A stretch of DNA of 64,000 nt, from NCBI GenBank assembly GCA_036023115.1, contig JAYKKT010000074.1, forward strand, positions 13,935,501 to 13,999,500. The letters are read 5' to 3'. The notes beneath the pieces were generated by a model. It was given only the letters and a program-made list of their open reading frames with translations. It ran no database searches and had not been told where the DNA came from. The translations under genes and the position numbers were made by a program. Positions 1 to 64,000 of this stretch are shown here, in pieces (position 1 is the first letter of the stretch; every line of letters starts with the position of its first letter). The stretch comes from Brasenia schreberi. Its lineage: Eukaryota; Streptophyta; Magnoliopsida; Nymphaeales; Cabombaceae.

Positions 1-1152
1 CTCAACGTACCTAAAAACAAAGTTCTACGTCTCAAAAGAGCCTTATATGGTCTCAAACAAGCTCCTAAGGCTTGGTTTGATAGAATGACTGAATTCATGA
101 CTTTGCATGGCTTTACTACTTGTTATACTGATACCGGCATTGTTATCCTTCTGCTATACGCCGATGATATGGTTATTACACATAGTGATGATTCTGGGAT
201 TTTTCAAATCAAATAAGAACTTGATAAGATGTTTGAGATGAAAGATCTTGGGCAACTCACTTACTTTTGGGTATTGAGGCAACCCGAAATATTAAAGGTT
301 TTTTTATCTCAAACCAAATTTGTTAATGACATTATTCTTAGATTAGGTCTTACTCATGATAAAGTCGTTAAGACACCTATGATAATCAACCAAAAGATGT
401 GACTCGTTAACGGAGTGCCATTAAGTGACACAACCTCTTATAGACAGATGGTCGGGGCACTCACTTATCTCACCATGGTACATATTATAAGTCAAGTTTC
501 AACACTCTCCTCCTACCTCTATGCATATGAGTGTCGTTATGAGGATTGTTCGATACATTCGACAAACAATGACTAAGAGAGTATTTTTATCATCTTCATC
601 TTTACTTCAATTAAACGCATATATTGATGTTGTTTGGGGTGATCTCAATGACAGGCACTCCACGACTAGTTATTGCATTTTTCTTGACAACTCTCTTGTC
701 TCCTGAAAATGCAACAAAACAACAAAAGGTGTTCCTTTACTCTATTGAAGCTGAGCATCGTGCAATGACCAACACGACCAGTGAATTGACTTGACTCAAA
801 CGACTACTACAAGACTTGGGTGTGATACTCGAGTTCACTCCAATTTTGTATTGCGATAATAAGAGTGTTATGTATATAGCTAATAACCACACATTTCATG
901 AGCGAACCAAACATATCGAGCTGGATTATCACCTATGTATATAGCTAATAACCACACATTTCATGAGCGAACCAAACATATCGAGCTGGATTGTCACTAT
1001 GTTTGTGAAGAGCATCTACATGACAATTTTACACTACGGTTTGTTAGATCTATGTATCAACTTGTAGATGTCTTCACCAAATCGTTACCAGCTCCACGAC
1101 TTCACTTCTTAGTTAGCAAACTTTCGGTCATGACACTTAGTTTGAGGGAGGG
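1..1152 (+). pseudogene. Copia A: 3' part of a Ty1/copia polyprotein (RT and RNase H)
   Basis: The window opens inside a reverse transcriptase: [18 protein letters not shown] at about 30-90, then a changed catalytic motif YADDMV near 160 where copia C has YVDDMI. RNase H-like sequence follows to about 1140, with [19 protein letters not shown] and [11 protein letters not shown]. Stops and frame changes are frequent, so it is dead. It is a diverged relative of copia C at 27990-29377. It ends at a purine tract (1142-1152) directly before the LTR. The 5' part of the element lies outside the window. Confidence 0.88.
870..999 (+). repeat. 65-bp tandem duplication inside the copia A RNase H region
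   Basis: Two nearly identical 65-bp units (870-934 and 935-999), both starting atgtatatagctaataacc. The period is not a multiple of three, so the duplication shifts the frame. Confidence 0.9.
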
Positions 1153-1417
1153 TGTTAAAAGGGGCTCGAGCAGAGGGGACTAGTAGGGGTCTGCCTACCC
1201 CATCTCAGTCCCCTTTCCTCTATGTTCCCTATTCTCTTCTCTTCCTCATGTGCTCTATAAATATCCCTCTTGTGAATACTTTTATTTCAAGCCTTTTGTG
1301 GCTAAATAATATTCTTTTTTTTAATATCTTATGCCTTTGTTGCATATGCTTTATTATAGCCTTGAGGTGATATTCATCAACCTTCTGCTGCCATATTTAA
1401 GCATCGTCTTCATTACA
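1153..1417 (+). repeat. 3' LTR of copia A
   Basis: Starts TGTTAAAAGG straight after the purine tract ttgagggaggg and ends cttcattaca, the same end as the copia C LTR. It contains ctataaata near 1254-1262 as a possible TATA box. It is shorter than the 386-389 bp copia C LTRs. Confidence 0.8.
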
Positions 1418-1729
1418 ATTATATCTAAATCCAGGGTTGTATTATAAGTACGAAGGGAAAGAATCTAATGTTGAGATTAAAGGTGGCTTGTTTAAGTCAT
1501 TAATATACTTTATGATGTAAGGAAGAATAACAAATAACTTATGAGTTATCGAAATGCCTCTGAGTGTTTTTGGACTAGAATTAGCTAAGGAAAGCATATG
1601 CACCAAGTAATTAATTCAACCAATTTTGTTTTATTTCATTATTAAGATATGATTTTGGGTTTTTTAATTTAATTAATATATTGCTTATATATGTTTTTGT
1701 CATAGTTGAATAATAGCTGAATGATGGAT

Positions 1730-2345
1730 GATGTTTGGCTATGGATGTCCCCAATTATAAAATTTTGTTATATGGGTTTTGAGTCTCACTTGTAGTGCCA
1801 CTCTATGTGAATGTAACTGGAGCACCTTCAAAATGGTAAGAATTATACATTATTATTTATAATGTAATAAAATTAAAGCTTTCTTAATATTGTTAATTTG
1901 TTATTAAACCATAACTTATTATGGATTCTTTCTCTTATCTTAGATTCATACAAAGAAGCAGAATAAATTATTGCATCAAAAGCTTAATAACTTAGTTTTT
2001 ATGCAATATAATGAAAAGCTAAAAATATGGTACGAAGAGAGGAAAGCTAATAGAAAGAATTTCGACCCCATTACGTTGGCATCGGTTTAAGATCATGATG
2101 AATATCCACCTGATGTGATGATGAGTTTATTGGTGGCGATGAATAACTTAAATGATGAGATATTTATTTGGCATCTGAAGTATAAGAGGGAGAGGTGTAT
2201 ATATAAGATCAAGGACACGAAAGCAACAAAAAAGGGAAAACAAGGAAAAAAATAAGTTGTCTATGAAAGATGAGAAAGAAGAATTTGATTTTGAAGAAAC
2301 AAATGAAGAGCAAGAGAATCTAAAAGGAACAAGCATCTTCATCTA
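1730..2345 (+). pseudogene. hAT transposase remnant, C-terminal dimerisation part, with one intron
   Basis: Two exon pieces are readable. The first ends TCSATLCECNWSTFKM; a 108-bp GT-AG intron (1836-1943) follows; the second begins IHTKKQNKLLHQKLNNLVF. This is the conserved hAT C-terminal block, including the C-E-C-N-W-S motif, and is followed by an acidic/basic tail to about 2345. Stops break the rest and no BED or DUF659-like part is seen upstream. It is more distant from the four hAT copies elsewhere in the window than those are from each other. Confidence 0.75.
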
Positions 2346-2784
2346 AAAATGAAGATAATTAATTTCCTATAAAATATAAAATATATAGCTTTTCTTGTTC
2401 ATTTTAAACAATTAAATTTATATTGTAATCACATTTAATGGATGTTATGTTTTAGACTTGTTATTTGTTAAGTTGTTAGTGTTATTACATTTGATGCATG
2501 TTATAGTTGTTACTTCAAAAGTATTATAAATATTTTGGTCATTTGGTGGATGTTATATTTTGATTCTTAAACCTATGACTTCTTGGTGAGTCATAATTGT
2601 TATATTTTCTTGTACATCTTGGAGATTTTTTCATTTTTTAAGAGCATTTATTTTTCCATCCTAACATTCTTATATTCTTTTTACTAATAAGAATAATCCA
2701 TTCCATTGCTCAAATTAGATTGGACTATAGTCACCATACTTGAGCAGATAAGTATAATATATTAGTTTCTTTTAATTCTTATGC
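2346..2784. other. AT-rich intron sequence, nothing recognised
   Basis: Very AT-rich with no supported reading frame or repeat boundary. It lies inside a CPSF100 intron or 3' region. Confidence 0.5.
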
Positions 2785-3145
2785 TTACTACTTAGAATAA
2801 CTTGGTTACATTTATGTTTTTGTTTTTTAATTTAAATTTAACAATTCAATATGCATATGTTACATGAAATTTATTGTTTGTCTTCTTAGAATTTGTTTAT
2901 TTAGTTTGCTTCATATCTATGAAAGTGGTGGTTATGTGTTTCTTTATATTTCTTAGAAATTAAAGAATCTCTTTCTATCTACAACAACAACAACAACAAC
3001 AACAACTAAGCCTTTTCCCATACTAGACGGGGTCGGCCAGAATCTCTCTCTATCTATCTATATTATTTTTAATCATAAATAAAAATGTACCACTAAATCC
3101 GGAACCACTATATTAGGGTTAATCACTAATAGCATGTTAATTGCT
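2785..3145 (+). repeat. Repeat R, copy 1
   Basis: Matches, in inverted orientation, the sequence on both sides of the LINE at 36599-39823. Shared landmarks are agaataacttggttacattt, ttgtttatttagtttg, tggtggttatgtgtttctt and ccactatattagggt. It has no coding potential and no clear termini. A 58-bp LINE tail has inserted into it. Confidence 0.75.
2981..3038 (-). mobile_element. 58-bp RTE LINE 3'-end insertion
   Basis: Consists of (CAA)n, then aagccttttcccatactag and acggggtcggcc, the reverse complement of the RTE 3' end. It is flanked by 17-bp direct repeats (2964-2980 and 3039-3055, one mismatch), the expected result of severe 5' truncation during LINE insertion. Confidence 0.85.
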
Positions 3146-4191
3146 ATTGATAACATAGTATGCATGAATGTATGTATATGTATGTATGAATGTATATAGA
3201 TATATGTGCATATATGTACGTGTATGTAGATATATAGTGGATGTTGTAGCGCGCTATTAACTACTAAGAGTGATACTTCCTGCACATGAACCAAATCACA
3301 AGATGTTTTATGTTTTTGGGCTTTTAATACCCTTCTTTCTTCATTTATATCCCATCCATACTCGTGTAAGGGGAGATTTTATAAGTTCTCTTGCAAAACA
3401 AAGCTTTTTCAGTCATGTGAGCGATTTCTTCAAGTTTTGAACTACAAATGTTTTCCCCTTATCTTGTCATAGTTTTTGTTGCATATCATGTACAAATCAT
3501 TGTTTTCTTTATTTCACATTCATCTATATATAGGAGGAGGTTTTGCTGGTCTCTCAGCTGTTTGGAACTTTTTCGACCGTGTGGCAGTGATTTTTTCTCG
3601 TTTCTTCAAAATTTTCATTGCATTTGATAGATGATGATTTATGAAGTGTTGTTTTTCTTTATTTCTTCAAACCTTTTGTTGCATTTAATGCATGTGTCAT
3701 TGTTTTTCATCATTTAAGCATTTGGGTTTATTGTTGAGGGTAGATGTTGGGACCTCAACAATTTGTGGGACATTCTTAAGACTCGCCATGACAATGTACT
3801 TCGGTGGGAAATAATATGCTAAGAGTAAAATATAATTTGTGATAAACTCCCGACCAAAGCGTCACTTTGAAGGTAAACAATGTCTAAGTTATGTGACCTC
3901 TATCATGCAACTTTGGAGGTTTGAGAACTTTATCTTTACTTTGATTTGGTAATGGACCAATAGTTTGATTATCATTAATCCATCAGTTAGTTAATGTTTG
4001 TTTGATTGTTTGTATCATGATTATTGTTAGTTAATATAGCTTCTTAACTTATCAAATTCATGATATTCTATTGTTTTGACACATTGCCAAATTTTGTCCC
4101 ACCTGTTTCATTCTTAACAATTATTTAGGTTTTTCCTTGATTTTTCATATTTTTACAATTTTCGGAGAAATTTACTGTAAGTTGTGGTATG
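3146..4191. other. Intron sequence with a TATG/TATA-rich tract, no gene recognised
   Basis: A simple-sequence stretch (tatgtatg, atatatg units) covers about 3165-3245. The remainder is AT-rich unique-looking sequence. Small open frames here are low-complexity. Confidence 0.5.
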
Positions 4192-4525
4192 TGATGATTC
4201 CACACATAAAACACAGATTTTATTATATAGAAAAATGATAAATAACATGACAACATTGAACCAAAGGAGCAGGTCGGCCTCCTTTGTGTCTGTCGTCCTG
4301 CTCCCTTTGTTCTTTTCTTCTTAACTAAACCTAATTACAACTCATAGGATTTATACTACTAATGATCTAACTTAAATGACCCAAATACCCCTAATTAGGG
4401 ACCCGATTCCCAATGGATCAGAACCTCATCCATTGGGATCCAAACAACCTAAATACACTAATAAATACTTAGCATACATGAAACAAAACATAAACAAAGA
4501 TGCAACATCAACTTGAACTCCAACA
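4192..4525 (-). repeat. 3' LTR of copia D
   Basis: 334 bp, near identical to 10734-11064. The pol frame runs into it, ending in the residues SCWSSS. Confidence 0.9.
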
Positions 4526-7500
4526 CGAGTCTTGAAGACTTGTAACTCCTATCTTGATAAGATTTTTCTTGAGTCCATTTACTGATACTGGTTTAGTGAG
4601 CATATCTGCGAGCTGGTCTTCGGAGCGTATGTGGACCATGTTGAAAATACCTTGAGAAATCTTCTCTCTGATAAAGTGGCAATTAATTTCTATGTGTTTG
4701 GTCCTTTCATGCTGTAAAGAAGTTGATTGGAATATTTCTTTTGAGACCAATCTCCTCTAAAAGTGATATAATCCATAGGCCTTCACACATTACCAGAGCA
4801 ATGGCACGATACTCAGCCTCAACACTTGACCTGGCCACTACAGATTGCTTCTTACTCTTCATGAAACTAGGTTACCTCCTAAACATACCATATAGCCAGA
4901 GGTAGACTTTCTATCAGTCTTGGAGCTTGCCCAATCAGCACCTGAATAGATTTCTATATCAAGTGATGAATGTGGAGCATATAGTAACCCGTAGGTTATT
5001 AAGGATTTTAAGTATCTGATAATATGAAATACCATGCTCATATGATGTTTGGATGGATAGTGCATCCACCTGCTAACATATCCAACTGCAAAACTGATGT
5101 CAGGTCGAGTGATAGTTATGTATATCAATTTTCCCACTAATCTCTGGTACTTACCAACATCTTCATATGGTTTTGCAGACTTATTAACTTCTTTTCTAAA
5201 AGTTTCCATGGGAATAGAACATATTATGCAATCTTTCATTTTAGTTTCTTTCAGTAGGTCAAGGATATACTTCCTTTGGCTTAGAAATAAGCAATCATTT
5301 TTATGAATCACTTATATTCCCAGGAAATAATGCAATTTTTCCAGGTCCTACAAGTCAAATAATGAACTTAGTCTTTTCTTTAAATCAACTATGCCTTCTG
5401 TATCATCACCTGTAATAACGATATCATCCACGTAAACTAACAATATCACAGTTTTCTGACCGTGCTGGATAAAGCGTGTATAATCACTCGCATACTGTTT
5501 GAAACCTAATTTTATAACACCATCATTGAATTTTTTGAACCATGCTCATGGGAATTGTTTTAAACCATAAATTGATTTCTTCAATTTACATACCATATCC
5601 TGCTTTTGTTTCTGAAGATATCCAGGAGGTAAGTCCATATAAATGTCTTCCATAAGATCTTCCTGAAGAAAGGCATTCTTAACATCCAACTGCCATAACT
5701 CCCATTCTTTATTAACTACCACACTATGGCCTTGTATCTTTCTATATTTCTATCAACTTTGTACTTTACAGAAAATACCCATTTGCAACCTACTGTTTTT
5801 CTTCATGAAGGTAAGTTAACTAGTTCCCAAGTTTTGTTTCGTACCAGTGCAGCAAGCTCTTCTTCCATTACCTTCTTCCATTCTGGTTGTTTTTCTGCCT
5901 CTTCGAATGTTCTTGGAATATATGTAGTATCTGCATTAATCACGAACAACAGATATTCTCTAGTACAATGAGAGTATGACACCAATTTCTATAATGAATA
6001 TTTTGCCACTTCTCGTTTTACTTTTCGAATTGTAATAGGTATATCATTTAGCTCACTGTTCGAGGTATGGGAATCCACTTTAGTAGGAATTTGATCTGAT
6101 TTTGAGTGGAGGTCTGGATGAGGTAGAAAAGCCTTTCTCACACCTTTGGTATAAGCGTTCCATTCCTTATCTTGAGGAGGTATCTGCACTTTCTCTTTCT
6201 CTTCCCTGTCATGCGGTGGTTGAGTTTCAACTGGTCGAATAGGAATCACATTGGGCGAGAATTCTTCTGATGAAGTGACTTCCTGCACATTATAGAATGA
6301 TGTATTTTATCTCTTAAGCCCTGATGAATATGAATAAAACTCGTGCATCCAAATACTCTAGGAAGTAAATGAAATTGCTTCTAGTGAGGATGTAGCATAT
6401 GAAATGGAGTATCACCATTGAGGACTCTGCTTGGCATACGGTTTATAAGAAAAACTGTCGTTAAGACTGCTTCACCTCAGTAGCATTTCGGAGCATTACA
6501 CCCAAGTAAAAGAGTTCTAGCCACTTCTAGTACATGTCTATTCTTTCTTTCGGACACTCCATTTTGTTGAGGAGAATAAGCACATAAAGTCTGATGCAAC
6601 ATTCCATGATTTAAAAAATATAAATGAAGTGATTAAGACATGAATTCTCCACCATTAACACTACGGAATACTTTAATAGTACTTTGAAATTTAGTATGCA
6701 CAAACTGACAGTAAATAGGTAAAATATTCTTCACTTCATCTTTATTTTTCATGAGGTATATCATTGTAAATCTAGTGTAATCATCTATGAACGATATAAA
6801 GTACTTATATCCATGCAGAGAAGTAGCCGAGCAAGGACCCCAAATATCGGAATTCACAATTTCAAAAGGAATGGAGGATTTTTCTTCACTCAAAAGAAAT
6901 GAAGTACGATGATGTTTTGCCTTCTGGCAGGTTTCACAGTTCAAATTCAAATTATTACAATGACTAAATTCAGGCAATAGTATCCTAAGCTTAGATAAAG
7001 GTAGATGTCTTAGTCTCTAATGCCAGCGGGATAGATCCTCCTGTCTTTCTGTAATAACTATAGATTGCATAGCCGCTTCCTTATTTTCTTCACAAAAATA
7101 GAGGCCTCTCCTCACACTACCCTAACCAAAGATCCTCCCCGTCCTCGGTTCCGAAAATACACATCTAGTAGAATAAAAATTTATTCGACATTTCAGATCT
7201 TGAGATAAGGCAAAGACTGATAATAAATTGACGGATATATTAGGAACATGTGAAACATCTTTCAATATGCCAAAAGAAGTAGTGATATTTCCTTTTCCCA
7301 CTATAGGAGTGTGTGAACCATCTGCCAATCGAATATTAATTTGTACACAAGTCAATTCATAACTATCAAAGAATTCCCTCCTGTCGACCATATGATCGGT
7401 GGCACGTGAATCAATAACCCATATATGAGAATGAGAAATATTTAAGTTACCCTTAGCCAGGAATGAGAACGGACATGTCATGGTTGCCTGAGAATGACAT

Positions 7501-7600
7501 AGATGGGGTATGTGAATCAGTTAAACAAGCTTTGAGCAATTCTATCTCCTTTTTTATATTAACCAATGAGCTTGCACTATTTTCAATATTCTGTTTATCA
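4526..7600 (-). pseudogene. Copia D pol: protease, integrase, RT, RNase H, broken
   Basis: From right to left: protease near 7412 with IDSRATDHM, where the active-site Gly of D-S-G is Arg; GAG-pre-integrase zinc residues CETCQKAKHH near 6930; integrase with NSDIWGP and FIDDYTRF, but SVNGGEF in place of the usual S-D-N-G-G-E-F, so a catalytic Asp is changed; RT from about 5985 with an intact YVDDIVITGDD near 5400-5440; RNase H 5311-4508 with SGADWASSKTDRKSTSGY. Stops and frame shifts separate the open pieces (7481-7122, 6977-6633, 6288-5989, 5985-5803, 5311-4859, 4750-4508). Not functional as read. Confidence 0.88.
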
Positions 7601-8145
7601 TTCTGATCACTACTGAGGCAAGCTACTTATACGACAGCGAGACTTGGATCTTTCAGGTGAGTAATCCAGTTTATTATGTAGTGTGATGCACATTGGACGA
7701 TTTGTAGCATGTGAAGATTTCTTATTTATTTCACTGTAAAATGGAAGGTTGGTAATGTTTGCAGTGTCATCTGTAATGGTCCTAATGGGAGGATACGGTA
7801 CCATTTTAGTACTAGAACTTATGTTTATTGGATGCCTTAAACAAGCTGTGATTAATGACTTCCTTTGATGCTAGCTTTGGTGTCTTCTCTGCAACAAAAT
7901 CTCAATAATTGATGGCTATGGGCATTGGTACTGGTGTTCTGTATCGGTATCGGTATGATAATTCTTAAAAGGTCTAAAGGTACGGGTGCACCACTATATA
8001 AAAATAAAAGTTATATATGTAACTATAGAAAATAAATAGCTAAATAAATAAATGTCTCTATATGTGTGTATGTATATATATATATAAGAAGTTGAACTTG
8101 CACAAAATTGAATATGAAAACATAATATAAACATATTAATTGATA

Positions 8146-8644
8146 CAACAACAACAACAACTAAGCCTTTTCTCATACTAGACGGGGTCGGCTACATGGA
8201 TTCTTTGTTTCCACAGATCCCTATCGTGTGCCATGTTAGCAGTTAACTCCCAATAAGCTAGATCATTCTTTATTGTTTCTTTCCAACACTTTTGTGGTCG
8301 TCCTCTATCTCTTTTAATACTTTCCAAATTTAGTTTTTCTAACCTTCTTACAGGTTCTTCTTTTGATCTTCTTTCTATATGTCCAAACCATCTTAAACGA
8401 TGTTCTCTCATTTTATCCTCTATTGGTGCCACTCTTAATTTGTTTCTAATAACCTCATTATGTATACGGTCTTTTCTTGTATGACCACTCATCCATCTCA
8501 ACATCTTCATTTCTGTCACAGACATCTTTTGTACATGTTGATGATTAACTGCCCAACACTCAGAACCATAAAACATGACAGGCCTAATTGCTGCTCTATA
8601 ATATTTACCTTTTAATTTTAATGGTATCTTCTTATCAGAAAGAA
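8146..8644 (-). mobile_element. 5'-truncated RTE LINE, 499 bp
   Basis: Encodes the C-terminal RTE domain (minus frame 8576-8178, [20 protein letters not shown] to RIHVADPV) followed by the conserved 3' end and (CAA)n on the plus strand. A perfect 17-bp duplication, aaacatattaattgata, flanks it (8129-8145 and 8645-8661). The same domain is at 36674-37297. It interrupts the older retroposed block. Confidence 0.92.
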
Positions 8645-9050
8645 AAACATATTAATTGATATGTATAAAATTTTAACGTAAGATATAACTCTGACAAGAA
8701 ATATAACAACTCAAAATAAGAAAGTGACATCTATTAACAATACTAATTTTACAACATATAGCTTCAACATCCAAACGTGAGCATCACGACATGACACTTC
8801 GTTTTTTGGATCAAATTGACCTATATAAATATAGATCAACCTGATCTATTAATAACATAATACAAAAAAATTTATAGGTATGAGTATCAATTAGCATACT
8901 CAAATGTACCCAAAATCCAATTTTTTGAAAAACCTACCAGAGTGTGCTCGTATACTACCAACATACCCAATGTGGGCACATCATAAATGGAGCATTCATG
9001 CATCATAGCTTGGTAGCACTAGGTTAATTTATTTTATTTTGTTTTAATTC

Positions 9051-9273
9051 ATGGGGGTAACTCTGCCCAATGTAGGGATCACCCTTGCATGGCCGGTCCC
9101 AAGCTCGGATAAAGGAGGAGGGTTGCGTTAGGCTTCCGACAGCCGGCATAAAACTTTGTCGGACTTATTTACCATGGATTCTACAAATTATGATAGGGCT
9201 CGTGAACAGAAAGAATCCATGCAGTCGACCCCATCTAGTATGGGAAAAGGCATAGTTATTGTTGTTGTTTGTT
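9051..9273 (+). mobile_element. Short internally deleted RTE derivative, copy 1
   Basis: About 223 bp. The 5' half matches the 5' end of the full-length RTE at 39823-39690 (ggatcacccttgcatgg, ggaggagggtt, ttaggcttccgac), including the start-codon region atggattctacaaattatga. It then jumps directly to the last ~75 bp of the LINE (agaatccatg, gaccccatctagtatgggaa) and a TTG tail. A second copy with the same join is at 51827-52036. Confidence 0.8.
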
Positions 9274-9290
9274 ATTCTGACCACTACTGA

Positions 9291-10203
9291 AATATGCACT
9301 ATTAGGTGGTCTATTCGGAAAGTGAGTGGGTCTGCCAACTAATTCCCAACCTATTTCCTTCGTATGTCATGTTTTTCCACTGTGAAAACATGTTAATTTT
9401 GCTTTTTATTTAAGAGTAAGTGCAAATCTGCCTCTGCCACGTCCATAACCCCCTCTACCACGGGGAAAAGAGGAGTTTGACGTATTCCTTCCCACAAATG
9501 GAGTAGTCTCTGGATTGGTTCTCGTCTCCTTCTCTAACTGTTTTCTATCCTCTTCTCGGAGTAAGAGGGAATACACTGTGCTTAAGGAAGGTAGTTCTTC
9601 TCTGCTAAGAAAATTGTTTTTGACTCTCTCATACTCTGAAGAAATACCCCATAGAAGATCAAATACTTTTCTCTCTTCAAATTCCTCATTGCGCTCCTGT
9701 GTGCAACTTTGATATTTTGTCTTGGAATAAAGTTGAAGCTCTTCCCATAAGCCTCTGAGTTCTGCATAATATTCACTAACAGATCTGCCTCTTTGTCTGC
9801 ATCTTCTAATTTTCTCAATAAGATCATATTTCTTGGCTATATTTTTCCTCTGAGCGTAAGCATCATGAACTACTGACCAAATATCCTTAGCAGTCTCTAA
9901 AAACATGAATATACTGGCAATCGATAGAGACATCGATTGAAGAAGCCAAGCACTAACTAGGGTATTTTCCCTACGCCATCATGCGTAAAGGGGATCATTT
10001 GTCGGAGGTTGTAATATGTCACCAGTCAAATAGTCCCATCGCCCCCTTGCCATCACTACCAGTTCTACAGATCTCGCCCACTGAAGGAAACTTTTCCATT
10101 CTAATTTCAGATTAGTTATTTGGAACCCTTCACCTTTGTCAGCAGAACTCTGTTCACTGGTGTCTCTAATTTTAATTCTCTCCATATTTATACTAATTAG
10201 CAC
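9291..10203 (-). pseudogene. Copia D gag
   Basis: Two open pieces. 10203-9979 begins MLISINMERIK and includes FQITNLKLEWKSFLQWARSV. 9933-9406 carries the UBN2-like gag core (KDIWSVVHDAYAQRKN, EYYAELRGLWEEL) and an Arg/Gly-rich tail. A zinc-knuckle remnant ending HTKEIGWELVGRPTH is readable at about 9390-9310, with the expected Cys residues damaged. The same gag lineage appears in copia G at 53743-54629. Confidence 0.82.
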
Positions 10204-10720
10204 AAAAATCTCAAGAGGATACTGGTTAACTTATAGTTAGAGAATAAATATATGTTCTGCAGCCCAACACAATTCTGATAAACAAATCCACGAGAGATAA
10301 AACTGGGAAGATAAGACGACAACTTAATTGATGTGATGTTGTCCTTGGATTACTACGAGCAGCCAATTTCACGCATGAACTTTTGTGAACTGAATGAATA
10401 TATTCAGTCTATTACAACCATAGATGATTGTATTCAGCCGATTGCAACAATAGGCCCTTTTATGATATGGGTAACCAACCTTCAATGAAGTCCCAATTTG
10501 TGATTGTCGTACATGTCAATACATATATAGATTACCATGAACTCCTGCACGCATGTGATTCCACGTTTCACCTTGGCTTTTACCGCAACTTTTCTTAACA
10601 CCATAATCTAGAAAATAACCAATAATCAATAATGAAAATAGACTTACTTCTCAACTGCAATCAATGTACTATATGTGACCTGCGATTTGATGCATCACGT
10701 GGACAGAAACTTCGCGAACA

Positions 10721-10733
10721 GGCTCTGATACCA
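10721..10733 (-). promoter_or_regulatory. Primer-binding site of copia D
   Basis: Reads TGGTATCAGAGCC on the minus strand, immediately downstream of the 5' LTR; the usual plant copia site for initiator Met-tRNA. Confidence 0.9.
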
Positions 10734-11064
10734 TGATGATTCCACACATAAAACACAGATTTTATTATATAGAAAAATGATAAATAACAGGACAACATTG
10801 AACCAAAGGAGCAGGTCGGCCTCCTCTGTGTCTGCCGTCCTGCTCCCTTTGTTCTTTTCTTCTTAACTAAACTTAATAACTCACAAGATTTATACTACTA
10901 ATGATCTAACTTAAATGACCCAAATACCCCTAATTAGGGACCCGATTCCCAATGGATCAGAACCTGATCCATTGGGATCCAAACAACCTAAACACACTAA
11001 TAAATACTTAGCAGACATGAAACAAAACATAAACAAAGATGCAACATCAACTTGAACTCCAACA
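10734..11064 (-). repeat. 5' LTR of copia D
   Basis: 331 bp, the partner of 4192-4525. It contains a conserved inverted-repeat-like segment cccaatggatcag ... cattgggatcc. Confidence 0.9.
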
Positions 11065-11292
11065 CTATGGTCTTATCATATCATGCCAAAACATAATATG
11101 AATCACAATACGCTACTTATGACACTGCTACACTCCCAAAATCAAGAGCACAAGTGTATGGATGAAAGTGATCAATAATTAAATCTACATGAACATCCAA
11201 CAACAACAGGACCAAACAAAATTCATCTAATAAACATATTGGTTTCAGATTAATAATATTCCAAATGAGGCATTCGATTGAGACAATGGTAC

Positions 11293-11337
11293 CTTCTTGA
11301 AAAGGACATTACTCATGATCCTTTCAGAAAGCAGAAT
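11293..11337 (-). CDS. CPSF100: CPSF100 exon ([15 protein letters not shown])
   Basis: 45 bp, 15 codons. Acceptor tcttcag, donor gtaccatt. The family's next block was not found between 11292 and 1, so the remaining 3' exons should lie left of the window. Confidence 0.9.
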
Positions 11338-14300
11338 CTGAAGAAACATACCAGAAAGAAAACATTAGAATATCTATACAATATAAAAGTATATAAGAAT
11401 CATTGTAGAAGACACAAGTATTTAGCTAAATAATAAGATGGATCAACTGTTGTCAAAAGCTAAGGATCATGTTCATGAAGATCTCAAAAGAGTACCTTGT
11501 AAGCAGATAAATCTGATGTGAGATCTATGGTTTCATCAATTTGTGGAGCATAAACATGAGAGCACACATTCTTTAAGCAATGTTGCTTTAGATGCTCAGT
11601 AGCTTCTGCTGAACCATGTACTAAAACCTTCAAAATAGAATTCGTAAACTGAACTAATGACAATATACATATGGTAAAAAATTGCAGGAGTAATAAATAT
11701 ATGGTGACAACACAATAGTCTAATGTCTCATATTACTGAAATGATCATACAAATTGAAAAAACGAAAAGATAGCACCTCTACTATGTAAAATGTGTACTG
11801 GGGGAACATCAAGAATAGAGTTTATTTTGTGTGGTATGAACTGGGTTTGATGGTTCTGAACCCAGAACATGTATTTCCTAAAATGCTATCAAGCTCGAGC
11901 AAAAGCAAGCTCAGTTGATGTTTAATAACTCCACTTAACTTGATGCCTAGCTCAGCTTTACTCCAGAAATTCTAAACAACAACAACTAAGCCTTTTCCCA
12001 TATTAGACGGGGTCGGCTACTCCAGAAATTCTAAAGTTTGCATTAAATTTCAAGTCTGCAGAGTTTGTTCATGTTAAACAATGAAATGTGTGCCAACTGA
12101 AGGGTTATACACATAAAAGCATCAGGGGTGCATCTCATTCACAAGAATGCAGAAACATTTATATGAAAGTTCATGCACTCTCACATCCCCTTAGCAGAAT
12201 CCTTGCCATACGGCAACTTTTAAAATCTCAATGTACAGGTGACAAAGCAGCGTTTTCTCAAAAAAATGGAAAAAGAAAAGCAAAAGTTGACGGCTCCACA
12301 TTTTAAACCCTATTTGTTACAGCTTCTTGAATTTTTAATGAAGCACCGAAACCATGTTTTACGTATTGCTAAGAGCTCCTACAAACTGAAAAATACTTTT
12401 ACTGCTTCTTGATTTAAGTAGGGAAATTTTGCAATTTAAAATACAGAATGTTCAAAAAGGATTTGAAATTCTTGAAAATTTGTCCCCGACAAAATCTTTT
12501 GCCCTTTAAAGCTTCCGGCATAGTGATTGCTGCAGTTCAGTTGGCACAATCAACAAACCAGCATCAACCATTTATTGCAGACAGGTTTAGACATGCTTCA
12601 ATGTTTTTTTATTTTCTCGTATGAGTGTAGGCAGATTGGATAGGATGAAGCCAAATAGGCTCTTAAATGTATGGAGATTGGTAAATCGGTAGGACCCGAT
12701 AATATTCCAATAGAAGTATGAAAATATTTGGAGAGACGGGTATTACTTAGCTTACAAGATTATTTAATGAAATATATAAAAACCAAAAGATACATAAGTA
12801 TACTCATATACAAGAATAAGGGAGATAATTATAATTGTGTGAATTATCGAGGTATTAAGTTGATGAGCAATATAATGAAATTATGAAAAAGAATTATTGA
12901 ATTTAGGTTGAGACAAGTAAAGTATAACAAAGAACCAATTTGGGTTCATGTTAAGGAGATCTACTACTAAGGTCATTCATCTATTGAGACGTCTTATAGC
13001 ACATTTTAGAGGAAAAAATAACCTTCACACGCAATTTATTGATATAGAAAAAGCTTATAATAGGATACATAGAGATATTCTTTGGAGAACCTTGGAAAAG
13101 AGAGGTATTTCATTTACATACATCAATCTCATCAATCTTATATGACATGTATGATGGTACAAAAACATGTTCAAGGAAGGACTTACGAATTTCTTTGAAG
13201 TTAATATTATATTATATCAATGATCAATTTTAGTCTCATATTTATTGACCTTAGTTATTGACGAGTTAATGAAGCATGTTTAAGATGAAATACCAAGGTG
13301 TATATTATTTGCCAATTTGTGTTAATGGATGAGTATAAGGAAAAAATTAACAAAAAAATAGAAACACATAGAGAAACATTAAGCAAAGGCTTCTAACTTA
13401 GTAGAACAAAAACAAAATATATGGAATGCAAGTTTGATCATTTGGTTACTTTAGATGATATAGAAATTAAGATTGTTAAACATTGCCTAGGATTAATTTT
13501 TCAGATCGATGAAGAAATTATTAGAGATGTGACACATAGAATTAACGCAGGTTCGTTAAAATGGAGAGGTGCATCATGCATTCTATGTGACAGGAACATT
13601 CCATTAAAGTGAAAGGTATAGGGTTCTAAGTGTTCAGTACTTAATCATCAATATGTACAAAAGATGGTTGTGGTAGAAATGAAGATTTTGAGATGGATGT
13701 AATCGTATATTTAATCAGGTTATCATAAACAAATTGAGAGTGGCACCAATAGATAATAAAAAGAGAGAAAAATGTTTAAGATAGTTCGGACCAGTGTTGT
13801 CTGACGCGTATCGTATTGCGTAGGCACATGTTACAACGAATAAAAATTAAATCATTCAGTCGCTTATGTTCCAAACTGTTGCGCTTTTTTATGGATGTGT
13901 TCAAAGACACTCCAATTCCTTTCACAACCAGTTGCACTAGAGGTTTGACTCAAAACTTTGACTACAAAATCCTAAAGGTTCGGGCAATTAGTTCCAAACC
14001 TATTCCACCAAACATCTATAGAAAAAGACAAACATTAGAGACATAATCCACAATAATATAAGATGTATTGATTTAAGAAACTTAAATAAAAAGATAAACA
14101 ATTTACCTAGACGCATAGTAGTACGGTTGCGAATTACTACAGGCAAAACCATAAGTGAAGAGCATTATCATAGATCTCTGCTCTGCTCTCATCAGGGACT
14201 AATCTATCTATATAATCAATGATGCCTCGATTAACCTCACCTTCCCTTTTGAAGTTTACTGAGTACCTGAATGACGGGTTTAGATAATATGTTGCTGCAT

Positions 14301-17300
14301 GAATAGGCTGATGCAATTGTTTATTCAATTTATTATCAATAATTTTCCACACGGGCACATAATCTCTCTTTTTTCCATTAAAATTATTTCTAATGGCTTC
14401 TTTTGCCCTATCCATGGCTTCATAAAGGTAGCCCATAGATGGTTTCTCCACGCTATCAGCCAATCTCAAAACCTTTACTAATAGACATGTAATCCTCAAC
14501 AATCTAACACATGCATTCCAAAATGTACTCCTGAAGACTGTCTCAGAAATCTCGTTCAACCTTTGGTTTCTTCTATTCTGAGGCAACTCTGTAAATTGTT
14601 GTCACTCATCTGAAGAGAACATTCTCTTTAATGCTTACTTTTGTCTCACAATACTCTGTATTGATAATAAATTTGTTGCAAACCGAGTTGTAACTGTTCG
14701 AAGAATCTCTGCACCTTCTGTATATCTCCTCATCATACACAAAACAAATGCATGGTTGTAAATGAATTTTGTGATATCTTGACAACACTCAGTTGTTGCC
14801 TTTATCTCATCTATCTCACCAATATCCTGAAGGATGAGATCTAAACAATGGGTTGCGCATGGTGTCCAATAGAAAGTCCCATAAGTATCAGCTAACTCCT
14901 TCCCAGCTGCTTTGTAGTTAGCTGTATTATCTGTAATCAATTAGACTACATTCTTTAGCCCAACCTCGCATATCACCTTATCAAATTATTGTCGTAGGAT
15001 CTCCGCAGTGTGTCTCTCCTCTGACATGTCTAGAGATCTCAAAAATATAAGTCCTTTAGGACAGTAGAAATAGCAATTGCATCTGTCATTGCTTGAACAT
15101 GAAAATTGTTTGCTGCATTAAATGGAATGCATGGATCATAAAACCATCTCCCCACTATAAGGTCTGCCTGATCATGTAGTTGTTGTGAAGCCATAGTAGC
15201 ATGAATTCCAGGTTGAGCACCAGGTGTAGTCTCTTCCTCTACTCCTTCCTGAACTTCCTCTTTCACCACCTCCAAAGTCTTCAGCGACCCTCTTTCCCCT
15301 GCTAGGTGCTCGTGAACTGCTACTACCAATCTCTATTTTGCTATCTGAAGGCAAACTATGAGTGAATCTAATAAAATAATCATCTTCTTCAAACATCTCC
15401 AAAGCATCATTTTGTTGTCTCCTTTCTTGTATACTCTTAATCATTTGAAGACATTGCTATTTAATGCCTTCTAGCAAACTTCTTTCCTAGTCCCTGCTAG
15501 GTGGTGTTTCAACCATGAAATTCCACCACTAACCACCCTCTCACAAAATAAACATCTTATCTTCAATCTGGAACCTTCAACTGGTGTACCCCATTGTCAT
15601 GCCGGATTATCAAAACGAGAATGGAAGTCTATACCACCCCTTCCTGCCATCTCACTTGAGCACTTTAATTCAATAAAAAATCTTAAAATAAAAGCACTTC
15701 GTAAATCCCTAATCTTTAAATAACACTCAAATAGAGTGTCTCCCACTTCATGAATGCAATAAAAATCATATCCACACACTTAATAAGTTAATAACTTCAT
15801 ATTTTGTTATTCAAAAAAAGAAAAATATAAATAACACAAAAAAACAACAAATACAAAGAAAAAATGAAGAAAAACACTAAAAATATGTTAATGTAATAGG
15901 TGGCATGGGCCAGTAGGGCCCGTGCACTATTTTGGTATGGCGCAGGGCCACTAGGGCCCTGGCCATAGCCGTTGGAGCCCCAACGGCTAGTGTTGGCCAA
16001 GACTGGCCGGCCAACACTTTCAATCCTTTGCTCCTTTTTGTTGCCTCTTATGTAGATATGTATACTCTATAAATACATTACTAGCTCATGAATAAACTAT
16101 GTTGTCTTTGCACAACTTTTGTTTAGAGTTTGTCTTGCTTCCTCATTCTTATTGAGTTATTCGTGTGTGATATCCATATTCGGATGATTTGAGATCTTGG
16201 CATTTTGACAAGTTGTATCATGGATGATTCAACCTTCGATTATCAATAACAATATACATGGTATCAGAGCCTCGTATTGAAGAACTTGAGCACATTGGGA
16301 AGCGTGCCATGATTGCAAATTTTGAGATGTCATACCAAACTTGAGGTTAGTCTAAATCTTTTGATTTTGCATGAAATGAAAAGCAAAAATGAGTCTTTTA
16401 GATGCATCCTTTACCCAAAATGCTATCAAAGTTTGGCAAGGACTATGAAAAAATATTTTTTATCAAAAGATTTTTGAGACTATATTAATGGTATGATAAA
16501 AGAACCGCTTTTAAATATTGATGATTTGGATGATGATGATATTGTTAAAGCTCATGAAAAGTATAAGCAAGATCTAAAATCTTGGGAAAAAATGAATGCA
16601 AAAATTATCAAGATGATTTTGTTTTTCAAATTGATTTAAGAGAAAGAATGATTATGCTTAAACAAGGGAATTCAAGTATTAGAGATTATCATAATGAGTT
16701 TTCGGAATTATGGACTCAACTTAGGAGTTTTGAAAATTTTAGGAAACTTCAAAAATTGGATGAATTTCAAGAGTTTTTAGATAATCAATATTTCTTTTTG
16801 TTTATGCGTGGGTTAAGAGATAATTTGAAAACATTACATCAAACTTAATACATAGAAAACCTAGATCTAGAGGAGACTCATTTTTTACTGATCTTGTTAT
16901 GGAAGAAACAAGATTGAAAAGTATTAATGTTGCAAAAGAAGCCATTCTTGCTGCCTCTAAGCCGGGAACTAACATGAAGACATACAAGCCCCTACATGCG
17001 AAAAATATCGAAGGAACAACCAAGAAACCTATGGGACCGTGGCAAACCAAGGACACCAGATGCCATTATTATAAGAAAAGTGGGCATATCAAAACCACTT
17101 GTCCTCTTCTTCGAAAGAAGTTTGGAAATGTGGGAGCCGTGGAAGATAAAGGAGGAGTTTTGCCTAGCAGCATCAAAGCATATAGAGGAAATATTTAAAG
17201 AAAAAGCAAGCATCTCCGAAAACGCTCTCAACATCTCTTAAGGTATGTCTTGGTTTTTAGATTCGAGTGCCTCTTTTCATATGACTCATTGTGAAAACTC

Positions 17301-20300
17301 CTTAAATGAATCTCATGATACCGTTGGAAAACATGTTTTTACGGCTGATGGTAAAAAACTTCAAATTAAAAAAATAAGAAATTTTGAAAAAGAAAATTTT
17401 AAAATCCAAAATGTAACTTTATACCTAAACTTAATTTGAACTTACTTTCAGTCGCTCAAATTTATGATAATGATTGTATAGTCACTTTCTCATCCAAGCA
17501 TTGCGTGGTGTAGGATCACCTATCGAATAAGGTAATTGGTCAAGACCATAGAGAAAGTGGACTATACAAAATGGATTATCTTGTTATACCAAATTTTGAG
17601 TTTTGTAATGTAGTCCAAGATACTACCCTTTGGCATAAACGACTTGAACATTTTGATTTACAAAAATTATGTAACATTCCTTTGATGAAAAAGATTAGGT
17701 AACAAAAGTTAGAATGTAAAGAATGTGTTCTTGGGAAGATGCATCATCTCCCTTTTTGTGAAAGAAACTATGTACCGAACAAAGCCTTTGAATTAATACA
17801 TTCTGATGTTTAGGGCCTTGCCCCGTTGTTTCTAAGGGAGGAGTTTAATATTATGTGATATTTGTGGATGACTTTATTCGCTTTACTTGGATATATCTTT
17901 TGAAGCATAAATCAGAAGTATTTAAAAAATTTACAATCTTTTGCAACATGATCAAAAATCAATTTGGAGCCACCATTAAGATTTTTATATCGGATTCAGG
18001 AGGAGAATATATGTCAAATGAATTTCAAAAATCTATTGAAACTAATAGGATCTTTCATCAAAAGTCTTGCACTAAAACTCCTCAACAAAATGAATTCGTT
18101 GAGAGAAAACATAGACACATTATAGAAACTTACCGAACTATGTTAATTGCCAACAATGTTCGTAAGTTATGGGTAGAAGCTTTATTAAGTTAGAGAACCC
18201 AAGTTTTATCATCAAGCTAAAGGTATTCCAGAATGAAAAGATGCTATGAGGGATGAACTTAAAGCCTTAGATAAAGCTCAGACATGGACCATTGTTGTTG
18301 GAAAACGTGGTTGTGTAGCGGAGATTGAAAATCACAAATATAAAGAAGAGGAAATGTAGAGATCGGAGGAGGGGGCGAACCTCCAATAGAGGTCGCCCCC
18401 CCTCTTTCTCTCTCTTTCTTAATCTTAGCAACTTAAACCCTAATACAACCTATTAGCCCTTATATAAGGAGTTGTAAAACGTAAAATAACGAAAATACCC
18501 CTAGTACAAAAATTACCAAAATACCCTTTTGACTTCGGACAATTACAATAATACTTAGAAACATCAAATTTACTAAAAATGATTCTAAACTCATATTCTT
18601 CAACACCCCCCTCAAGTTGGGGGTGAGATACTTCGAACTTAAAACTTGTCAAAAAACTGGTTCTTTCTTCACCACACGTGCACGAACGATCTCTTCAAGG
18701 TTTCTGTAAAACAACTTCAACAATCAAGAACACATGGTAGCACACGACCCTTCTATGGGTGTTGGTTACTCCCTCTCTCTTTCTTCTTCTCCATAAAGTG
18801 ATTCGGCCGTTACACTTCAAAAGTCATATTTTTTCTACTCTTGAAAAAGCTGATTTTTTGTAATAGGAGGTACTACTCCACCATACACACTTCACACGGC
18901 TTTTCTTGCGCCCCTTCACATGGTGGCTACAACCGATGTGTTGATTGAGTGCCCTCTCTCTACCACTCAAATAGCAGAATACAGACATATGCTTATACTA
19001 GTTGGTCTGTGCCCCTTCACATGGTGACTGCAGTCGCTTTTCCAACCCTCCTAACTGTTTACTTCAGCAACTCAAGGTTTTAACTTTCATTCTTCTTGGT
19101 GATACTGTCACATTCCATACCATCAAATTTCTCTGGAGTCTGGCCTCTTCTATGATTTGATTTGTCATGCATGTTGTAGTGAAAAAGACTGATTTTGTGT
19201 ATTCCATCTTTCCTTCTATTTTCATTCAGTTGTTTTAACAATGAAGAAATCATCACTACTACTTTATATGTTGTTCTGTCCCCAGACATACAACTACCAA
19301 AAAACTCGGCAGGCATAAAAGAAAGGCCTCCTCTCTATACATATCATCAAATTATTCTCATGCCAACCCCACTCCATAGGCTTCCGCCTAGTCATAGAAC
19401 CGAAGAGCATAGCCCTAGTGTGCCTTTATATGTTGTTCTGTCCCCAGACATACAGCTATAATGTTTGTCTAAGGTTTTGTACCGAGACTTGCCACTCCAG
19501 CAGAAAGCCCCGCTCGCTCCCTCGTTGAGGCATTGCATCAAACATTTGGTTTGCAGCTATTTTCCTCACACTACCACCCACTCAGAATGTCCAGAGATTT
19601 ACGGTGTTGCGGAAATATTTGGTTACGACTTCCGGTAATCGAAACTGCAGGGATCATTACGGGACTTCCGGTCACCAAAATGTTTGTAGTGGAAGAGGCA
19701 AGAATTTTTGGTACTAGTCTCTCCTCGTCAACTGCTCAAATGGACAAAGATTCTAGATACGACTATTATCCCTGCCATTACATTACCATAGCACCCGCAC
19801 AAATCACGGTGGATCAGGCTGTGGACAAATGGGTCAGTTCATTTTGTCATCCTTGTCTGACTTGTTTCCACACCTAATTTGATCCTAAGAGACAAGCTGG
19901 TTTCTATGATCTTCTGTTGGACGTATCTGAACTACTTTTCTCAGAATCAACGGAGAAGTCATTAATCATCGCCCTTCTTCTTGGGATTCCGGTAACTCTC
20001 TTCAATGTGTTTTGCCATCAGGACGCCCGTATTGAAGACTTTTTTGATGTTGGGGACGTCGTAATTTTAAGCAATGTAGTAAAATTCGTTAAAAGCAGGC
20101 TATATCACGAGTCGTTGTGGATCCGTCGATTCGGTGGCTCTGATACCATGTTGGAAAAAGTGATTGCGCAACGGAGATTGAAAATCACAAATATAAAGAA
20201 GAGAAAAAGTGGAGATCGGAGGAGGGGGCAGACCTCCAATGGAGGCCGCCCCTCCTCTTTCTCTCTCTTTCTTAATCTCAACAACTTAAACCCTAATACA

Positions 20301-23300
20301 ACCTATCAACCTTTATATAAGGAGCTATAAAACGTAAAATAATCAAAATACCCTTAGTACAAAAAATCACCAAAATACCCTTATGACTTCAGACAATTAC
20401 AATAATACCTAGAAACATCAAATTTACAAAAAATGACTCTAAACTCATATTCTTCAACAATTGTACCCATGCCAAAAGATAAGAAAGTTATTGGATGTCG
20501 ATTGGTCTTCAAAATCAAAACTCATAGCAATGGTCATATCAAGAGATACAAAGCCAGACTGGTTGCAAAGGGTTATGCTCAAGAGTATGGAATTGATTAT
20601 GATGAAACATTTGCTCCGATTGCTAGGATGACTACCATTAGAATTCTCATAACCCTTAGTGTAATTAGAAATTGGGATATATATCAACTTCATGTTAAAA
20701 ATGCTTTTCTAAATGGTTACTTAACTGAAGAGGTTTATATGAGTTCTCCTCCTAATCATGTTCTTAAATTGCAAAAAGCTTTGTATGGCATGAAACAAGC
20801 TCCCAAGGCTTGGTTTGATCGACTTGAAAAATTCATATATCTGCATAATTTTATAACTTGTTATACTCACACTGCTTTATTTGTACGAAAGACAAAAACA
20901 GGTATTGTTATTTTGCTCTTATATGTGGATGATATGATATCACTAGGAGTGATGAAGCAGGGATTGAAGAGGTTAAACATAATTTCACCAAGAGTTTGTC
21001 ACGAAGGACTTAGGCCTCCTTAACTATTTTTTGGGCATTTAAATTACTAGAAACAGTTGTGGGTATTTTATGTCTTAGACTAAATTTACAAATGATATAA
21101 TTGAAAGGTCTAGTATCACAGACAACAAAATAGTGGACACTCCCGAAGTTCTAGGTACCAAGTTAAGATCCACTGATCGTGAAAAATTAGCTTATCTCAC
21201 CCCATAAAGACAACTCATAGGTGTCCTTACCTATCTCACTATTACCAAACCGGATATCTCTCATGCAGTTCATACATCCAGTCAATTTCAGCAAGCACCA
21301 ACCTCTGTTCATATGAGTGATGTTTTGTGTATTATTCGATATGTCAAAAATTCTTCAAACAAGGGGGCATTCTTAACTTCTTCGTCGTCTTTGGATTTAT
21401 CTGTGTATACGGATGCTGACTAGGGTGGAGATGTCAACAACAGACACTCTACGACTGGCTTTTGTGTTTTTTTAGGTGAATCACTTATCTCTGAAATTGT
21501 AAGAAGCAACAGAAAGTGTCATTCTCATTTACTAAAGTTGAATATTGAGCCATGGCTACTGCGGCTACGGAGATTTCTTGGATTACAGTTATTCTCAGTG
21601 ATATGGGAGATACTTTACAACATTCTGCCACTATGTATTTGTTAAAGAACTGGGCCAGAGTGGCCCAGTTATTCTCAGTGATATGGGAGTTACTTTACAA
21701 CATTCTGCCACTATGTATTTGTTAAAGAACTGGGTCAGAGTGGCCCGGCTTTGGCCCACTAGGCCATCAGGGCCAGGCCCCCCAGGGCCACTAGCCGTTG
21801 GGGTGAAGTAGCCGTTGGGGGCTGGCTGCAGCCAACCCCCCTCTTTCCCCTCTTTTCCCTCTACTTTCTCTCACTCTCTTTCACTTCCTTTTCTCTATAA
21901 ATACCTCTTGTAAACCATTGTAAATTTAAGCCTTTGATGGCTAATGAATAACGATTATTTATTCAAGCTTATGCTTTGTTTATTCTCCTTTTCGCGTGCA
22001 CTTGCTACTCTCGGCTATTCCCTTTTCTAAGAGCTTGTGATTGTTACTTTGTGGTATTGTCCACTCGTTGATCTTCCGCAACTATATTGAAACATAAACT
22101 TCATTACATAGTATCAGAGCCATTTTTCGATCGTGAGAGTATTGTTCATTGCCTCGAGAAATGTGCCAATCGTATTTTGTATTGTTCATTGCCTCGAGAA
22201 GCGTGTCGATCATATTTTGTAAGTTTCTCAGTGTTGTTCGTATCGCACCGTATCGTACGTATCGTATCATGGGCTACCACGATACGATACGGGGGCCCGT
22301 ATCGCAAGTGCGAGCGTATCACACTGTATCGTGCGATATGGCCCATATCGCACGATACGGCTGGGACCCTTATAAAGGGTCCCGAGCCGACTGAAACCCG
22401 CGATTTTTCGAAGGTTTCCTCTCTCCTCTTGGGTTCCTCAAGCTCTCTAAGAGCCGGTTTTCGCTTCCTTAGTGTTCAAAGCTCCAAAATCGTGCCCTAC
22501 GGTGTTCGTGCAAGCCTCCAAACTCGGATTTTGGTATATTTTTAATGTTTTTTTCACTTTTTTCCTTTATATTTATTGTTTTTTGTATTATTTCAGTTTT
22601 TTTTTAATGACAAAATATGAAGTTATTAAGTGTGTGTATACGATTTTTATTGCATTCATGAAGTGGGAGACACTCGATTTGAGTGTTATTTGAAGATTGG
22701 GGATTTACGAAGTGCTTTTATTTTCAGGTTTTTGTTTGAATTAAAGTACTCCATTGAGATGGCAGGAAGGGGTGGTAGAGACTCTCATTCAAAGTCTGAT
22801 GATCCGGCATGGCAGTGGGGTATACCAGTTGAGGGTTTAAGGTTAAAAATCAGATGCTTATTTTGTGAAAAGGTGGTTATTGGTGGGATTTCAAGGTTGA
22901 AACACCACCTAGCAGGAACCAAGAAAGAAGTTGCTCCATGCACAGACAGAGTTAGAAGTGTGCCAGAAGGTATTAAATGGCAATGCTTGTAGATGATTGA
23001 GAGCATACGGGAAAGGAGACAACAAAATGATGATTTCCAAATGTGTGAAGAAGCTGATGATGCTACTGCCACTGGAGTTGGATTCACTGATAGTTTGCCT
23101 TCAGATGCTAGAACAGATATTGGTAGTAGCAGTTCGCGAGCAACTAGCAGGAGAAAGAGGGTTGCAGCTGAAGACTTTGCAGGTGGCAGAAGAGGAAGTT
23201 CAGGAAGGAGTAGAGGAAGAGCTTCTTCTTCTAGCATACATTCGTTCTTTCCTCCTTCCACTACACCTGGTGCTCAGTCAAGAATTTGTGCTGCTATGGC

Positions 23301-26300
23301 TTGAGAACAACTGCATGATCAAGCAGACCTTGTAGTGGGGAGATGGTTTTATGATGCATGCATTCCATTTAATGCAGCAAACAGTTTTCATTTTCAAGCA
23401 ATGACAGATGCAATTGCTAACATTGGTCCAGGATACAGGATGCCCTCTTATCAGAAGTTGAGAGAGAAGATATTAGATCAGACCGTCATTGAAGTGCAAC
23501 AATACTGTTCGACTTTGAGACAATTGTGGAAGGAAACAGGATGCACTATCATGGCAGATGGATGGACCGATAGGCGAGGAAGGACATTGCTAAACTTTCT
23601 TGTATATTGTCCTAAAGGACTCATGTTTTTGAGATCTCTAGATATGTCAGAGGAGAGGCACACTGCAGAGATCCTACGAGAGGAATTTGATAAGGTTATA
23701 CAGGAGGTTGGGCTAGAAAATGTAGTCCAATTGATTACAGATAATGCAGCTAACTACAAAGCAGCTGGAAAGGAGTTAGCTGATATTTATGGGACTTTCT
23801 ACTGAACACCATGTGCAGTCCATTGTTTAGATCTCATCCTCGAGGACATTGGCGAGATGGATGAAATAAAGGCAACAACTGAGTGTTGCCAAGATATTAC
23901 AAAATTCATTTACAACCATGCATTTGTTTTGTGTATGATGAGGAGATACACAGAAGGTGTAGAGCTTCTTCGCACAGCTGCAACTCGGTTCGCAACAAAC
24001 TTCTTATCTGTACAGAGTATTATGAGACAGAAGCAAGCTTTAAAGAGAATATTCTCCTCAGATGAGTGGCAACAATTTGCAGAGTTGCCTCAAAACAGAA
24101 GGAACAGAAAGTTAAATGAGATTGCAGAAACGGTTTTTAGAAGTTCATTTTGGAATGCATGTATCAGATTATTGAAAACTACTTGTCCTTTAGTGAAAGT
24201 TTTGAGATTGGCTGACAGCGAGGAGAAACCATCTATGGGCTACCTTTATGAAGCCATGGACAGGGCAAAAGAAGCAATCAGAAATAACTTTAATGGAAAA
24301 AAAAGAAATTATGTGTTTGTGTGGAAAATAATTGACAGTAGATGGAATAAACAATTGCATCAGCCTATTCATGCAGCAGCCTACTATCTAAACCCATCAT
24401 TGAGGTACTCAGCAACCTTCAAAAAGGATGGTGAGGTTAATCGATGAATCATTGAATGCATCGACAGATTAGTCCCTGATGAGAGCATAGCAGATGCGAT
24501 ACATCGAGAGATGGAGATATATGATAATGCTCTTCACTTGATGGGTTTGCCTGTTGTAATTCGCAACCGCAGTACGATGCGTCCAGGTAAATTGTTTATT
24601 TTCATATTTAAGTTTCATCTTACATTACTGTGGATTATGTCTATAATGTTTGTCTTTTTCTACAGATGTTTGGTGGAACAGGTTTGGAACTGATTGTCCA
24701 AACCTTAAAGATTTTACAGTAAGAGTCTTAAGCCAAACCTGTAGTGCAATAGGTTGTGAAAGAAATTGAAGTGTTTTTAAACACATCCATACAAAGAAGC
24801 GCAACAGGTTGGAACACAAAAGACTAAATGATTTAGTTTATATTCGTTGTAACATGTGCCTTCGTGAAAGGTAATGTTGTATTACTTTCAAATTTTCAAT
24901 TTAATATAGTTTAACTTCAGTCTTCAATTGTTAATATTATTTGCTAATTGTTTATCTTTGTTTGTCGTAGGCAATTAAAAAAAGTAAATAGAGAAGAAAG
25001 TCAGTTCGATCCAATAAGTTTGGATAATTTTGATATATTAGAATATTGGGTTATGGAAGACACTGAAGAAAATGCCCTCCTAACTGAAGAAGACGTTGCT
25101 TGGATTTATTTGGAAGGAGCGCAACAACAATATGAAGGAGATGAAGAATTTGATTTTCAAGAAGAAGGTGTCGCTGATGATGATGAGGATCTGCAAGCAA
25201 GAAGAAGATGAAGATTATTTAGTTGATGATCCTAATTATAATTTGTAAAATGTAACTGTGTCTGTAATGTGTATTTCATTTTTTGAATTCAAAATATGTA
25301 AATTGATATGTAATTGTTCAATGTTGAATGCTCAATCTGTACTAAACTTACAGTATATGAATTTAAAGCAATTACCAGAATTTTTCTGAATTTTTCCTGA
25401 TTTTTTTCGATTTTTTCGTATTTTTACTAATTTTTATTGATTTTTAATTAATTTTTGCATTATTTTAATATTAAAGTACGATACGATACGATACGCCCGT
25501 ATCGTGGAGCCCAGAGATACACGATACGATACGCGTCAGACAACACTGAGTTTACCTCTTTAGTTCCTTTCTTCTTGAACTATAGATGATAAAAGGGGTT
25601 TCAATTTTCGTCTAACACCTTCAAACTATAAAACATGGGCCCAATCTATGAAAAACTATTTGTATTTCAAAAAATTATGGAGCTATGTAAGTGGTTTAAA
25701 GGTAGAACCCTCTATTAATGCCATACTTGAACAAAAAGAGGAATATGAAGGAGGCCATAGAACAATCCTATGGGTGCTCATGAATAATGTAAACGAGCAC
25801 ACTAGGGACACTTTGGCCGATTTCACTATCGTATAGAAGCATGGGAATATTTTAAAAAATCCCATGTTAAAAGCGATGTGGCTCATAGGATGGCATTAAG
25901 AGACAAATTGGTCATACTTAAATAAGGAGATAAAGGGGTAAACGAATTTTTTGGGGAATTTTTCAATGTTTGGAATCAATCGTAGGTTACAAAAAGAAAT
26001 GTACACAATGTCTTAGTGAGAGACAATGTGAAGAAAATGAGGACTTTGTATATCAATTTCTAAGAAGTCTCCGAGAAGAATTTGAAGGGGTAAGATCATC
26101 ACTCATTCATAGAAAACCTTTTCCTACAAAAGAAGAGATTCTTACCGATCTTCAAATGGCAAAAACAAGAATGAATGAAGCAAGACTTCAAAAAGACACC
26201 GCCTTGGCTGCATCAAAACCCGGAGCAAATATGGAGACTTACCGACCTCCTCATTTCAAAAGTAAAGAAGAAAGAAAAGACATCATTTGCCATCATTGTA

Positions 26301-29300
26301 GAGAAGCCGGGCATATTGAAAAAGAAGGTGGCCATAGTAGAAGAACATGCTTCATCTTCTTCCATTCTTGCACTTGAACAAAAATTAAAGCAACTTGAAG
26401 CCCAAATGAAGGAAAAAGCAACGGTTGGTATGGCTTGCTCATCCTCAACAAAAAAAACTCAAGGTATGATCTCTTGGATTCTTGACTCGAGTGCTTCATT
26501 TCATATGACTTGTAATGAACATATCTTAAAATCATGTGTTCAAAAACCCTTATCATTGTTTATATGGCGGATGGTACACAATTTAACGTTGATAAAATTG
26601 GTGACTTGCAAAACAAGAATTTTGAAGTTTCTAAAATTAGTGTTGTTTCAAAACTAAATTTAAACTTACTTTTTGTATCCCAAATTTCGGATCAAAATTG
26701 TGTTATAACCTTTTCATCCACCGGATGTATTGTACAGGACCGCCTCTCGAAGAAGGTGATTGGGCGTGGCCATAGAGAGGGCGGACTTTACATTATAGAT
26801 TATTTGCATAGTATAGGATATGTTAATGTTTTGACAAATGATGCTCTTTTATGGCACAAGAGACTTGGACATCTTAATGCTCAAAAATTGTATCAATGTC
26901 CTCTTGGAAAGAAATTTAAGGAATCTTTTTCTTACAAAGATTGTGTTCTTGGTAAAATGCAACATCTCCCATTTCCAAACAAAACACATGTTACAACAAG
27001 ACCCTTCGAAATAATTCATTCGGATGTATGGGGTCTGATACCTGTTTTGCCTAAAAGAGGAATTTCCTATTATGTTATTTTTGTAGATGACTTTACTAGG
27101 TATACATGAGTATATCTTTTAAAAGCGAAATCCGATGTCTTTCAAAATTTTGTTATTTTTCATAATCTTGTAAAGAATCAATTTGATTCAGAAATCAAAA
27201 TTTTTAGATCTGATTCAGGAGAAGAGTTTATGTTAAAGGATTTTGAAAACCACCTCAATAAGTTTGGGATTATACATCAAACTTCTTGTTCTAAGACTCC
27301 TCAACAAAATGGTGTTTTCGAACGAAAGCATAGACATATCTTGGAAACCATGTCAAGTGGTGTTCCCAAATTTTTTTGGGCAGAAGCTATTATGACTATA
27401 GTCTATTTAATTAATCGGATGCCCTCTTCGGTTTTACAAAATGTCTCCTATAGAAAAACTTTTTAAAGTTGCCCCTAACTATTCAAGATTGCGCGTTTTT
27501 GGATAGTAAATGCTTTGTTTATACTCACAAAAATGATAAATTATCATCTCAGGCCATCGAATGTGTTTTTCTAGGATATGGAATAACCAAAAAGGGATAT
27601 AGGTGTTATGATTGTAAAAATGATAAGCTTTATGTATCTCGAGATGTTAGATTTTTTAAAAATGAATATGTTTTTAAAAGCATGGATGATGATAGCTCTA
27701 TTAATGACTCCTACTCCTTCTTGAATGATATTTTAGGTGAAGAGGTAATTCATGAAGAAAATGAGCTTGATGAACCTATGACTACCAGACATTCTATTAC
27801 ACCCTTTGATCAACATTACAATAGGAGATCTATGCCTATTCCTAGAAGGTCAAATCGTGATTCTAGACCTCCTGAAAGATTTGTCTCATGATAGTTTTCA
27901 CCAAGACATAGAGCTTTAGTAACAAATATTTCAGCTATAAAGGAACCTAGAAACTTTAAAGAAGCGCAATTATTACAAGAATGGACTCATGCAATGAATG
28001 AAGAGTTGGATACTTTATTTAGAGCCCAAACTTGGGATATAGTCTCTAGACCATCAAACAAAAAGACTATAGGATGTAGGTGGGTTTATAAAATCAAGAC
28101 GAATGATGATGGCTCATTAGATCGTTATAAAGCTAGATTGGTTGCCAAGGGTTATTCTCAAGAATATGGAATTGATTATGAAGAAACCTTTGCTCCTGTA
28201 GCTAGAATGACAACTGTTAGAACACTTATAGCTGTATGTGCAATTCATCATTGAAATATTTATCAGTTAGATGTTAAAAATGCTTTTTTGAATGGTTGGT
28301 TGAAGAAAGAAGTATATATGGAGCCTCCTCCGGGTCTCAATCTTCCTAGAAACCAAGTCTTAAAGCTCAAAAGAGCCTTATATGGTCTCAAACAAGCTCC
28401 CAAGGCTTGGTTGGATAGAATGATTGAATCCATGACATTGCATGGCTTTACTATCTGTTATACTGACACAACCCTGTTTATAAGAAAATCATCAACACGT
28501 ATTGTTATCCTTTTGCTCTACGTCGATGATATGATTATTACAGGTAGTGATGACACAGGTATCCAACAAATCAAGCAAGAACTTGTAATGTGTTTGAAAT
28601 GAAGGATCTGAGTCAACTTTCCTATTTTCTTGGCATTGAGGTAACCCGTGATGATAGAGGTTTCTTTTTATCACAAACTAAGTTTACTAACTTCTGAGTG
28701 ATCCCACACCTTATAGACAGATGGTTGGAGCACTCACATATCTCACCATAACACGGCCTAATATTGCTCATGTTGTTCATACTGTAAGTCAGTTTCAGCA
28801 TGCACCCACCTCAGTGCATATGAGTACTGTTATGAGGATTGTTCGTTATATCCGACAAACCTCAACTAAGGGAGTATTTCTATCTTCCTCCTCGTTATTT
28901 CAGTTGCTTGCATATACTGATGCTGATTGGGGTGATGATGTGAATGACAGGCACTCTACTACCGGATATTGCATATTCCTTGGTCACTCACTCATTTCAT
29001 GGAGATACAAGAAACAACAAAAGGTGTCTCTTTCATCCACTGAAGCTGAGTATCATGCTATGGCCAACACTACTACAGAACTAACTTGGCTGCGACGACT
29101 ACTTCAAGACTTGAGCATACAACTGGAAGCTCCTCCAATAATGTTCTGCGACAACAAAAGTGCTATGTATATAGCCAACAACTATACCTTCCATGAGCGC
29201 ACAAAGCACATAGAGATGGATTGTCACTATATTCGTGAAGAGCATCTACAAGGCAATTTGACATTACAGTTTGTAAAATCAGAATATCAACTTGCAGATG

Positions 29301-32300
29301 TGTTCACCAAGTCTTTACCTACTCCTCGATTTCAATCTTTAATTGGCAAACTTCAGGTCATGGAGCTGTCAGTTTGAGGGGGGGTGTTAAAGAATTGGGC
29401 CAGAGTGGCCCGGTTCTGGCCCACTGGGCCACTAGCCATTGGGGGCCCTGGTCCCCAACGGCTAGTGAAGTAGCCATTGGGGGCTGGCTGCAGCCAGCCC
29501 CCCTCTTTCCCCTCTTTTCCCTCTACTTCCTCTCACTCTCTTTCACTCCCTTTTCTCTATAAATACCTCTTGTAAACCATTGTAAATTTAAGCCTTTGAT
29601 GGCTAATGAATAACGATTATTTATTCAAGCTTGTGCTTTGTTTATTCTCCTTTTCGCATGCACTTGTTGCTCTCGGCTATTCCCTTTTCTAAGGGCTTGT
29701 GATTGTTACTTTGTGGTATTATCCACTCGTTGATCTTCAGCAACTATATTGAAGCATAGACTTCATTACAGTATTATGACAATAAAAGCACTATGTACAT
29801 TGCCTCTAACAACACCTTCCATGAAAGGACGAAGGACATTGAGATGGATTGTCATTTTGTTCGTGAAGAATGTTTGAACAAGAAGATAACCTTGTGTTAT
29901 GTTACATCTGAGATGCAGCTAGCTTATTTCTTCACCAAATCTCTCTCGGCCACTCGTTTTCAATTTTTGTTGGACAAACTATCGGTATATACACCGTCAG
30001 TTTGAGGGGGGGGTGTTAATGTAACAGTTGCACGGGCCAGTAGGGCCCATGCACTATTTTGGTATGGCACAGGGCCACTAGGGCCCTGGCTATAGCCGTT
30101 GGAGCCCTAGTGCTGGCCAAGGCTGGCCGGCCAGCACTTGCTCCATCCTTTGCTCCTTTTTGTTGCCTCTTATGTAGATATGTATACTCTATAAATAATT
30201 ACTAGCTCATGAATAAACTATGTTGTCTTTGCACAGCTTTTGTTTGGAGTTTGTCTTGCTTCCGCATTCTTATTGAGCTATTCGTGTGTGATATCCATAT
30301 TCGGATGATTTGAGATCTTGGCGTTTTGACAAGTTTTATCGTGGACGATTCAACCTTCGATTATCAACAACAATTTACAAAATATACCAAAATGAAGCTC
30401 TAGTAAGAAGCCGTGAAAAACTAGAGGTGAACATGTTAAAAGAGGAAGAGAAAGATTATAAAAGTGTTAGAAGAAAACAATAAAGAATGACTTTACTATG
30501 TTAAGTAAACCACTAGCATGGCACGAGGTCGAGCTCTATGGAAACAAAGAATCCATATAACTGACCCCATCTAGTATGGGAAAAGACTTAGTTGTCGTTG
30601 TTGTTGTGTGAGCAGACTGGATGTCACTTGGCACACTCAAGCACGAAAACAAGTATAAGTATGCTTGAACAATACTCAAACATGAAGACAGAAGACTGCC
30701 AAATAAGTTCTATACACATGATAGCACAAGTTCCAAAATTATGAGGTCACATAATAGAAGACATACAAGCTTAAGCGGTGCCACATTCTTTATGATTGAT
30801 TTCATCGAGTGACCATCAGAACGACCTTCAAAGTCCATATAGATCAAAGAGCACTTCACTTGCACCTAGATAAAAATGAAACAATTGTAGAATTAACATA
30901 ACTTTGTTACCAAACTTACAGAACAGATCAGGTAATCATCAATGTGACCCTTTTGTAATTTGTACCATAAAAGATGTCAACGTGACATCTATAAACCTTT
31001 TAACATCTCCCAAGTGAACCATTACCCTAAATAGACCAAAAACTTTCCTGCCTCCTGTAAAGAATATGCTTAGAACAACTCCAGAAAAACGAGTTTCATC
31101 CCATATCTCATAATATGTGTATCCATCATGGCAGACGTCTAAACGAAAGCTTACAGTTATTTCATTAGAAACCACTTTTGAAGGTTTTGTATCCAGAAGC
31201 ATCTCTGCAGAAATCTCATCAACCTTATTGCCGACTCCAACCCCCTAGAAGAACAGATAACAGACGGAATCAAAAGGTTAGTTTAAGAATCATAAAATGT
31301 TGCTTGTTCAATAATTTGCAGGTGAAGGTGAATCAGAGATCAGAATCTCGAATAATACAATAAATAAAATGAGGCATGGGGATCTCGTAAAAACAGAGTG
31401 GAATTGTAATACAGAAAAAAAAAAAGGAACAATATTTTCAGTTTCGAAAAACATTTCAAAAAATCATTAAAAATGAAAAGATTATTCAGAATAAACTAAA
31501 ATAAACAAATGAAATTGTACAAATATGAAATCCACTATCCCTGTATGCATAACAGGCCAAAACCAAGCATTCTCTAAAACTCAGTGGCGTACATACATCC
31601 ATAACAGCAAGTGAAGGAAAAGAAACAAGAATTATGTCTTACTGCAAGAAGGTTTGGATCGATGTCTTCTTCCTTTATCATATAATCATCAGGATTGATA
31701 ACTTCACCAAAATCATCCCATTCACTTGAGTTCTCAAAAAAGGGAAACATGGGGGCAACACTAGATGATGGAGGAGTAAATCCATCAATTAGAATGTCAT
31801 GAGCTCCACTGGCACTTCGGTTGGAAGCTAAGGAAAAAGAAAAGAACGCAAAATCAATGAACACAATTTCACATAAGCCAACAAGACTACAAACAGTTTT
31901 GGCAATGTCTGATTGCAACCGCATTCTAACAACAAAATGTAAGCATGCAAAATGATAATTGAATGCTGAAGCATAAACGGCAACTGGTTGGTTCTGGCCT
32001 CAATTAAATGATGAAAAACAGCAAGCATGTCTACTGGCCCAAATGTAACATTGCACTAATCAAGAGTACCGTTACATGTGCACTTTGAAGAATGGCAAAA
32101 GCAACATGCTGTGAACAAGAATATGAAGAATGATGCCGATGTTTTCCTGAGCATCCTAAATAGATTACACCATCCATGATGATTGACATAAATAATCAAG
32201 GGTTCAGGATTGCCCTTGATGTAGCCAACATCAGCGAGGAACACTCTTTTCTTCTGCATGTTTGTCTCCAAATTTTGAGATCCGCATTTGGATCACTTTT

Positions 32301-32662
32301 TCGCCCAAATACAAAGTTTCTGATAAACTCCGTAGAAGACGGGTTTCCCCACTGATCATTCTATTGATGTGGAAATAGATTTTCAATGTACAAAATTCAC
32401 TTTTTTAGCTCTTGCTCCATAATTCCCTTCCAGAAATATGTCTCTTACACAAATTGCCACAAGTCAGTTTTTTATCCTGTACTAAAGTGCTACAGCAATT
32501 GAAAACAGACATTAAGTGGTCACAAATATGAGCACTCAAATTTTCTCAGAAAGGAAGACATTATGCAAAAAAACATTTCATGCTAAGTCTATATATATGC
32601 ATGACTATGCATGGAAAGACATTATGCATTTATAATTACTTCTATCTATCTATCTATCTATG

Positions 32663-32697
<35 letters not shown>

Positions 32698-35600
32698 ATA
32701 TATATATATATATATATGCATACATGAGTGATACTGCATTACTAAAATCCTAAGCCAAGGATACTGACTCAGATCTTAACAGTTTGTTCAAAAGCATTCA
32801 CAGGATCAGTATTGTGAGTCATACTTCTCCAACATTGAAGTATAATCTGTTTCCTTTATTGTGTGTGCGTATGCATGTGGCCATTTGACAGCCGGTTAAT
32901 TTAGCATGTGCAGCAAACAGCCCAAGCCTATTTCAAATATGATTAAGAACTTAAGATCCTCTTGAACTTCAGCTTTTGTCTTATGTAATAATGTCTGTGT
33001 ATTTCTGCACTTGTGCACAAATAATACATACCACATAATATGCAGCTAGGTCCTGGTGTTTGGTCTTACAGACCTTCATAATGTACCAAGCATGTCCATA
33101 TCATGTCTGGTGTCCCACAACCACTGTCTAGAAGCATCTAGCCATATACATGTGCCCACATAAACATGGCAGATAACAGAGAAAACATAACCAAATTACC
33201 CTTTTAGGGCTATAAATTCCATATACCTTTTCTTTAACCTGATGAGGAATGCTAAAATGGCATGCACTAGTGCATTGAAGGAGTCACAGTAAGAATGCAA
33301 ACTTTGCATCTTCATACGGCCATTCTTGTTTTTATGTACAAATGGAAATGAACAGAACGCATGGTGTCTTAAATCAGAGTAAGAAACAAGACTTTTCTCT
33401 AAGAATGCATACTAAGAAAAAGAAACGTTATGCTTCTTGCTCCTCAACCATGTAGCCTAAGCCTAACAATGGCTATCGTAAGATCAAAAAAGGAATTATA
33501 TCAGCAAAAGAAGATTATGTTTTAATTCTTAAAGAACTCGGTTTTCACAAGTTTTCACTTTTGGGTGTACACAGAACTCATTCTTCAAATACAAAACATG
33601 AAAGCAGATGTTGCTAGTAAAAGATACTGCAGCACAAACGTCAATACCTTCTGGGAGATCGCCACCCTTTACCGCATCAATGACCATTGGATCAGAAGGA
33701 GTAACATCAGAGCCAAGTGAAGCTTTTAACTCCTGCTCTTTTAAGAGACTTGCCTTGAGTGCCTCTTCTTTTTTAATTCGGTTCTGCTCTTCTTCATATG
33801 CCCGAAGTTCCTCTCCAACTAATGGAACTCTTTTGCTCATGACGACCTTTACAGCTTTAGGTGGTGGAACAACTTGAAGCATACGAGCAAGTGTCCCAAA
33901 CTAAATGGCCACAAATGATGATCACAAGAAAAATATGGAAACACAATTATACTTCTATGGCATGTTTACAGCTTAGTGACACAAAATGACTATACAGCAT
34001 ATTGCAGGAATCATATACAGTTCAGAAGGGGAAAGAGGTTCGATAAACAAGAATTCTGCAACAAAGCCATCTAAAACTACAGCTCCACCATGTTCATGAT
34101 AGCCATTAATATCGCAACATTTAACTGTGATTGTGAGCAACAATTAGCATGCCTCCTCTCCATCAGCTATTGGGCCTCACGATTCCAGACAAGAATCATA
34201 AGAAACAATAGACAATAGGTTATTGAAGATCAAGCACATTGCTTACAAGGACAACTACTGGCTACACCATATGCAAGGGTTCAATAAGTGTATACAGTAT
34301 CACCGAATTCATATTCTAGATACTAATAAGAAAAAAACTTTAGTGGTAAACCTGTCAACAGAGAAAACAAAAGCAAGAGAACTTCCCAATGACGACTCTT
34401 GCAACAACAATTTAAGTTATACGAACAGAAATCAGAAGAAAAGGTACAAGCATAGTAGCCCCAAGTCTTACCTGGCCTCTTTCGGTAAAAATCACCAAGT
34501 TCCTTGATTCACTTGCCCATTCAACGAATAAATCATGAGAAAATCCCTCCTCCAAACTGGCCATAGACACCAAAACAACCTACATAAAGTAAATGAATAA
34601 GTCAATACAGTATGAGGACGATGAGAAAGAGCAAGAATGAGGGGAAGGGAGGTCATTAATCACCTTTGGTCCTTCTGGTAAATTTTCCAATTCATTCTTA
34701 TTGAGCATAACACTGACATGCCTAAAATTAAAAATGAAACAAGTATCAGCAATCTTGAAAAAAAGGAACCTGAAATTAGAATAAGATATTTAAGCAAACA
34801 GCAATCATGAGAGACTCCTTTATAATTTCAGAGCTCCAGACTTATGTAACTTGAGATTTTGCTAAAATATAGTATCTCTTTTATGTAGTTCTTTTATAAT
34901 TACTCTGTTTTATTTTGTTTTATTTATTTTTGTATTTGTTGTAATAGTTGGATAGCAGTAGACGTTCAACCACTAGTGAAGTTACCGTTTCTTCTTCCCT
35001 TGTACACAATAAATAACACTTTCAAACACATTGTACAATCATTCCTCTCTCTTCAGAAGTTTCATATAAAATAAAGATGTTTCTCATTACCTTGTATCGT
35101 CCGCACATCAATGAAGTTAAGATTCTTCTCTTGAGTGTGTTGTGAGTTGTGACAATGATAGAGTTGTGACAATGATACGGTGTTGCATTGCTGCATATGT
35201 ATTTTAAGTTGGCACTCATCAAGGCTCAAGTTGAAGACAACACTTAAGCACCTTGAGGAAAGCATCTCAGCACCCTAACCCTTACATGGTACCAAAGCAT
35301 AGGGATGGCAGATGGTTGCTGGTCGATGTTGTCATTAGAAGCATTGAGATGGATGACGACCTCCAATCACCCTATCTATGGTTTTTAGCTCTTGAAGACA
35401 GAGAACAGGAGAAAGAACAAGGGATTCTGTTAGCACTCTTCTGGCCATGGTGGCCATATTGACGTTAGAAAGTGATTCGACAAGACAATCATTGGTGCCA
35501 AAGGATGCGATGCACTTCCACAAGACAATGGTATCTGTTGCAAACCCCATCATCTGCTCTCTTTCCTCATTGTTTTGTGGATGAGAGCACGAGGATTTGG

Positions 35601-38600
35601 ATTGTCAAGTTTGAATATGTGGCATTCAATCCAATATCGTCTTATTTCTAAAAGGCGCTTGCCTCTTGCTCTTCAGTTTCTTCAGTCGGAATGTCAAGAG
35701 GATCTCCATCAGGAAGGAAACCAGCAATTGGGCTTTTGGTGATCCCTCCTTCAAATTCTACTAAGGTCTCTAAGATCCTTTCTCCTCCTTTTTGATTTGA
35801 AGTTTGTTTGGTATTTATAAGTGAGAAAGAAAGAGGCAACCATGCTCAAAGAGAATGAAAGCTAGTTGAAGGAGCGTGATGGTCCACTGAACCTCTCGAT
35901 GAGTAACAAGGATGTAAGGCCAAACAAAAGTCGGAAAGATTACCGTGAAGGATCAACCCAAACAGCTTGCCAGTCACGATCTCTGATGGGTGCTGCTAAA
36001 GGAGGACAACAATCTATAGCCAAACACAATTCACTCGGCAGGGAGACACTGGGAGGTTCGTGGCCGACCAACAATTGACCAACTGATGGAAGCTTATGAG
36101 AAGCATTGCCACTTGAAAGAGTGATGGACTGAATGGATGATCCGCCTCTGGAGACAACAGGAATTGTTGGTGCAGGATGATGGGCTATGGCTTGATGGTG
36201 ACAGGGTGGAATCAGATCATCAAGATTGGTGGCACAAAATGGAAAGACTTAAGTCGATTGAAGGTTTTTCCATCCCAAGCAACAAAAGAAAAGAGCAAGG
36301 GGTGGCTGATCCTAGCAATGGCACTTGGCAGGTGTCATTCCCTCTCGTGTTTGGGCAGAAGCAGCCCAAGTGTGTTCTTTCCAACTTAGTTTTGATATCA
36401 ATCACGAGAATATCCAAGACCTATGTTATCAATAGCAGTTAGTGGGCTGTTAGTAGTTGACCCTAATATAGTGGTAGCGGGGATATAGAGGATTTAATGG
36501 TACAGTTTCATTTACGATTAAAAATAATATATATATATATATATATAATAGATTCTTTAATTTCTAAGAAATATCAAGAAACACATAACCACCACATTAA
36601 ACAACAACTACAAACAACAACAACAACTAAGCCTTTTCCCATACTAGATGGGGTCGGCTACATGGATTCTTTGTTAAAACAGATCCCTATCGTGTGTCAT
36701 GTTAGCAGTTAACTCCCAATAAGCTAGATCATTCTTTATTGTTTCTTTCCAACACTTTTGTGGTCGTCCTCTACCTCTTTTAATACTTTCCAAATTTAGT
36801 TTTTCTAACCTTCTTACAAGTTCTTCTTTTGATCTTCTTTCTATATGTCCAAACCATCTTAAACGATGTTCTCTCATTTTATCCTCTATTGGTGTCACTC
36901 CTAATTTGTTTCTAATAACCTCATTATGTATACGGTCTTTTCTTGTATGACCACTCATCCATCTCAACATCTTCATTTCTGTCACAGACATCTTTTGTAC
37001 ATGTTGATGATTAACTGCCCAACACCCAGAACCATAAAACATGGCAGGCCTAATTGCTGCTCTATAATATTTACCTTTTAATTTTAATGGTATCTTCTTA
37101 TCACAAAGAATACTCGATGCTCCTCTCCATTTTAACCAACCAGCATTAATTCTATGTGTAACATCTCCATCAATTCTTCCATCACTTTGAAAAATTGACC
37201 CTAGGTATTTAAAACTTTCATTTTGGGGAATGCAATGTGTGCCAATTTTAATTTCTATGTCCTCTGAAGTAGCCAAATGATCAAACTTACATTTCATATA
37301 TTTTGTCTTTGTTCTACAAGGCCTTTGCTTTTAATGTTTTCTCCATAGTTCCAATTTTCTATTCTTTTTCCAAGATTCCTCCACTAATACAAATCTGCAA
37401 ATAACATACACAAGGTACTTCATCATAACTCATCCATCACCATTATAAATAAGTATGGACTTAAAGTTGATCCTTGATGTAACCCAATATTAACTTCAAA
37501 GAAGTCGCCATCATACATGTTTCTTATAAGGTTAATATATGTCAATGGGATACCTCTTTTTTCCGAAGTTCTCCAAAGAACCTCCCTCGGTACCCTATAA
37601 TAAGTTTTTTCTAGATCAATAAATATCATGTGAAGGTCTTTCTTTTTTGCTCTAAAATGTTCCATAAGACGTCTCAAAAGGTGAATCGCTTCAATAGTAG
37701 ATCTGCCTGGCATGAATCCAAATTGGTTCTCTGTTGTACTTGATACTTGTCTTAACCTACGTTCGATAATTCTTTCCCATAATTTCATAGTATGACTCAT
37801 TAACTTGATACCTCGATAATTCGCATAATTTTGAATGTCTCCCTTGTTCTTATATATGGGTATAAGTGTACTTGCTCTCCATTCCTCGGGCATCTTTTGG
37901 TTTTTCCATATTTCATTAAATAGTCTTGTGAGCCAAGTAATTCCTATTTCTTCTAGTATTTTCCAAACTTCTATAGGAATATTATCTGGTCCTACCGATT
38001 TACCACTCTTCATATGTTTAAGAGCCTCTTTGACTTCGTTCTTTTGAATACGTCGGTAGAAATTGTGGTTTATATACTTTTCTGACTTGGCTAAATCTCC
38101 TAAACTAATACTGACATCTTTATTTTCATTAAAAAGATTATAAAAATAGTTTTTCCATCTATTTCTTATATCATCATTTGCCACTAGAATTTTATCATCC
38201 TCGTCTTTTATGCATCTAACATAATTAAGATCTTTAGTTTTCTTATCTCTAGCCCTAGCTATCCTAAAAATATCTCTTTTACCCTCTTTTGAGTTGAGTT
38301 TTTTATATAAGTCATCCCAAATCTTAGCTTTTGCTTCACTAACGGCCTTTTTCGCTTCCTTCTTTGCTTTCTTATAAGCTTCTAAAGTTTCACTAGTTTT
38401 CTTAGCATAATGTAATTTGTAACATGCCCTCTTTGCCTTGATTTTATTTTGTACTACTTCACTCCACCACCAAGCTTCTTTTTGTGCCGGTACACCTCCC
38501 TTAGATACCCCTAACACATCTTTCGTCACTTTCCTAATATGTATAGCCATATTGTTCCACATATCACAGGGTGTGCCAACATAATTCCAAACATCTCCTT

Positions 38601-41600
38601 GAAGGACTTTCCATTTAAATATATCTTCTTTCTCGCTTTTGAGGTTCCACCATTTAGTCCGAATAGGTCGATGCACTCTTTTCTTCTTTGTCCTTTTTTT
38701 TATTTGTAAATCCATAACTAAAAGTCGATGTTGGGTGGTTAAGCTTTCTCCAGGAATTACCTTACAATCTTTACAACACGCTCTATCTTTTTTTCTACAA
38801 ATAAAGTAATCAATTTGTGTTTGTGATAAGCCACTCTTATAAGTAATTAAATGTTCATCTCGTTTTCTGAAGATTGTATTGACTATAAAGAGATCAAATG
38901 ACATAGCAAAATTTAAGATCTCCCTACCTTCCTCGTTTATATCCCCAAAACCAAAGTTTCCATGAATCCCTTGATATCCTAATGCCTCTTTACCGACATG
39001 TCTATTTAAATCTCCTCCTAAACAAATCATCTCCCTTTGTGGAATCTTTTGAAACACCTTATCTAACTCTTCCCAAAAAACTGTCTTTATACTATCTTCT
39101 AATCCTACTTGGGGTGCATAAGCACAAACTATATTCAAAACCTCTGCTCCTAACACTAATTTCAACGTCATGATTTGGTCACCATATCGTTGTATGTCTA
39201 CTACACTCTCCTTTAAATCTTTATTTATGATAATACCAACTCCGTTTCGAGCCTTTTCTTTACCTGAGTACCATAATTTAAAACCTGTATCCTCTATCTC
39301 CTTTGCTTTTTCTCCAACCCATTTTGTCTCTTGTAAACATAGAATATGAATCTTTCTCCGAATCATAGTATCTACCACCTCCATTAGCTTACCCGATAAT
39401 GTTCCGATATTCCAAGAATCAATACGAATCTTATTATCTAGGACTAGCTTCCTTACCCCCCGCATCGGTCCATATTCAAAATGCGGAGACCCTCTCTGAA
39501 AATTTTTCACTACATTCGGGCGGCAATGTAGCGGGACTAACTTCTTTACCCACACCCGTCCATGATGTGGGAACCCTCTCTGCAATTGATTCACTACATT
39601 CGGGCGAAAATGTAGTGGCCCTTGCTTACTTCTTACTGCATTCGGGCTCTGCAGCACGTCGCTAGGCGGGGACGCCCCAAAGCAATGCTCATAATTTTTG
39701 TAATCCATGTTATAAAAATCCGACGAAGTTTTACGCTGGCTGTCGGAAGCCTAACATAACCCTCCTCCTTTATCCGGGCTTGGGACTGGCAATGCAAGGG
39801 TGATCCCTTACATGGGCGGAGTTACATAACCACCACATTCATAAATATAAATCAAACTAAATAAACAATTTTTAAGAACACAAATAGTAAATTTCATGTG
39901 GCATGAGGATATTGAATTGTTAAACTTAAACTAAAAAACAAAAACATAAATGTAACCAAGTTATTCTGAGTAATGAACATATGACCTTTAACTGAGTCAA
40001 CCTTTTAGAGGGGAGAGTTGTGTCTTACACGATTAGCCCTTCAAAATTTCCATGTACTCTTCAGGTTGCAGTGACACGGGTACCACCTTAGCCCATGTAG
40101 ATCTGCCATTGCTTGTTGTTTATGAAGTTAAATGATTTCATGAGAAAACATGATGTAACAAAGGTATTAATGTTCCATTAGCACCAACTATTTCTTCGTA
40201 TTGCATACTTGTCGGCTTGTATGCTTCTATGCAATGGCAAAATTATAAGCAGATGCATAAAGCACAATAACGCGAGTGATAGGGGGTCAACTTCTTGAGA
40301 GAGAGAAGAAAGAGAGAGATGGTGGAGGTAGGATGGCACCAATGGAGGATGCAACCCGCAAGAGTCCCGATGGTGGTGGCAGTGGTGGAAGCTACAGGGG
40401 AGAGAGAGAGAGAGACATGGACAGCAAGGGGTCATAGAGAGAGATGCAGACAACTTGCGTTGTTTGCTGAGAGAGATACCAGCCACAAGAGAGAGAGACC
40501 AGTGGCGGTAGTGGATTTATCCGTCGCTGGCGGCAATAAAGGGAGGAGAGAACGAAAGGCATGAGAGAGAGGGAGAGGAGAACTGACCTAATATAGGTTT
40601 GGGAATTGGGTTTGTACGCTATTACTTATATAGCGGGATGAACATAGTCCAAGATCGTGAATAAAGTTTTCTTTTGGTTGTGTTGAACTTTTGGTACGTG
40701 CAAATGTTGCTTTGCATTCAAGTTCTTGTTTGTAATGACTTATAATCATGTTTATGGATGCACGTTATCTTTTGGCATGGTAAATTGCAGATTACTCAAG
40801 TTGTATGACTTGTTAACCATTCATAATTCATTGAGATTTTTCAAACCTCGTGAGCATGGTGGTGGCTGATTGGGACTGTTGTTCATAGTATGATGATTAT
40901 TTAGGCCTTGGCATGTGATATGAATGAAATCTGAGAAGTTTTACAATGTGTTATTTATGGCTATTCCAGTGGATATCTTAGTGAACCTTTGATGGTTCTT
41001 TTCTGGACTGGTTTCATCTCATCATGTGCGGAGGATATCTAGGCATCTACCAATTTTAGTTGGCTATCTCTTGCATGTATTGTGGTATGTTCCAAGATAC
41101 CTTTAATTCATTGAGTTCAAATTAAGAATGTGTTCTGCCTTGTGGCTATGGTTCTAGCCTAATATTTGTTGGATTGATCGTTTGGTGTCTCTTGTATGAG
41201 GCACTGTTGTTCATTGCAAACTAAGTTGCAAATCATTTGGTTTGATGAAGATTTTTGTGTTGTGACTATATGTCGCTGTTGTTGGCATTTGTTGAAGGCC
41301 CTTCTTTAAGGTGCTTCTCTTGGGATTATGATGTCCTATATCTTTTCGGCCATTGGTTAGAAACTTCTTCACTTATAATTGTGTACGATGTTCGATTCTC
41401 GAGCTTGTCGCCATTGTGTATCGATGAAGCTTTTGGTTATTGTGACTTGGTATTACACATTACCCAAATAGTTATTTAACTAAAGGCATGTATATTTTTT
41501 CTAGAAGAATGTTTTCAGAAATTTGTTGGTTTTTGTTGGTTGTTGGTTCCATTAGTGGTTTTTCATAGTCGCTGGATCATGATCATCAATGGTTAATAGA

Positions 41601-44600
41601 TTTAGCCTATTAGTTCGGGCAATGATCGGTTGATAACAGTCGTGGACAGTATTTTTTAAAGACCTGCAGTTGTACAAATTATTTTTGGCAAGTTTGTCTC
41701 TTGGTATATTTCCAGTTTTACTTGATTTGACATTAAGTGGTTATTTTTCAAAAACCTGCATAGCTATATTATTAGATTTCTATTTGAAAGTTTCAGAGAA
41801 ATGTTTTAAGATGCAGATGAACTTTTTTATGCAAACCTTTTTTGTTCTTGAAAATCTTTTGTTCGATACATCCTTATAGATTTCCTTTCTTGTATTTGAG
41901 AAACAAACTTGTGTTTCTGAAAATTTCTTTCATTTTTTATTTTGCTTTTCGAGTTTTGCTCACCTTGTTAGATTCTCTTAATGTGCTTGGATTCATGAAG
42001 TCACCTCTGAGATTGGGAGACGTTTGAGGGCCTTGGTATTTTGTTGGCTCGTTACTAGCCATATGGTTCGACCTCTACCTTAACCTCAGTTAGGTTGTGA
42101 TTGCCTATATGGTTTGAGTTTTGCCTTAAGCTCGTTTTGTTGGCATGTTTGTCATATCAATGCACCTTGGCCTTTTGTAGTATGCTGCCAGTTTGTTGTG
42201 ACTAGTGAATTGATTTGTCATATTAGAGAATCCTACTTGGCTGATTAATGCTTCTTCTTGGAGAAACTTCTTCTTATGCTTTTAGCTAAATGTTATGGGA
42301 ACTCTTTTTTTTTAAATCTTAGGATCTTGCTTGATGTTTTGACTTTTTAGAATTAGGATCTTCTTTGGTTTCAAGTTTGTTTCATTCTCTTAGCGAGATG
42401 TTAATTATTTTTTGTTGAGTTATATTGCACCAAGTTGTCTTGTAGGTATTAAGCATACGAAAATAAAGGATGACAAACCTGGTGTGAACTTGAGCAAGGC
42501 AATAGGAAAGGCATTGCAGACAGCTGCAGTATTCATGATGTTAATGTGCTTCATTTGAAACTATGGAATCAGTATTTGATCTGAGCCAACGAAATGAAGG
42601 TAGTTATCAGCGTCATGGGAGACTGGTGGGATTAGTACACAATTCATGGTAAGAATTGGGGCTCTTTGTGTACACGACACATGATCTGAAGCAGCGAAGG
42701 CTGCTATCTCATAGTCATATGAGACTAGTGGGATCAGTACAGAGTAAAGGTGAGATTATGGTGGAGGAACATCGTTTTGAAGAATAGCATCAACTGTGTT
42801 TCAAGGCTCAGTATAGAAGCTACCTTGTTGAACTTCTCATTGGAATGGTTATTGATGTGTTTCAAGGCTGAGTATAGAATAGCATCTAGATTTCCTCTTC
42901 TTCTCGTCAAACTTTCGGTTCACTTACCGGAAGTTTGAAGTTCTTTTATAACTAATCTTTTTTCTAATTTGTTGCAATAACCATTGGATAGCAGTAGACC
43001 TTCAATGACTAGTGAAGCTACTGTTTCTTCTTCCCTTTCCTTGTACACACTAAATAACGGTTTCAAACCCATTGTAATGTTCATTCATCTCTCTTCACAG
43101 GTTTCATACAAAATAAAGATGTTTTCCATTACCTTGTATTGTCCATAGACTCCCTCCGTTAATGGTGTTGAAAAATGTGGATGTGCAGCGGAGATTAAAA
43201 TCACAAACATAAACAAATATTGAAGAGGAAATGTGGAGATTGGAAGAGGGAGCGGACCTCCAATGGAGGCCGCCCCCCCTCTGTCTCTCTCTTTCTTAAT
43301 CAATGACTCTTAAACCCTAATACAACTTATCAGCCCTTATATAAGGAGCTGTAAAACATAAAATAACCAAAATACCCCTAGTACAAAAAATTACCAAAAT
43401 GCCCCTACAGTTTCGAGCGAGTACAATAATACTTAGAAACATAAAACTAACACAAAGACACTAGATAAACATATTCTTCAACACCCCCCCTAAAGTTGGG
43501 AGTGAGATACTTCGAATTCCAAACTTGCCAAAAAATCTTCATATCTTCTTGTAACGTTCTTCATCTGTCTTCATCACTAGTTTAATCTTCAACAGCTTCT
43601 TTGGCTGCAATATCTTCAACTCAGCCTTCTTGGTTATTCATATCAAGCAGCATCTCTGGCTGCAATATAAACTTAGCCTTCCTGGCTAATCATCTCCAGC
43701 AGCATCTCTGGCTGCAACATCAACTCAACCTTCTTGGCTGTAACAATAATAAAGCAGCAATCCTGACTATCACATCAACAAAGCAGCCATCCAGGCTGTC
43801 ACATCATCAAAGCAGTCATCATGACTGTCACAACCATCAAAGCAGCCATCCTGGCTGTCACAACAATAAAGCAGCCATCCTGGCTGTTATCTAAAGCTGC
43901 ATCTATGGCTGCAACAAACTTTTATCAACCTTCATTTTTTTTTTCAAGCAGCTTTCATAGCAGCAAATTCCTGCAACCTCACTGGCTGTGAATAAAAACA
44001 TTTTTGAAGTCCTCATAACTGCAATCTTCAGCATATATCTCTTCTCTATAAACTTTCTTCATGTTGTTTTTCAAATAGAGACAATCATCACGTACTAATC
44101 TCTTCTTTACTCTTTTCTTGAATTTTCATCTCTCTTAGACATTTCTTCAAACACTTGATGTATAGGTAAATATATCTTCTTGAGCATTTCAGCGAACACT
44201 TGATATGTAGATAAACATCTCTATGTGAAGGTGAATATTTTTCTTGGACATTTCATCTAACACTTGATGTGCAGGTAACTCAGCTCTTCTTGAACATTTC
44301 GTCAAACATTTGAAGTGCAGCAGAGACATTGGTAAAGATTTGTGAATTTATCTTCCTCAAAAGATAGGAAAAGACGCAGTGACATAGGAAAAGACTAATC
44401 TCTCATCTCTTCTAAAAGGAGATTCAGTAAGAAGTAGATATCGTTGCTACTGGGATGAGACTTATAAAAGGCAACAAACCCATGAACCAACCCTTCCAGC
44501 TGCAACCAGCATTCTTCTCAATTCCTTTGTCTTTCATCATCTTCTTCATCTCCCCGGCTTTGGCATATTTTCCTATGGATGCATACAGGATCGCAAGAAT

Positions 44601-47600
44601 CACAGTCAGTGGACTCACAACAACCCAATTCAGAAAGTTTACTCATCGCCATTTCAGCTCTTCTGATATCCTTGTGACTCCTGCAACCATCTAACAAACT
44701 TCTCCATATAATATCGTCAGGCTCAATGTGCATCCGTTTGATAAACTCCCCGGCTTCATCCTGCTCGATCAAATCGATAGTCTTCATTCTCTCGAATTTG
44801 GCTCGTCCTTCCTCCATCATTCCTGCATGATTGCATGCAGAGAGTATGGGAACATGCGTGCTCTCATTCGGCCAAATTCTCGAAATTTCCATCTTAGCGA
44901 ATAAATCGAGTGTTGATCTGCCGTCGCCCTGCAGAGCCAAACCGGCGATCATGGCATTCCAAGAAATAGCATCCGGTCTAGGAATTCTATCAAATTTTTC
45001 CCTTGCGAGTTCGATCATGCCGCACTTCGAATACATATCAACCAGTGCAGTAGCCACCTTGATAGTGAGATTCATCCCATGTTTCTTCAAGTACCAGCGT
45101 ATCCATCTTCCCGATTTAACTGCACCCAACTAGGAAGACGCAGATAGCACGGACACAAGAGTAGCCTCCGTTGGCATAAGCCCTGGTTGGCTCAGCATCT
45201 CCCTGAACAGTCGGAGAGCTTCCGCCGACTGATTGGTTTGCGAGTACCCAGAGATCATCACCGTCCACAACACATCTTTGACATCAATCAAATCAAACAC
45301 AGCTCTAGCATCGTCAGGTCTCCCAAATTTAGCATACCCATTTGCCATGGATGTTGCTGAAACCAAATCCCTCTGAGGCATTTTGTTGAACACTTGGCAA
45401 GCAAGTTCAATTTGTGAACAACTGCAATAGAGACGGATAAGATGGTTTGACGCCGGCTTCCGGGCATGCCGGGACCTATTCAACACATCCACAACCAGTC
45501 AGTGGGAAAGGTTCACATTGCACTGGCCTAAAACGGCTTCCATATTCCCATCTTAAGCGAACAATTCCTCAACCACTTTGTACACCCTGTCAACCTCTTT
45601 GACATGCTCTCTCTTCTTATCATTGTCTTCGCCTGCTTTATCAAAAACGTCATCATGGGATTCATCACTTGAAACATCACCGCCATCTGCTAAGTCTTTT
45701 GGGAATATACATGCAGCTTGACCACGAAAAAAAAAAATCAAAAGAAGTATGAAAGCCAAACTGAGGCATAGGAGGCAGGGATAGAGAAGCACCATGAGGA
45801 ACGCGTAGTCTCTAAAGCCTTCCTTGTCCTCTTCCACAGATTCTGCTAAGTCTTTTGGGAATGAGCACTACAAGAAACAGGACTATAAAATGGCTCTGCG
45901 AAAGTACAAAAAACCCTAATCCGAGAGAGAACGACGAAGACGGCACCGAGCCACCAATATTTTATCAATATTTCGATTCCAGGCTCTGATACCATGTTGA
46001 AAAACGTGGATGCGCAGCGAAGATTAAAATCACAAACATAAACAAATATTGAAGAGGAAATGTGGAGATCGGAGGAGGGGGCGGACCTCCAATGGAGCCC
46101 CCCCTTCTTTCTCTCTCTTTCTTAATCACAGACTCTTAAACCCTAATACAACTTATCAGCCCTTATATAAGGAGATGTAAAACATAAAATAACCAAAATA
46201 CCCCTAGTACAGAAAATTACCAAAATGCCCCTACAATTTCGGGCGAGTACAATAATACTTAGAAACATAAAACTAACACAAAGACACTAGATAAACATAT
46301 TCTTCAACAAATGGAGTTATGATTCTTACTCTTGAGCGCTTTGTGGGTTGTGACAATAATATGGTGTTGCACTGCTGCATATGTGCGAGTGGTTTAAGAT
46401 TGCACTCTTTGAAGGCTCAAGTTGAAGACAATGTTTAAGCACATTCAGGAAAGCAATTTCAACGTTCATCATCACGCAACCATGAATGCACACAATGAAT
46501 GTTGAAGAATATGAGTTTAGAGTCAATTTTAGTAAATTTGATGTTTCTAAGTATTACTGTAATTGTCCGAAGTCGTAAGGGTATTTTGGTAATTTTCTGT
46601 ACTAGGGGTATTTTGGTCATTTTATATTTTACAGCTCCTTATATAAGGGCTGATAAGTTGTATTAGGGTTAAGTTGATGTGATTAAGAAAGAGAGAGAAA
46701 GAGGGGGGCGACCTCCATTGGAGGTCTACCCCCTACTCCGATCTCCACATTTCCTCTTCTTTATGTTTGTGATTTTTCAATCTCCGCTGCACATCCACGT
46801 TTTCCAACATGGTATCAGAGCCGTTAGATCAATGGGAGCAGCGACCAGTGGTTGTCAACATACAGAAAAAAAAATGGTACATTTGCTGTTTGGTACATTT
46901 GTTTGGTTGTTCTAAGTTGCACGACAATTGCTGCTCAAGCCAAACCGTCATATTATAAATCCAAAGTGAAGCCAAACCGTCATATTATAAATCCAAAGTG
47001 ATTCAGTTGGCTCCCATTACCTCTCTGTTTGTCAAGGCTACCTATGTAACTTTTGATCATAGGGCAGTGGATGTTGTCGCAGAAATTGCAGCACCTGTCC
47101 ATTGGCATACATGGATCGGACTGTATCTGAAGTGTTGAAAAAGATGGTTCGGAAGTACAGCAACAAAAGACTCATTGCAATTGCAGTAAAAAATGCAAAT
47201 GTTGTTCTTGCTGAGGAAATGAAAACAAGGCTGTTTGGGAAATCCAAGGCTATGTTTAGTTTGTCGGCATTGAAAAGATCAGTTGATCCACATGTTGCAA
47301 GGAAAAAATTCAACCAGAAACATATGAAATATGAACTGATCTAGTTGTAAGGCCATTCAGAACTCATCATGTTATTCCAAGCTAGGGCTATGTCATTTAT
47401 TCTCTAAGACGTAAGCTCAAGAAGATGTACGCTCATCTTAGAGGAGACAAGATCAAGAATTGAAGCTTGCTGGTGTTGAGATCACAGATACCATTTTGTC
47501 TCCAAAGGTAGCCTTCACTGGAGACACAACGGCTGATTTTATGCTAGAACCACGAAATGCAGATGCTCTTCGAGCAAAAGTTCTTATAACTGAGGCAACT

Positions 47601-50600
47601 TTCCTTGATGATGGCATTCGCATCGAGCATGCACGGCAACATGGTCATACCCACTTATTAGAGCTAATCGAGAATGCTCAGTGGATACGCAACAAGGCAA
47701 TATTGCTCACCCATTTTTCATCAAGATACAAAATCGAGGATAATGTTGTTGCAGTGACTTTCTCACCTCAAAGCAAGAAAAGAAACTACAAGTCCTGAAA
47801 ATGGCCTGATAAGTTAAAAAATGAAGTTCTCAAGGAAGAAGAAGACGACCATGAAAAAAAAGGAAGGTGATTGGCTGCCTTAAATGATGGTGTTCCAGTT
47901 TTTTTTTTTTTAAGAAAGGTTACACAAAATAGTGGAAAGAAAGATTTGAAAGGTAATTTCAAAATTTTTGAATAATCAAATGCTGGAAAAGTAAAGTTCC
48001 AAATTACTTGCCTGATTTTATGGGAAAGTAGTTATGAAAACTTCCTTTTTTTGATTGGATGAGAAAGTAAACCATTAAGTCTTATCCCCAGCCTGATTTA
48101 ATGGGAAAGTAGTTATGAAAACTTCATTTTCTGATTGGATGAAAAGTAAACCAGTAAGTCTTATCCCCACATTTTTTGGGAAAGAAAAATGGTAACTGCT
48201 ATCTTAACTGCTATCCATTATCCACATAAATAAAGTAGTTACTGCAGATAAAAGAAATACAGGTATTCTGCCAGCACAACATAAGGTGACGATGCAAGAT
48301 GGTACTGTAGATATCAAAGGAGAACCTACTGTCAGAAGTAAATCAGGAAACTGGAAAACTTGCCCCTTCGTATTAGGAAATGAATGCTGCGAAAGATTGA
48401 CATACAATGGAATGAGTACAAACCTGGTGAACTAATTGATTGATCTTCTCAACTAGGGAAGTGCCCAAGCTGTAAATTTTTTGTTATAAATTGGTCATGA
48501 ACATACTACGTTGCTCCATTATTCGGTGCCTTTCTTGCTTGGAAAAATATGCAAGAAGAAGATGAATGAAAACAATATAAGAAAAGGAACGATAGAAAAG
48601 GAAGAGGTCATTGATTGGAGATGGGCAACAAATATCTACCTGGAGTTTTTTTTTTCAGGGCAGAAGGCCGATAAAATTTACATCAGAAAGGATGAAGGAT
48701 ACAACAAAGTTGAATAATCTACCTCCAATACATACTGGAAAGTGGCCAACAGCATTGGTTCATGAAATACAACAAGAGCTGGAGAAAGGGACACCTTTTA
48801 CATATCGCTTTCGTGTTCCAAAGGAGGGAACTCTGAAAATTGATGATCTAATACGTGGTGAGGTCAGTTGGAACTTGAACACACTCGGAGATTTTGTGAT
48901 TTTAAGAAGCAATGGCCAACCTGTCTATAATTTTCTGCGTCACAGTGGATGATGTCACAATGCACATTTCTCATGTCATTAGAGCAGAAGAGCATTTACC
49001 CAACTCTCTGCGGCAAGCCCTTATATACAAGGCCCTTGGATTTTCTATACTTACTTTGCACACATTTCTTTAATTCTTGCTCCTGATAAGAGTAAGCTAT
49101 CAAAAAGGCACGGTAAAACATCTGTGGGTCAGTTCAGGGAAATGGGTACCTACCAGAAGCTATGGTGAATTATCTTGCTCTTCTGGGGTGTGGTGATGGT
49201 ACAGAACAACAACAACAACAACTAAGCCTTTTCCCATACTAGACGGGGTCGGCTACATGGATTCTTTGTTTCCACAGATCCCTATCGTGTGTCATGTTAG
49301 CAGTTAACTCCCAATAAGCTAGATCATTTTTTATTGTTTCTTTCCAACACTTTTGTGGTGATGGTACAGAAAATGAATTTTTTTCAGTGGACCAACTCAC
49401 TACTAAGTTCTCAATTGGACGTTTCAACAAAAGTGGGGTTGTATTTGATTCTGCAAAGTTGAGGTCCTGACATTGGTGGTGAGTTTGGTCCTTATTGACA
49501 ATCAGAACAGAATGCTTTGTACAAGCAGTATGCTGAGCAGTTATTGAATTCTGGTCATGTTTATCGGTGCTTTTGCTCCACTGAGGAACTCAAAAGGAAG
49601 AAAGAGAAGGCAATTGTGTATGGACGCTGAAGTTCAATTGTGGGCAGATTGGATGGAATGTCTCCAATCTACCGATTCTTCCAAGTTTATATAAAAGAGC
49701 TACTAAGGATGCTCGTGCACGTGTGGTGAAGAAAGTCATGTTGATGATCAGCCAGGAAGGTTGAGTTGATGTTGCAGCCAGAGATGCTGCTTGAGATTAT
49801 CAGCCAGGAAGGCTGAGTTGATGTTGCAGCCAGAGATGCTATCAGTGTTGTCTGATGCGTATCGTATCACGTATCGCTGGGCTCCACGATACGGGCGTAT
49901 CTTATCGTATCGTACTTTAATATTAAAAAACTATAAAAATTATTTAAAAAATCAATAAAATTAGTAAAAATCCAAAAAAAATCAAGAAAATTCTGGAAAA
50001 TTTTGGAAAAATCTGGTAATTGCTTTAAATTCATATAATGCAAAGTTTAGCAGAAATTGAACATTTAATATTGAACAATTGCATCCAAAATTATATATTT
50101 TGAATCAAAAAATGAAATACATTTATATTTTACATATTGTAAATTTGTATCAGGATCATTAACTAAATAATCTTCATCTTCTCCTTGATGATGTTGTTGC
50201 ACTTCAAATTAATTCATGCAATGTCTTCTTCAGTTAGGACTTAGGAGTGCATTTTCTTCGTTATCTTCCATAATCCACTCATGTAATATATCAAAATTAA
50301 CAAATTGCTATCTTTGTACATGTAGTTGTTATATTTGCTAATTTTCATATGTGAGCAAAACAAAGAGCTCCATTTCTTTGATTATTGAGTCTATGACACC
50401 TCAATGATGTGATATTATTACTTGATGGTGTCCCTTTTTTCTCTTATTGGAGACTAGCTTTTTAACTAATGCTTGAGCTTCATTTCTCACTTCACAGACT
50501 GAGTTAAGCCTCACACACATTGATCATGTTCAACTCAATGGAAGTCATGTAACGTGAACCCTAAAATAGTGAAGTTGTGAAATCCCTACTCAATGAACCG

Positions 50601-52643
50601 AGAGAACTAAATGTTTTTAATTGTTTACGATCTTATGAAATTAGAAACTGTTAGCAAAAATATACCTAAAAGTTGTAACAGAAAGGGAAATGATTTTGTC
50701 ATAAAAAAATTTTTATACATTATTCTTATTAAATAAATGAAATTATAAACCCAAATTATAAGCATATTGGAGGATGCCTTTAAGGGAAGTGAAGAGAGGG
50801 GAAGAGAGGGCAGAAACATGCAAAAAAAAATTGAAAAAAAAATATTTTGAAAAAAAATTGAAAAAAAAATTGAAAAAAAAAATTGGGCGTACGATACGAG
50901 CGTTACGGGCCGTATCGTACGATACAGTATCGTATCGTGGCGTATCGCACCGTATCATACGATACGGTGCGATACGGATAACACTAGATGCTACTTGAGA
51001 TGATCAGCCAAGAAGGCTGAGTTGATGTTGTAGCTAGAGATGCTGCTTGAGATGATCAGCAGAAAGGCTGAGTTGATGTTGCAGCCAGAGATGCTACTTG
51101 AGATTACCAGTAAGGAAGGTTGAGTTGATGTTGCAGCCAGAGATGCTGCTTGAGATGATCAGCAAGGAAGGTTGAGTTGATGTTGCAGCCAGGGATGCTG
51201 CTTGAAATGATCAGCCAAGAAGGCTCAGTTGATATTGCAACCAGAGATGCTGCTTGAGAGGATCAGCGAGGAAGGCTGAGTTGAAGATGTTGCAGCGAAA
51301 GAAGCTGTTGAAGATCAGATTAGTCATGAAAACAGATGAAGAATGTTGCAGACAGTAAGAATTTTTAGCAAGTTTGGAGTTTGAAGTATCTCTCCCAACT
51401 TGAGGGGGGTGTTAAAGAATATGAGTTTAGAGTCAGTTTTAGTAAATTTGATGTTTCTAAGTATTATTATAATTGTCCAAAGTCGTAAGGGTATTTTGGT
51501 AATTTTCTGTACTAGGGGTATTTTGGTCATTTTATGTTTTACAGCTCCTTATATAAGGGTTGGTAAGTTGTATTAGGGTTAAGTTGTGATTAAGAAAGAG
51601 AGAGAAAGAGGGGAGCGGCCTCCAATGGAGGCCACCCCCTCCTCCGATCTCCACATTTCCTCTTCTTTATGTTTGTGATTTTTCAATCTCCGTTGCACAT
51701 CCATGTTTTCCAACAATGAACACACAAGTTCTCATACACAGACTGAGACCCACAAATGGCATTGCAGTTAGCAAAGTTTTGGTTCCCTAGAAGGCATCAA
51801 TTATAAAATAGTCAGGCCACACTTTAACTCCGCTCATGGAAGGGATCACCCTTGCATCGCCGGTTCCAACCCGGATAAAAGAGGAGGGTTGCATTAGGCT
51901 TCCGACAGTCAGCGTAAAACTTTATCGGACTTATCTACTATAGATTCTACAAATTATGATAGGGCTCAGTGGAAACAAAGAATCCTTGTAGCCGACCCCA
52001 TCTAGTATAGGAAAAGACTTTGTTGTTGTTGTTGTTCACGCTACACTTTACAAGCAATTTTGAGCACCAAAGCTATATGAGCAAAAAGCGATGAAATGAG
52101 AGGCATGTCAAGTAGCCACCATCAAAGGAATGAATAAATAGTCAAACCCATCAACAAAACTCAATATACAAATGCAAGGAGTCACCTAAAAATGAACTCC
52201 AAATGTGCATGATGCATGTATGTAAAAGACAAACCTAATATGGGTACCCAGCAAGGAAGGCACTTAACATGAGCTCCAAATGTGCATGATGGAGTGATAC
52301 AGTAGTTTAGATGCCTTACTTCAAGACGAAAGCGTTATCACGTGAGTGCTCAAAGGACTTCGCTATGGAATCGCTCATCCACTCAAGGAAACTCTTCACA
52401 TAATCAATGGTACTTGCAGCAACATTAGTAAGAAATGCTATCGGGTAACTGAGATGATCTTGCACCCATTGCTGCAAAATAGACATAATTAAGTACTTCG
52501 TAAATAAAGCAGTTTATCTATAAATTGTGGAACAGTTATACCACTCACTTGTTCAAGTATTAAGATAAGTTCTAACACCCGTCCAGCCGTATCAATTGGA
52601 AGTAGCACATTTCCACCTGCTCGAAGTGTCCTCAATATAGCAT
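11293..52643 (-). CDS. CPSF100: CPSF100 (CPSF subunit 2), partial gene, 10 exons spread over 41 kb
   Basis: Scaffold subunit of the nuclear cleavage and polyadenylation complex; in the family it is the catalytically inactive beta-CASP partner of the CPSF73 endonuclease. Exons in gene order are 52643-52549, 52471-52320, 34721-34664, 34579-34472, 33900-33648, 31827-31643, 31244-31155, 30865-30767, 11627-11496 and 11337-11293. I joined them by hand: every junction has AG acceptor and GT donor, all phases agree, and no stop occurs in about 405 codons. Recognisable family stretches are [73 protein letters not shown] and [11 protein letters not shown]. The family is about 740 residues, so the N-terminal metallo-beta-lactamase part and the last part are outside the window. 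Introns of 17.6 and 19.1 kb are filled with transposons, yet the coding parts show no damage. The gene looks live; expression cannot be judged from sequence. Confidence 0.94.
11496..11627 (-). CDS. CPSF100: CPSF100 exon ([18 protein letters not shown])
   Basis: 132 bp, 44 codons in phase 0, ending [10 protein letters not shown] before donor gtactctt. The acceptor is ttttgaag. It continues exactly where the exon ending PLKL stopped, 19 kb upstream in the gene. Confidence 0.94.
11977..12018 (-). mobile_element. 42-bp RTE LINE 3'-end insertion
   Basis: Only the extreme RTE 3' end, (CAA)n then ctaagccttttcccat and gacggggtcggct. Flanked by a perfect 17-bp duplication, actccagaaattctaaa (11960-11976 and 12019-12035). 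Lies in the intron upstream of the [12 protein letters not shown] exon. Confidence 0.9.
12036..12647. other. CPSF100 intron sequence, nothing recognised
   Basis: Unique-looking intron between the 42-bp LINE tail and the old LINE. The open frame 12088-12306 has no family resemblance I can see. Confidence 0.5.
12648..13791 (+). pseudogene. Old RTE LINE, RT part (left piece of a split element)
   Basis: Degenerate copy of the RTE polyprotein. Readable pieces are KNQFGFM, [12 protein letters not shown] [32 protein letters not shown] and, after a gap, [17 protein letters not shown] and [17 protein letters not shown]. The motif expected to read FADD is broken near 13310 by the same apparent four-base loss as in the full-length copy. 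The left end truncates in the RT domain. The element continues at 30390-30612, on the far side of 16.6 kb of nested insertions. Confidence 0.85.
13792..15885 (-). mobile_element. hAT F: deleted hAT transposon, minus strand
   Basis: Left terminus CAGTGTTGTCTGACGCG matches the 3' end of hAT A and D. Minus-strand transposase pieces include a BED-like N-terminus ([12 protein letters not shown] near 15655; CLFCE with Cys pair), [15 protein letters not shown] (15180-15120), [20 protein letters not shown] (14935-14870) and a C-terminus ending [12 protein letters not shown] near 13870. Internal deletions remove the segment between AIA and CPKG near 15065 and the last exon near 13815. Copia B inserted at 15886; the hAT resumes only for a few bases (30380-30389) before the old LINE. 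Unlike hAT A, D and E it has a sense codon, TCA, where they share a stop. Confidence 0.87.
15886..16258 (+). repeat. 5' LTR of copia B
   Basis: 373 bp ending aatataca. The partner is 30014-30379. It includes gggccagtagggcccgtgc and a TATA-like tctataaata near 16067. Confidence 0.92.
16259..16271 (+). promoter_or_regulatory. Primer-binding site of copia B
   Basis: TGGTATCAGAGCC directly after the 5' LTR. Confidence 0.93.
16380..18295 (+). pseudogene. Copia B gag, protease, integrase and start of RT
   Basis: Gag with the core [20 protein letters not shown] (16582-16848) and a zinc knuckle read as [14 protein letters not shown] near 17060-17100, in which the second Cys is Tyr. Protease [18 protein letters not shown] from 17245 has Ser in place of the Gly of D-S-G. 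Pre-integrase [15 protein letters not shown] near 17635; integrase [32 protein letters not shown] and [15 protein letters not shown] at 17855-18193. RT starts with [20 protein letters not shown] just before E2 interrupts it at 18296. Several stops replace Trp, for example DV-stop-GL near 17810. Confidence 0.9.
18296..18605 (-). repeat. 3' LTR of E2
   Basis: 310 bp; contains the family's aataccctagtac-like AT-rich block and a C-run ccgccccccc-like tract near 18385. Confidence 0.9.
19260..19460 (+). repeat. Direct repeat of about 30 bp inside E2
   Basis: ctttatatgttgttctgtcc followed by ccagacatacaactac occurs at about 19261 and again at about 19424, roughly 160 bp apart. Confidence 0.8.
19500..20130 (+). 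pseudogene. Unidentified gene fragment carried by E2
   Basis: Two adjacent open pieces on the strand opposite to E2: 19533-19877, containing [19 protein letters not shown] and [18 protein letters not shown], and 19917-20330, containing [18 protein letters not shown] (the frame is open from upstream) and [14 protein letters not shown]. The composition is protein-like rather than repeat-like. The second frame runs on into the LTR and is not real past about 20130. I do not recognise the family. The region between could be a retained intron or a stop-bearing join. Antisense placement differs from E1 and E3, whose fragments are in sense. Confidence 0.5.
20149..20459 (-). repeat. 5' LTR of E2
   Basis: 311 bp, adjacent to the PBS at 20136-20148. 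Shares its sequence with the LTRs of E1 and E3. Confidence 0.9.
20460..21719 (+). pseudogene. Copia B RT and RNase H, middle piece
   Basis: Resumes exactly after E2: [58 protein letters not shown] and the catalytic YVDDMI near 20920, open from 20433 to 21023. The rest of RT and RNase H ([37 protein letters not shown]) has frame shifts and a Trp-to-stop change at 21421. It stops at ATMYY where copia C inserted. Confidence 0.9.
21586..21745 (+). repeat. 80-bp tandem duplication across the copia B / copia C junction
   Basis: 21586-21665 and 21666-21745 are near-identical. Each unit holds the last ~54 bp of copia B coding sequence plus the first ~26 bp of the copia C LTR (TGTTAAAGAACTGGG), so the duplication happened after copia C inserted. 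Confidence 0.93.
21720..22108 (+). repeat. 5' LTR of copia C
   Basis: 389 bp with TATA-like ctctataaata near 21892. The start was also copied into the 80-bp duplication upstream. Confidence 0.92.
22229..25548 (+). mobile_element. hAT A: near full-length hAT transposon
   Basis: 3320 bp. Starts CAGTGTTGTTCGTATCGCA and ends CGCGTCAGACAACACTG. The flanks agtttct and agtttacc look like a decayed 8-bp duplication. Both ends carry arrays of the heptamer cgtatcg on either strand. The transposase gene lies between. Inserted in copia C between the primer-binding site and gag. Confidence 0.9.
22759..25212 (+). pseudogene. hAT A transposase (BED finger, DUF659-like, dimerisation), with stops
   Basis: Start chosen at [10 protein letters not shown], which all copies share. 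The frame upstream (from 22630) ends in an acceptor-like tttcag, suggesting a 5'UTR intron. BED finger [19 protein letters not shown] near residues 32-50; Ser/Gly/Arg linker; [20 protein letters not shown]; catalytic-core motifs [16 protein letters not shown] and [17 protein letters not shown]-terminal [25 protein letters not shown] and [15 protein letters not shown]. Two GT-AG introns, 24587-24665 and 24871-24970, restore the frame. Premature stops include TGA after MA (23302-23304), TGA replacing Trp in FYWTP (23803-23805), TGA at 24445-24447 and TGA in CERNWS near 24770. Not functional as read. Confidence 0.9.
25600..27110 (+). pseudogene. Copia C gag, protease and first half of integrase
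   Basis: Gag begins [22 protein letters not shown] at about 25625 and runs in pieces to 26377. A zinc-knuckle region reads [13 protein letters not shown] near 26290, and the last Cys is displaced. Protease [16 protein letters not shown] near 26475 has D-S-S rather than D-S-G. The open frame 26534-27109 carries [27 protein letters not shown] and HSDVWG and stops at a Trp-to-TGA change after DDFTRYT. Confidence 0.9.
27110..29377 (+). pseudogene. Copia C integrase, RT and RNase H
   Basis: Integrase continues with RSDSGEEFM and [17 protein letters not shown] 27994-28602 has [35 protein letters not shown] and an intact [12 protein letters not shown], but is cut by a Trp-to-TGA change at 28252-28254 and a frame shift near 28590. 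A deletion of several tens of bases near 28695 removes the RT-to-RNase H linker. RNase H 28721-29377 is fully open: [42 protein letters not shown] and [11 protein letters not shown]. This is the only long intact domain of the element. Confidence 0.92.
29385..29770 (+). repeat. 3' LTR of copia C
   Basis: 386 bp; differs from the 5' LTR by scattered substitutions and short indels in the GC-rich first 100 bp. Confidence 0.92.
29771..30013 (+). pseudogene. Copia B RNase H end and polypurine tract
   Basis: Begins with the 5-bp target duplication of copia C, then [20 protein letters not shown] and DCHFVREE, ending SVYTPSV and the purine tract before the 3' LTR. It completes the frame left at 21719. 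Confidence 0.92.
30014..30379 (+). repeat. 3' LTR of copia B
   Basis: 366 bp, ending aatttaca. Small differences and one short deletion from the 5' LTR show an insertion that is not recent. Confidence 0.92.
30390..30612 (+). pseudogene. Old RTE LINE, 3' end (right piece of the split element)
   Basis: Continues the LINE left at 13791: degenerate VRSREKLE, then actgaccccatctagtatgg and a TTG tail. About 20 bp of LINE sequence is missing at the join, along with the terminus of hAT F. Confidence 0.8.
30613..30766. other. CPSF100 intron end next to exon PLKL
   Basis: Unique intron sequence between the old LINE tail and the exon donor at 30766. Confidence 0.6.
30767..30865 (-). CDS. CPSF100: CPSF100 exon ([18 protein letters not shown])
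   Basis: 99 bp, 33 codons in phase 0, ending VAPLKL before donor gtatgtc. The acceptor is tatctag. The intron that follows is 19.1 kb and contains the nested transposon stack. Confidence 0.93.
31155..31244 (-). CDS. CPSF100: CPSF100 exon ([16 protein letters not shown])
   Basis: 90 bp, 30 codons in phase 0. Acceptor tcttctag, donor gtaagctt. A longer open frame that runs on to 30939 is intron read-through past this donor. Confidence 0.92.
31643..31827 (-). CDS. CPSF100: CPSF100 exon ([19 protein letters not shown])
   Basis: 185 bp. It contains the most characteristic plant CPSF100 stretch, [20 protein letters not shown], then [20 protein letters not shown] and an acidic tail. Acceptor ttccttag, donor gtaagaca. 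Confidence 0.95.
31828..33647 (-). other. CPSF100 intron of 1.8 kb, no other gene seen
   Basis: Between donor gtattgac and acceptor ttccttag. Apart from the microsatellite I see no transposon, unlike the neighbouring large introns. Confidence 0.7.
32641..32717. repeat. (TATC)n followed by (TA)n microsatellite
   Basis: About 13 tatc units with one tatg variant, then tatata. Lies in the intron between the DPMVID and DILIDGF exons. Confidence 0.95.
33648..33900 (-). CDS. CPSF100: CPSF100 exon ([20 protein letters not shown], charged linker)
   Basis: 253 bp. It begins [19 protein letters not shown], contains [19 protein letters not shown], a Lys/Glu-rich stretch and DPMVID, and ends in the first base of a Gly or Ala codon. 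Acceptor catttag, donor gtattgac. The linker after DPMVID is the variable part of the family. Confidence 0.94.
34472..34579 (-). CDS. CPSF100: CPSF100 exon ([18 protein letters not shown])
   Basis: 108 bp, 36 codons in phase 0. It ends [10 protein letters not shown] before donor gtaagact; the acceptor is ttatgtag. Matches the segment of the family that precedes the FGTLARMLQ block. Confidence 0.93.
34664..34721 (-). CDS. CPSF100: CPSF100 exon ([19 protein letters not shown])
   Basis: 58 bp: one base finishing the split Lys codon, then 19 codons. The acceptor is aattttag and the donor gtgattaa. Small exon of the beta-CASP part. Confidence 0.92.
34884..35286 (+). repeat. LTR-like repeat of degenerate element F, copy 1
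   Basis: Shares gataaca-free landmarks such as ggatagcagtagac, actagtgaag, ttgtacaca, aataaagatgttt and aggctcaagttgaagacaa with 42936-43165 plus 46315-46470. It starts TGTAGTTCTTTTATAA and ends cccttaca, followed by tggtaccaaagc, two bases different from the usual copia primer site. I infer an LTR; no clean target duplication was found. Confidence 0.6.
35287..36427 (+). other. Interior of degenerate element F, no domain recognised
   Basis: Contains plus-strand open pieces such as 36137-36442 ([20 protein letters not shown]) that do not match any gag or pol domain I know. They may be decayed gag of a different lineage. Confidence 0.4.
36674..37297 (-). pseudogene. RTE LINE polyprotein, C-terminal part after the frame shift
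   Basis: Open for 207 codons: [67 protein letters not shown] and [17 protein letters not shown]. This post-RT domain also appears in the truncated copies at 8178-8576 and 49206-49353. Confidence 0.92.
37423..39708 (-). CDS. RTE LINE polyprotein, endonuclease and RT, open for 761 codons
   Basis: Single-frame polyprotein. AP-like endonuclease at residues ~90-345: [30 protein letters not shown] (the catalytic GDxN box), SQTQIDYF and [12 protein letters not shown] at ~570-760: [74 protein letters not shown] and [13 protein letters not shown]. The first half has no stop, unusual among the transposon genes here. The frame ends at 37423, just before the FADD catalytic box, where about four bases appear lost (near 37395). 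The rest continues at 37297-36674 in another frame. Confidence 0.93.
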   Translation of the reverse strand: MDYKNYEHCFGASPPSDVLQSPNAVRSKQGPLHFRPNVVNQLQRGFPHHGRVWVKKLVPLHCRPNVVKNFQRGSPHFEYGPMRGVRKLVLDNKIRIDSWNIGTLSGKLMEVVDTMIRRKIHILCLQETKWVGEKAKEIEDTGFKLWYSGKEKARNGVGIIINKDLKESVVDIQRYGDQIMTLKLVLGAEVLNIVCAYAPQVGLEDSIKTVFWEELDKVFQKIPQREMICLGGDLNRHVGKEALGYQGIHGNFGFGDINEEGREILNFAMSFDLFIVNTIFRKRDEHLITYKSGLSQTQIDYFICRKKDRACCKDCKVIPGESLTTQHRLLVMDLQIKKRTKKKRVHRPIRTKWWNLKSEKEDIFKWKVLQGDVWNYVGTPCDMWNNMAIHIRKVTKDVLGVSKGGVPAQKEAWWWSEVVQNKIKAKRACYKLHYAKKTSETLEAYKKAKKEAKKAVSEAKAKIWDDLYKKLNSKEGKRDIFRIARARDKKTKDLNYVRCIKDEDDKILVANDDIRNRWKNYFYNLFNENKDVSISLGDLAKSEKYINHNFYRRIQKNEVKEALKHMKSGKSVGPDNIPIEVWKILEEIGITWLTRLFNEIWKNQKMPEEWRASTLIPIYKNKGDIQNYANYRGIKLMSHTMKLWERIIERRLRQVSSTTENQFGFMPGRSTIEAIHLLRRLMEHFRAKKKDLHMIFIDLEKTYYRVPREVLWRTSEKRGIPLTYINLIRNMYDGDFFEVNIGLHQGSTLSPYLFIMVMDEL
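39991..42935. other. Interior of degenerate element F or unannotated intron
   Basis: Includes a GA-rich stretch (about 40295-40580) of gagagaga units. From 42560 there is an imperfect direct repeat, gactggtgggattagtacac and gactagtgggatcagtacag, 120 bp apart. No domain recognised. Confidence 0.45.
42936..43165 (+). repeat. LTR-like repeat of element F, copy 2, left part
   Basis: Starts TGAAGTTCTTTTATAAC and matches 34884-35100 with many substitutions. It was split by E1 at the duplication aatgg. Confidence 0.65.
43166..43483 (-). repeat. 3' LTR of E1
   Basis: 318 bp, minus-strand start TGTTGAAGAATATG. Same family as the E2 and E3 LTRs. Confidence 0.93.
43600..43920 (-). repeat. Tandem repeats of E1 (ggctgcaacatcaactcagcc type)
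   Basis: Four or more imperfect units built from agcagcatctctggctgcaa and ctcagccttcttggct, grading into shorter units based on aagcagccatcctggctgtc. Reverse complement of the ~52-bp array in E3. Confidence 0.85.
44518..45492 (-). pseudogene. PLS/E-class PPR protein fragment carried by E1
   Basis: Two pieces separated by a stop near 45131: 45492-45130 and 45129-44518. They show repeated PPR signatures: [60 protein letters not shown] and [15 protein letters not shown], then the E-motif region ([15 protein letters not shown]). PPR proteins of this class bind organellar RNA. The fragment has no organelle-targeting N-terminus and contains stops, so it is a captured, dead piece. It is in the same sense as E1, with no intron seen. 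Confidence 0.88.
45450..45837 (-). pseudogene. P-class PPR N-terminal fragment joined to the PLS-class piece
   Basis: Reads [14 protein letters not shown], a stop, [16 protein letters not shown], and [15 protein letters not shown]. This is the start-of-repeat region typical of a P-class PPR protein (the family continues ARKPA.RFF). Here it switches at ARKPA directly to a PLS-class sequence ([10 protein letters not shown]). An acidic stretch ([18 protein letters not shown]) and a hydrophobic segment precede it; their source is unclear. Confidence 0.65.
45995..46309 (-). repeat. 5' LTR of E1
   Basis: 315 bp next to the primer-binding site at 45982-45994. Confidence 0.93.
46315..46498 (+). repeat. 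LTR-like repeat of element F, copy 2, right part
   Basis: Continues the copy interrupted at 43165 (ttgtgggttgtgacaa, gctgcatatgt, ggctcaagttgaagacaa). E3 begins at 46500. Confidence 0.65.
46500..46809 (+). repeat. 5' LTR of E3
   Basis: 310 bp, TGTTGAAGAATATGAG to ttttccaaca. TATA-like ccttatataagg near 46635. Confidence 0.93.
46810..46822 (+). promoter_or_regulatory. Primer-binding site of E3
   Basis: TGGTATCAGAGCC immediately after the 5' LTR. Confidence 0.93.
46930..47002 (+). repeat. Short tandem duplication in E3
   Basis: agccaaaccgtcatattata followed by aatccaaagtga occurs twice in a row. Confidence 0.9.
47102..47344 (+). pseudogene. RNase J-like C-terminal fragment in E3
   Basis: Open for 80 codons: [20 protein letters not shown], then a Lys/Arg-rich end. 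The pattern of an amphipathic helix followed by VRKYS.KR is what I recall from the C-terminal part of plant RNase J, a beta-CASP ribonuclease of chloroplasts. It is short, so the identification is tentative. It runs directly into the tRNase Z piece with no linker. Confidence 0.45.
47345..47798 (+). pseudogene. tRNase Z fragment in E3
   Basis: Begins [13 protein letters not shown], then a stop, [13 protein letters not shown], a frame break near 47460, then an open stretch with [51 protein letters not shown] and [12 protein letters not shown]. tRNase Z removes 3' trailers from tRNA precursors. FTGDT and the HFSSRY histidine region are family hallmarks. The N-terminal part with the HxHxDH metal site is absent, and the exons appear joined without introns. 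Confidence 0.92.
48285..48430 (+). pseudogene. NPF/PTR transporter N-terminal fragment in E3
   Basis: Reads [20 protein letters not shown], then ACPF-like [20 protein letters not shown] and STNLVN before a stop. [18 protein letters not shown] is the first transmembrane region of NPF8-type peptide transporters in plants. No ORF longer than about 50 codons remains, so a length-filtered ORF search would miss it. In sense with E3. Confidence 0.85.
48718..49470 (+). pseudogene. Organellar glutamyl-tRNA synthetase, C-ward fragment, in E3
   Basis: [40 protein letters not shown] and [20 protein letters not shown] are open to 48952. In other frames follow [20 protein letters not shown], the KMSKS-type box SKLSKRHG near 49095, and, beyond the LINE insertion, [20 protein letters not shown] and [13 protein letters not shown]. 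This enzyme charges tRNA-Glu in plastids and mitochondria. Exons are fused as in mRNA. Frame shifts make it non-functional. Confidence 0.93.
49206..49353 (-). mobile_element. 148-bp RTE LINE 3' fragment in the synthetase pseudogene
   Basis: (CAA)n, then the RTE 3' end and the last codons ([19 protein letters not shown] on the minus strand). Perfect 17-bp duplication tgtggtgatggtacaga (49189-49205, 49354-49370). Confidence 0.92.
49466..49625 (+). pseudogene. Glutamyl-tRNA synthetase, N-ward fragment placed after the C-ward one
   Basis: Reads [11 protein letters not shown], a stop, then [20 protein letters not shown] and [14 protein letters not shown]. In the family this segment precedes the PPIHTGKW block, so the order is swapped relative to a normal gene. 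The join is at about 49466, inside AKLR. Confidence 0.85.
49744..51300 (+). repeat. About eight ~52-bp tandem units of E3, split by hAT B
   Basis: Units of the form gatcagccaggaaggctgag, ttgatgttgcagccagagat, gctgcttgag at 49744-49842 and 50987-51300. Related units, inverted, are in E1 at 43600-43920. Confidence 0.88.
49843..50986 (-). mobile_element. hAT B: non-autonomous hAT element, 1.14 kb
   Basis: Termini CAGTGTTGTCTGATGCG and GGATAACACTA. Flanking octamers gatgctat and gatgctac match at seven of eight. It has the same interior as hAT C but the opposite orientation. It retains only the region around the last transposase exon (50160-50290, minus strand). Confidence 0.88.
51399..51409 (+). 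promoter_or_regulatory. Polypurine tract of E3
   Basis: cttgagggggg immediately before the 3' LTR; second-strand priming site. Confidence 0.85.
51410..51715 (+). repeat. 3' LTR of E3
   Basis: 306 bp. Begins TGTTAAAGAATATG where the 5' LTR has TGTTGAAGAATATG. Confidence 0.93.
51827..52036 (+). mobile_element. Short internally deleted RTE derivative, copy 2
   Basis: About 210 bp with the same head-to-tail join as 9051-9273 (...ctacaaattatgatagggct | ...aacaaagaatcc) and a TTG tail. Flanking repeat gc[c/t]acacttta (51816-51826, 52037-52047), 11 bp with one mismatch. Confidence 0.82.
52320..52471 (-). CDS. CPSF100: CPSF100 exon ([12 protein letters not shown])
   Basis: 152 bp, from [13 protein letters not shown] to SRDNAFVLK. 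The acceptor is ttttgcag and the donor gtaaggc. The last two bases (AA) pair with a G 17.6 kb downstream to complete a Lys codon, which ties the two exons together across a transposon-filled intron. Confidence 0.94.
52549..52643 (-). CDS. CPSF100: CPSF100 exon (beta-CASP region, [11 protein letters not shown])
   Basis: 95 bp: two bases of a split codon, then 31 codons from [12 protein letters not shown] to LILILEQ. The acceptor reads ccatgtag and the donor gtgagtgg. A 77-bp intron separates it from the next exon. The exon before it is not seen in 52644-64000. Confidence 0.92.
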
Positions 52644-53255
52644 CTACATGGGGAAACCCAACAAGGTACACACTCAAACTTCACTTCTTGCTACTTTTCT
52701 GAATGGAATTGATATTTCATAAAAGAATGTGCATGTTTGATGTTTCACTACAGGCATGCTTGAATGGATGTAGATTTTGGCAGAACAGAAGAGATTCTGA
52801 AAAGCAAGAAGCAAAACATTCACCAACTGACATTTTCTCAAAGAATTTGGCTGGCTGAGAACATATTTGGGTCAAACTCAAGACCAAGAGATATATACAG
52901 ACTGATGTATACAACAGATCAGTTATGACTTATGACGCCTCTTCATATATCAAAAGTTACAGGAGATGCCTATTCCAATGAATGCTGAGATCTGAACTCC
53001 TCCCTAAGCAACACAGGAAAATCATTTTCATAAATTAGGAGACAGGAAAGAAGAGAATGTGTTTTAAACAGGACAAAGGAAAGAAAATATTGGCATTGGG
53101 AAGAAAATACAAAGTGCACAAAGCAGTTATATAACCCCTCTCCCAGAAGAGGAGCAGGTCAGTTTTCCGTATGATGCAACCCTTTGTGATCTGGTGTAAC
53201 ACATTGATCTTTGCATCAACACCTTGTGAAGTTCCATGAGACCTGGTATGGTGTT
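52644..53255 (-). other. CPSF100 intron between the first exon seen and copia G
   Basis: No exon for the preceding family segment found on the minus strand, and no repeat recognised. Confidence 0.55.
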
Positions 53256-53542
53256 TGTTGAAGGAAAAGGAAGAAACGGATCTCTTCTCCTATTAGATCC
53301 ATATCTGATTCAATAGGAACTTCATGGTGTAACTTTTACTTAGTAGGAGTATATTAGGAATTCAAGTTAGAAATCACTATGGAGAAAAACCCTACACACT
53401 AATAAAAAACGTGAAAGAGAGGAGAGAGAGTGTGGGCGGCTGCCAAGGATATGGCGCTGACCCTCAACTCTTTGTAACTTTGATTTTTCATGATATGAGT
53501 GATTGTTTTTCATTATTTGCTTTATGTGTAAGTATTTTTACA
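53256..53542 (+). repeat. 5' LTR of copia G
   Basis: 287 bp, TGTTGAAGGAAAAGG to tttttaca. The partner LTR is not in the window, so the boundaries rest on the TG/CA ends and the primer site. Confidence 0.7.
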
Positions 53543-53742
53543 TGTTATTAGAGCCTAATCCGTGGGATTAGGGCTTCACGGTTAATCAACAACAGTGTAC
53601 TTTAACCCAAGAAACAATCAAGAAAACCGGTGAAAGTTGTTCTACATCAGACCCGACAAAGATTCGAAAAATAAAAGTAAGGAAAACTTGAGATCCTAAC
53701 CTAGAGCAAGGAGGCGCAATCATTGCTGAAAAGGAGAAAATA

Positions 53743-56209
53743 TTGGAAAGTACAGAAATGTCCAAAATTGACAAAAGCGAAACATTTCAAATTACAAGCA
53801 TCAAATTAGATGGAAAAAACTATCTAAGGGCACGATCTATTGAACTTCCGGTATTGACAAGAGGAAGATGGAAATATTTTACAAGAGAGATTTTAGCACC
53901 AAACCCTACTGATTCAACATACTCTAAATGGCGTAGATAAAACGCTCTGATAAGTGTGTGGTTAATACAATTCATGATTCCTTCTATCGGCTGCACTTCA
54001 AATTTTTAGAGCCAGCCCATGAAATATGGTTGGTAGTATAAGATGCATATGCACAACGAAAGAATATAGCCAAGAAGTATGAAATCATTCAAAGAGTTAG
54101 GAAATGAAGACAAGGCAGCCGATCGGTCAGTGAATATTATGCTGAACTTCGTGGATTGTGGGAAGAGTTATCAATTTATTCTAAGACCAAATGTCAAAAT
54201 TGAAGGAAAGATATAAAGAATTTGAAGAAAAGAAAGTCTTTGACTTACTATGGGATATCTCACTTGATTATGAAGTTGTAAAAAATAATATCCTGAGTAG
54301 GGAAGAACTTCCCTCACTAAGTACAATTTATACTCTACTATTAAGAGAAGAAGACAGAAAGCATTTGAAAAAAGAAGGAAAATTCAATAAGTATGAAACT
54401 AAAGCTTTTGTAGGAAGGAATCAAAATGATATGGAAGAGAAAGGGAAAGAATTCAACAGTATCAGACGATAAATATAAACTTTCATGCACCCATTGTGGA
54501 AGAACAAGGCATACACGTGAAACTTGTTGGCAATTGATTGGTCGACCAACATATAATCAAAATCAGCCAACTAGAGCTCTCTTTAGTGACCAACATAAGA
54601 AGAGTACAACAAGGGTGGTCATAACTTAATGACTGAAATGTAGAAGATGATAGATGAGTTAGAGTCTCGACTTGCAGAATCTCAAAAGGCCTCCACATCT
54701 TTCACCATATATTCCCATGCTACCATGGCATATCCATTCTCTTTTATAACGACGCGTAATCATTCTATGTCTAATTTCAAAGTTTGGGTTATTGATTCAT
54801 GTACCACAGATTATATGGTGGGAACCACATCTTTTAAAACTACCCAATCCAAAAAAATATTGGAATCAAGATGGTTAATGGGTCTAACACTCCTATTATT
54901 GGGAAAGGGAGTATACTTACATCTCTGGGAGTTCTACATAATGTCCTACATGTTCCTACCCTCTCAGTCAATTTACTTTCTACACATGCATTGACTAGAG
55001 ATTTACATTGTTTAGTGATCTTTGATGCTACTCATTGTGTTTTTCAGGAACTGAAGATAGGGAGGATTTGTGATTAGGGTAGCATGAAGAGAGGATTGTA
55101 CTTCTACGAGGAGACTAGCATCATTTGAGATGGGTTGGCTCTTATCACAAAAAAACAGAAACCAGATCTTACTTTCTGACACCAACGATTGTGATATTTA
55201 CTACTCTCTAGAATCAGCTTTTTGTTACCATAATTTAAAAACTAATGATTTTATTTTGAGATGTGAAACTTATCATAAGGCAAAACATCATCGTACCTCC
55301 TTTCATTGAATCTGCATTCAGATATTTGGGGACATGCTCTATTATTGCTTTACATGGACATAAATACTTTGTTTCATTTATAGATGATTGTACCAGATTT
55401 ACTATGGTTTATCTCATGAGATCTAGAGATAGTGTATTGTGAATTTATTCATACACAATTTCAACTGTCCATAAAAACTATATGCAGTGATAATGGGGGA
55501 GAGTATATAAGTAACTCTTTGAACACATTCTTTCTTAGTAGAGGTATTTTAAATCAAACTTCATGCTCATATTCTCTACAGCAAAACAGAGTTTATGAAA
55601 GAAAGAAGACATATCTTGGAAGTGGCACAAACATTATTGATTAGATATAACGTGCCAAAATTCTTTTAGAGAGAAGTTGTATTAACTGCTGTCTATCTTA
55701 TAAATCGTATGCCTAGTGTGCTTCTTAATGGAAATTCTTCATTTCCCCTTTTATGTCAAAATCAAAAACAATTTCATTTTCCTTCAAAAATCTTTGATTG
55801 CACTTGTTTTGTAATGTATATAAAAAAGGCGGAGACAAACTTGATGCTAGAGCAATTAAATGTATTTTTCTGGGTTATTCTACCCAAAAAGAGTACAAAT
55901 TTTATGACACAAAGAATAGAAAATGCTATGTTACCATGGATGTGACATTTCGTGAGGAAGTTTCATATTATGAGAATAAGGACAACCAATCAATCAGTAG
56001 TCATTCTCCTATAGTGTTGTCGATCATACCTTGAGGTAAAGTTCCAGCAAATGAAGTGGACATTCAGGAAAACATGCCGCAAAAAGGGGTTGAATGGAAA
56101 AATTATTTTAGAGAAGAAAGAAAAGTCGTAATGAAGAGCCAAGATGCTACCTTGAATCAAGATTCTCTCCCTGAAACAGTTCCTCCACCTCCTCAGGTAG
56201 CATCTAACA
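53743..56209 (+). pseudogene. Copia G gag, protease and integrase
   Basis: Gag starts at MSKIDKSETFQITSIKLDGK, 53758; core VFDLLWDISLDYEVVKNN (54191-54472). Intact zinc knuckle CTHCGRTRHTRETC near 54487-54530. Protease VWVIDSCTTDYMVG near 54783 has Cys in place of the active-site Gly neighbour. Integrase pieces FIDDCTRFTMVYLMRS near 55380, CSDNGGEYISNSL (55480) and SYSLQQNRVYERKK. The C-terminal integrase part with KCIFLGYSTQKEYKFYD is at 55798-56034. Stops throughout. Confidence 0.88.
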
Positions 56210-56217
56210 CTTCTAAT

Positions 56218-57351
56218 CAGTGTTATCCGTATCGCACCGTATCGATACGGTGCGTACGGTAACCTGTATCGTAAGATACAGGTTATCGTGCCGTATCGTA
56301 TGATACGGCCCGTATCATACGATACGGGCGATACGCCAAAAAAAAAATTCAAAATTTTTTTTTTCAATTTTTTTTTGCATGTTTCTGCCCTATCTTCCCC
56401 TCTCTTCACTTCCCTTTAAGGCATCCTCCAATATGCTTATAATTTGGGTTTATAATTTCATGTATTTAATAAAAATAATGTATAAAAAAACATTTATGAC
56501 AAAATCATTTCCCTTTCTGTTACAACTTTTAGGTATATTTTTGCTAACAGTTTCTAATTTCATAAGATCGTAAACAATTAAAAACATTTAGTTCTCTCGG
56601 TTCATTGAGTAGGGATTTCACAACTTCACTATTTTAGGGTTCACGTTACATGACTTCCATTGAGTTGAACATGATCAATGTGTGTGAGGCTTAACTCAGT
56701 CTGTGAAGTGAGAAATGAAGCTCAAGCATTAGTTAAAAAGCTAGTCTCCAATAAGAGAAAAAAGGGACACCATCAAGTAATAATATCACATCATTGAGGT
56801 GTCATAGACTCAATAATCAAAGAAATGGAGCTCTTTGTTTTGCTCACATATGAAAATTAGCAAATATAACAACTACATGTACAAAGATAGCAATTTGTTA
56901 ATTTTGATATATTACATGAGTGGATTATGGAAGATAACGAAGAAAATGCACTCCTAAGTCCTAACTGAAGAAGACATTGCATGAATTAATTTGAAGTGCA
57001 ACAACATCATCAAGGAGAAGATGAAGATTATTTAGTTAATGATCCTGATACAAATGTACAATATGTAAAATATAAATGTATTTCATTTTTTGATTCAAAA
57101 TATAGAATTTTGGATGCAATTATTCAATATTAAATGTTCAATTTGTGCTAAACTTTGCATTATATGAATTTAAAGCAATTACCAGATTTTTCCAAAATTT
57201 TCCAGAATTTTCTTGATTTTTTTTCAGATTTTTACTAATTTTATTGATTTTTTAAATAATTTTTATAGTTTTTTAATATTAAAGTACGATACGATACGCC
57301 CGTATCGTGGAGCCCAGCGATACGCGATACGATACGCGTTAGACAACACTG
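56218..57351 (+). mobile_element. hAT C: non-autonomous hAT element, 1134 bp, with perfect target duplication
   Basis: Termini CAGTGTTATCCGTATCGCA and GCGTTAGACAACACTG. Perfect 8-bp duplication cttctaat (56210-56217, 57352-57359). Same interior as hAT B. Retains a decayed last exon (EENALLS-like and TEEDIA-like, 56935-57050). The remaining interior is unrelated to hAT A. Confidence 0.95.
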
Positions 57352-57376
57352 CTTCTAATATTTCAGATGATTTACC

Positions 57377-60300
57377 CAATGTTGTCTGACGCGTATCGTA
57401 TCGTGTATCGCTAGGCTCCACGATACGGGTGTATCGTATCGTACTTTAATATTAAAATAATACAAAAATAAATTAAAAATTAATAAAAATTAGTAAAAAT
57501 CCGAAAAAAATCAGAAACAATTCACGAAAAATCTAGTAATTGCTTTAAATTCATATATTATAAGTTTAGTACAGATTGAGCATTCAACATTGAACAATTG
57601 CATCCAAATTTACATATTTTGAATCCAAAAAATAAAATACAGATTATAGACACAGTTACATTTTACAAATTGTAATCACGATCATCAACTAAATAACCTT
57701 CGTCTTCTCCTTGTTGCAGATCCTTATTATCATCATCAGCAACACCTTCTTCAAAATCAAATTCTTCATCTCCTTGAAGCTGTTGTTGCGCTCCTTCCAA
57801 ATTAATCCAAGCAACGTCTTCTTCAAAGGAGGGCATTTTTTTCAGTGTCTTCCATAACCCAATCTTCTAATATATCAAAATTATCCAAACTTATTGGATC
57901 GAACTGACTTTCTTCTCTATTTACTTTTTTTAATTGCCTACGACAAACAAAGATAAACAATTAGTAAATAATATTAACAATTGAAGACTGAAGTTAAATA
58001 ATATTGAATTGAAAATTTGAAAGTAATACAACATTACCTTTCACGAAGGCGCATGTTACAACGAATATAAACTAAATCATTTAATCTTTTGTGTTCCAAC
58101 CTGTTGCGCTTCTTTGTATGGATGTGTTCAAAAGCACTCCAATTTCTTTCACAACCTGTTGCACTACAGATTTGACTTAAGACTCTCATTGCAAAATCGC
58201 TAAGGTTTGGACAATCAGTTCCAAACCTGTTCCACCAAACATTTGTAAAAAAAGATAAACATTAGAGAGATAATCCACAGTGACGTAAGATGTAACTTAA
58301 ATATGAAAATAAACAATTTACCTCGACGCATCGTAGTGCGGTTGCGAATTGCAACAGGCAAACCCATCAAGTGAAGAGCATTATCATATATCTCCATCAA
58401 GTAAAGTTATTTCTGATGGCTTCTTTTGCCCTGTCCATGGCTTTATAAAGGTAACCCATAGATGGATTCTCCTCGCTATCAGTCAATCTCAAAACTTTCA
58501 CTAAAGGATAGGTAATTTTTAATAATCTAACACACGCATTCAAAAATGAACTTCTAAAAATTGTTTCTGTAATATCATTAAACTTTTTATTTCTTCTGTT
58601 CTAAGGCAACTCTGCAAATTGTTGCCACTCATCTGAGGAAAACATTCTCTTCAAAGCTTGCTTCTGTCTCACAATACTCTGTACAAATAAAAAGTTTGTT
58701 GCGAACCAAGTTGCAGCTGTTCGAAGAAGCTTTGCACCTTCTGTATATCTCCTCATCATACACAAAACAAATGCATGGTTGTAAATGAATTTTGTAATAT
58801 CTTGGCAACACTCAGTTGCTACCTTTATTTCATCCATCTCACCAATGTCCTCAAGGATGAGATCTAAACAATGGGTTGCACATGGTGTCCAATAGAAAGT
58901 CTCATAAATATCAGCCAACTCCTTCCTAGTTGCTTTGTAGTTAGTTGCATTATCTGTAATCAATTGGACCACATTCTCTACCCCAACCTCGCATATCACC
59001 TTATCAAATTCTTATCGTAAGATCTCCTTAGTGTGCCTCTCCTCTGACATATCTAGAGATCTTAAAAACATTAGTCCTTTAGGACAGTATATAAGAAAGT
59101 TTAGCAATGTCCTTCCTCGCCTATCGGTCCATCCATCTGTCATGATAGTGCATCCCGTTTCCTTCCACGATTGTCTCAAAGTCGAATAGTATTATTGCAC
59201 TTCAATGACGGTCTGATCTAATATCTTCTCTCTCAACTTCTGATAAGAGGGCATCCTGTATCCTGGACCAATGTTAGCAATTGCATATGTCATTGCTTGA
59301 AAATGAAAATTGTTTGCTGCATTAAATGGAATGCATGCATCATAAAACCATCTCCCCACTACAAGGTCTGCATGATCATGTAGTTGTTCTCAAGTCATAG
59401 CAGCACGAATTGTAGGTTGAGCACCAGGTGTAGTAGAAGGAGGAAAGAACGAATGTATGCTAGAAGAAGAAGCTCTTCCTCTACTCCTTCCTGAACTTCC
59501 TCTTCTGCCACCTCCAAAGTCTTCAACTGCAACCCTCTTTCCTCTGCTAGGTGCTCGCGAACTGCTACTACCAATATCTGTTCTAGCATCTGAAGGCAAA
59601 CTATCAGTGAATCCAACTCCAGTGGCAGTAGCATTATCAGCTTCTTCAAACATCTGGAAATCATCTTTTTGTTGTCTAGTCCTTTCCTGTATACTCGCAA
59701 TCATCTGCAGGCATTGCCATTTAATACCTTCTAGCAAACTTCTAACTCTGCCTGTGCATAGAGCAACTTCTTTTATGGTCCCTGTTAGGTGGTGTTTCAA
59801 CCTTGAAATTCCACCACTAACCACCTTTTCACAAAATAAGCATGTGATCTTTAACCTAGAACCCTCAACTAGTATACCCCACTGCCATGCCGGATCATCA
59901 GACCGAGAATGGGAGTCTCTACCACCCCTTCCTGCCATCTCAATGGAGTACTTTAATTCAAACAAAAACCTATAAATAAAAACACTTCGTAAATCCTCAA
60001 TCTTCAAATAACACTCAAATGAAGTGTCTCCCATTTCATGAATGTAATAAAAATCGTATACACACACTTAATAACTTCATATTTTGTCATTCAAAAAAAA
60101 TAAATGAAATAACATAAAAACAACAAATATAAAGGAAAAAAATATAAAAAACATTAAAAATATACCTAAATTCGAGTTAGGAGGCTTGCACGAACACCGT
60201 AGGACACGATTTTGGAGCTTTGAACACCAAGAAGGCAAAAACCGACTCTTAGGGAGCTTGAGAAACCCAAAAAGAGAGAGGAAACCCACGAAAAATCATG

Positions 60301-60481
60301 GGTTTCATTCGGTCGGGAACCCTTAAGGTCCCAGGACGTATCGCTCGTATCGATACGCACCGTATCGTGTGATACGGTGCGATACACTAACTAAAACGAT
60401 ACACCAGGGTGTATCGTATCATGGTTACGTATCGCACCGTATCGTACGATACGGTGCGATATGTGATCTAATGTTGATGAT
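57377..60481 (-). mobile_element. hAT D: hAT transposon, minus strand, with internal deletion
   Basis: Left end CAATGTTGTCTGACGCG. The right end is less clean (gatatgtgatctaatgttg) after a 30-bp palindrome built from cgtatcg units. Flanks gatttacc and gacttacc match at seven of eight and restore the copia frame DDLPIALRKGK across the site. The exact right boundary is uncertain by a few bases. Confidence 0.85.
57700..59942 (-). pseudogene. hAT D transposase, broken
   Basis: Starts [20 protein letters not shown] at 59942. BED finger [19 protein letters not shown]; linker ending IRAAMT and a TGA (59390-59392) at the same site as in hAT A and [15 protein letters not shown] (59140-59090); [20 protein letters not shown] (58965-58910); [21 protein letters not shown] deletion near 58400 joins NNF directly to [11 protein letters not shown]-terminal exons follow at 58236-57690, with the acidic tail EEDVAWINLEGAQQQ. 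Several more stops. Confidence 0.88.
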
Positions 60482-61877
60482 GACTTACCTATTGCATTGA
60501 GAAAAGGAAAAAAAGATCTTGTGCTAAGTACTCCTATTTCCAAATTTGTTTCCTCCACAAACCTTTCTTTATAAAGACCAAAGCTTTATTGCAAGCCATT
60601 GACTTGATCTATCGAGAATCCCTAGGAACATCGATACAAGAATCACATTGAAGGATAAGAATTGGATTCAAGCCGGCATGAATGAGGAAATGGGTGCAAG
60701 CTACGGAAAGAAATGGAACATGGGAAATTGTTGAGGAAACCAAAGGAAAAGAGACCAAGTTGGGGAGTAGATGGATCTACACTCAGTAAGTACAGTACCG
60801 GTGATGGTACTTGGACAGTGTATAAAGCAAGATTAGTGCAAAAGGATACACCAGACCTATGGACATTGATTATGAGGGAGACATTTGCTCCAGTTGGGCA
60901 AAGATGAACATTGTTCGTATTTTACTCTCTCTCTTATCGCCACACTCAAAGGGAACGTACACCCGGGCTTTGATGTCAAAAGTGCTTTCTTGCATGTGAG
61001 ACTTAGAGGAGGCAGGTATACATGGAGATTTCCCTCAGGTTTGGTCCCACCAGTAAGTGAACAAATAAAGCTTTGCAAATTGAGGAAGGCTTTATATGGG
61101 CTAAAAAATGGGCCTCCCAAGTATGGTTTGGAAGATTCATACAAAGCTATGGTATTGGTTGGGCTGCAAGCTGTGCCAAGGAGATCATACACTTTTCTTT
61201 GAAACATTCACAAGAAGGAAAACCGACTATACTTCTTGTTTATGTTTGATGATATAATTATTACCGGCGATGATATTGAACGAATTACATCTCTAAAGAA
61301 GAAACAACACAGTTTATTCAACTTAAAAGATTTGTGAAAGTTGCATTACTTTCTGGGGATTGAGATCATTAGAAAAGATAACAGCTTATTATTATGCCAA
61401 AGAAAGTATATCTTGGATTTACTAAGAGAGACCAAGATGAAAGATTGTCGTATGTGTTCCACACCAATTGAAATAAAAAAGGATCCAGTAAATACAGAGG
61501 ATGACTCATATAAAGATGTGGACATGTACCAAAGAATAGTGGGAAAACTTATATATCTCACCATTACCATAACAGATATCAGTTTCACAGTAAGCTACGT
61601 AAGCAGATGGATGCATTCCCCTAGAAGACATCATATGAATTATGTATTTCATATCATAAGATATCTTAAATCTTCTATCACTCACGGTTTGTTCTATTTA
61701 CTGAATCATTCTTTAGGAATCGAAATTTATAGTGATGTTGATTAGGCTGGTGTTGTTAAAGATAGAAGATCTAGATCGGCTATTTACTAAGAGTGGAAGG
61801 AAACATAGTGTCATAGAAAAGCAATAAGCAGTCAGTTGTTGCTAGAAGGTAGAATATAGGGCTATTGCACTTTGGAT
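60482..61877 (+). pseudogene. Copia G RT and RNase H, truncated by hAT E
   Basis: RT pieces: DLPIALRKGK at the start, SIPRNIDTRITL-like, MNEEMGAS (60681), ALYGLKNGPPKYGLED (61085), and the catalytic box FMFDDIIITGDDIE near 61240 with the first residue changed from Tyr/Val usage. RNase H part 61341-61745: LHYFLGIEIIRKDNSLLLCQ, YQRIVGKLIYLTITITDISF and SVDY-like GIEIYSDVD, then a Trp-to-stop change at 61743. Ends at 61877. Confidence 0.87.
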
Positions 61878-64000
61878 CAGTGTCATCTGTATCGCACCGT
61901 ATCGTACGATACGGTGTGATACGTATCGTATCGTGGCCCACCACGATAAGATACGGAGCCCAGTATCGCAAATGCGAGTGTATCGCACCGTATCGCACGA
62001 TACGCCCTGGGACCCTTATAAAGGCTCCCGTGCCAACCGAAACCCGCGATTTTTCGCAGGTTTCTTCTCAACTTTTGGGTTCATCAAGCTCTCTAAGAGT
62101 CGGTTTTCGCCTCATTGGTGTTCAAAGCTCCAAAATCATGCCCTACGATGTCCGTGCAAGCCTCCAAACTCGGATTTAGGTATATTTTTAATGTTTTTTC
62201 CAATTTTTTTTTATATTTGTTGTTTTTTGTGTTATTTCATTTTTTTTTGAATGACAAAATATGAAGTTATTAAGTGTGTGTATACGATTTTTATTGCATT
62301 CATGAAGTGGGAGACACTCCATTTGAGTGTTATTTGAAGATTGGAGATTTACGAAGTGCTTTTATTTTCAGGTTTTTGTTTGAATTAAGATACTCCATTG
62401 AGATGGCAGGAAGGGGTGGTAGAGACTCCCATTATCGGTCTGATGATCCGGCATGGCAGTGGGGTATACCAGTTGAGGGTTCCAGGTTAAAAATTAGATG
62501 CTTATTTTGTGAAAAGGTGGTTAGTGGTGGAATTTCAAGGTTGAAACACAACCTAGCAAGAACCAAGAAAGAAGTTGCTCCATGCACAGGCAGAGTTAGA
62601 AGTGTGCCAGAAGGTATTAAATGGCAATGCTTGCAGATGATTGAGAGCATACAGGAAAGGAGACAACAAAAGGATGATTTCTAGATGTGTGAAGAAGTTG
62701 ATGATGCTACTGTCACTGGAGTTGGATTCACTGATAGTTTGCCTTCATATGCTAGAACAGAGATTGGTAGTTGCAGTTCGCGAGCACCTAGCAGGAGAAA
62801 GAGGGTTGCAGCTGAAGACTTTGGAGGTGGCAGAAGAGGAAGTTCAGGAAGGAGTAGAGGAAGAACTTCTTCTACCATACATTCGTTCTTTCCTCCTTCC
62901 ACTACACCTGTTGCTCAACCTAGAATTCGTGCTGCTATGGCTTGAGAACAACTGCATGATCAGGCAGACCTTGTAGTGGGAAGATGGTTTTATTTGTAGT
63001 GGGGAGATGGTTTTATGATGCATGCATTCCATTTAATGCAGCAAACAATTTTCATTTTCAAGCAATGGCATATGCAATTGCTAACATTGGTCCAGGATAC
63101 AGGATGCCCTCTTATCAGAAGTTGAGAGAGAAGATATTAGATCAGACCGTCATTGAACTGCAATAATACTGTTCGACTTTGAGACAGTCGTGGAAGGAAA
63201 CGAGATGCACTAACATGGCAGATGGATGGACCGATAGGCGAGGAAGGACATTGCTAAACTTTCTTGTATATTGTCCTAAAGGACTCATGTTTTTGAGATC
63301 TCTAGATATGTCAGAGGAGAGGCATACTGTAGAGATCCTACGACAGGAATTTGATAAGGTTATACAGGAGGTTGGGCTAGAAAATGTAGTCCAATTGATT
63401 ACAAATAATGCAGCTAACTACAAAGCAGTTGGGAAGGAGTTAGCTGATATTTATGAGACTTTCTACTGGACACCATATGCTTCCCATTGTTTAGATCTCA
63501 TCCTCGAGGACATTGGTGAGATGGATGAAATAAAGGCAGCAACTAGTGTTGCCAAGATATTACAAAATTCATTTACAACCATGCATTTATTTTGTGTATG
63601 ATGAGGAGATACACAGAAGGTGCAGAGCTTCTTCGCACAGCTGCAACTCGGTTTGCAACAAACTTCTTATCTGTACAGAGTATTGTGAGACAGAAACAAG
63701 CTTTAAAGAGAATGTTTTCCTCAGATGAGTGACAACAATTTGCAGAGTTGCCTCAAAACAGAAGGAATAGAAAGTTGAATGAGATTGCAGAAACAGTTTT
63801 TAGAAGTTCATTTTGGAATGCATGTGTTAGATTATTAAAAATTACCTGTCCTTTAGTGAAAGTTTTGAGATTGGCTGACAGCGAGGAGAAACCATCTATG
63901 GGCTACCTTTATGAAGCCATGGACAGGGCAAAAGAAGCGATCATAAATAACTTTAATGGAAAAAAGAGAGATTATGTGCCCGTGTGAAAAATAATTGATA
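61878..64000 (+). mobile_element. hAT E: hAT transposon running off the right edge
   Basis: Left end CAGTGTCATCTGTATCGCA preceded by ctttggat, the presumed 8-bp duplication, whose partner is outside the window. The subterminal cgtatcg array and promoter-proximal region match hAT A (gggacccttataaagg, aaacccgcgatttttcg). Confidence 0.9.
62404..64000 (+). pseudogene. hAT E transposase, partial and broken
   Basis: [20 protein letters not shown] at 62404; BED finger [19 protein letters not shown], where the second His of the HH pair is Asn. TAG near 62682; TGA after MA at 62943-62945 as in hAT A and D. A 30-bp duplication around gtagtgggaagatggttttat (62976-63015); [14 protein letters not shown] and LITNNAANYKAVGKELAD, where the family Asp of TDNAANY is Asn; TGA replacing Trp in DEWQQF at 63729. 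The final exons are past the window end. Confidence 0.88.

Follow-up and report, generated by a model that had tools for sequence, protein, structure and literature searches.

In maize, 425 intact LTR elements carry gene fragments, which stem from at least 189 captures and involve 81 families, with about two captures per family on average and some elements that belong to no family (PMC2774510). Captured genes number 672 in rice and 1343 in sorghum (PMC3726574), and the soybean TRIM GmaRetroS15 contains pieces of three genes (PMC4717578). Template switching in reverse transcription is a described route by which cellular sequence enters LTR elements (PMC5408686, PMC13317346), and a 2026 review files Bs1 of maize under (read-through) transduction (PMC13317346). 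Outside plants, circRNA-derived pseudogenes have been reported from mouse and primates (Dong et al. 2016, cited in PMC6965350 and PMC5408686). A gene-capturing LTR family is less new as a kind than an earlier note on the locus described here had suggested.

The locus lies in a 64-kb stretch of DNA from Brasenia schreberi, all of which was analyzed (64,000 nucleotides; the window). It is plant-like DNA with nested Copia and hAT-like elements, and it holds three LTR elements, E1, E2 and E3 (Table 1). They belong to one LTR family without gag or pol, and we consider it likely that its members gained pieces of host genes through template switching, including, in E3, a back-spliced circular RNA of a glutamyl-tRNA synthetase (GluRS) gene. 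The permuted order of this GluRS cargo is the most unusual feature of the locus and is absent from the earlier note.

Table 1. Features of E1, E2 and E3 (positions are those of the window; TSD, target duplication)
Feature	Position	Strand	Remarks
Element E1	18296..20459	minus	2164 bp; TSD ATTGT at 18291-18295 and 20460-20464
E1 3′ LTR	18296..18605	minus	
23-bp perfect block, E1 copy	18663..18685	minus	identical in E3
E1 cargo: DUF4535 (PF15054) fragment	19983..20078	minus	sense with element; E 2.8e-11, 43.4 bits (cut-off 28.3)
E1 primer-binding site	20136..20148	minus	TGGTATCAGAGCC
E1 5′ LTR	20149..20459	minus	
Element E2	43166..46309	minus	3144 bp; TSD AATGG at 43161-43165 and 46310-46314
E2 3′ LTR	43166..43483	minus	
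E2 3′ repeat region, matching E3	43485..43779	minus	82% over 295 bp, E 1.6e-76
E2 cargo: PPR E motif (PF20431), sub-threshold	44496..44603	minus	E 1.6e-4, 22.3 bits (cut-off 27.3)
E2 cargo: PPR repeats	44833..45447	minus	sense with element; PF01535, E 7.9e-32
E2 primer-binding site	45982..45994	minus	
E2 5′ LTR	45995..46309	minus	
Element E3	46500..51715	plus	5216 bp including two later insertions; TSD ATGAA at 46495-46499 and 51716-51720
E3 5′ LTR	46500..46809	plus	
E3 primer-binding site	46810..46822	plus	
E3 cargo: RNase Z (ZS1-type) fragment	47448..47777	plus	7xgt_A residues 182-291, E 8.3e-37
E3 cargo: NPF/PTR transporter N-terminal fragment, weak	48307..48429	plus	NRT1.1 chains, E 0.0018
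E3 cargo: GluRS piece A, gene residues 169-373	48686..49463	plus	split by later SINE-like insert
Later SINE-like insert in E3	49205..49369	plus	includes one copy of 15-bp target duplication GTGGTGATGGTACAG
E3 cargo: GluRS piece B, gene residues 126-175	49464..49612	plus	placed after piece A
23-bp perfect block, E3 copy	49713..49735	plus	identical in E1
Later hAT-like insert, in E3 52-bp repeats	49842..50985	plus	8-bp duplication AGATGCTA
52-bp tandem repeats, E3 3′ region	50986..51318	plus	
E3 polypurine tract region, adjoining 3′ LTR	51394..51409	plus	by sequence
E3 3′ LTR	51410..51715	plus	

All three elements have the make-up of LTR retrotransposons, with a TG..CA LTR pair, a primer site, a polypurine tract and a target duplication, and the positions of primer site and polypurine tract set their strands. 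Their six LTRs are 306-318 bp long and not, as given earlier, uniformly 310 bp; identity of the LTR at 18296 to the remaining five is 82-91%, and the window contains no further full-length LTR match. Immediately after the 5′ LTR, each element carries the same 13 nt, which we take to be an initiator-Met primer site. These features bear out the claim of one LTR family with a common primer site, and the 5-bp target duplications, which by sequence and script are perfect and differ from element to element, do the same for the claim of three separate insertions. The two LTRs of a pair diverge by 0.102 (E1), 0.049 (E2) and 0.051 (E3; all K2P), mainly through transitions (24 of 29, 10 of 15 and 13 of 15 differences, respectively). 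In elements without reverse transcriptase, a 5-bp duplication and a Met primer site are compatible with the Copia superfamily and go no further than that. Searches with the LTR core pattern gave no match in viral and prokaryotic contig collections, nor did the LTR in a plasmid collection.

The surroundings of the elements are themselves repetitive. E1 is located in the pol region of the outer of two nested Copia elements (outer, 15886-30379, LTRs 15886-16258 and 30014-30379, 91.7%; inner, 21720-29770, LTRs 21720-22108 and 29385-29770, 90.5%). When E1 is removed and one copy of its target duplication is kept, the frame is open across the join, with one upstream stop within the 75 bases used, and resembles Copia-type reverse transcriptase. 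To the right of E1, 20547-20752 is 76% identical to 28126-28331, which lies within the RVT_2 match of the control Copia described below. The SINE-like repeat inserted into E3, which we take to resemble plant Au SINEs, recurs at 8145-8298 and 36613-36764 with 97-98% identity to the E3 copy (49206-49359). Over 1010 bp, the other insert has 98% identity to 56348-57351; we tentatively call it hAT-like, given the 8-bp duplication of one copy. Related hAT-like elements with cgatacgatacg arrays are seen at about 13790-15793, 22230-25550, 57476-60324 and 62007-64000, and a tRNA-Ile (anticodon tat) called by ARAGORN at 61978-62052, in the cgatacg-rich end of one such element, is likely spurious.

The interiors of the elements contain no recognizable retroelement genes, as the earlier note had stated. 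Six frames of each interior were compared with Pfam (stops as X, E-value <=0.05), and none of the three gave a match to reverse transcriptase, integrase, protease or gag. As a positive control, the three forward frames of the neighboring Copia (26001-29002) yielded RVT_2 (2.3e-56), rve (6.3e-11) and SH3_retrovirus (3.2e-16) above cut-off, with gag_pre-integrs (3.7e-6, just under) and Pol_BBD below it. The interiors also differ almost completely, again as claimed before. Past the primer site at the 5′ end, blastn (word 7) finds no significant similarity among the three; the best match, between E1 and E2, has an E-value of 0.47 and reaches base 22-23, and the GAATCGA that these two have in common within the next 10 bases past the primer site may be due to chance. 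At the other end, about 50 bp preceding the 3′ LTR are common to all three (84-88%; blastn), and E2 and E3 additionally share a repeat region of about 300 bp whose unit is 52 bp. Thus, the core common to all three elements consists of the LTRs, the 13-nt primer site and the roughly 50 bp that include the polypurine tract.

Established classes of non-autonomous elements were weighed as well. That E1-E3 are retrozymes or elements of the TRIM or LARD type, with incidental cargo and no special link to capture, is in our estimate highly unlikely. Their LTR length, primer site and absence of genes are those of such elements, but no hammerhead or other Rfam family is found in the window at gathering score, the elements measure 2.2-5.2 kb, and the interior common to the copies is limited to the 3′ part. 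Retrozymes were rejected as a class assignment on the absence of the hammerhead; a permissive Rfam scan of E3 returned only matches far below cut-off, none of them a hammerhead.

Host-gene families are present in the cargo of all three elements, in agreement with the earlier note, although its assignments hold to different degrees. In E1, what had been called an unidentified gene is in part a DUF4535 fragment on the sense strand, near the primer site. The long antisense ORF (19473-20130, plus strand; about 220 codons with one stop) still has no match in Pfam, NCBIfam or protein databases, with a best E-value of 0.34 in PDB, and the bulk of the E1 interior, like several stretches of E3, has no match in the protein and domain libraries searched. 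The cargo of E2 is of PPR type and can be read as two different PPR genes joined. Near the start of this cargo, a 21-bp perfect direct repeat (45686-45706 and 45842-45862) stands around 135 bp, and it may be the trace of a template jump at sequence similarity.

E3 contains pieces of several genes. Of the four translation/RNA-processing or transport pieces proposed earlier, RNase Z and GluRS are clear and the NPF fragment is weak, whereas the matches obtained for 47063-47344 all lie far under cut-off (Pfam HI0933_like at E 0.0044; NCBIfam at E 0.0094 and 0.052), and further searches with it gave none. The RNase Z fragment has further matches at E 5.1e-37 and to TIGR02651 (E 9.2e-10), the latter scoring below the whole-protein cut-off because only a fragment is present. 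The NPF fragment matches TIGR00926 at E 0.033 and has no Pfam match. A likeness of 47063-47344 to the C-terminal part of plant RNase J was considered and found no support in the searches. Since the cargo differs between E1, E2 and E3, there were at least three captures, as the earlier note had argued; its further suggestion that the family captures routinely is judged here from three copies in one 64-kb window.

The GluRS cargo, which derives from a chloroplast-type glutamyl-tRNA synthetase, is arranged back-to-front. By tblastn, residues 169-373 precede residues 126-175 in E3 (Amborella P0086 numbering). Without the SINE-like insert, piece A has 613 nt where 614 are expected, and piece B has exactly the expected 149 nt, the whole spanning one lap of 742 nt and an overlap of about 20 nt. 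This overlap is less certain than the A/B join, because piece B is degenerate over its final 27 nt (matches at 6 of 9 residues). The join itself (49463/49464) reads ...AAGTTGAG followed directly by GTCCTGAC..., as would be expected where a phase-2 exon end meets a phase-1 exon start.

Exon ends were placed from the gene models of other plants and not from the host gene. To this end, 119 plant gene models were aligned to Amborella P0086, and insertions (a retained intron) or deletions (a skipped exon) were taken to mark boundaries, a model without an indel at a position giving no information there. At residue 126, indels occur in 3 of the 119 models (P0005, P0077 and P0120), none from a water lily, with the other 116 silent; P0077 reads WDE-GKIA-GPG, which fits an intron starting GTAAGATA after the first base of the Gly codon. 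Five of the 119 have indels at residue 373, namely P0002 (Victoria), P0008, P0029 and P0048 (both Citrus sinensis) and P0120, and P0002 lacks exactly the LVSK...TKLR stretch that is present in P0025. Further indels within the lap fall at 156-166, ~270-283 and 350-351. The GluRS pieces have no intron at three inferred boundaries (166, ~268, seen in P0120 only, and ~351) and thus, with boundaries from other plants' models, consist of exons only.

With the exon ends so placed, the 3′ end of a downstream exon runs directly into the 5′ start of an upstream one (residues 373/126), which is the arrangement that defines circRNA-derived pseudogenes, and on sequence grounds the A/B join is likely a back-splice-type junction. 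Because its parts stand back-to-front and are joined at likely exon ends, the GluRS piece was likely copied from a circular RNA. A circular template likely accounts for its order, join and length together.

Three other origins of this arrangement have to be weighed. The main one, which we consider unlikely but with some real chance, is a linear RNA that carried the exons for residues 126-373 twice, through tandem exon duplication or trans-splicing, and was captured across the repeat. It would be expected to give the same join at exon ends, and the P0001 model (Artemisia annua) does have a duplicated exon block; however, the ends of that block are different, the water-lily-family models P0002 and P0025 hold these exons once, and a captured length of one lap plus about 20 nt is unexpected for a linear repeat. 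The P0001 block itself falls at 166 or 175-177, depending on the alignment, and is either an assembly error or a real duplication.

That reverse transcription switched twice, independently, onto ordinary GluRS mRNA and put A before B by chance seems to us improbable. E3 likely did undergo several switches, as it combines pieces from different genes, but here both join ends fall on inferred exon boundaries, and the outer ends of the GluRS cargo close on each other within about 20 nt. Under a rough uniform model with five assumed boundaries, of which three have only approximate positions, the chance of both join ends lying <=1 nt from a boundary is ~2e-4.

Finally, the host fragments might have reached elements already in place, through DNA-level insertion or gene conversion; E3 did gain its SINE-like and hAT-like inserts later. 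Those inserts have target duplications, whereas informal inspection by eye found none around the gene pieces of E1-E3. The GluRS cargo moreover spans three inferred exon boundaries with no intron, and the interiors diverge right after the primer site in all three elements. We regard such late addition as very improbable.

The affinities of the GluRS pieces vary with the measure used. The GluRS search gave plant proteins in its best 120 of 7224 hits. When these 120 are compared over 83 residues of piece A, the two water-lily-family proteins come out ahead (Nymphaea thermarum 72, Victoria cruziana 71), the next best reaching 66; by E-value Artemisia P0001 comes first, followed by Victoria and Magnolia. 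Over five GluRS pieces (225 residues), Nymphaea scores 185 against 182 for both Dioscorea and Magnolia, and Victoria falls outside the top 14; both water-lily-family models lack one exon stretch within this comparison. As far as a single gene can show, the DNA likely comes from a plant in or near Nymphaeaceae.

Capture during reverse transcription, which we prefer, would proceed as follows. With reverse transcriptase supplied in trans, minus-strand synthesis would start at the tRNA primer and pass through the polypurine tract and the 3′ region. The nascent minus strand would then jump onto a cellular RNA, or several in turn, and second-strand transfer would reconnect the product with the 5′ end at the primer site before integration with a 5-bp duplication. 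In E3, one of the templates would have been a back-spliced GluRS circular RNA, copied for a full turn (742 nt) and about 20 nt more, and copying of the circle would leave the exons in permuted order and the back-splice junction within the copy. Such template switching would explain the multi-gene content of E3, the intronless GluRS and the position of the cargo, fixed beside the primer site. Read-through transduction would be another route of capture. The length of one lap and 20 nt could correspond to what we take to be the spacing between the polymerase and RNase H sites of reverse transcriptase; we gave this no weight.

We lean, with some reserve, toward a fuller form of this account, in which a plant LTR retrotransposon took its cargo from a circular RNA of the host, the 742-nt GluRS circle being copied once with about 20 nt added, and in which any RNA is possible cargo and the interior is renewed by capture. 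If LTR, 13-nt primer site and about 50 bp make up the core, it would follow that any RNA can serve as cargo. If the account is true, plant LTR reverse transcription uses circular RNAs as templates, and their copies persist as a legible fossil, a permuted exon order with an exact back-splice join; genome sequence alone could then tell which circular RNAs entered virus-like particles. E1-E3 would also show how small the cis-required part of an LTR element may be, and the process would give reading frames fused from several genes a way to originate.

Compared with the described systems, the locus combines features that are found separately elsewhere. In the maize survey, no element combined fragments from two or more standard nuclear genes, whereas E3 holds at least two and likely three (PMC2774510). 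Bs1 resembles E3 in that several host-gene pieces, three in Bs1, are fused in one LTR element, but it is described with one cargo set, in contrast to three copies with unrelated cargo within 64 kb here (PMC13317346). Set against Bs1, E1-E3 also have no gag or pol match. TRIMs of the GmaRetroS15 type are similar to E1-E3 as small gene-less LTR elements with 5-bp target duplications, and they hold exon-only fragments of up to three genes per element (PMC4717578). The gene-carrying TRIMs measure 1172-1449 bp, however, against 2164, 3144 and 5216 bp for E1, E2 and E3, and on this size difference the TRIM assignment was rejected; a permuted exon order, present in E3, is not mentioned in the available account of these elements (PMC4717578).

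With respect to circular RNA, retrozymes are non-autonomous plant LTR elements linked to it, but their circles come from the element itself via hammerhead ribozymes, whereas the circle behind E3 would be a host RNA (PMC4918200). The mammalian circRNA pseudogenes are closer to the GluRS cargo, being retrocopies with a back-splice junction, for which LTR sequence in the flanks is reported in mouse (PMC6965350, PMC5408686). Unlike these, the copy in E3 is of a plant gene and is embedded in an LTR element, with the primer site on one side and the polypurine tract on the other. A literature search returned no plant LTR element with circRNA-derived cargo in the available text of open-licence PMC papers. 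Gene-carrying LTR elements in plants and circRNA pseudogenes in mammals are thus already known, and what is new here is the permuted GluRS cargo of E3.
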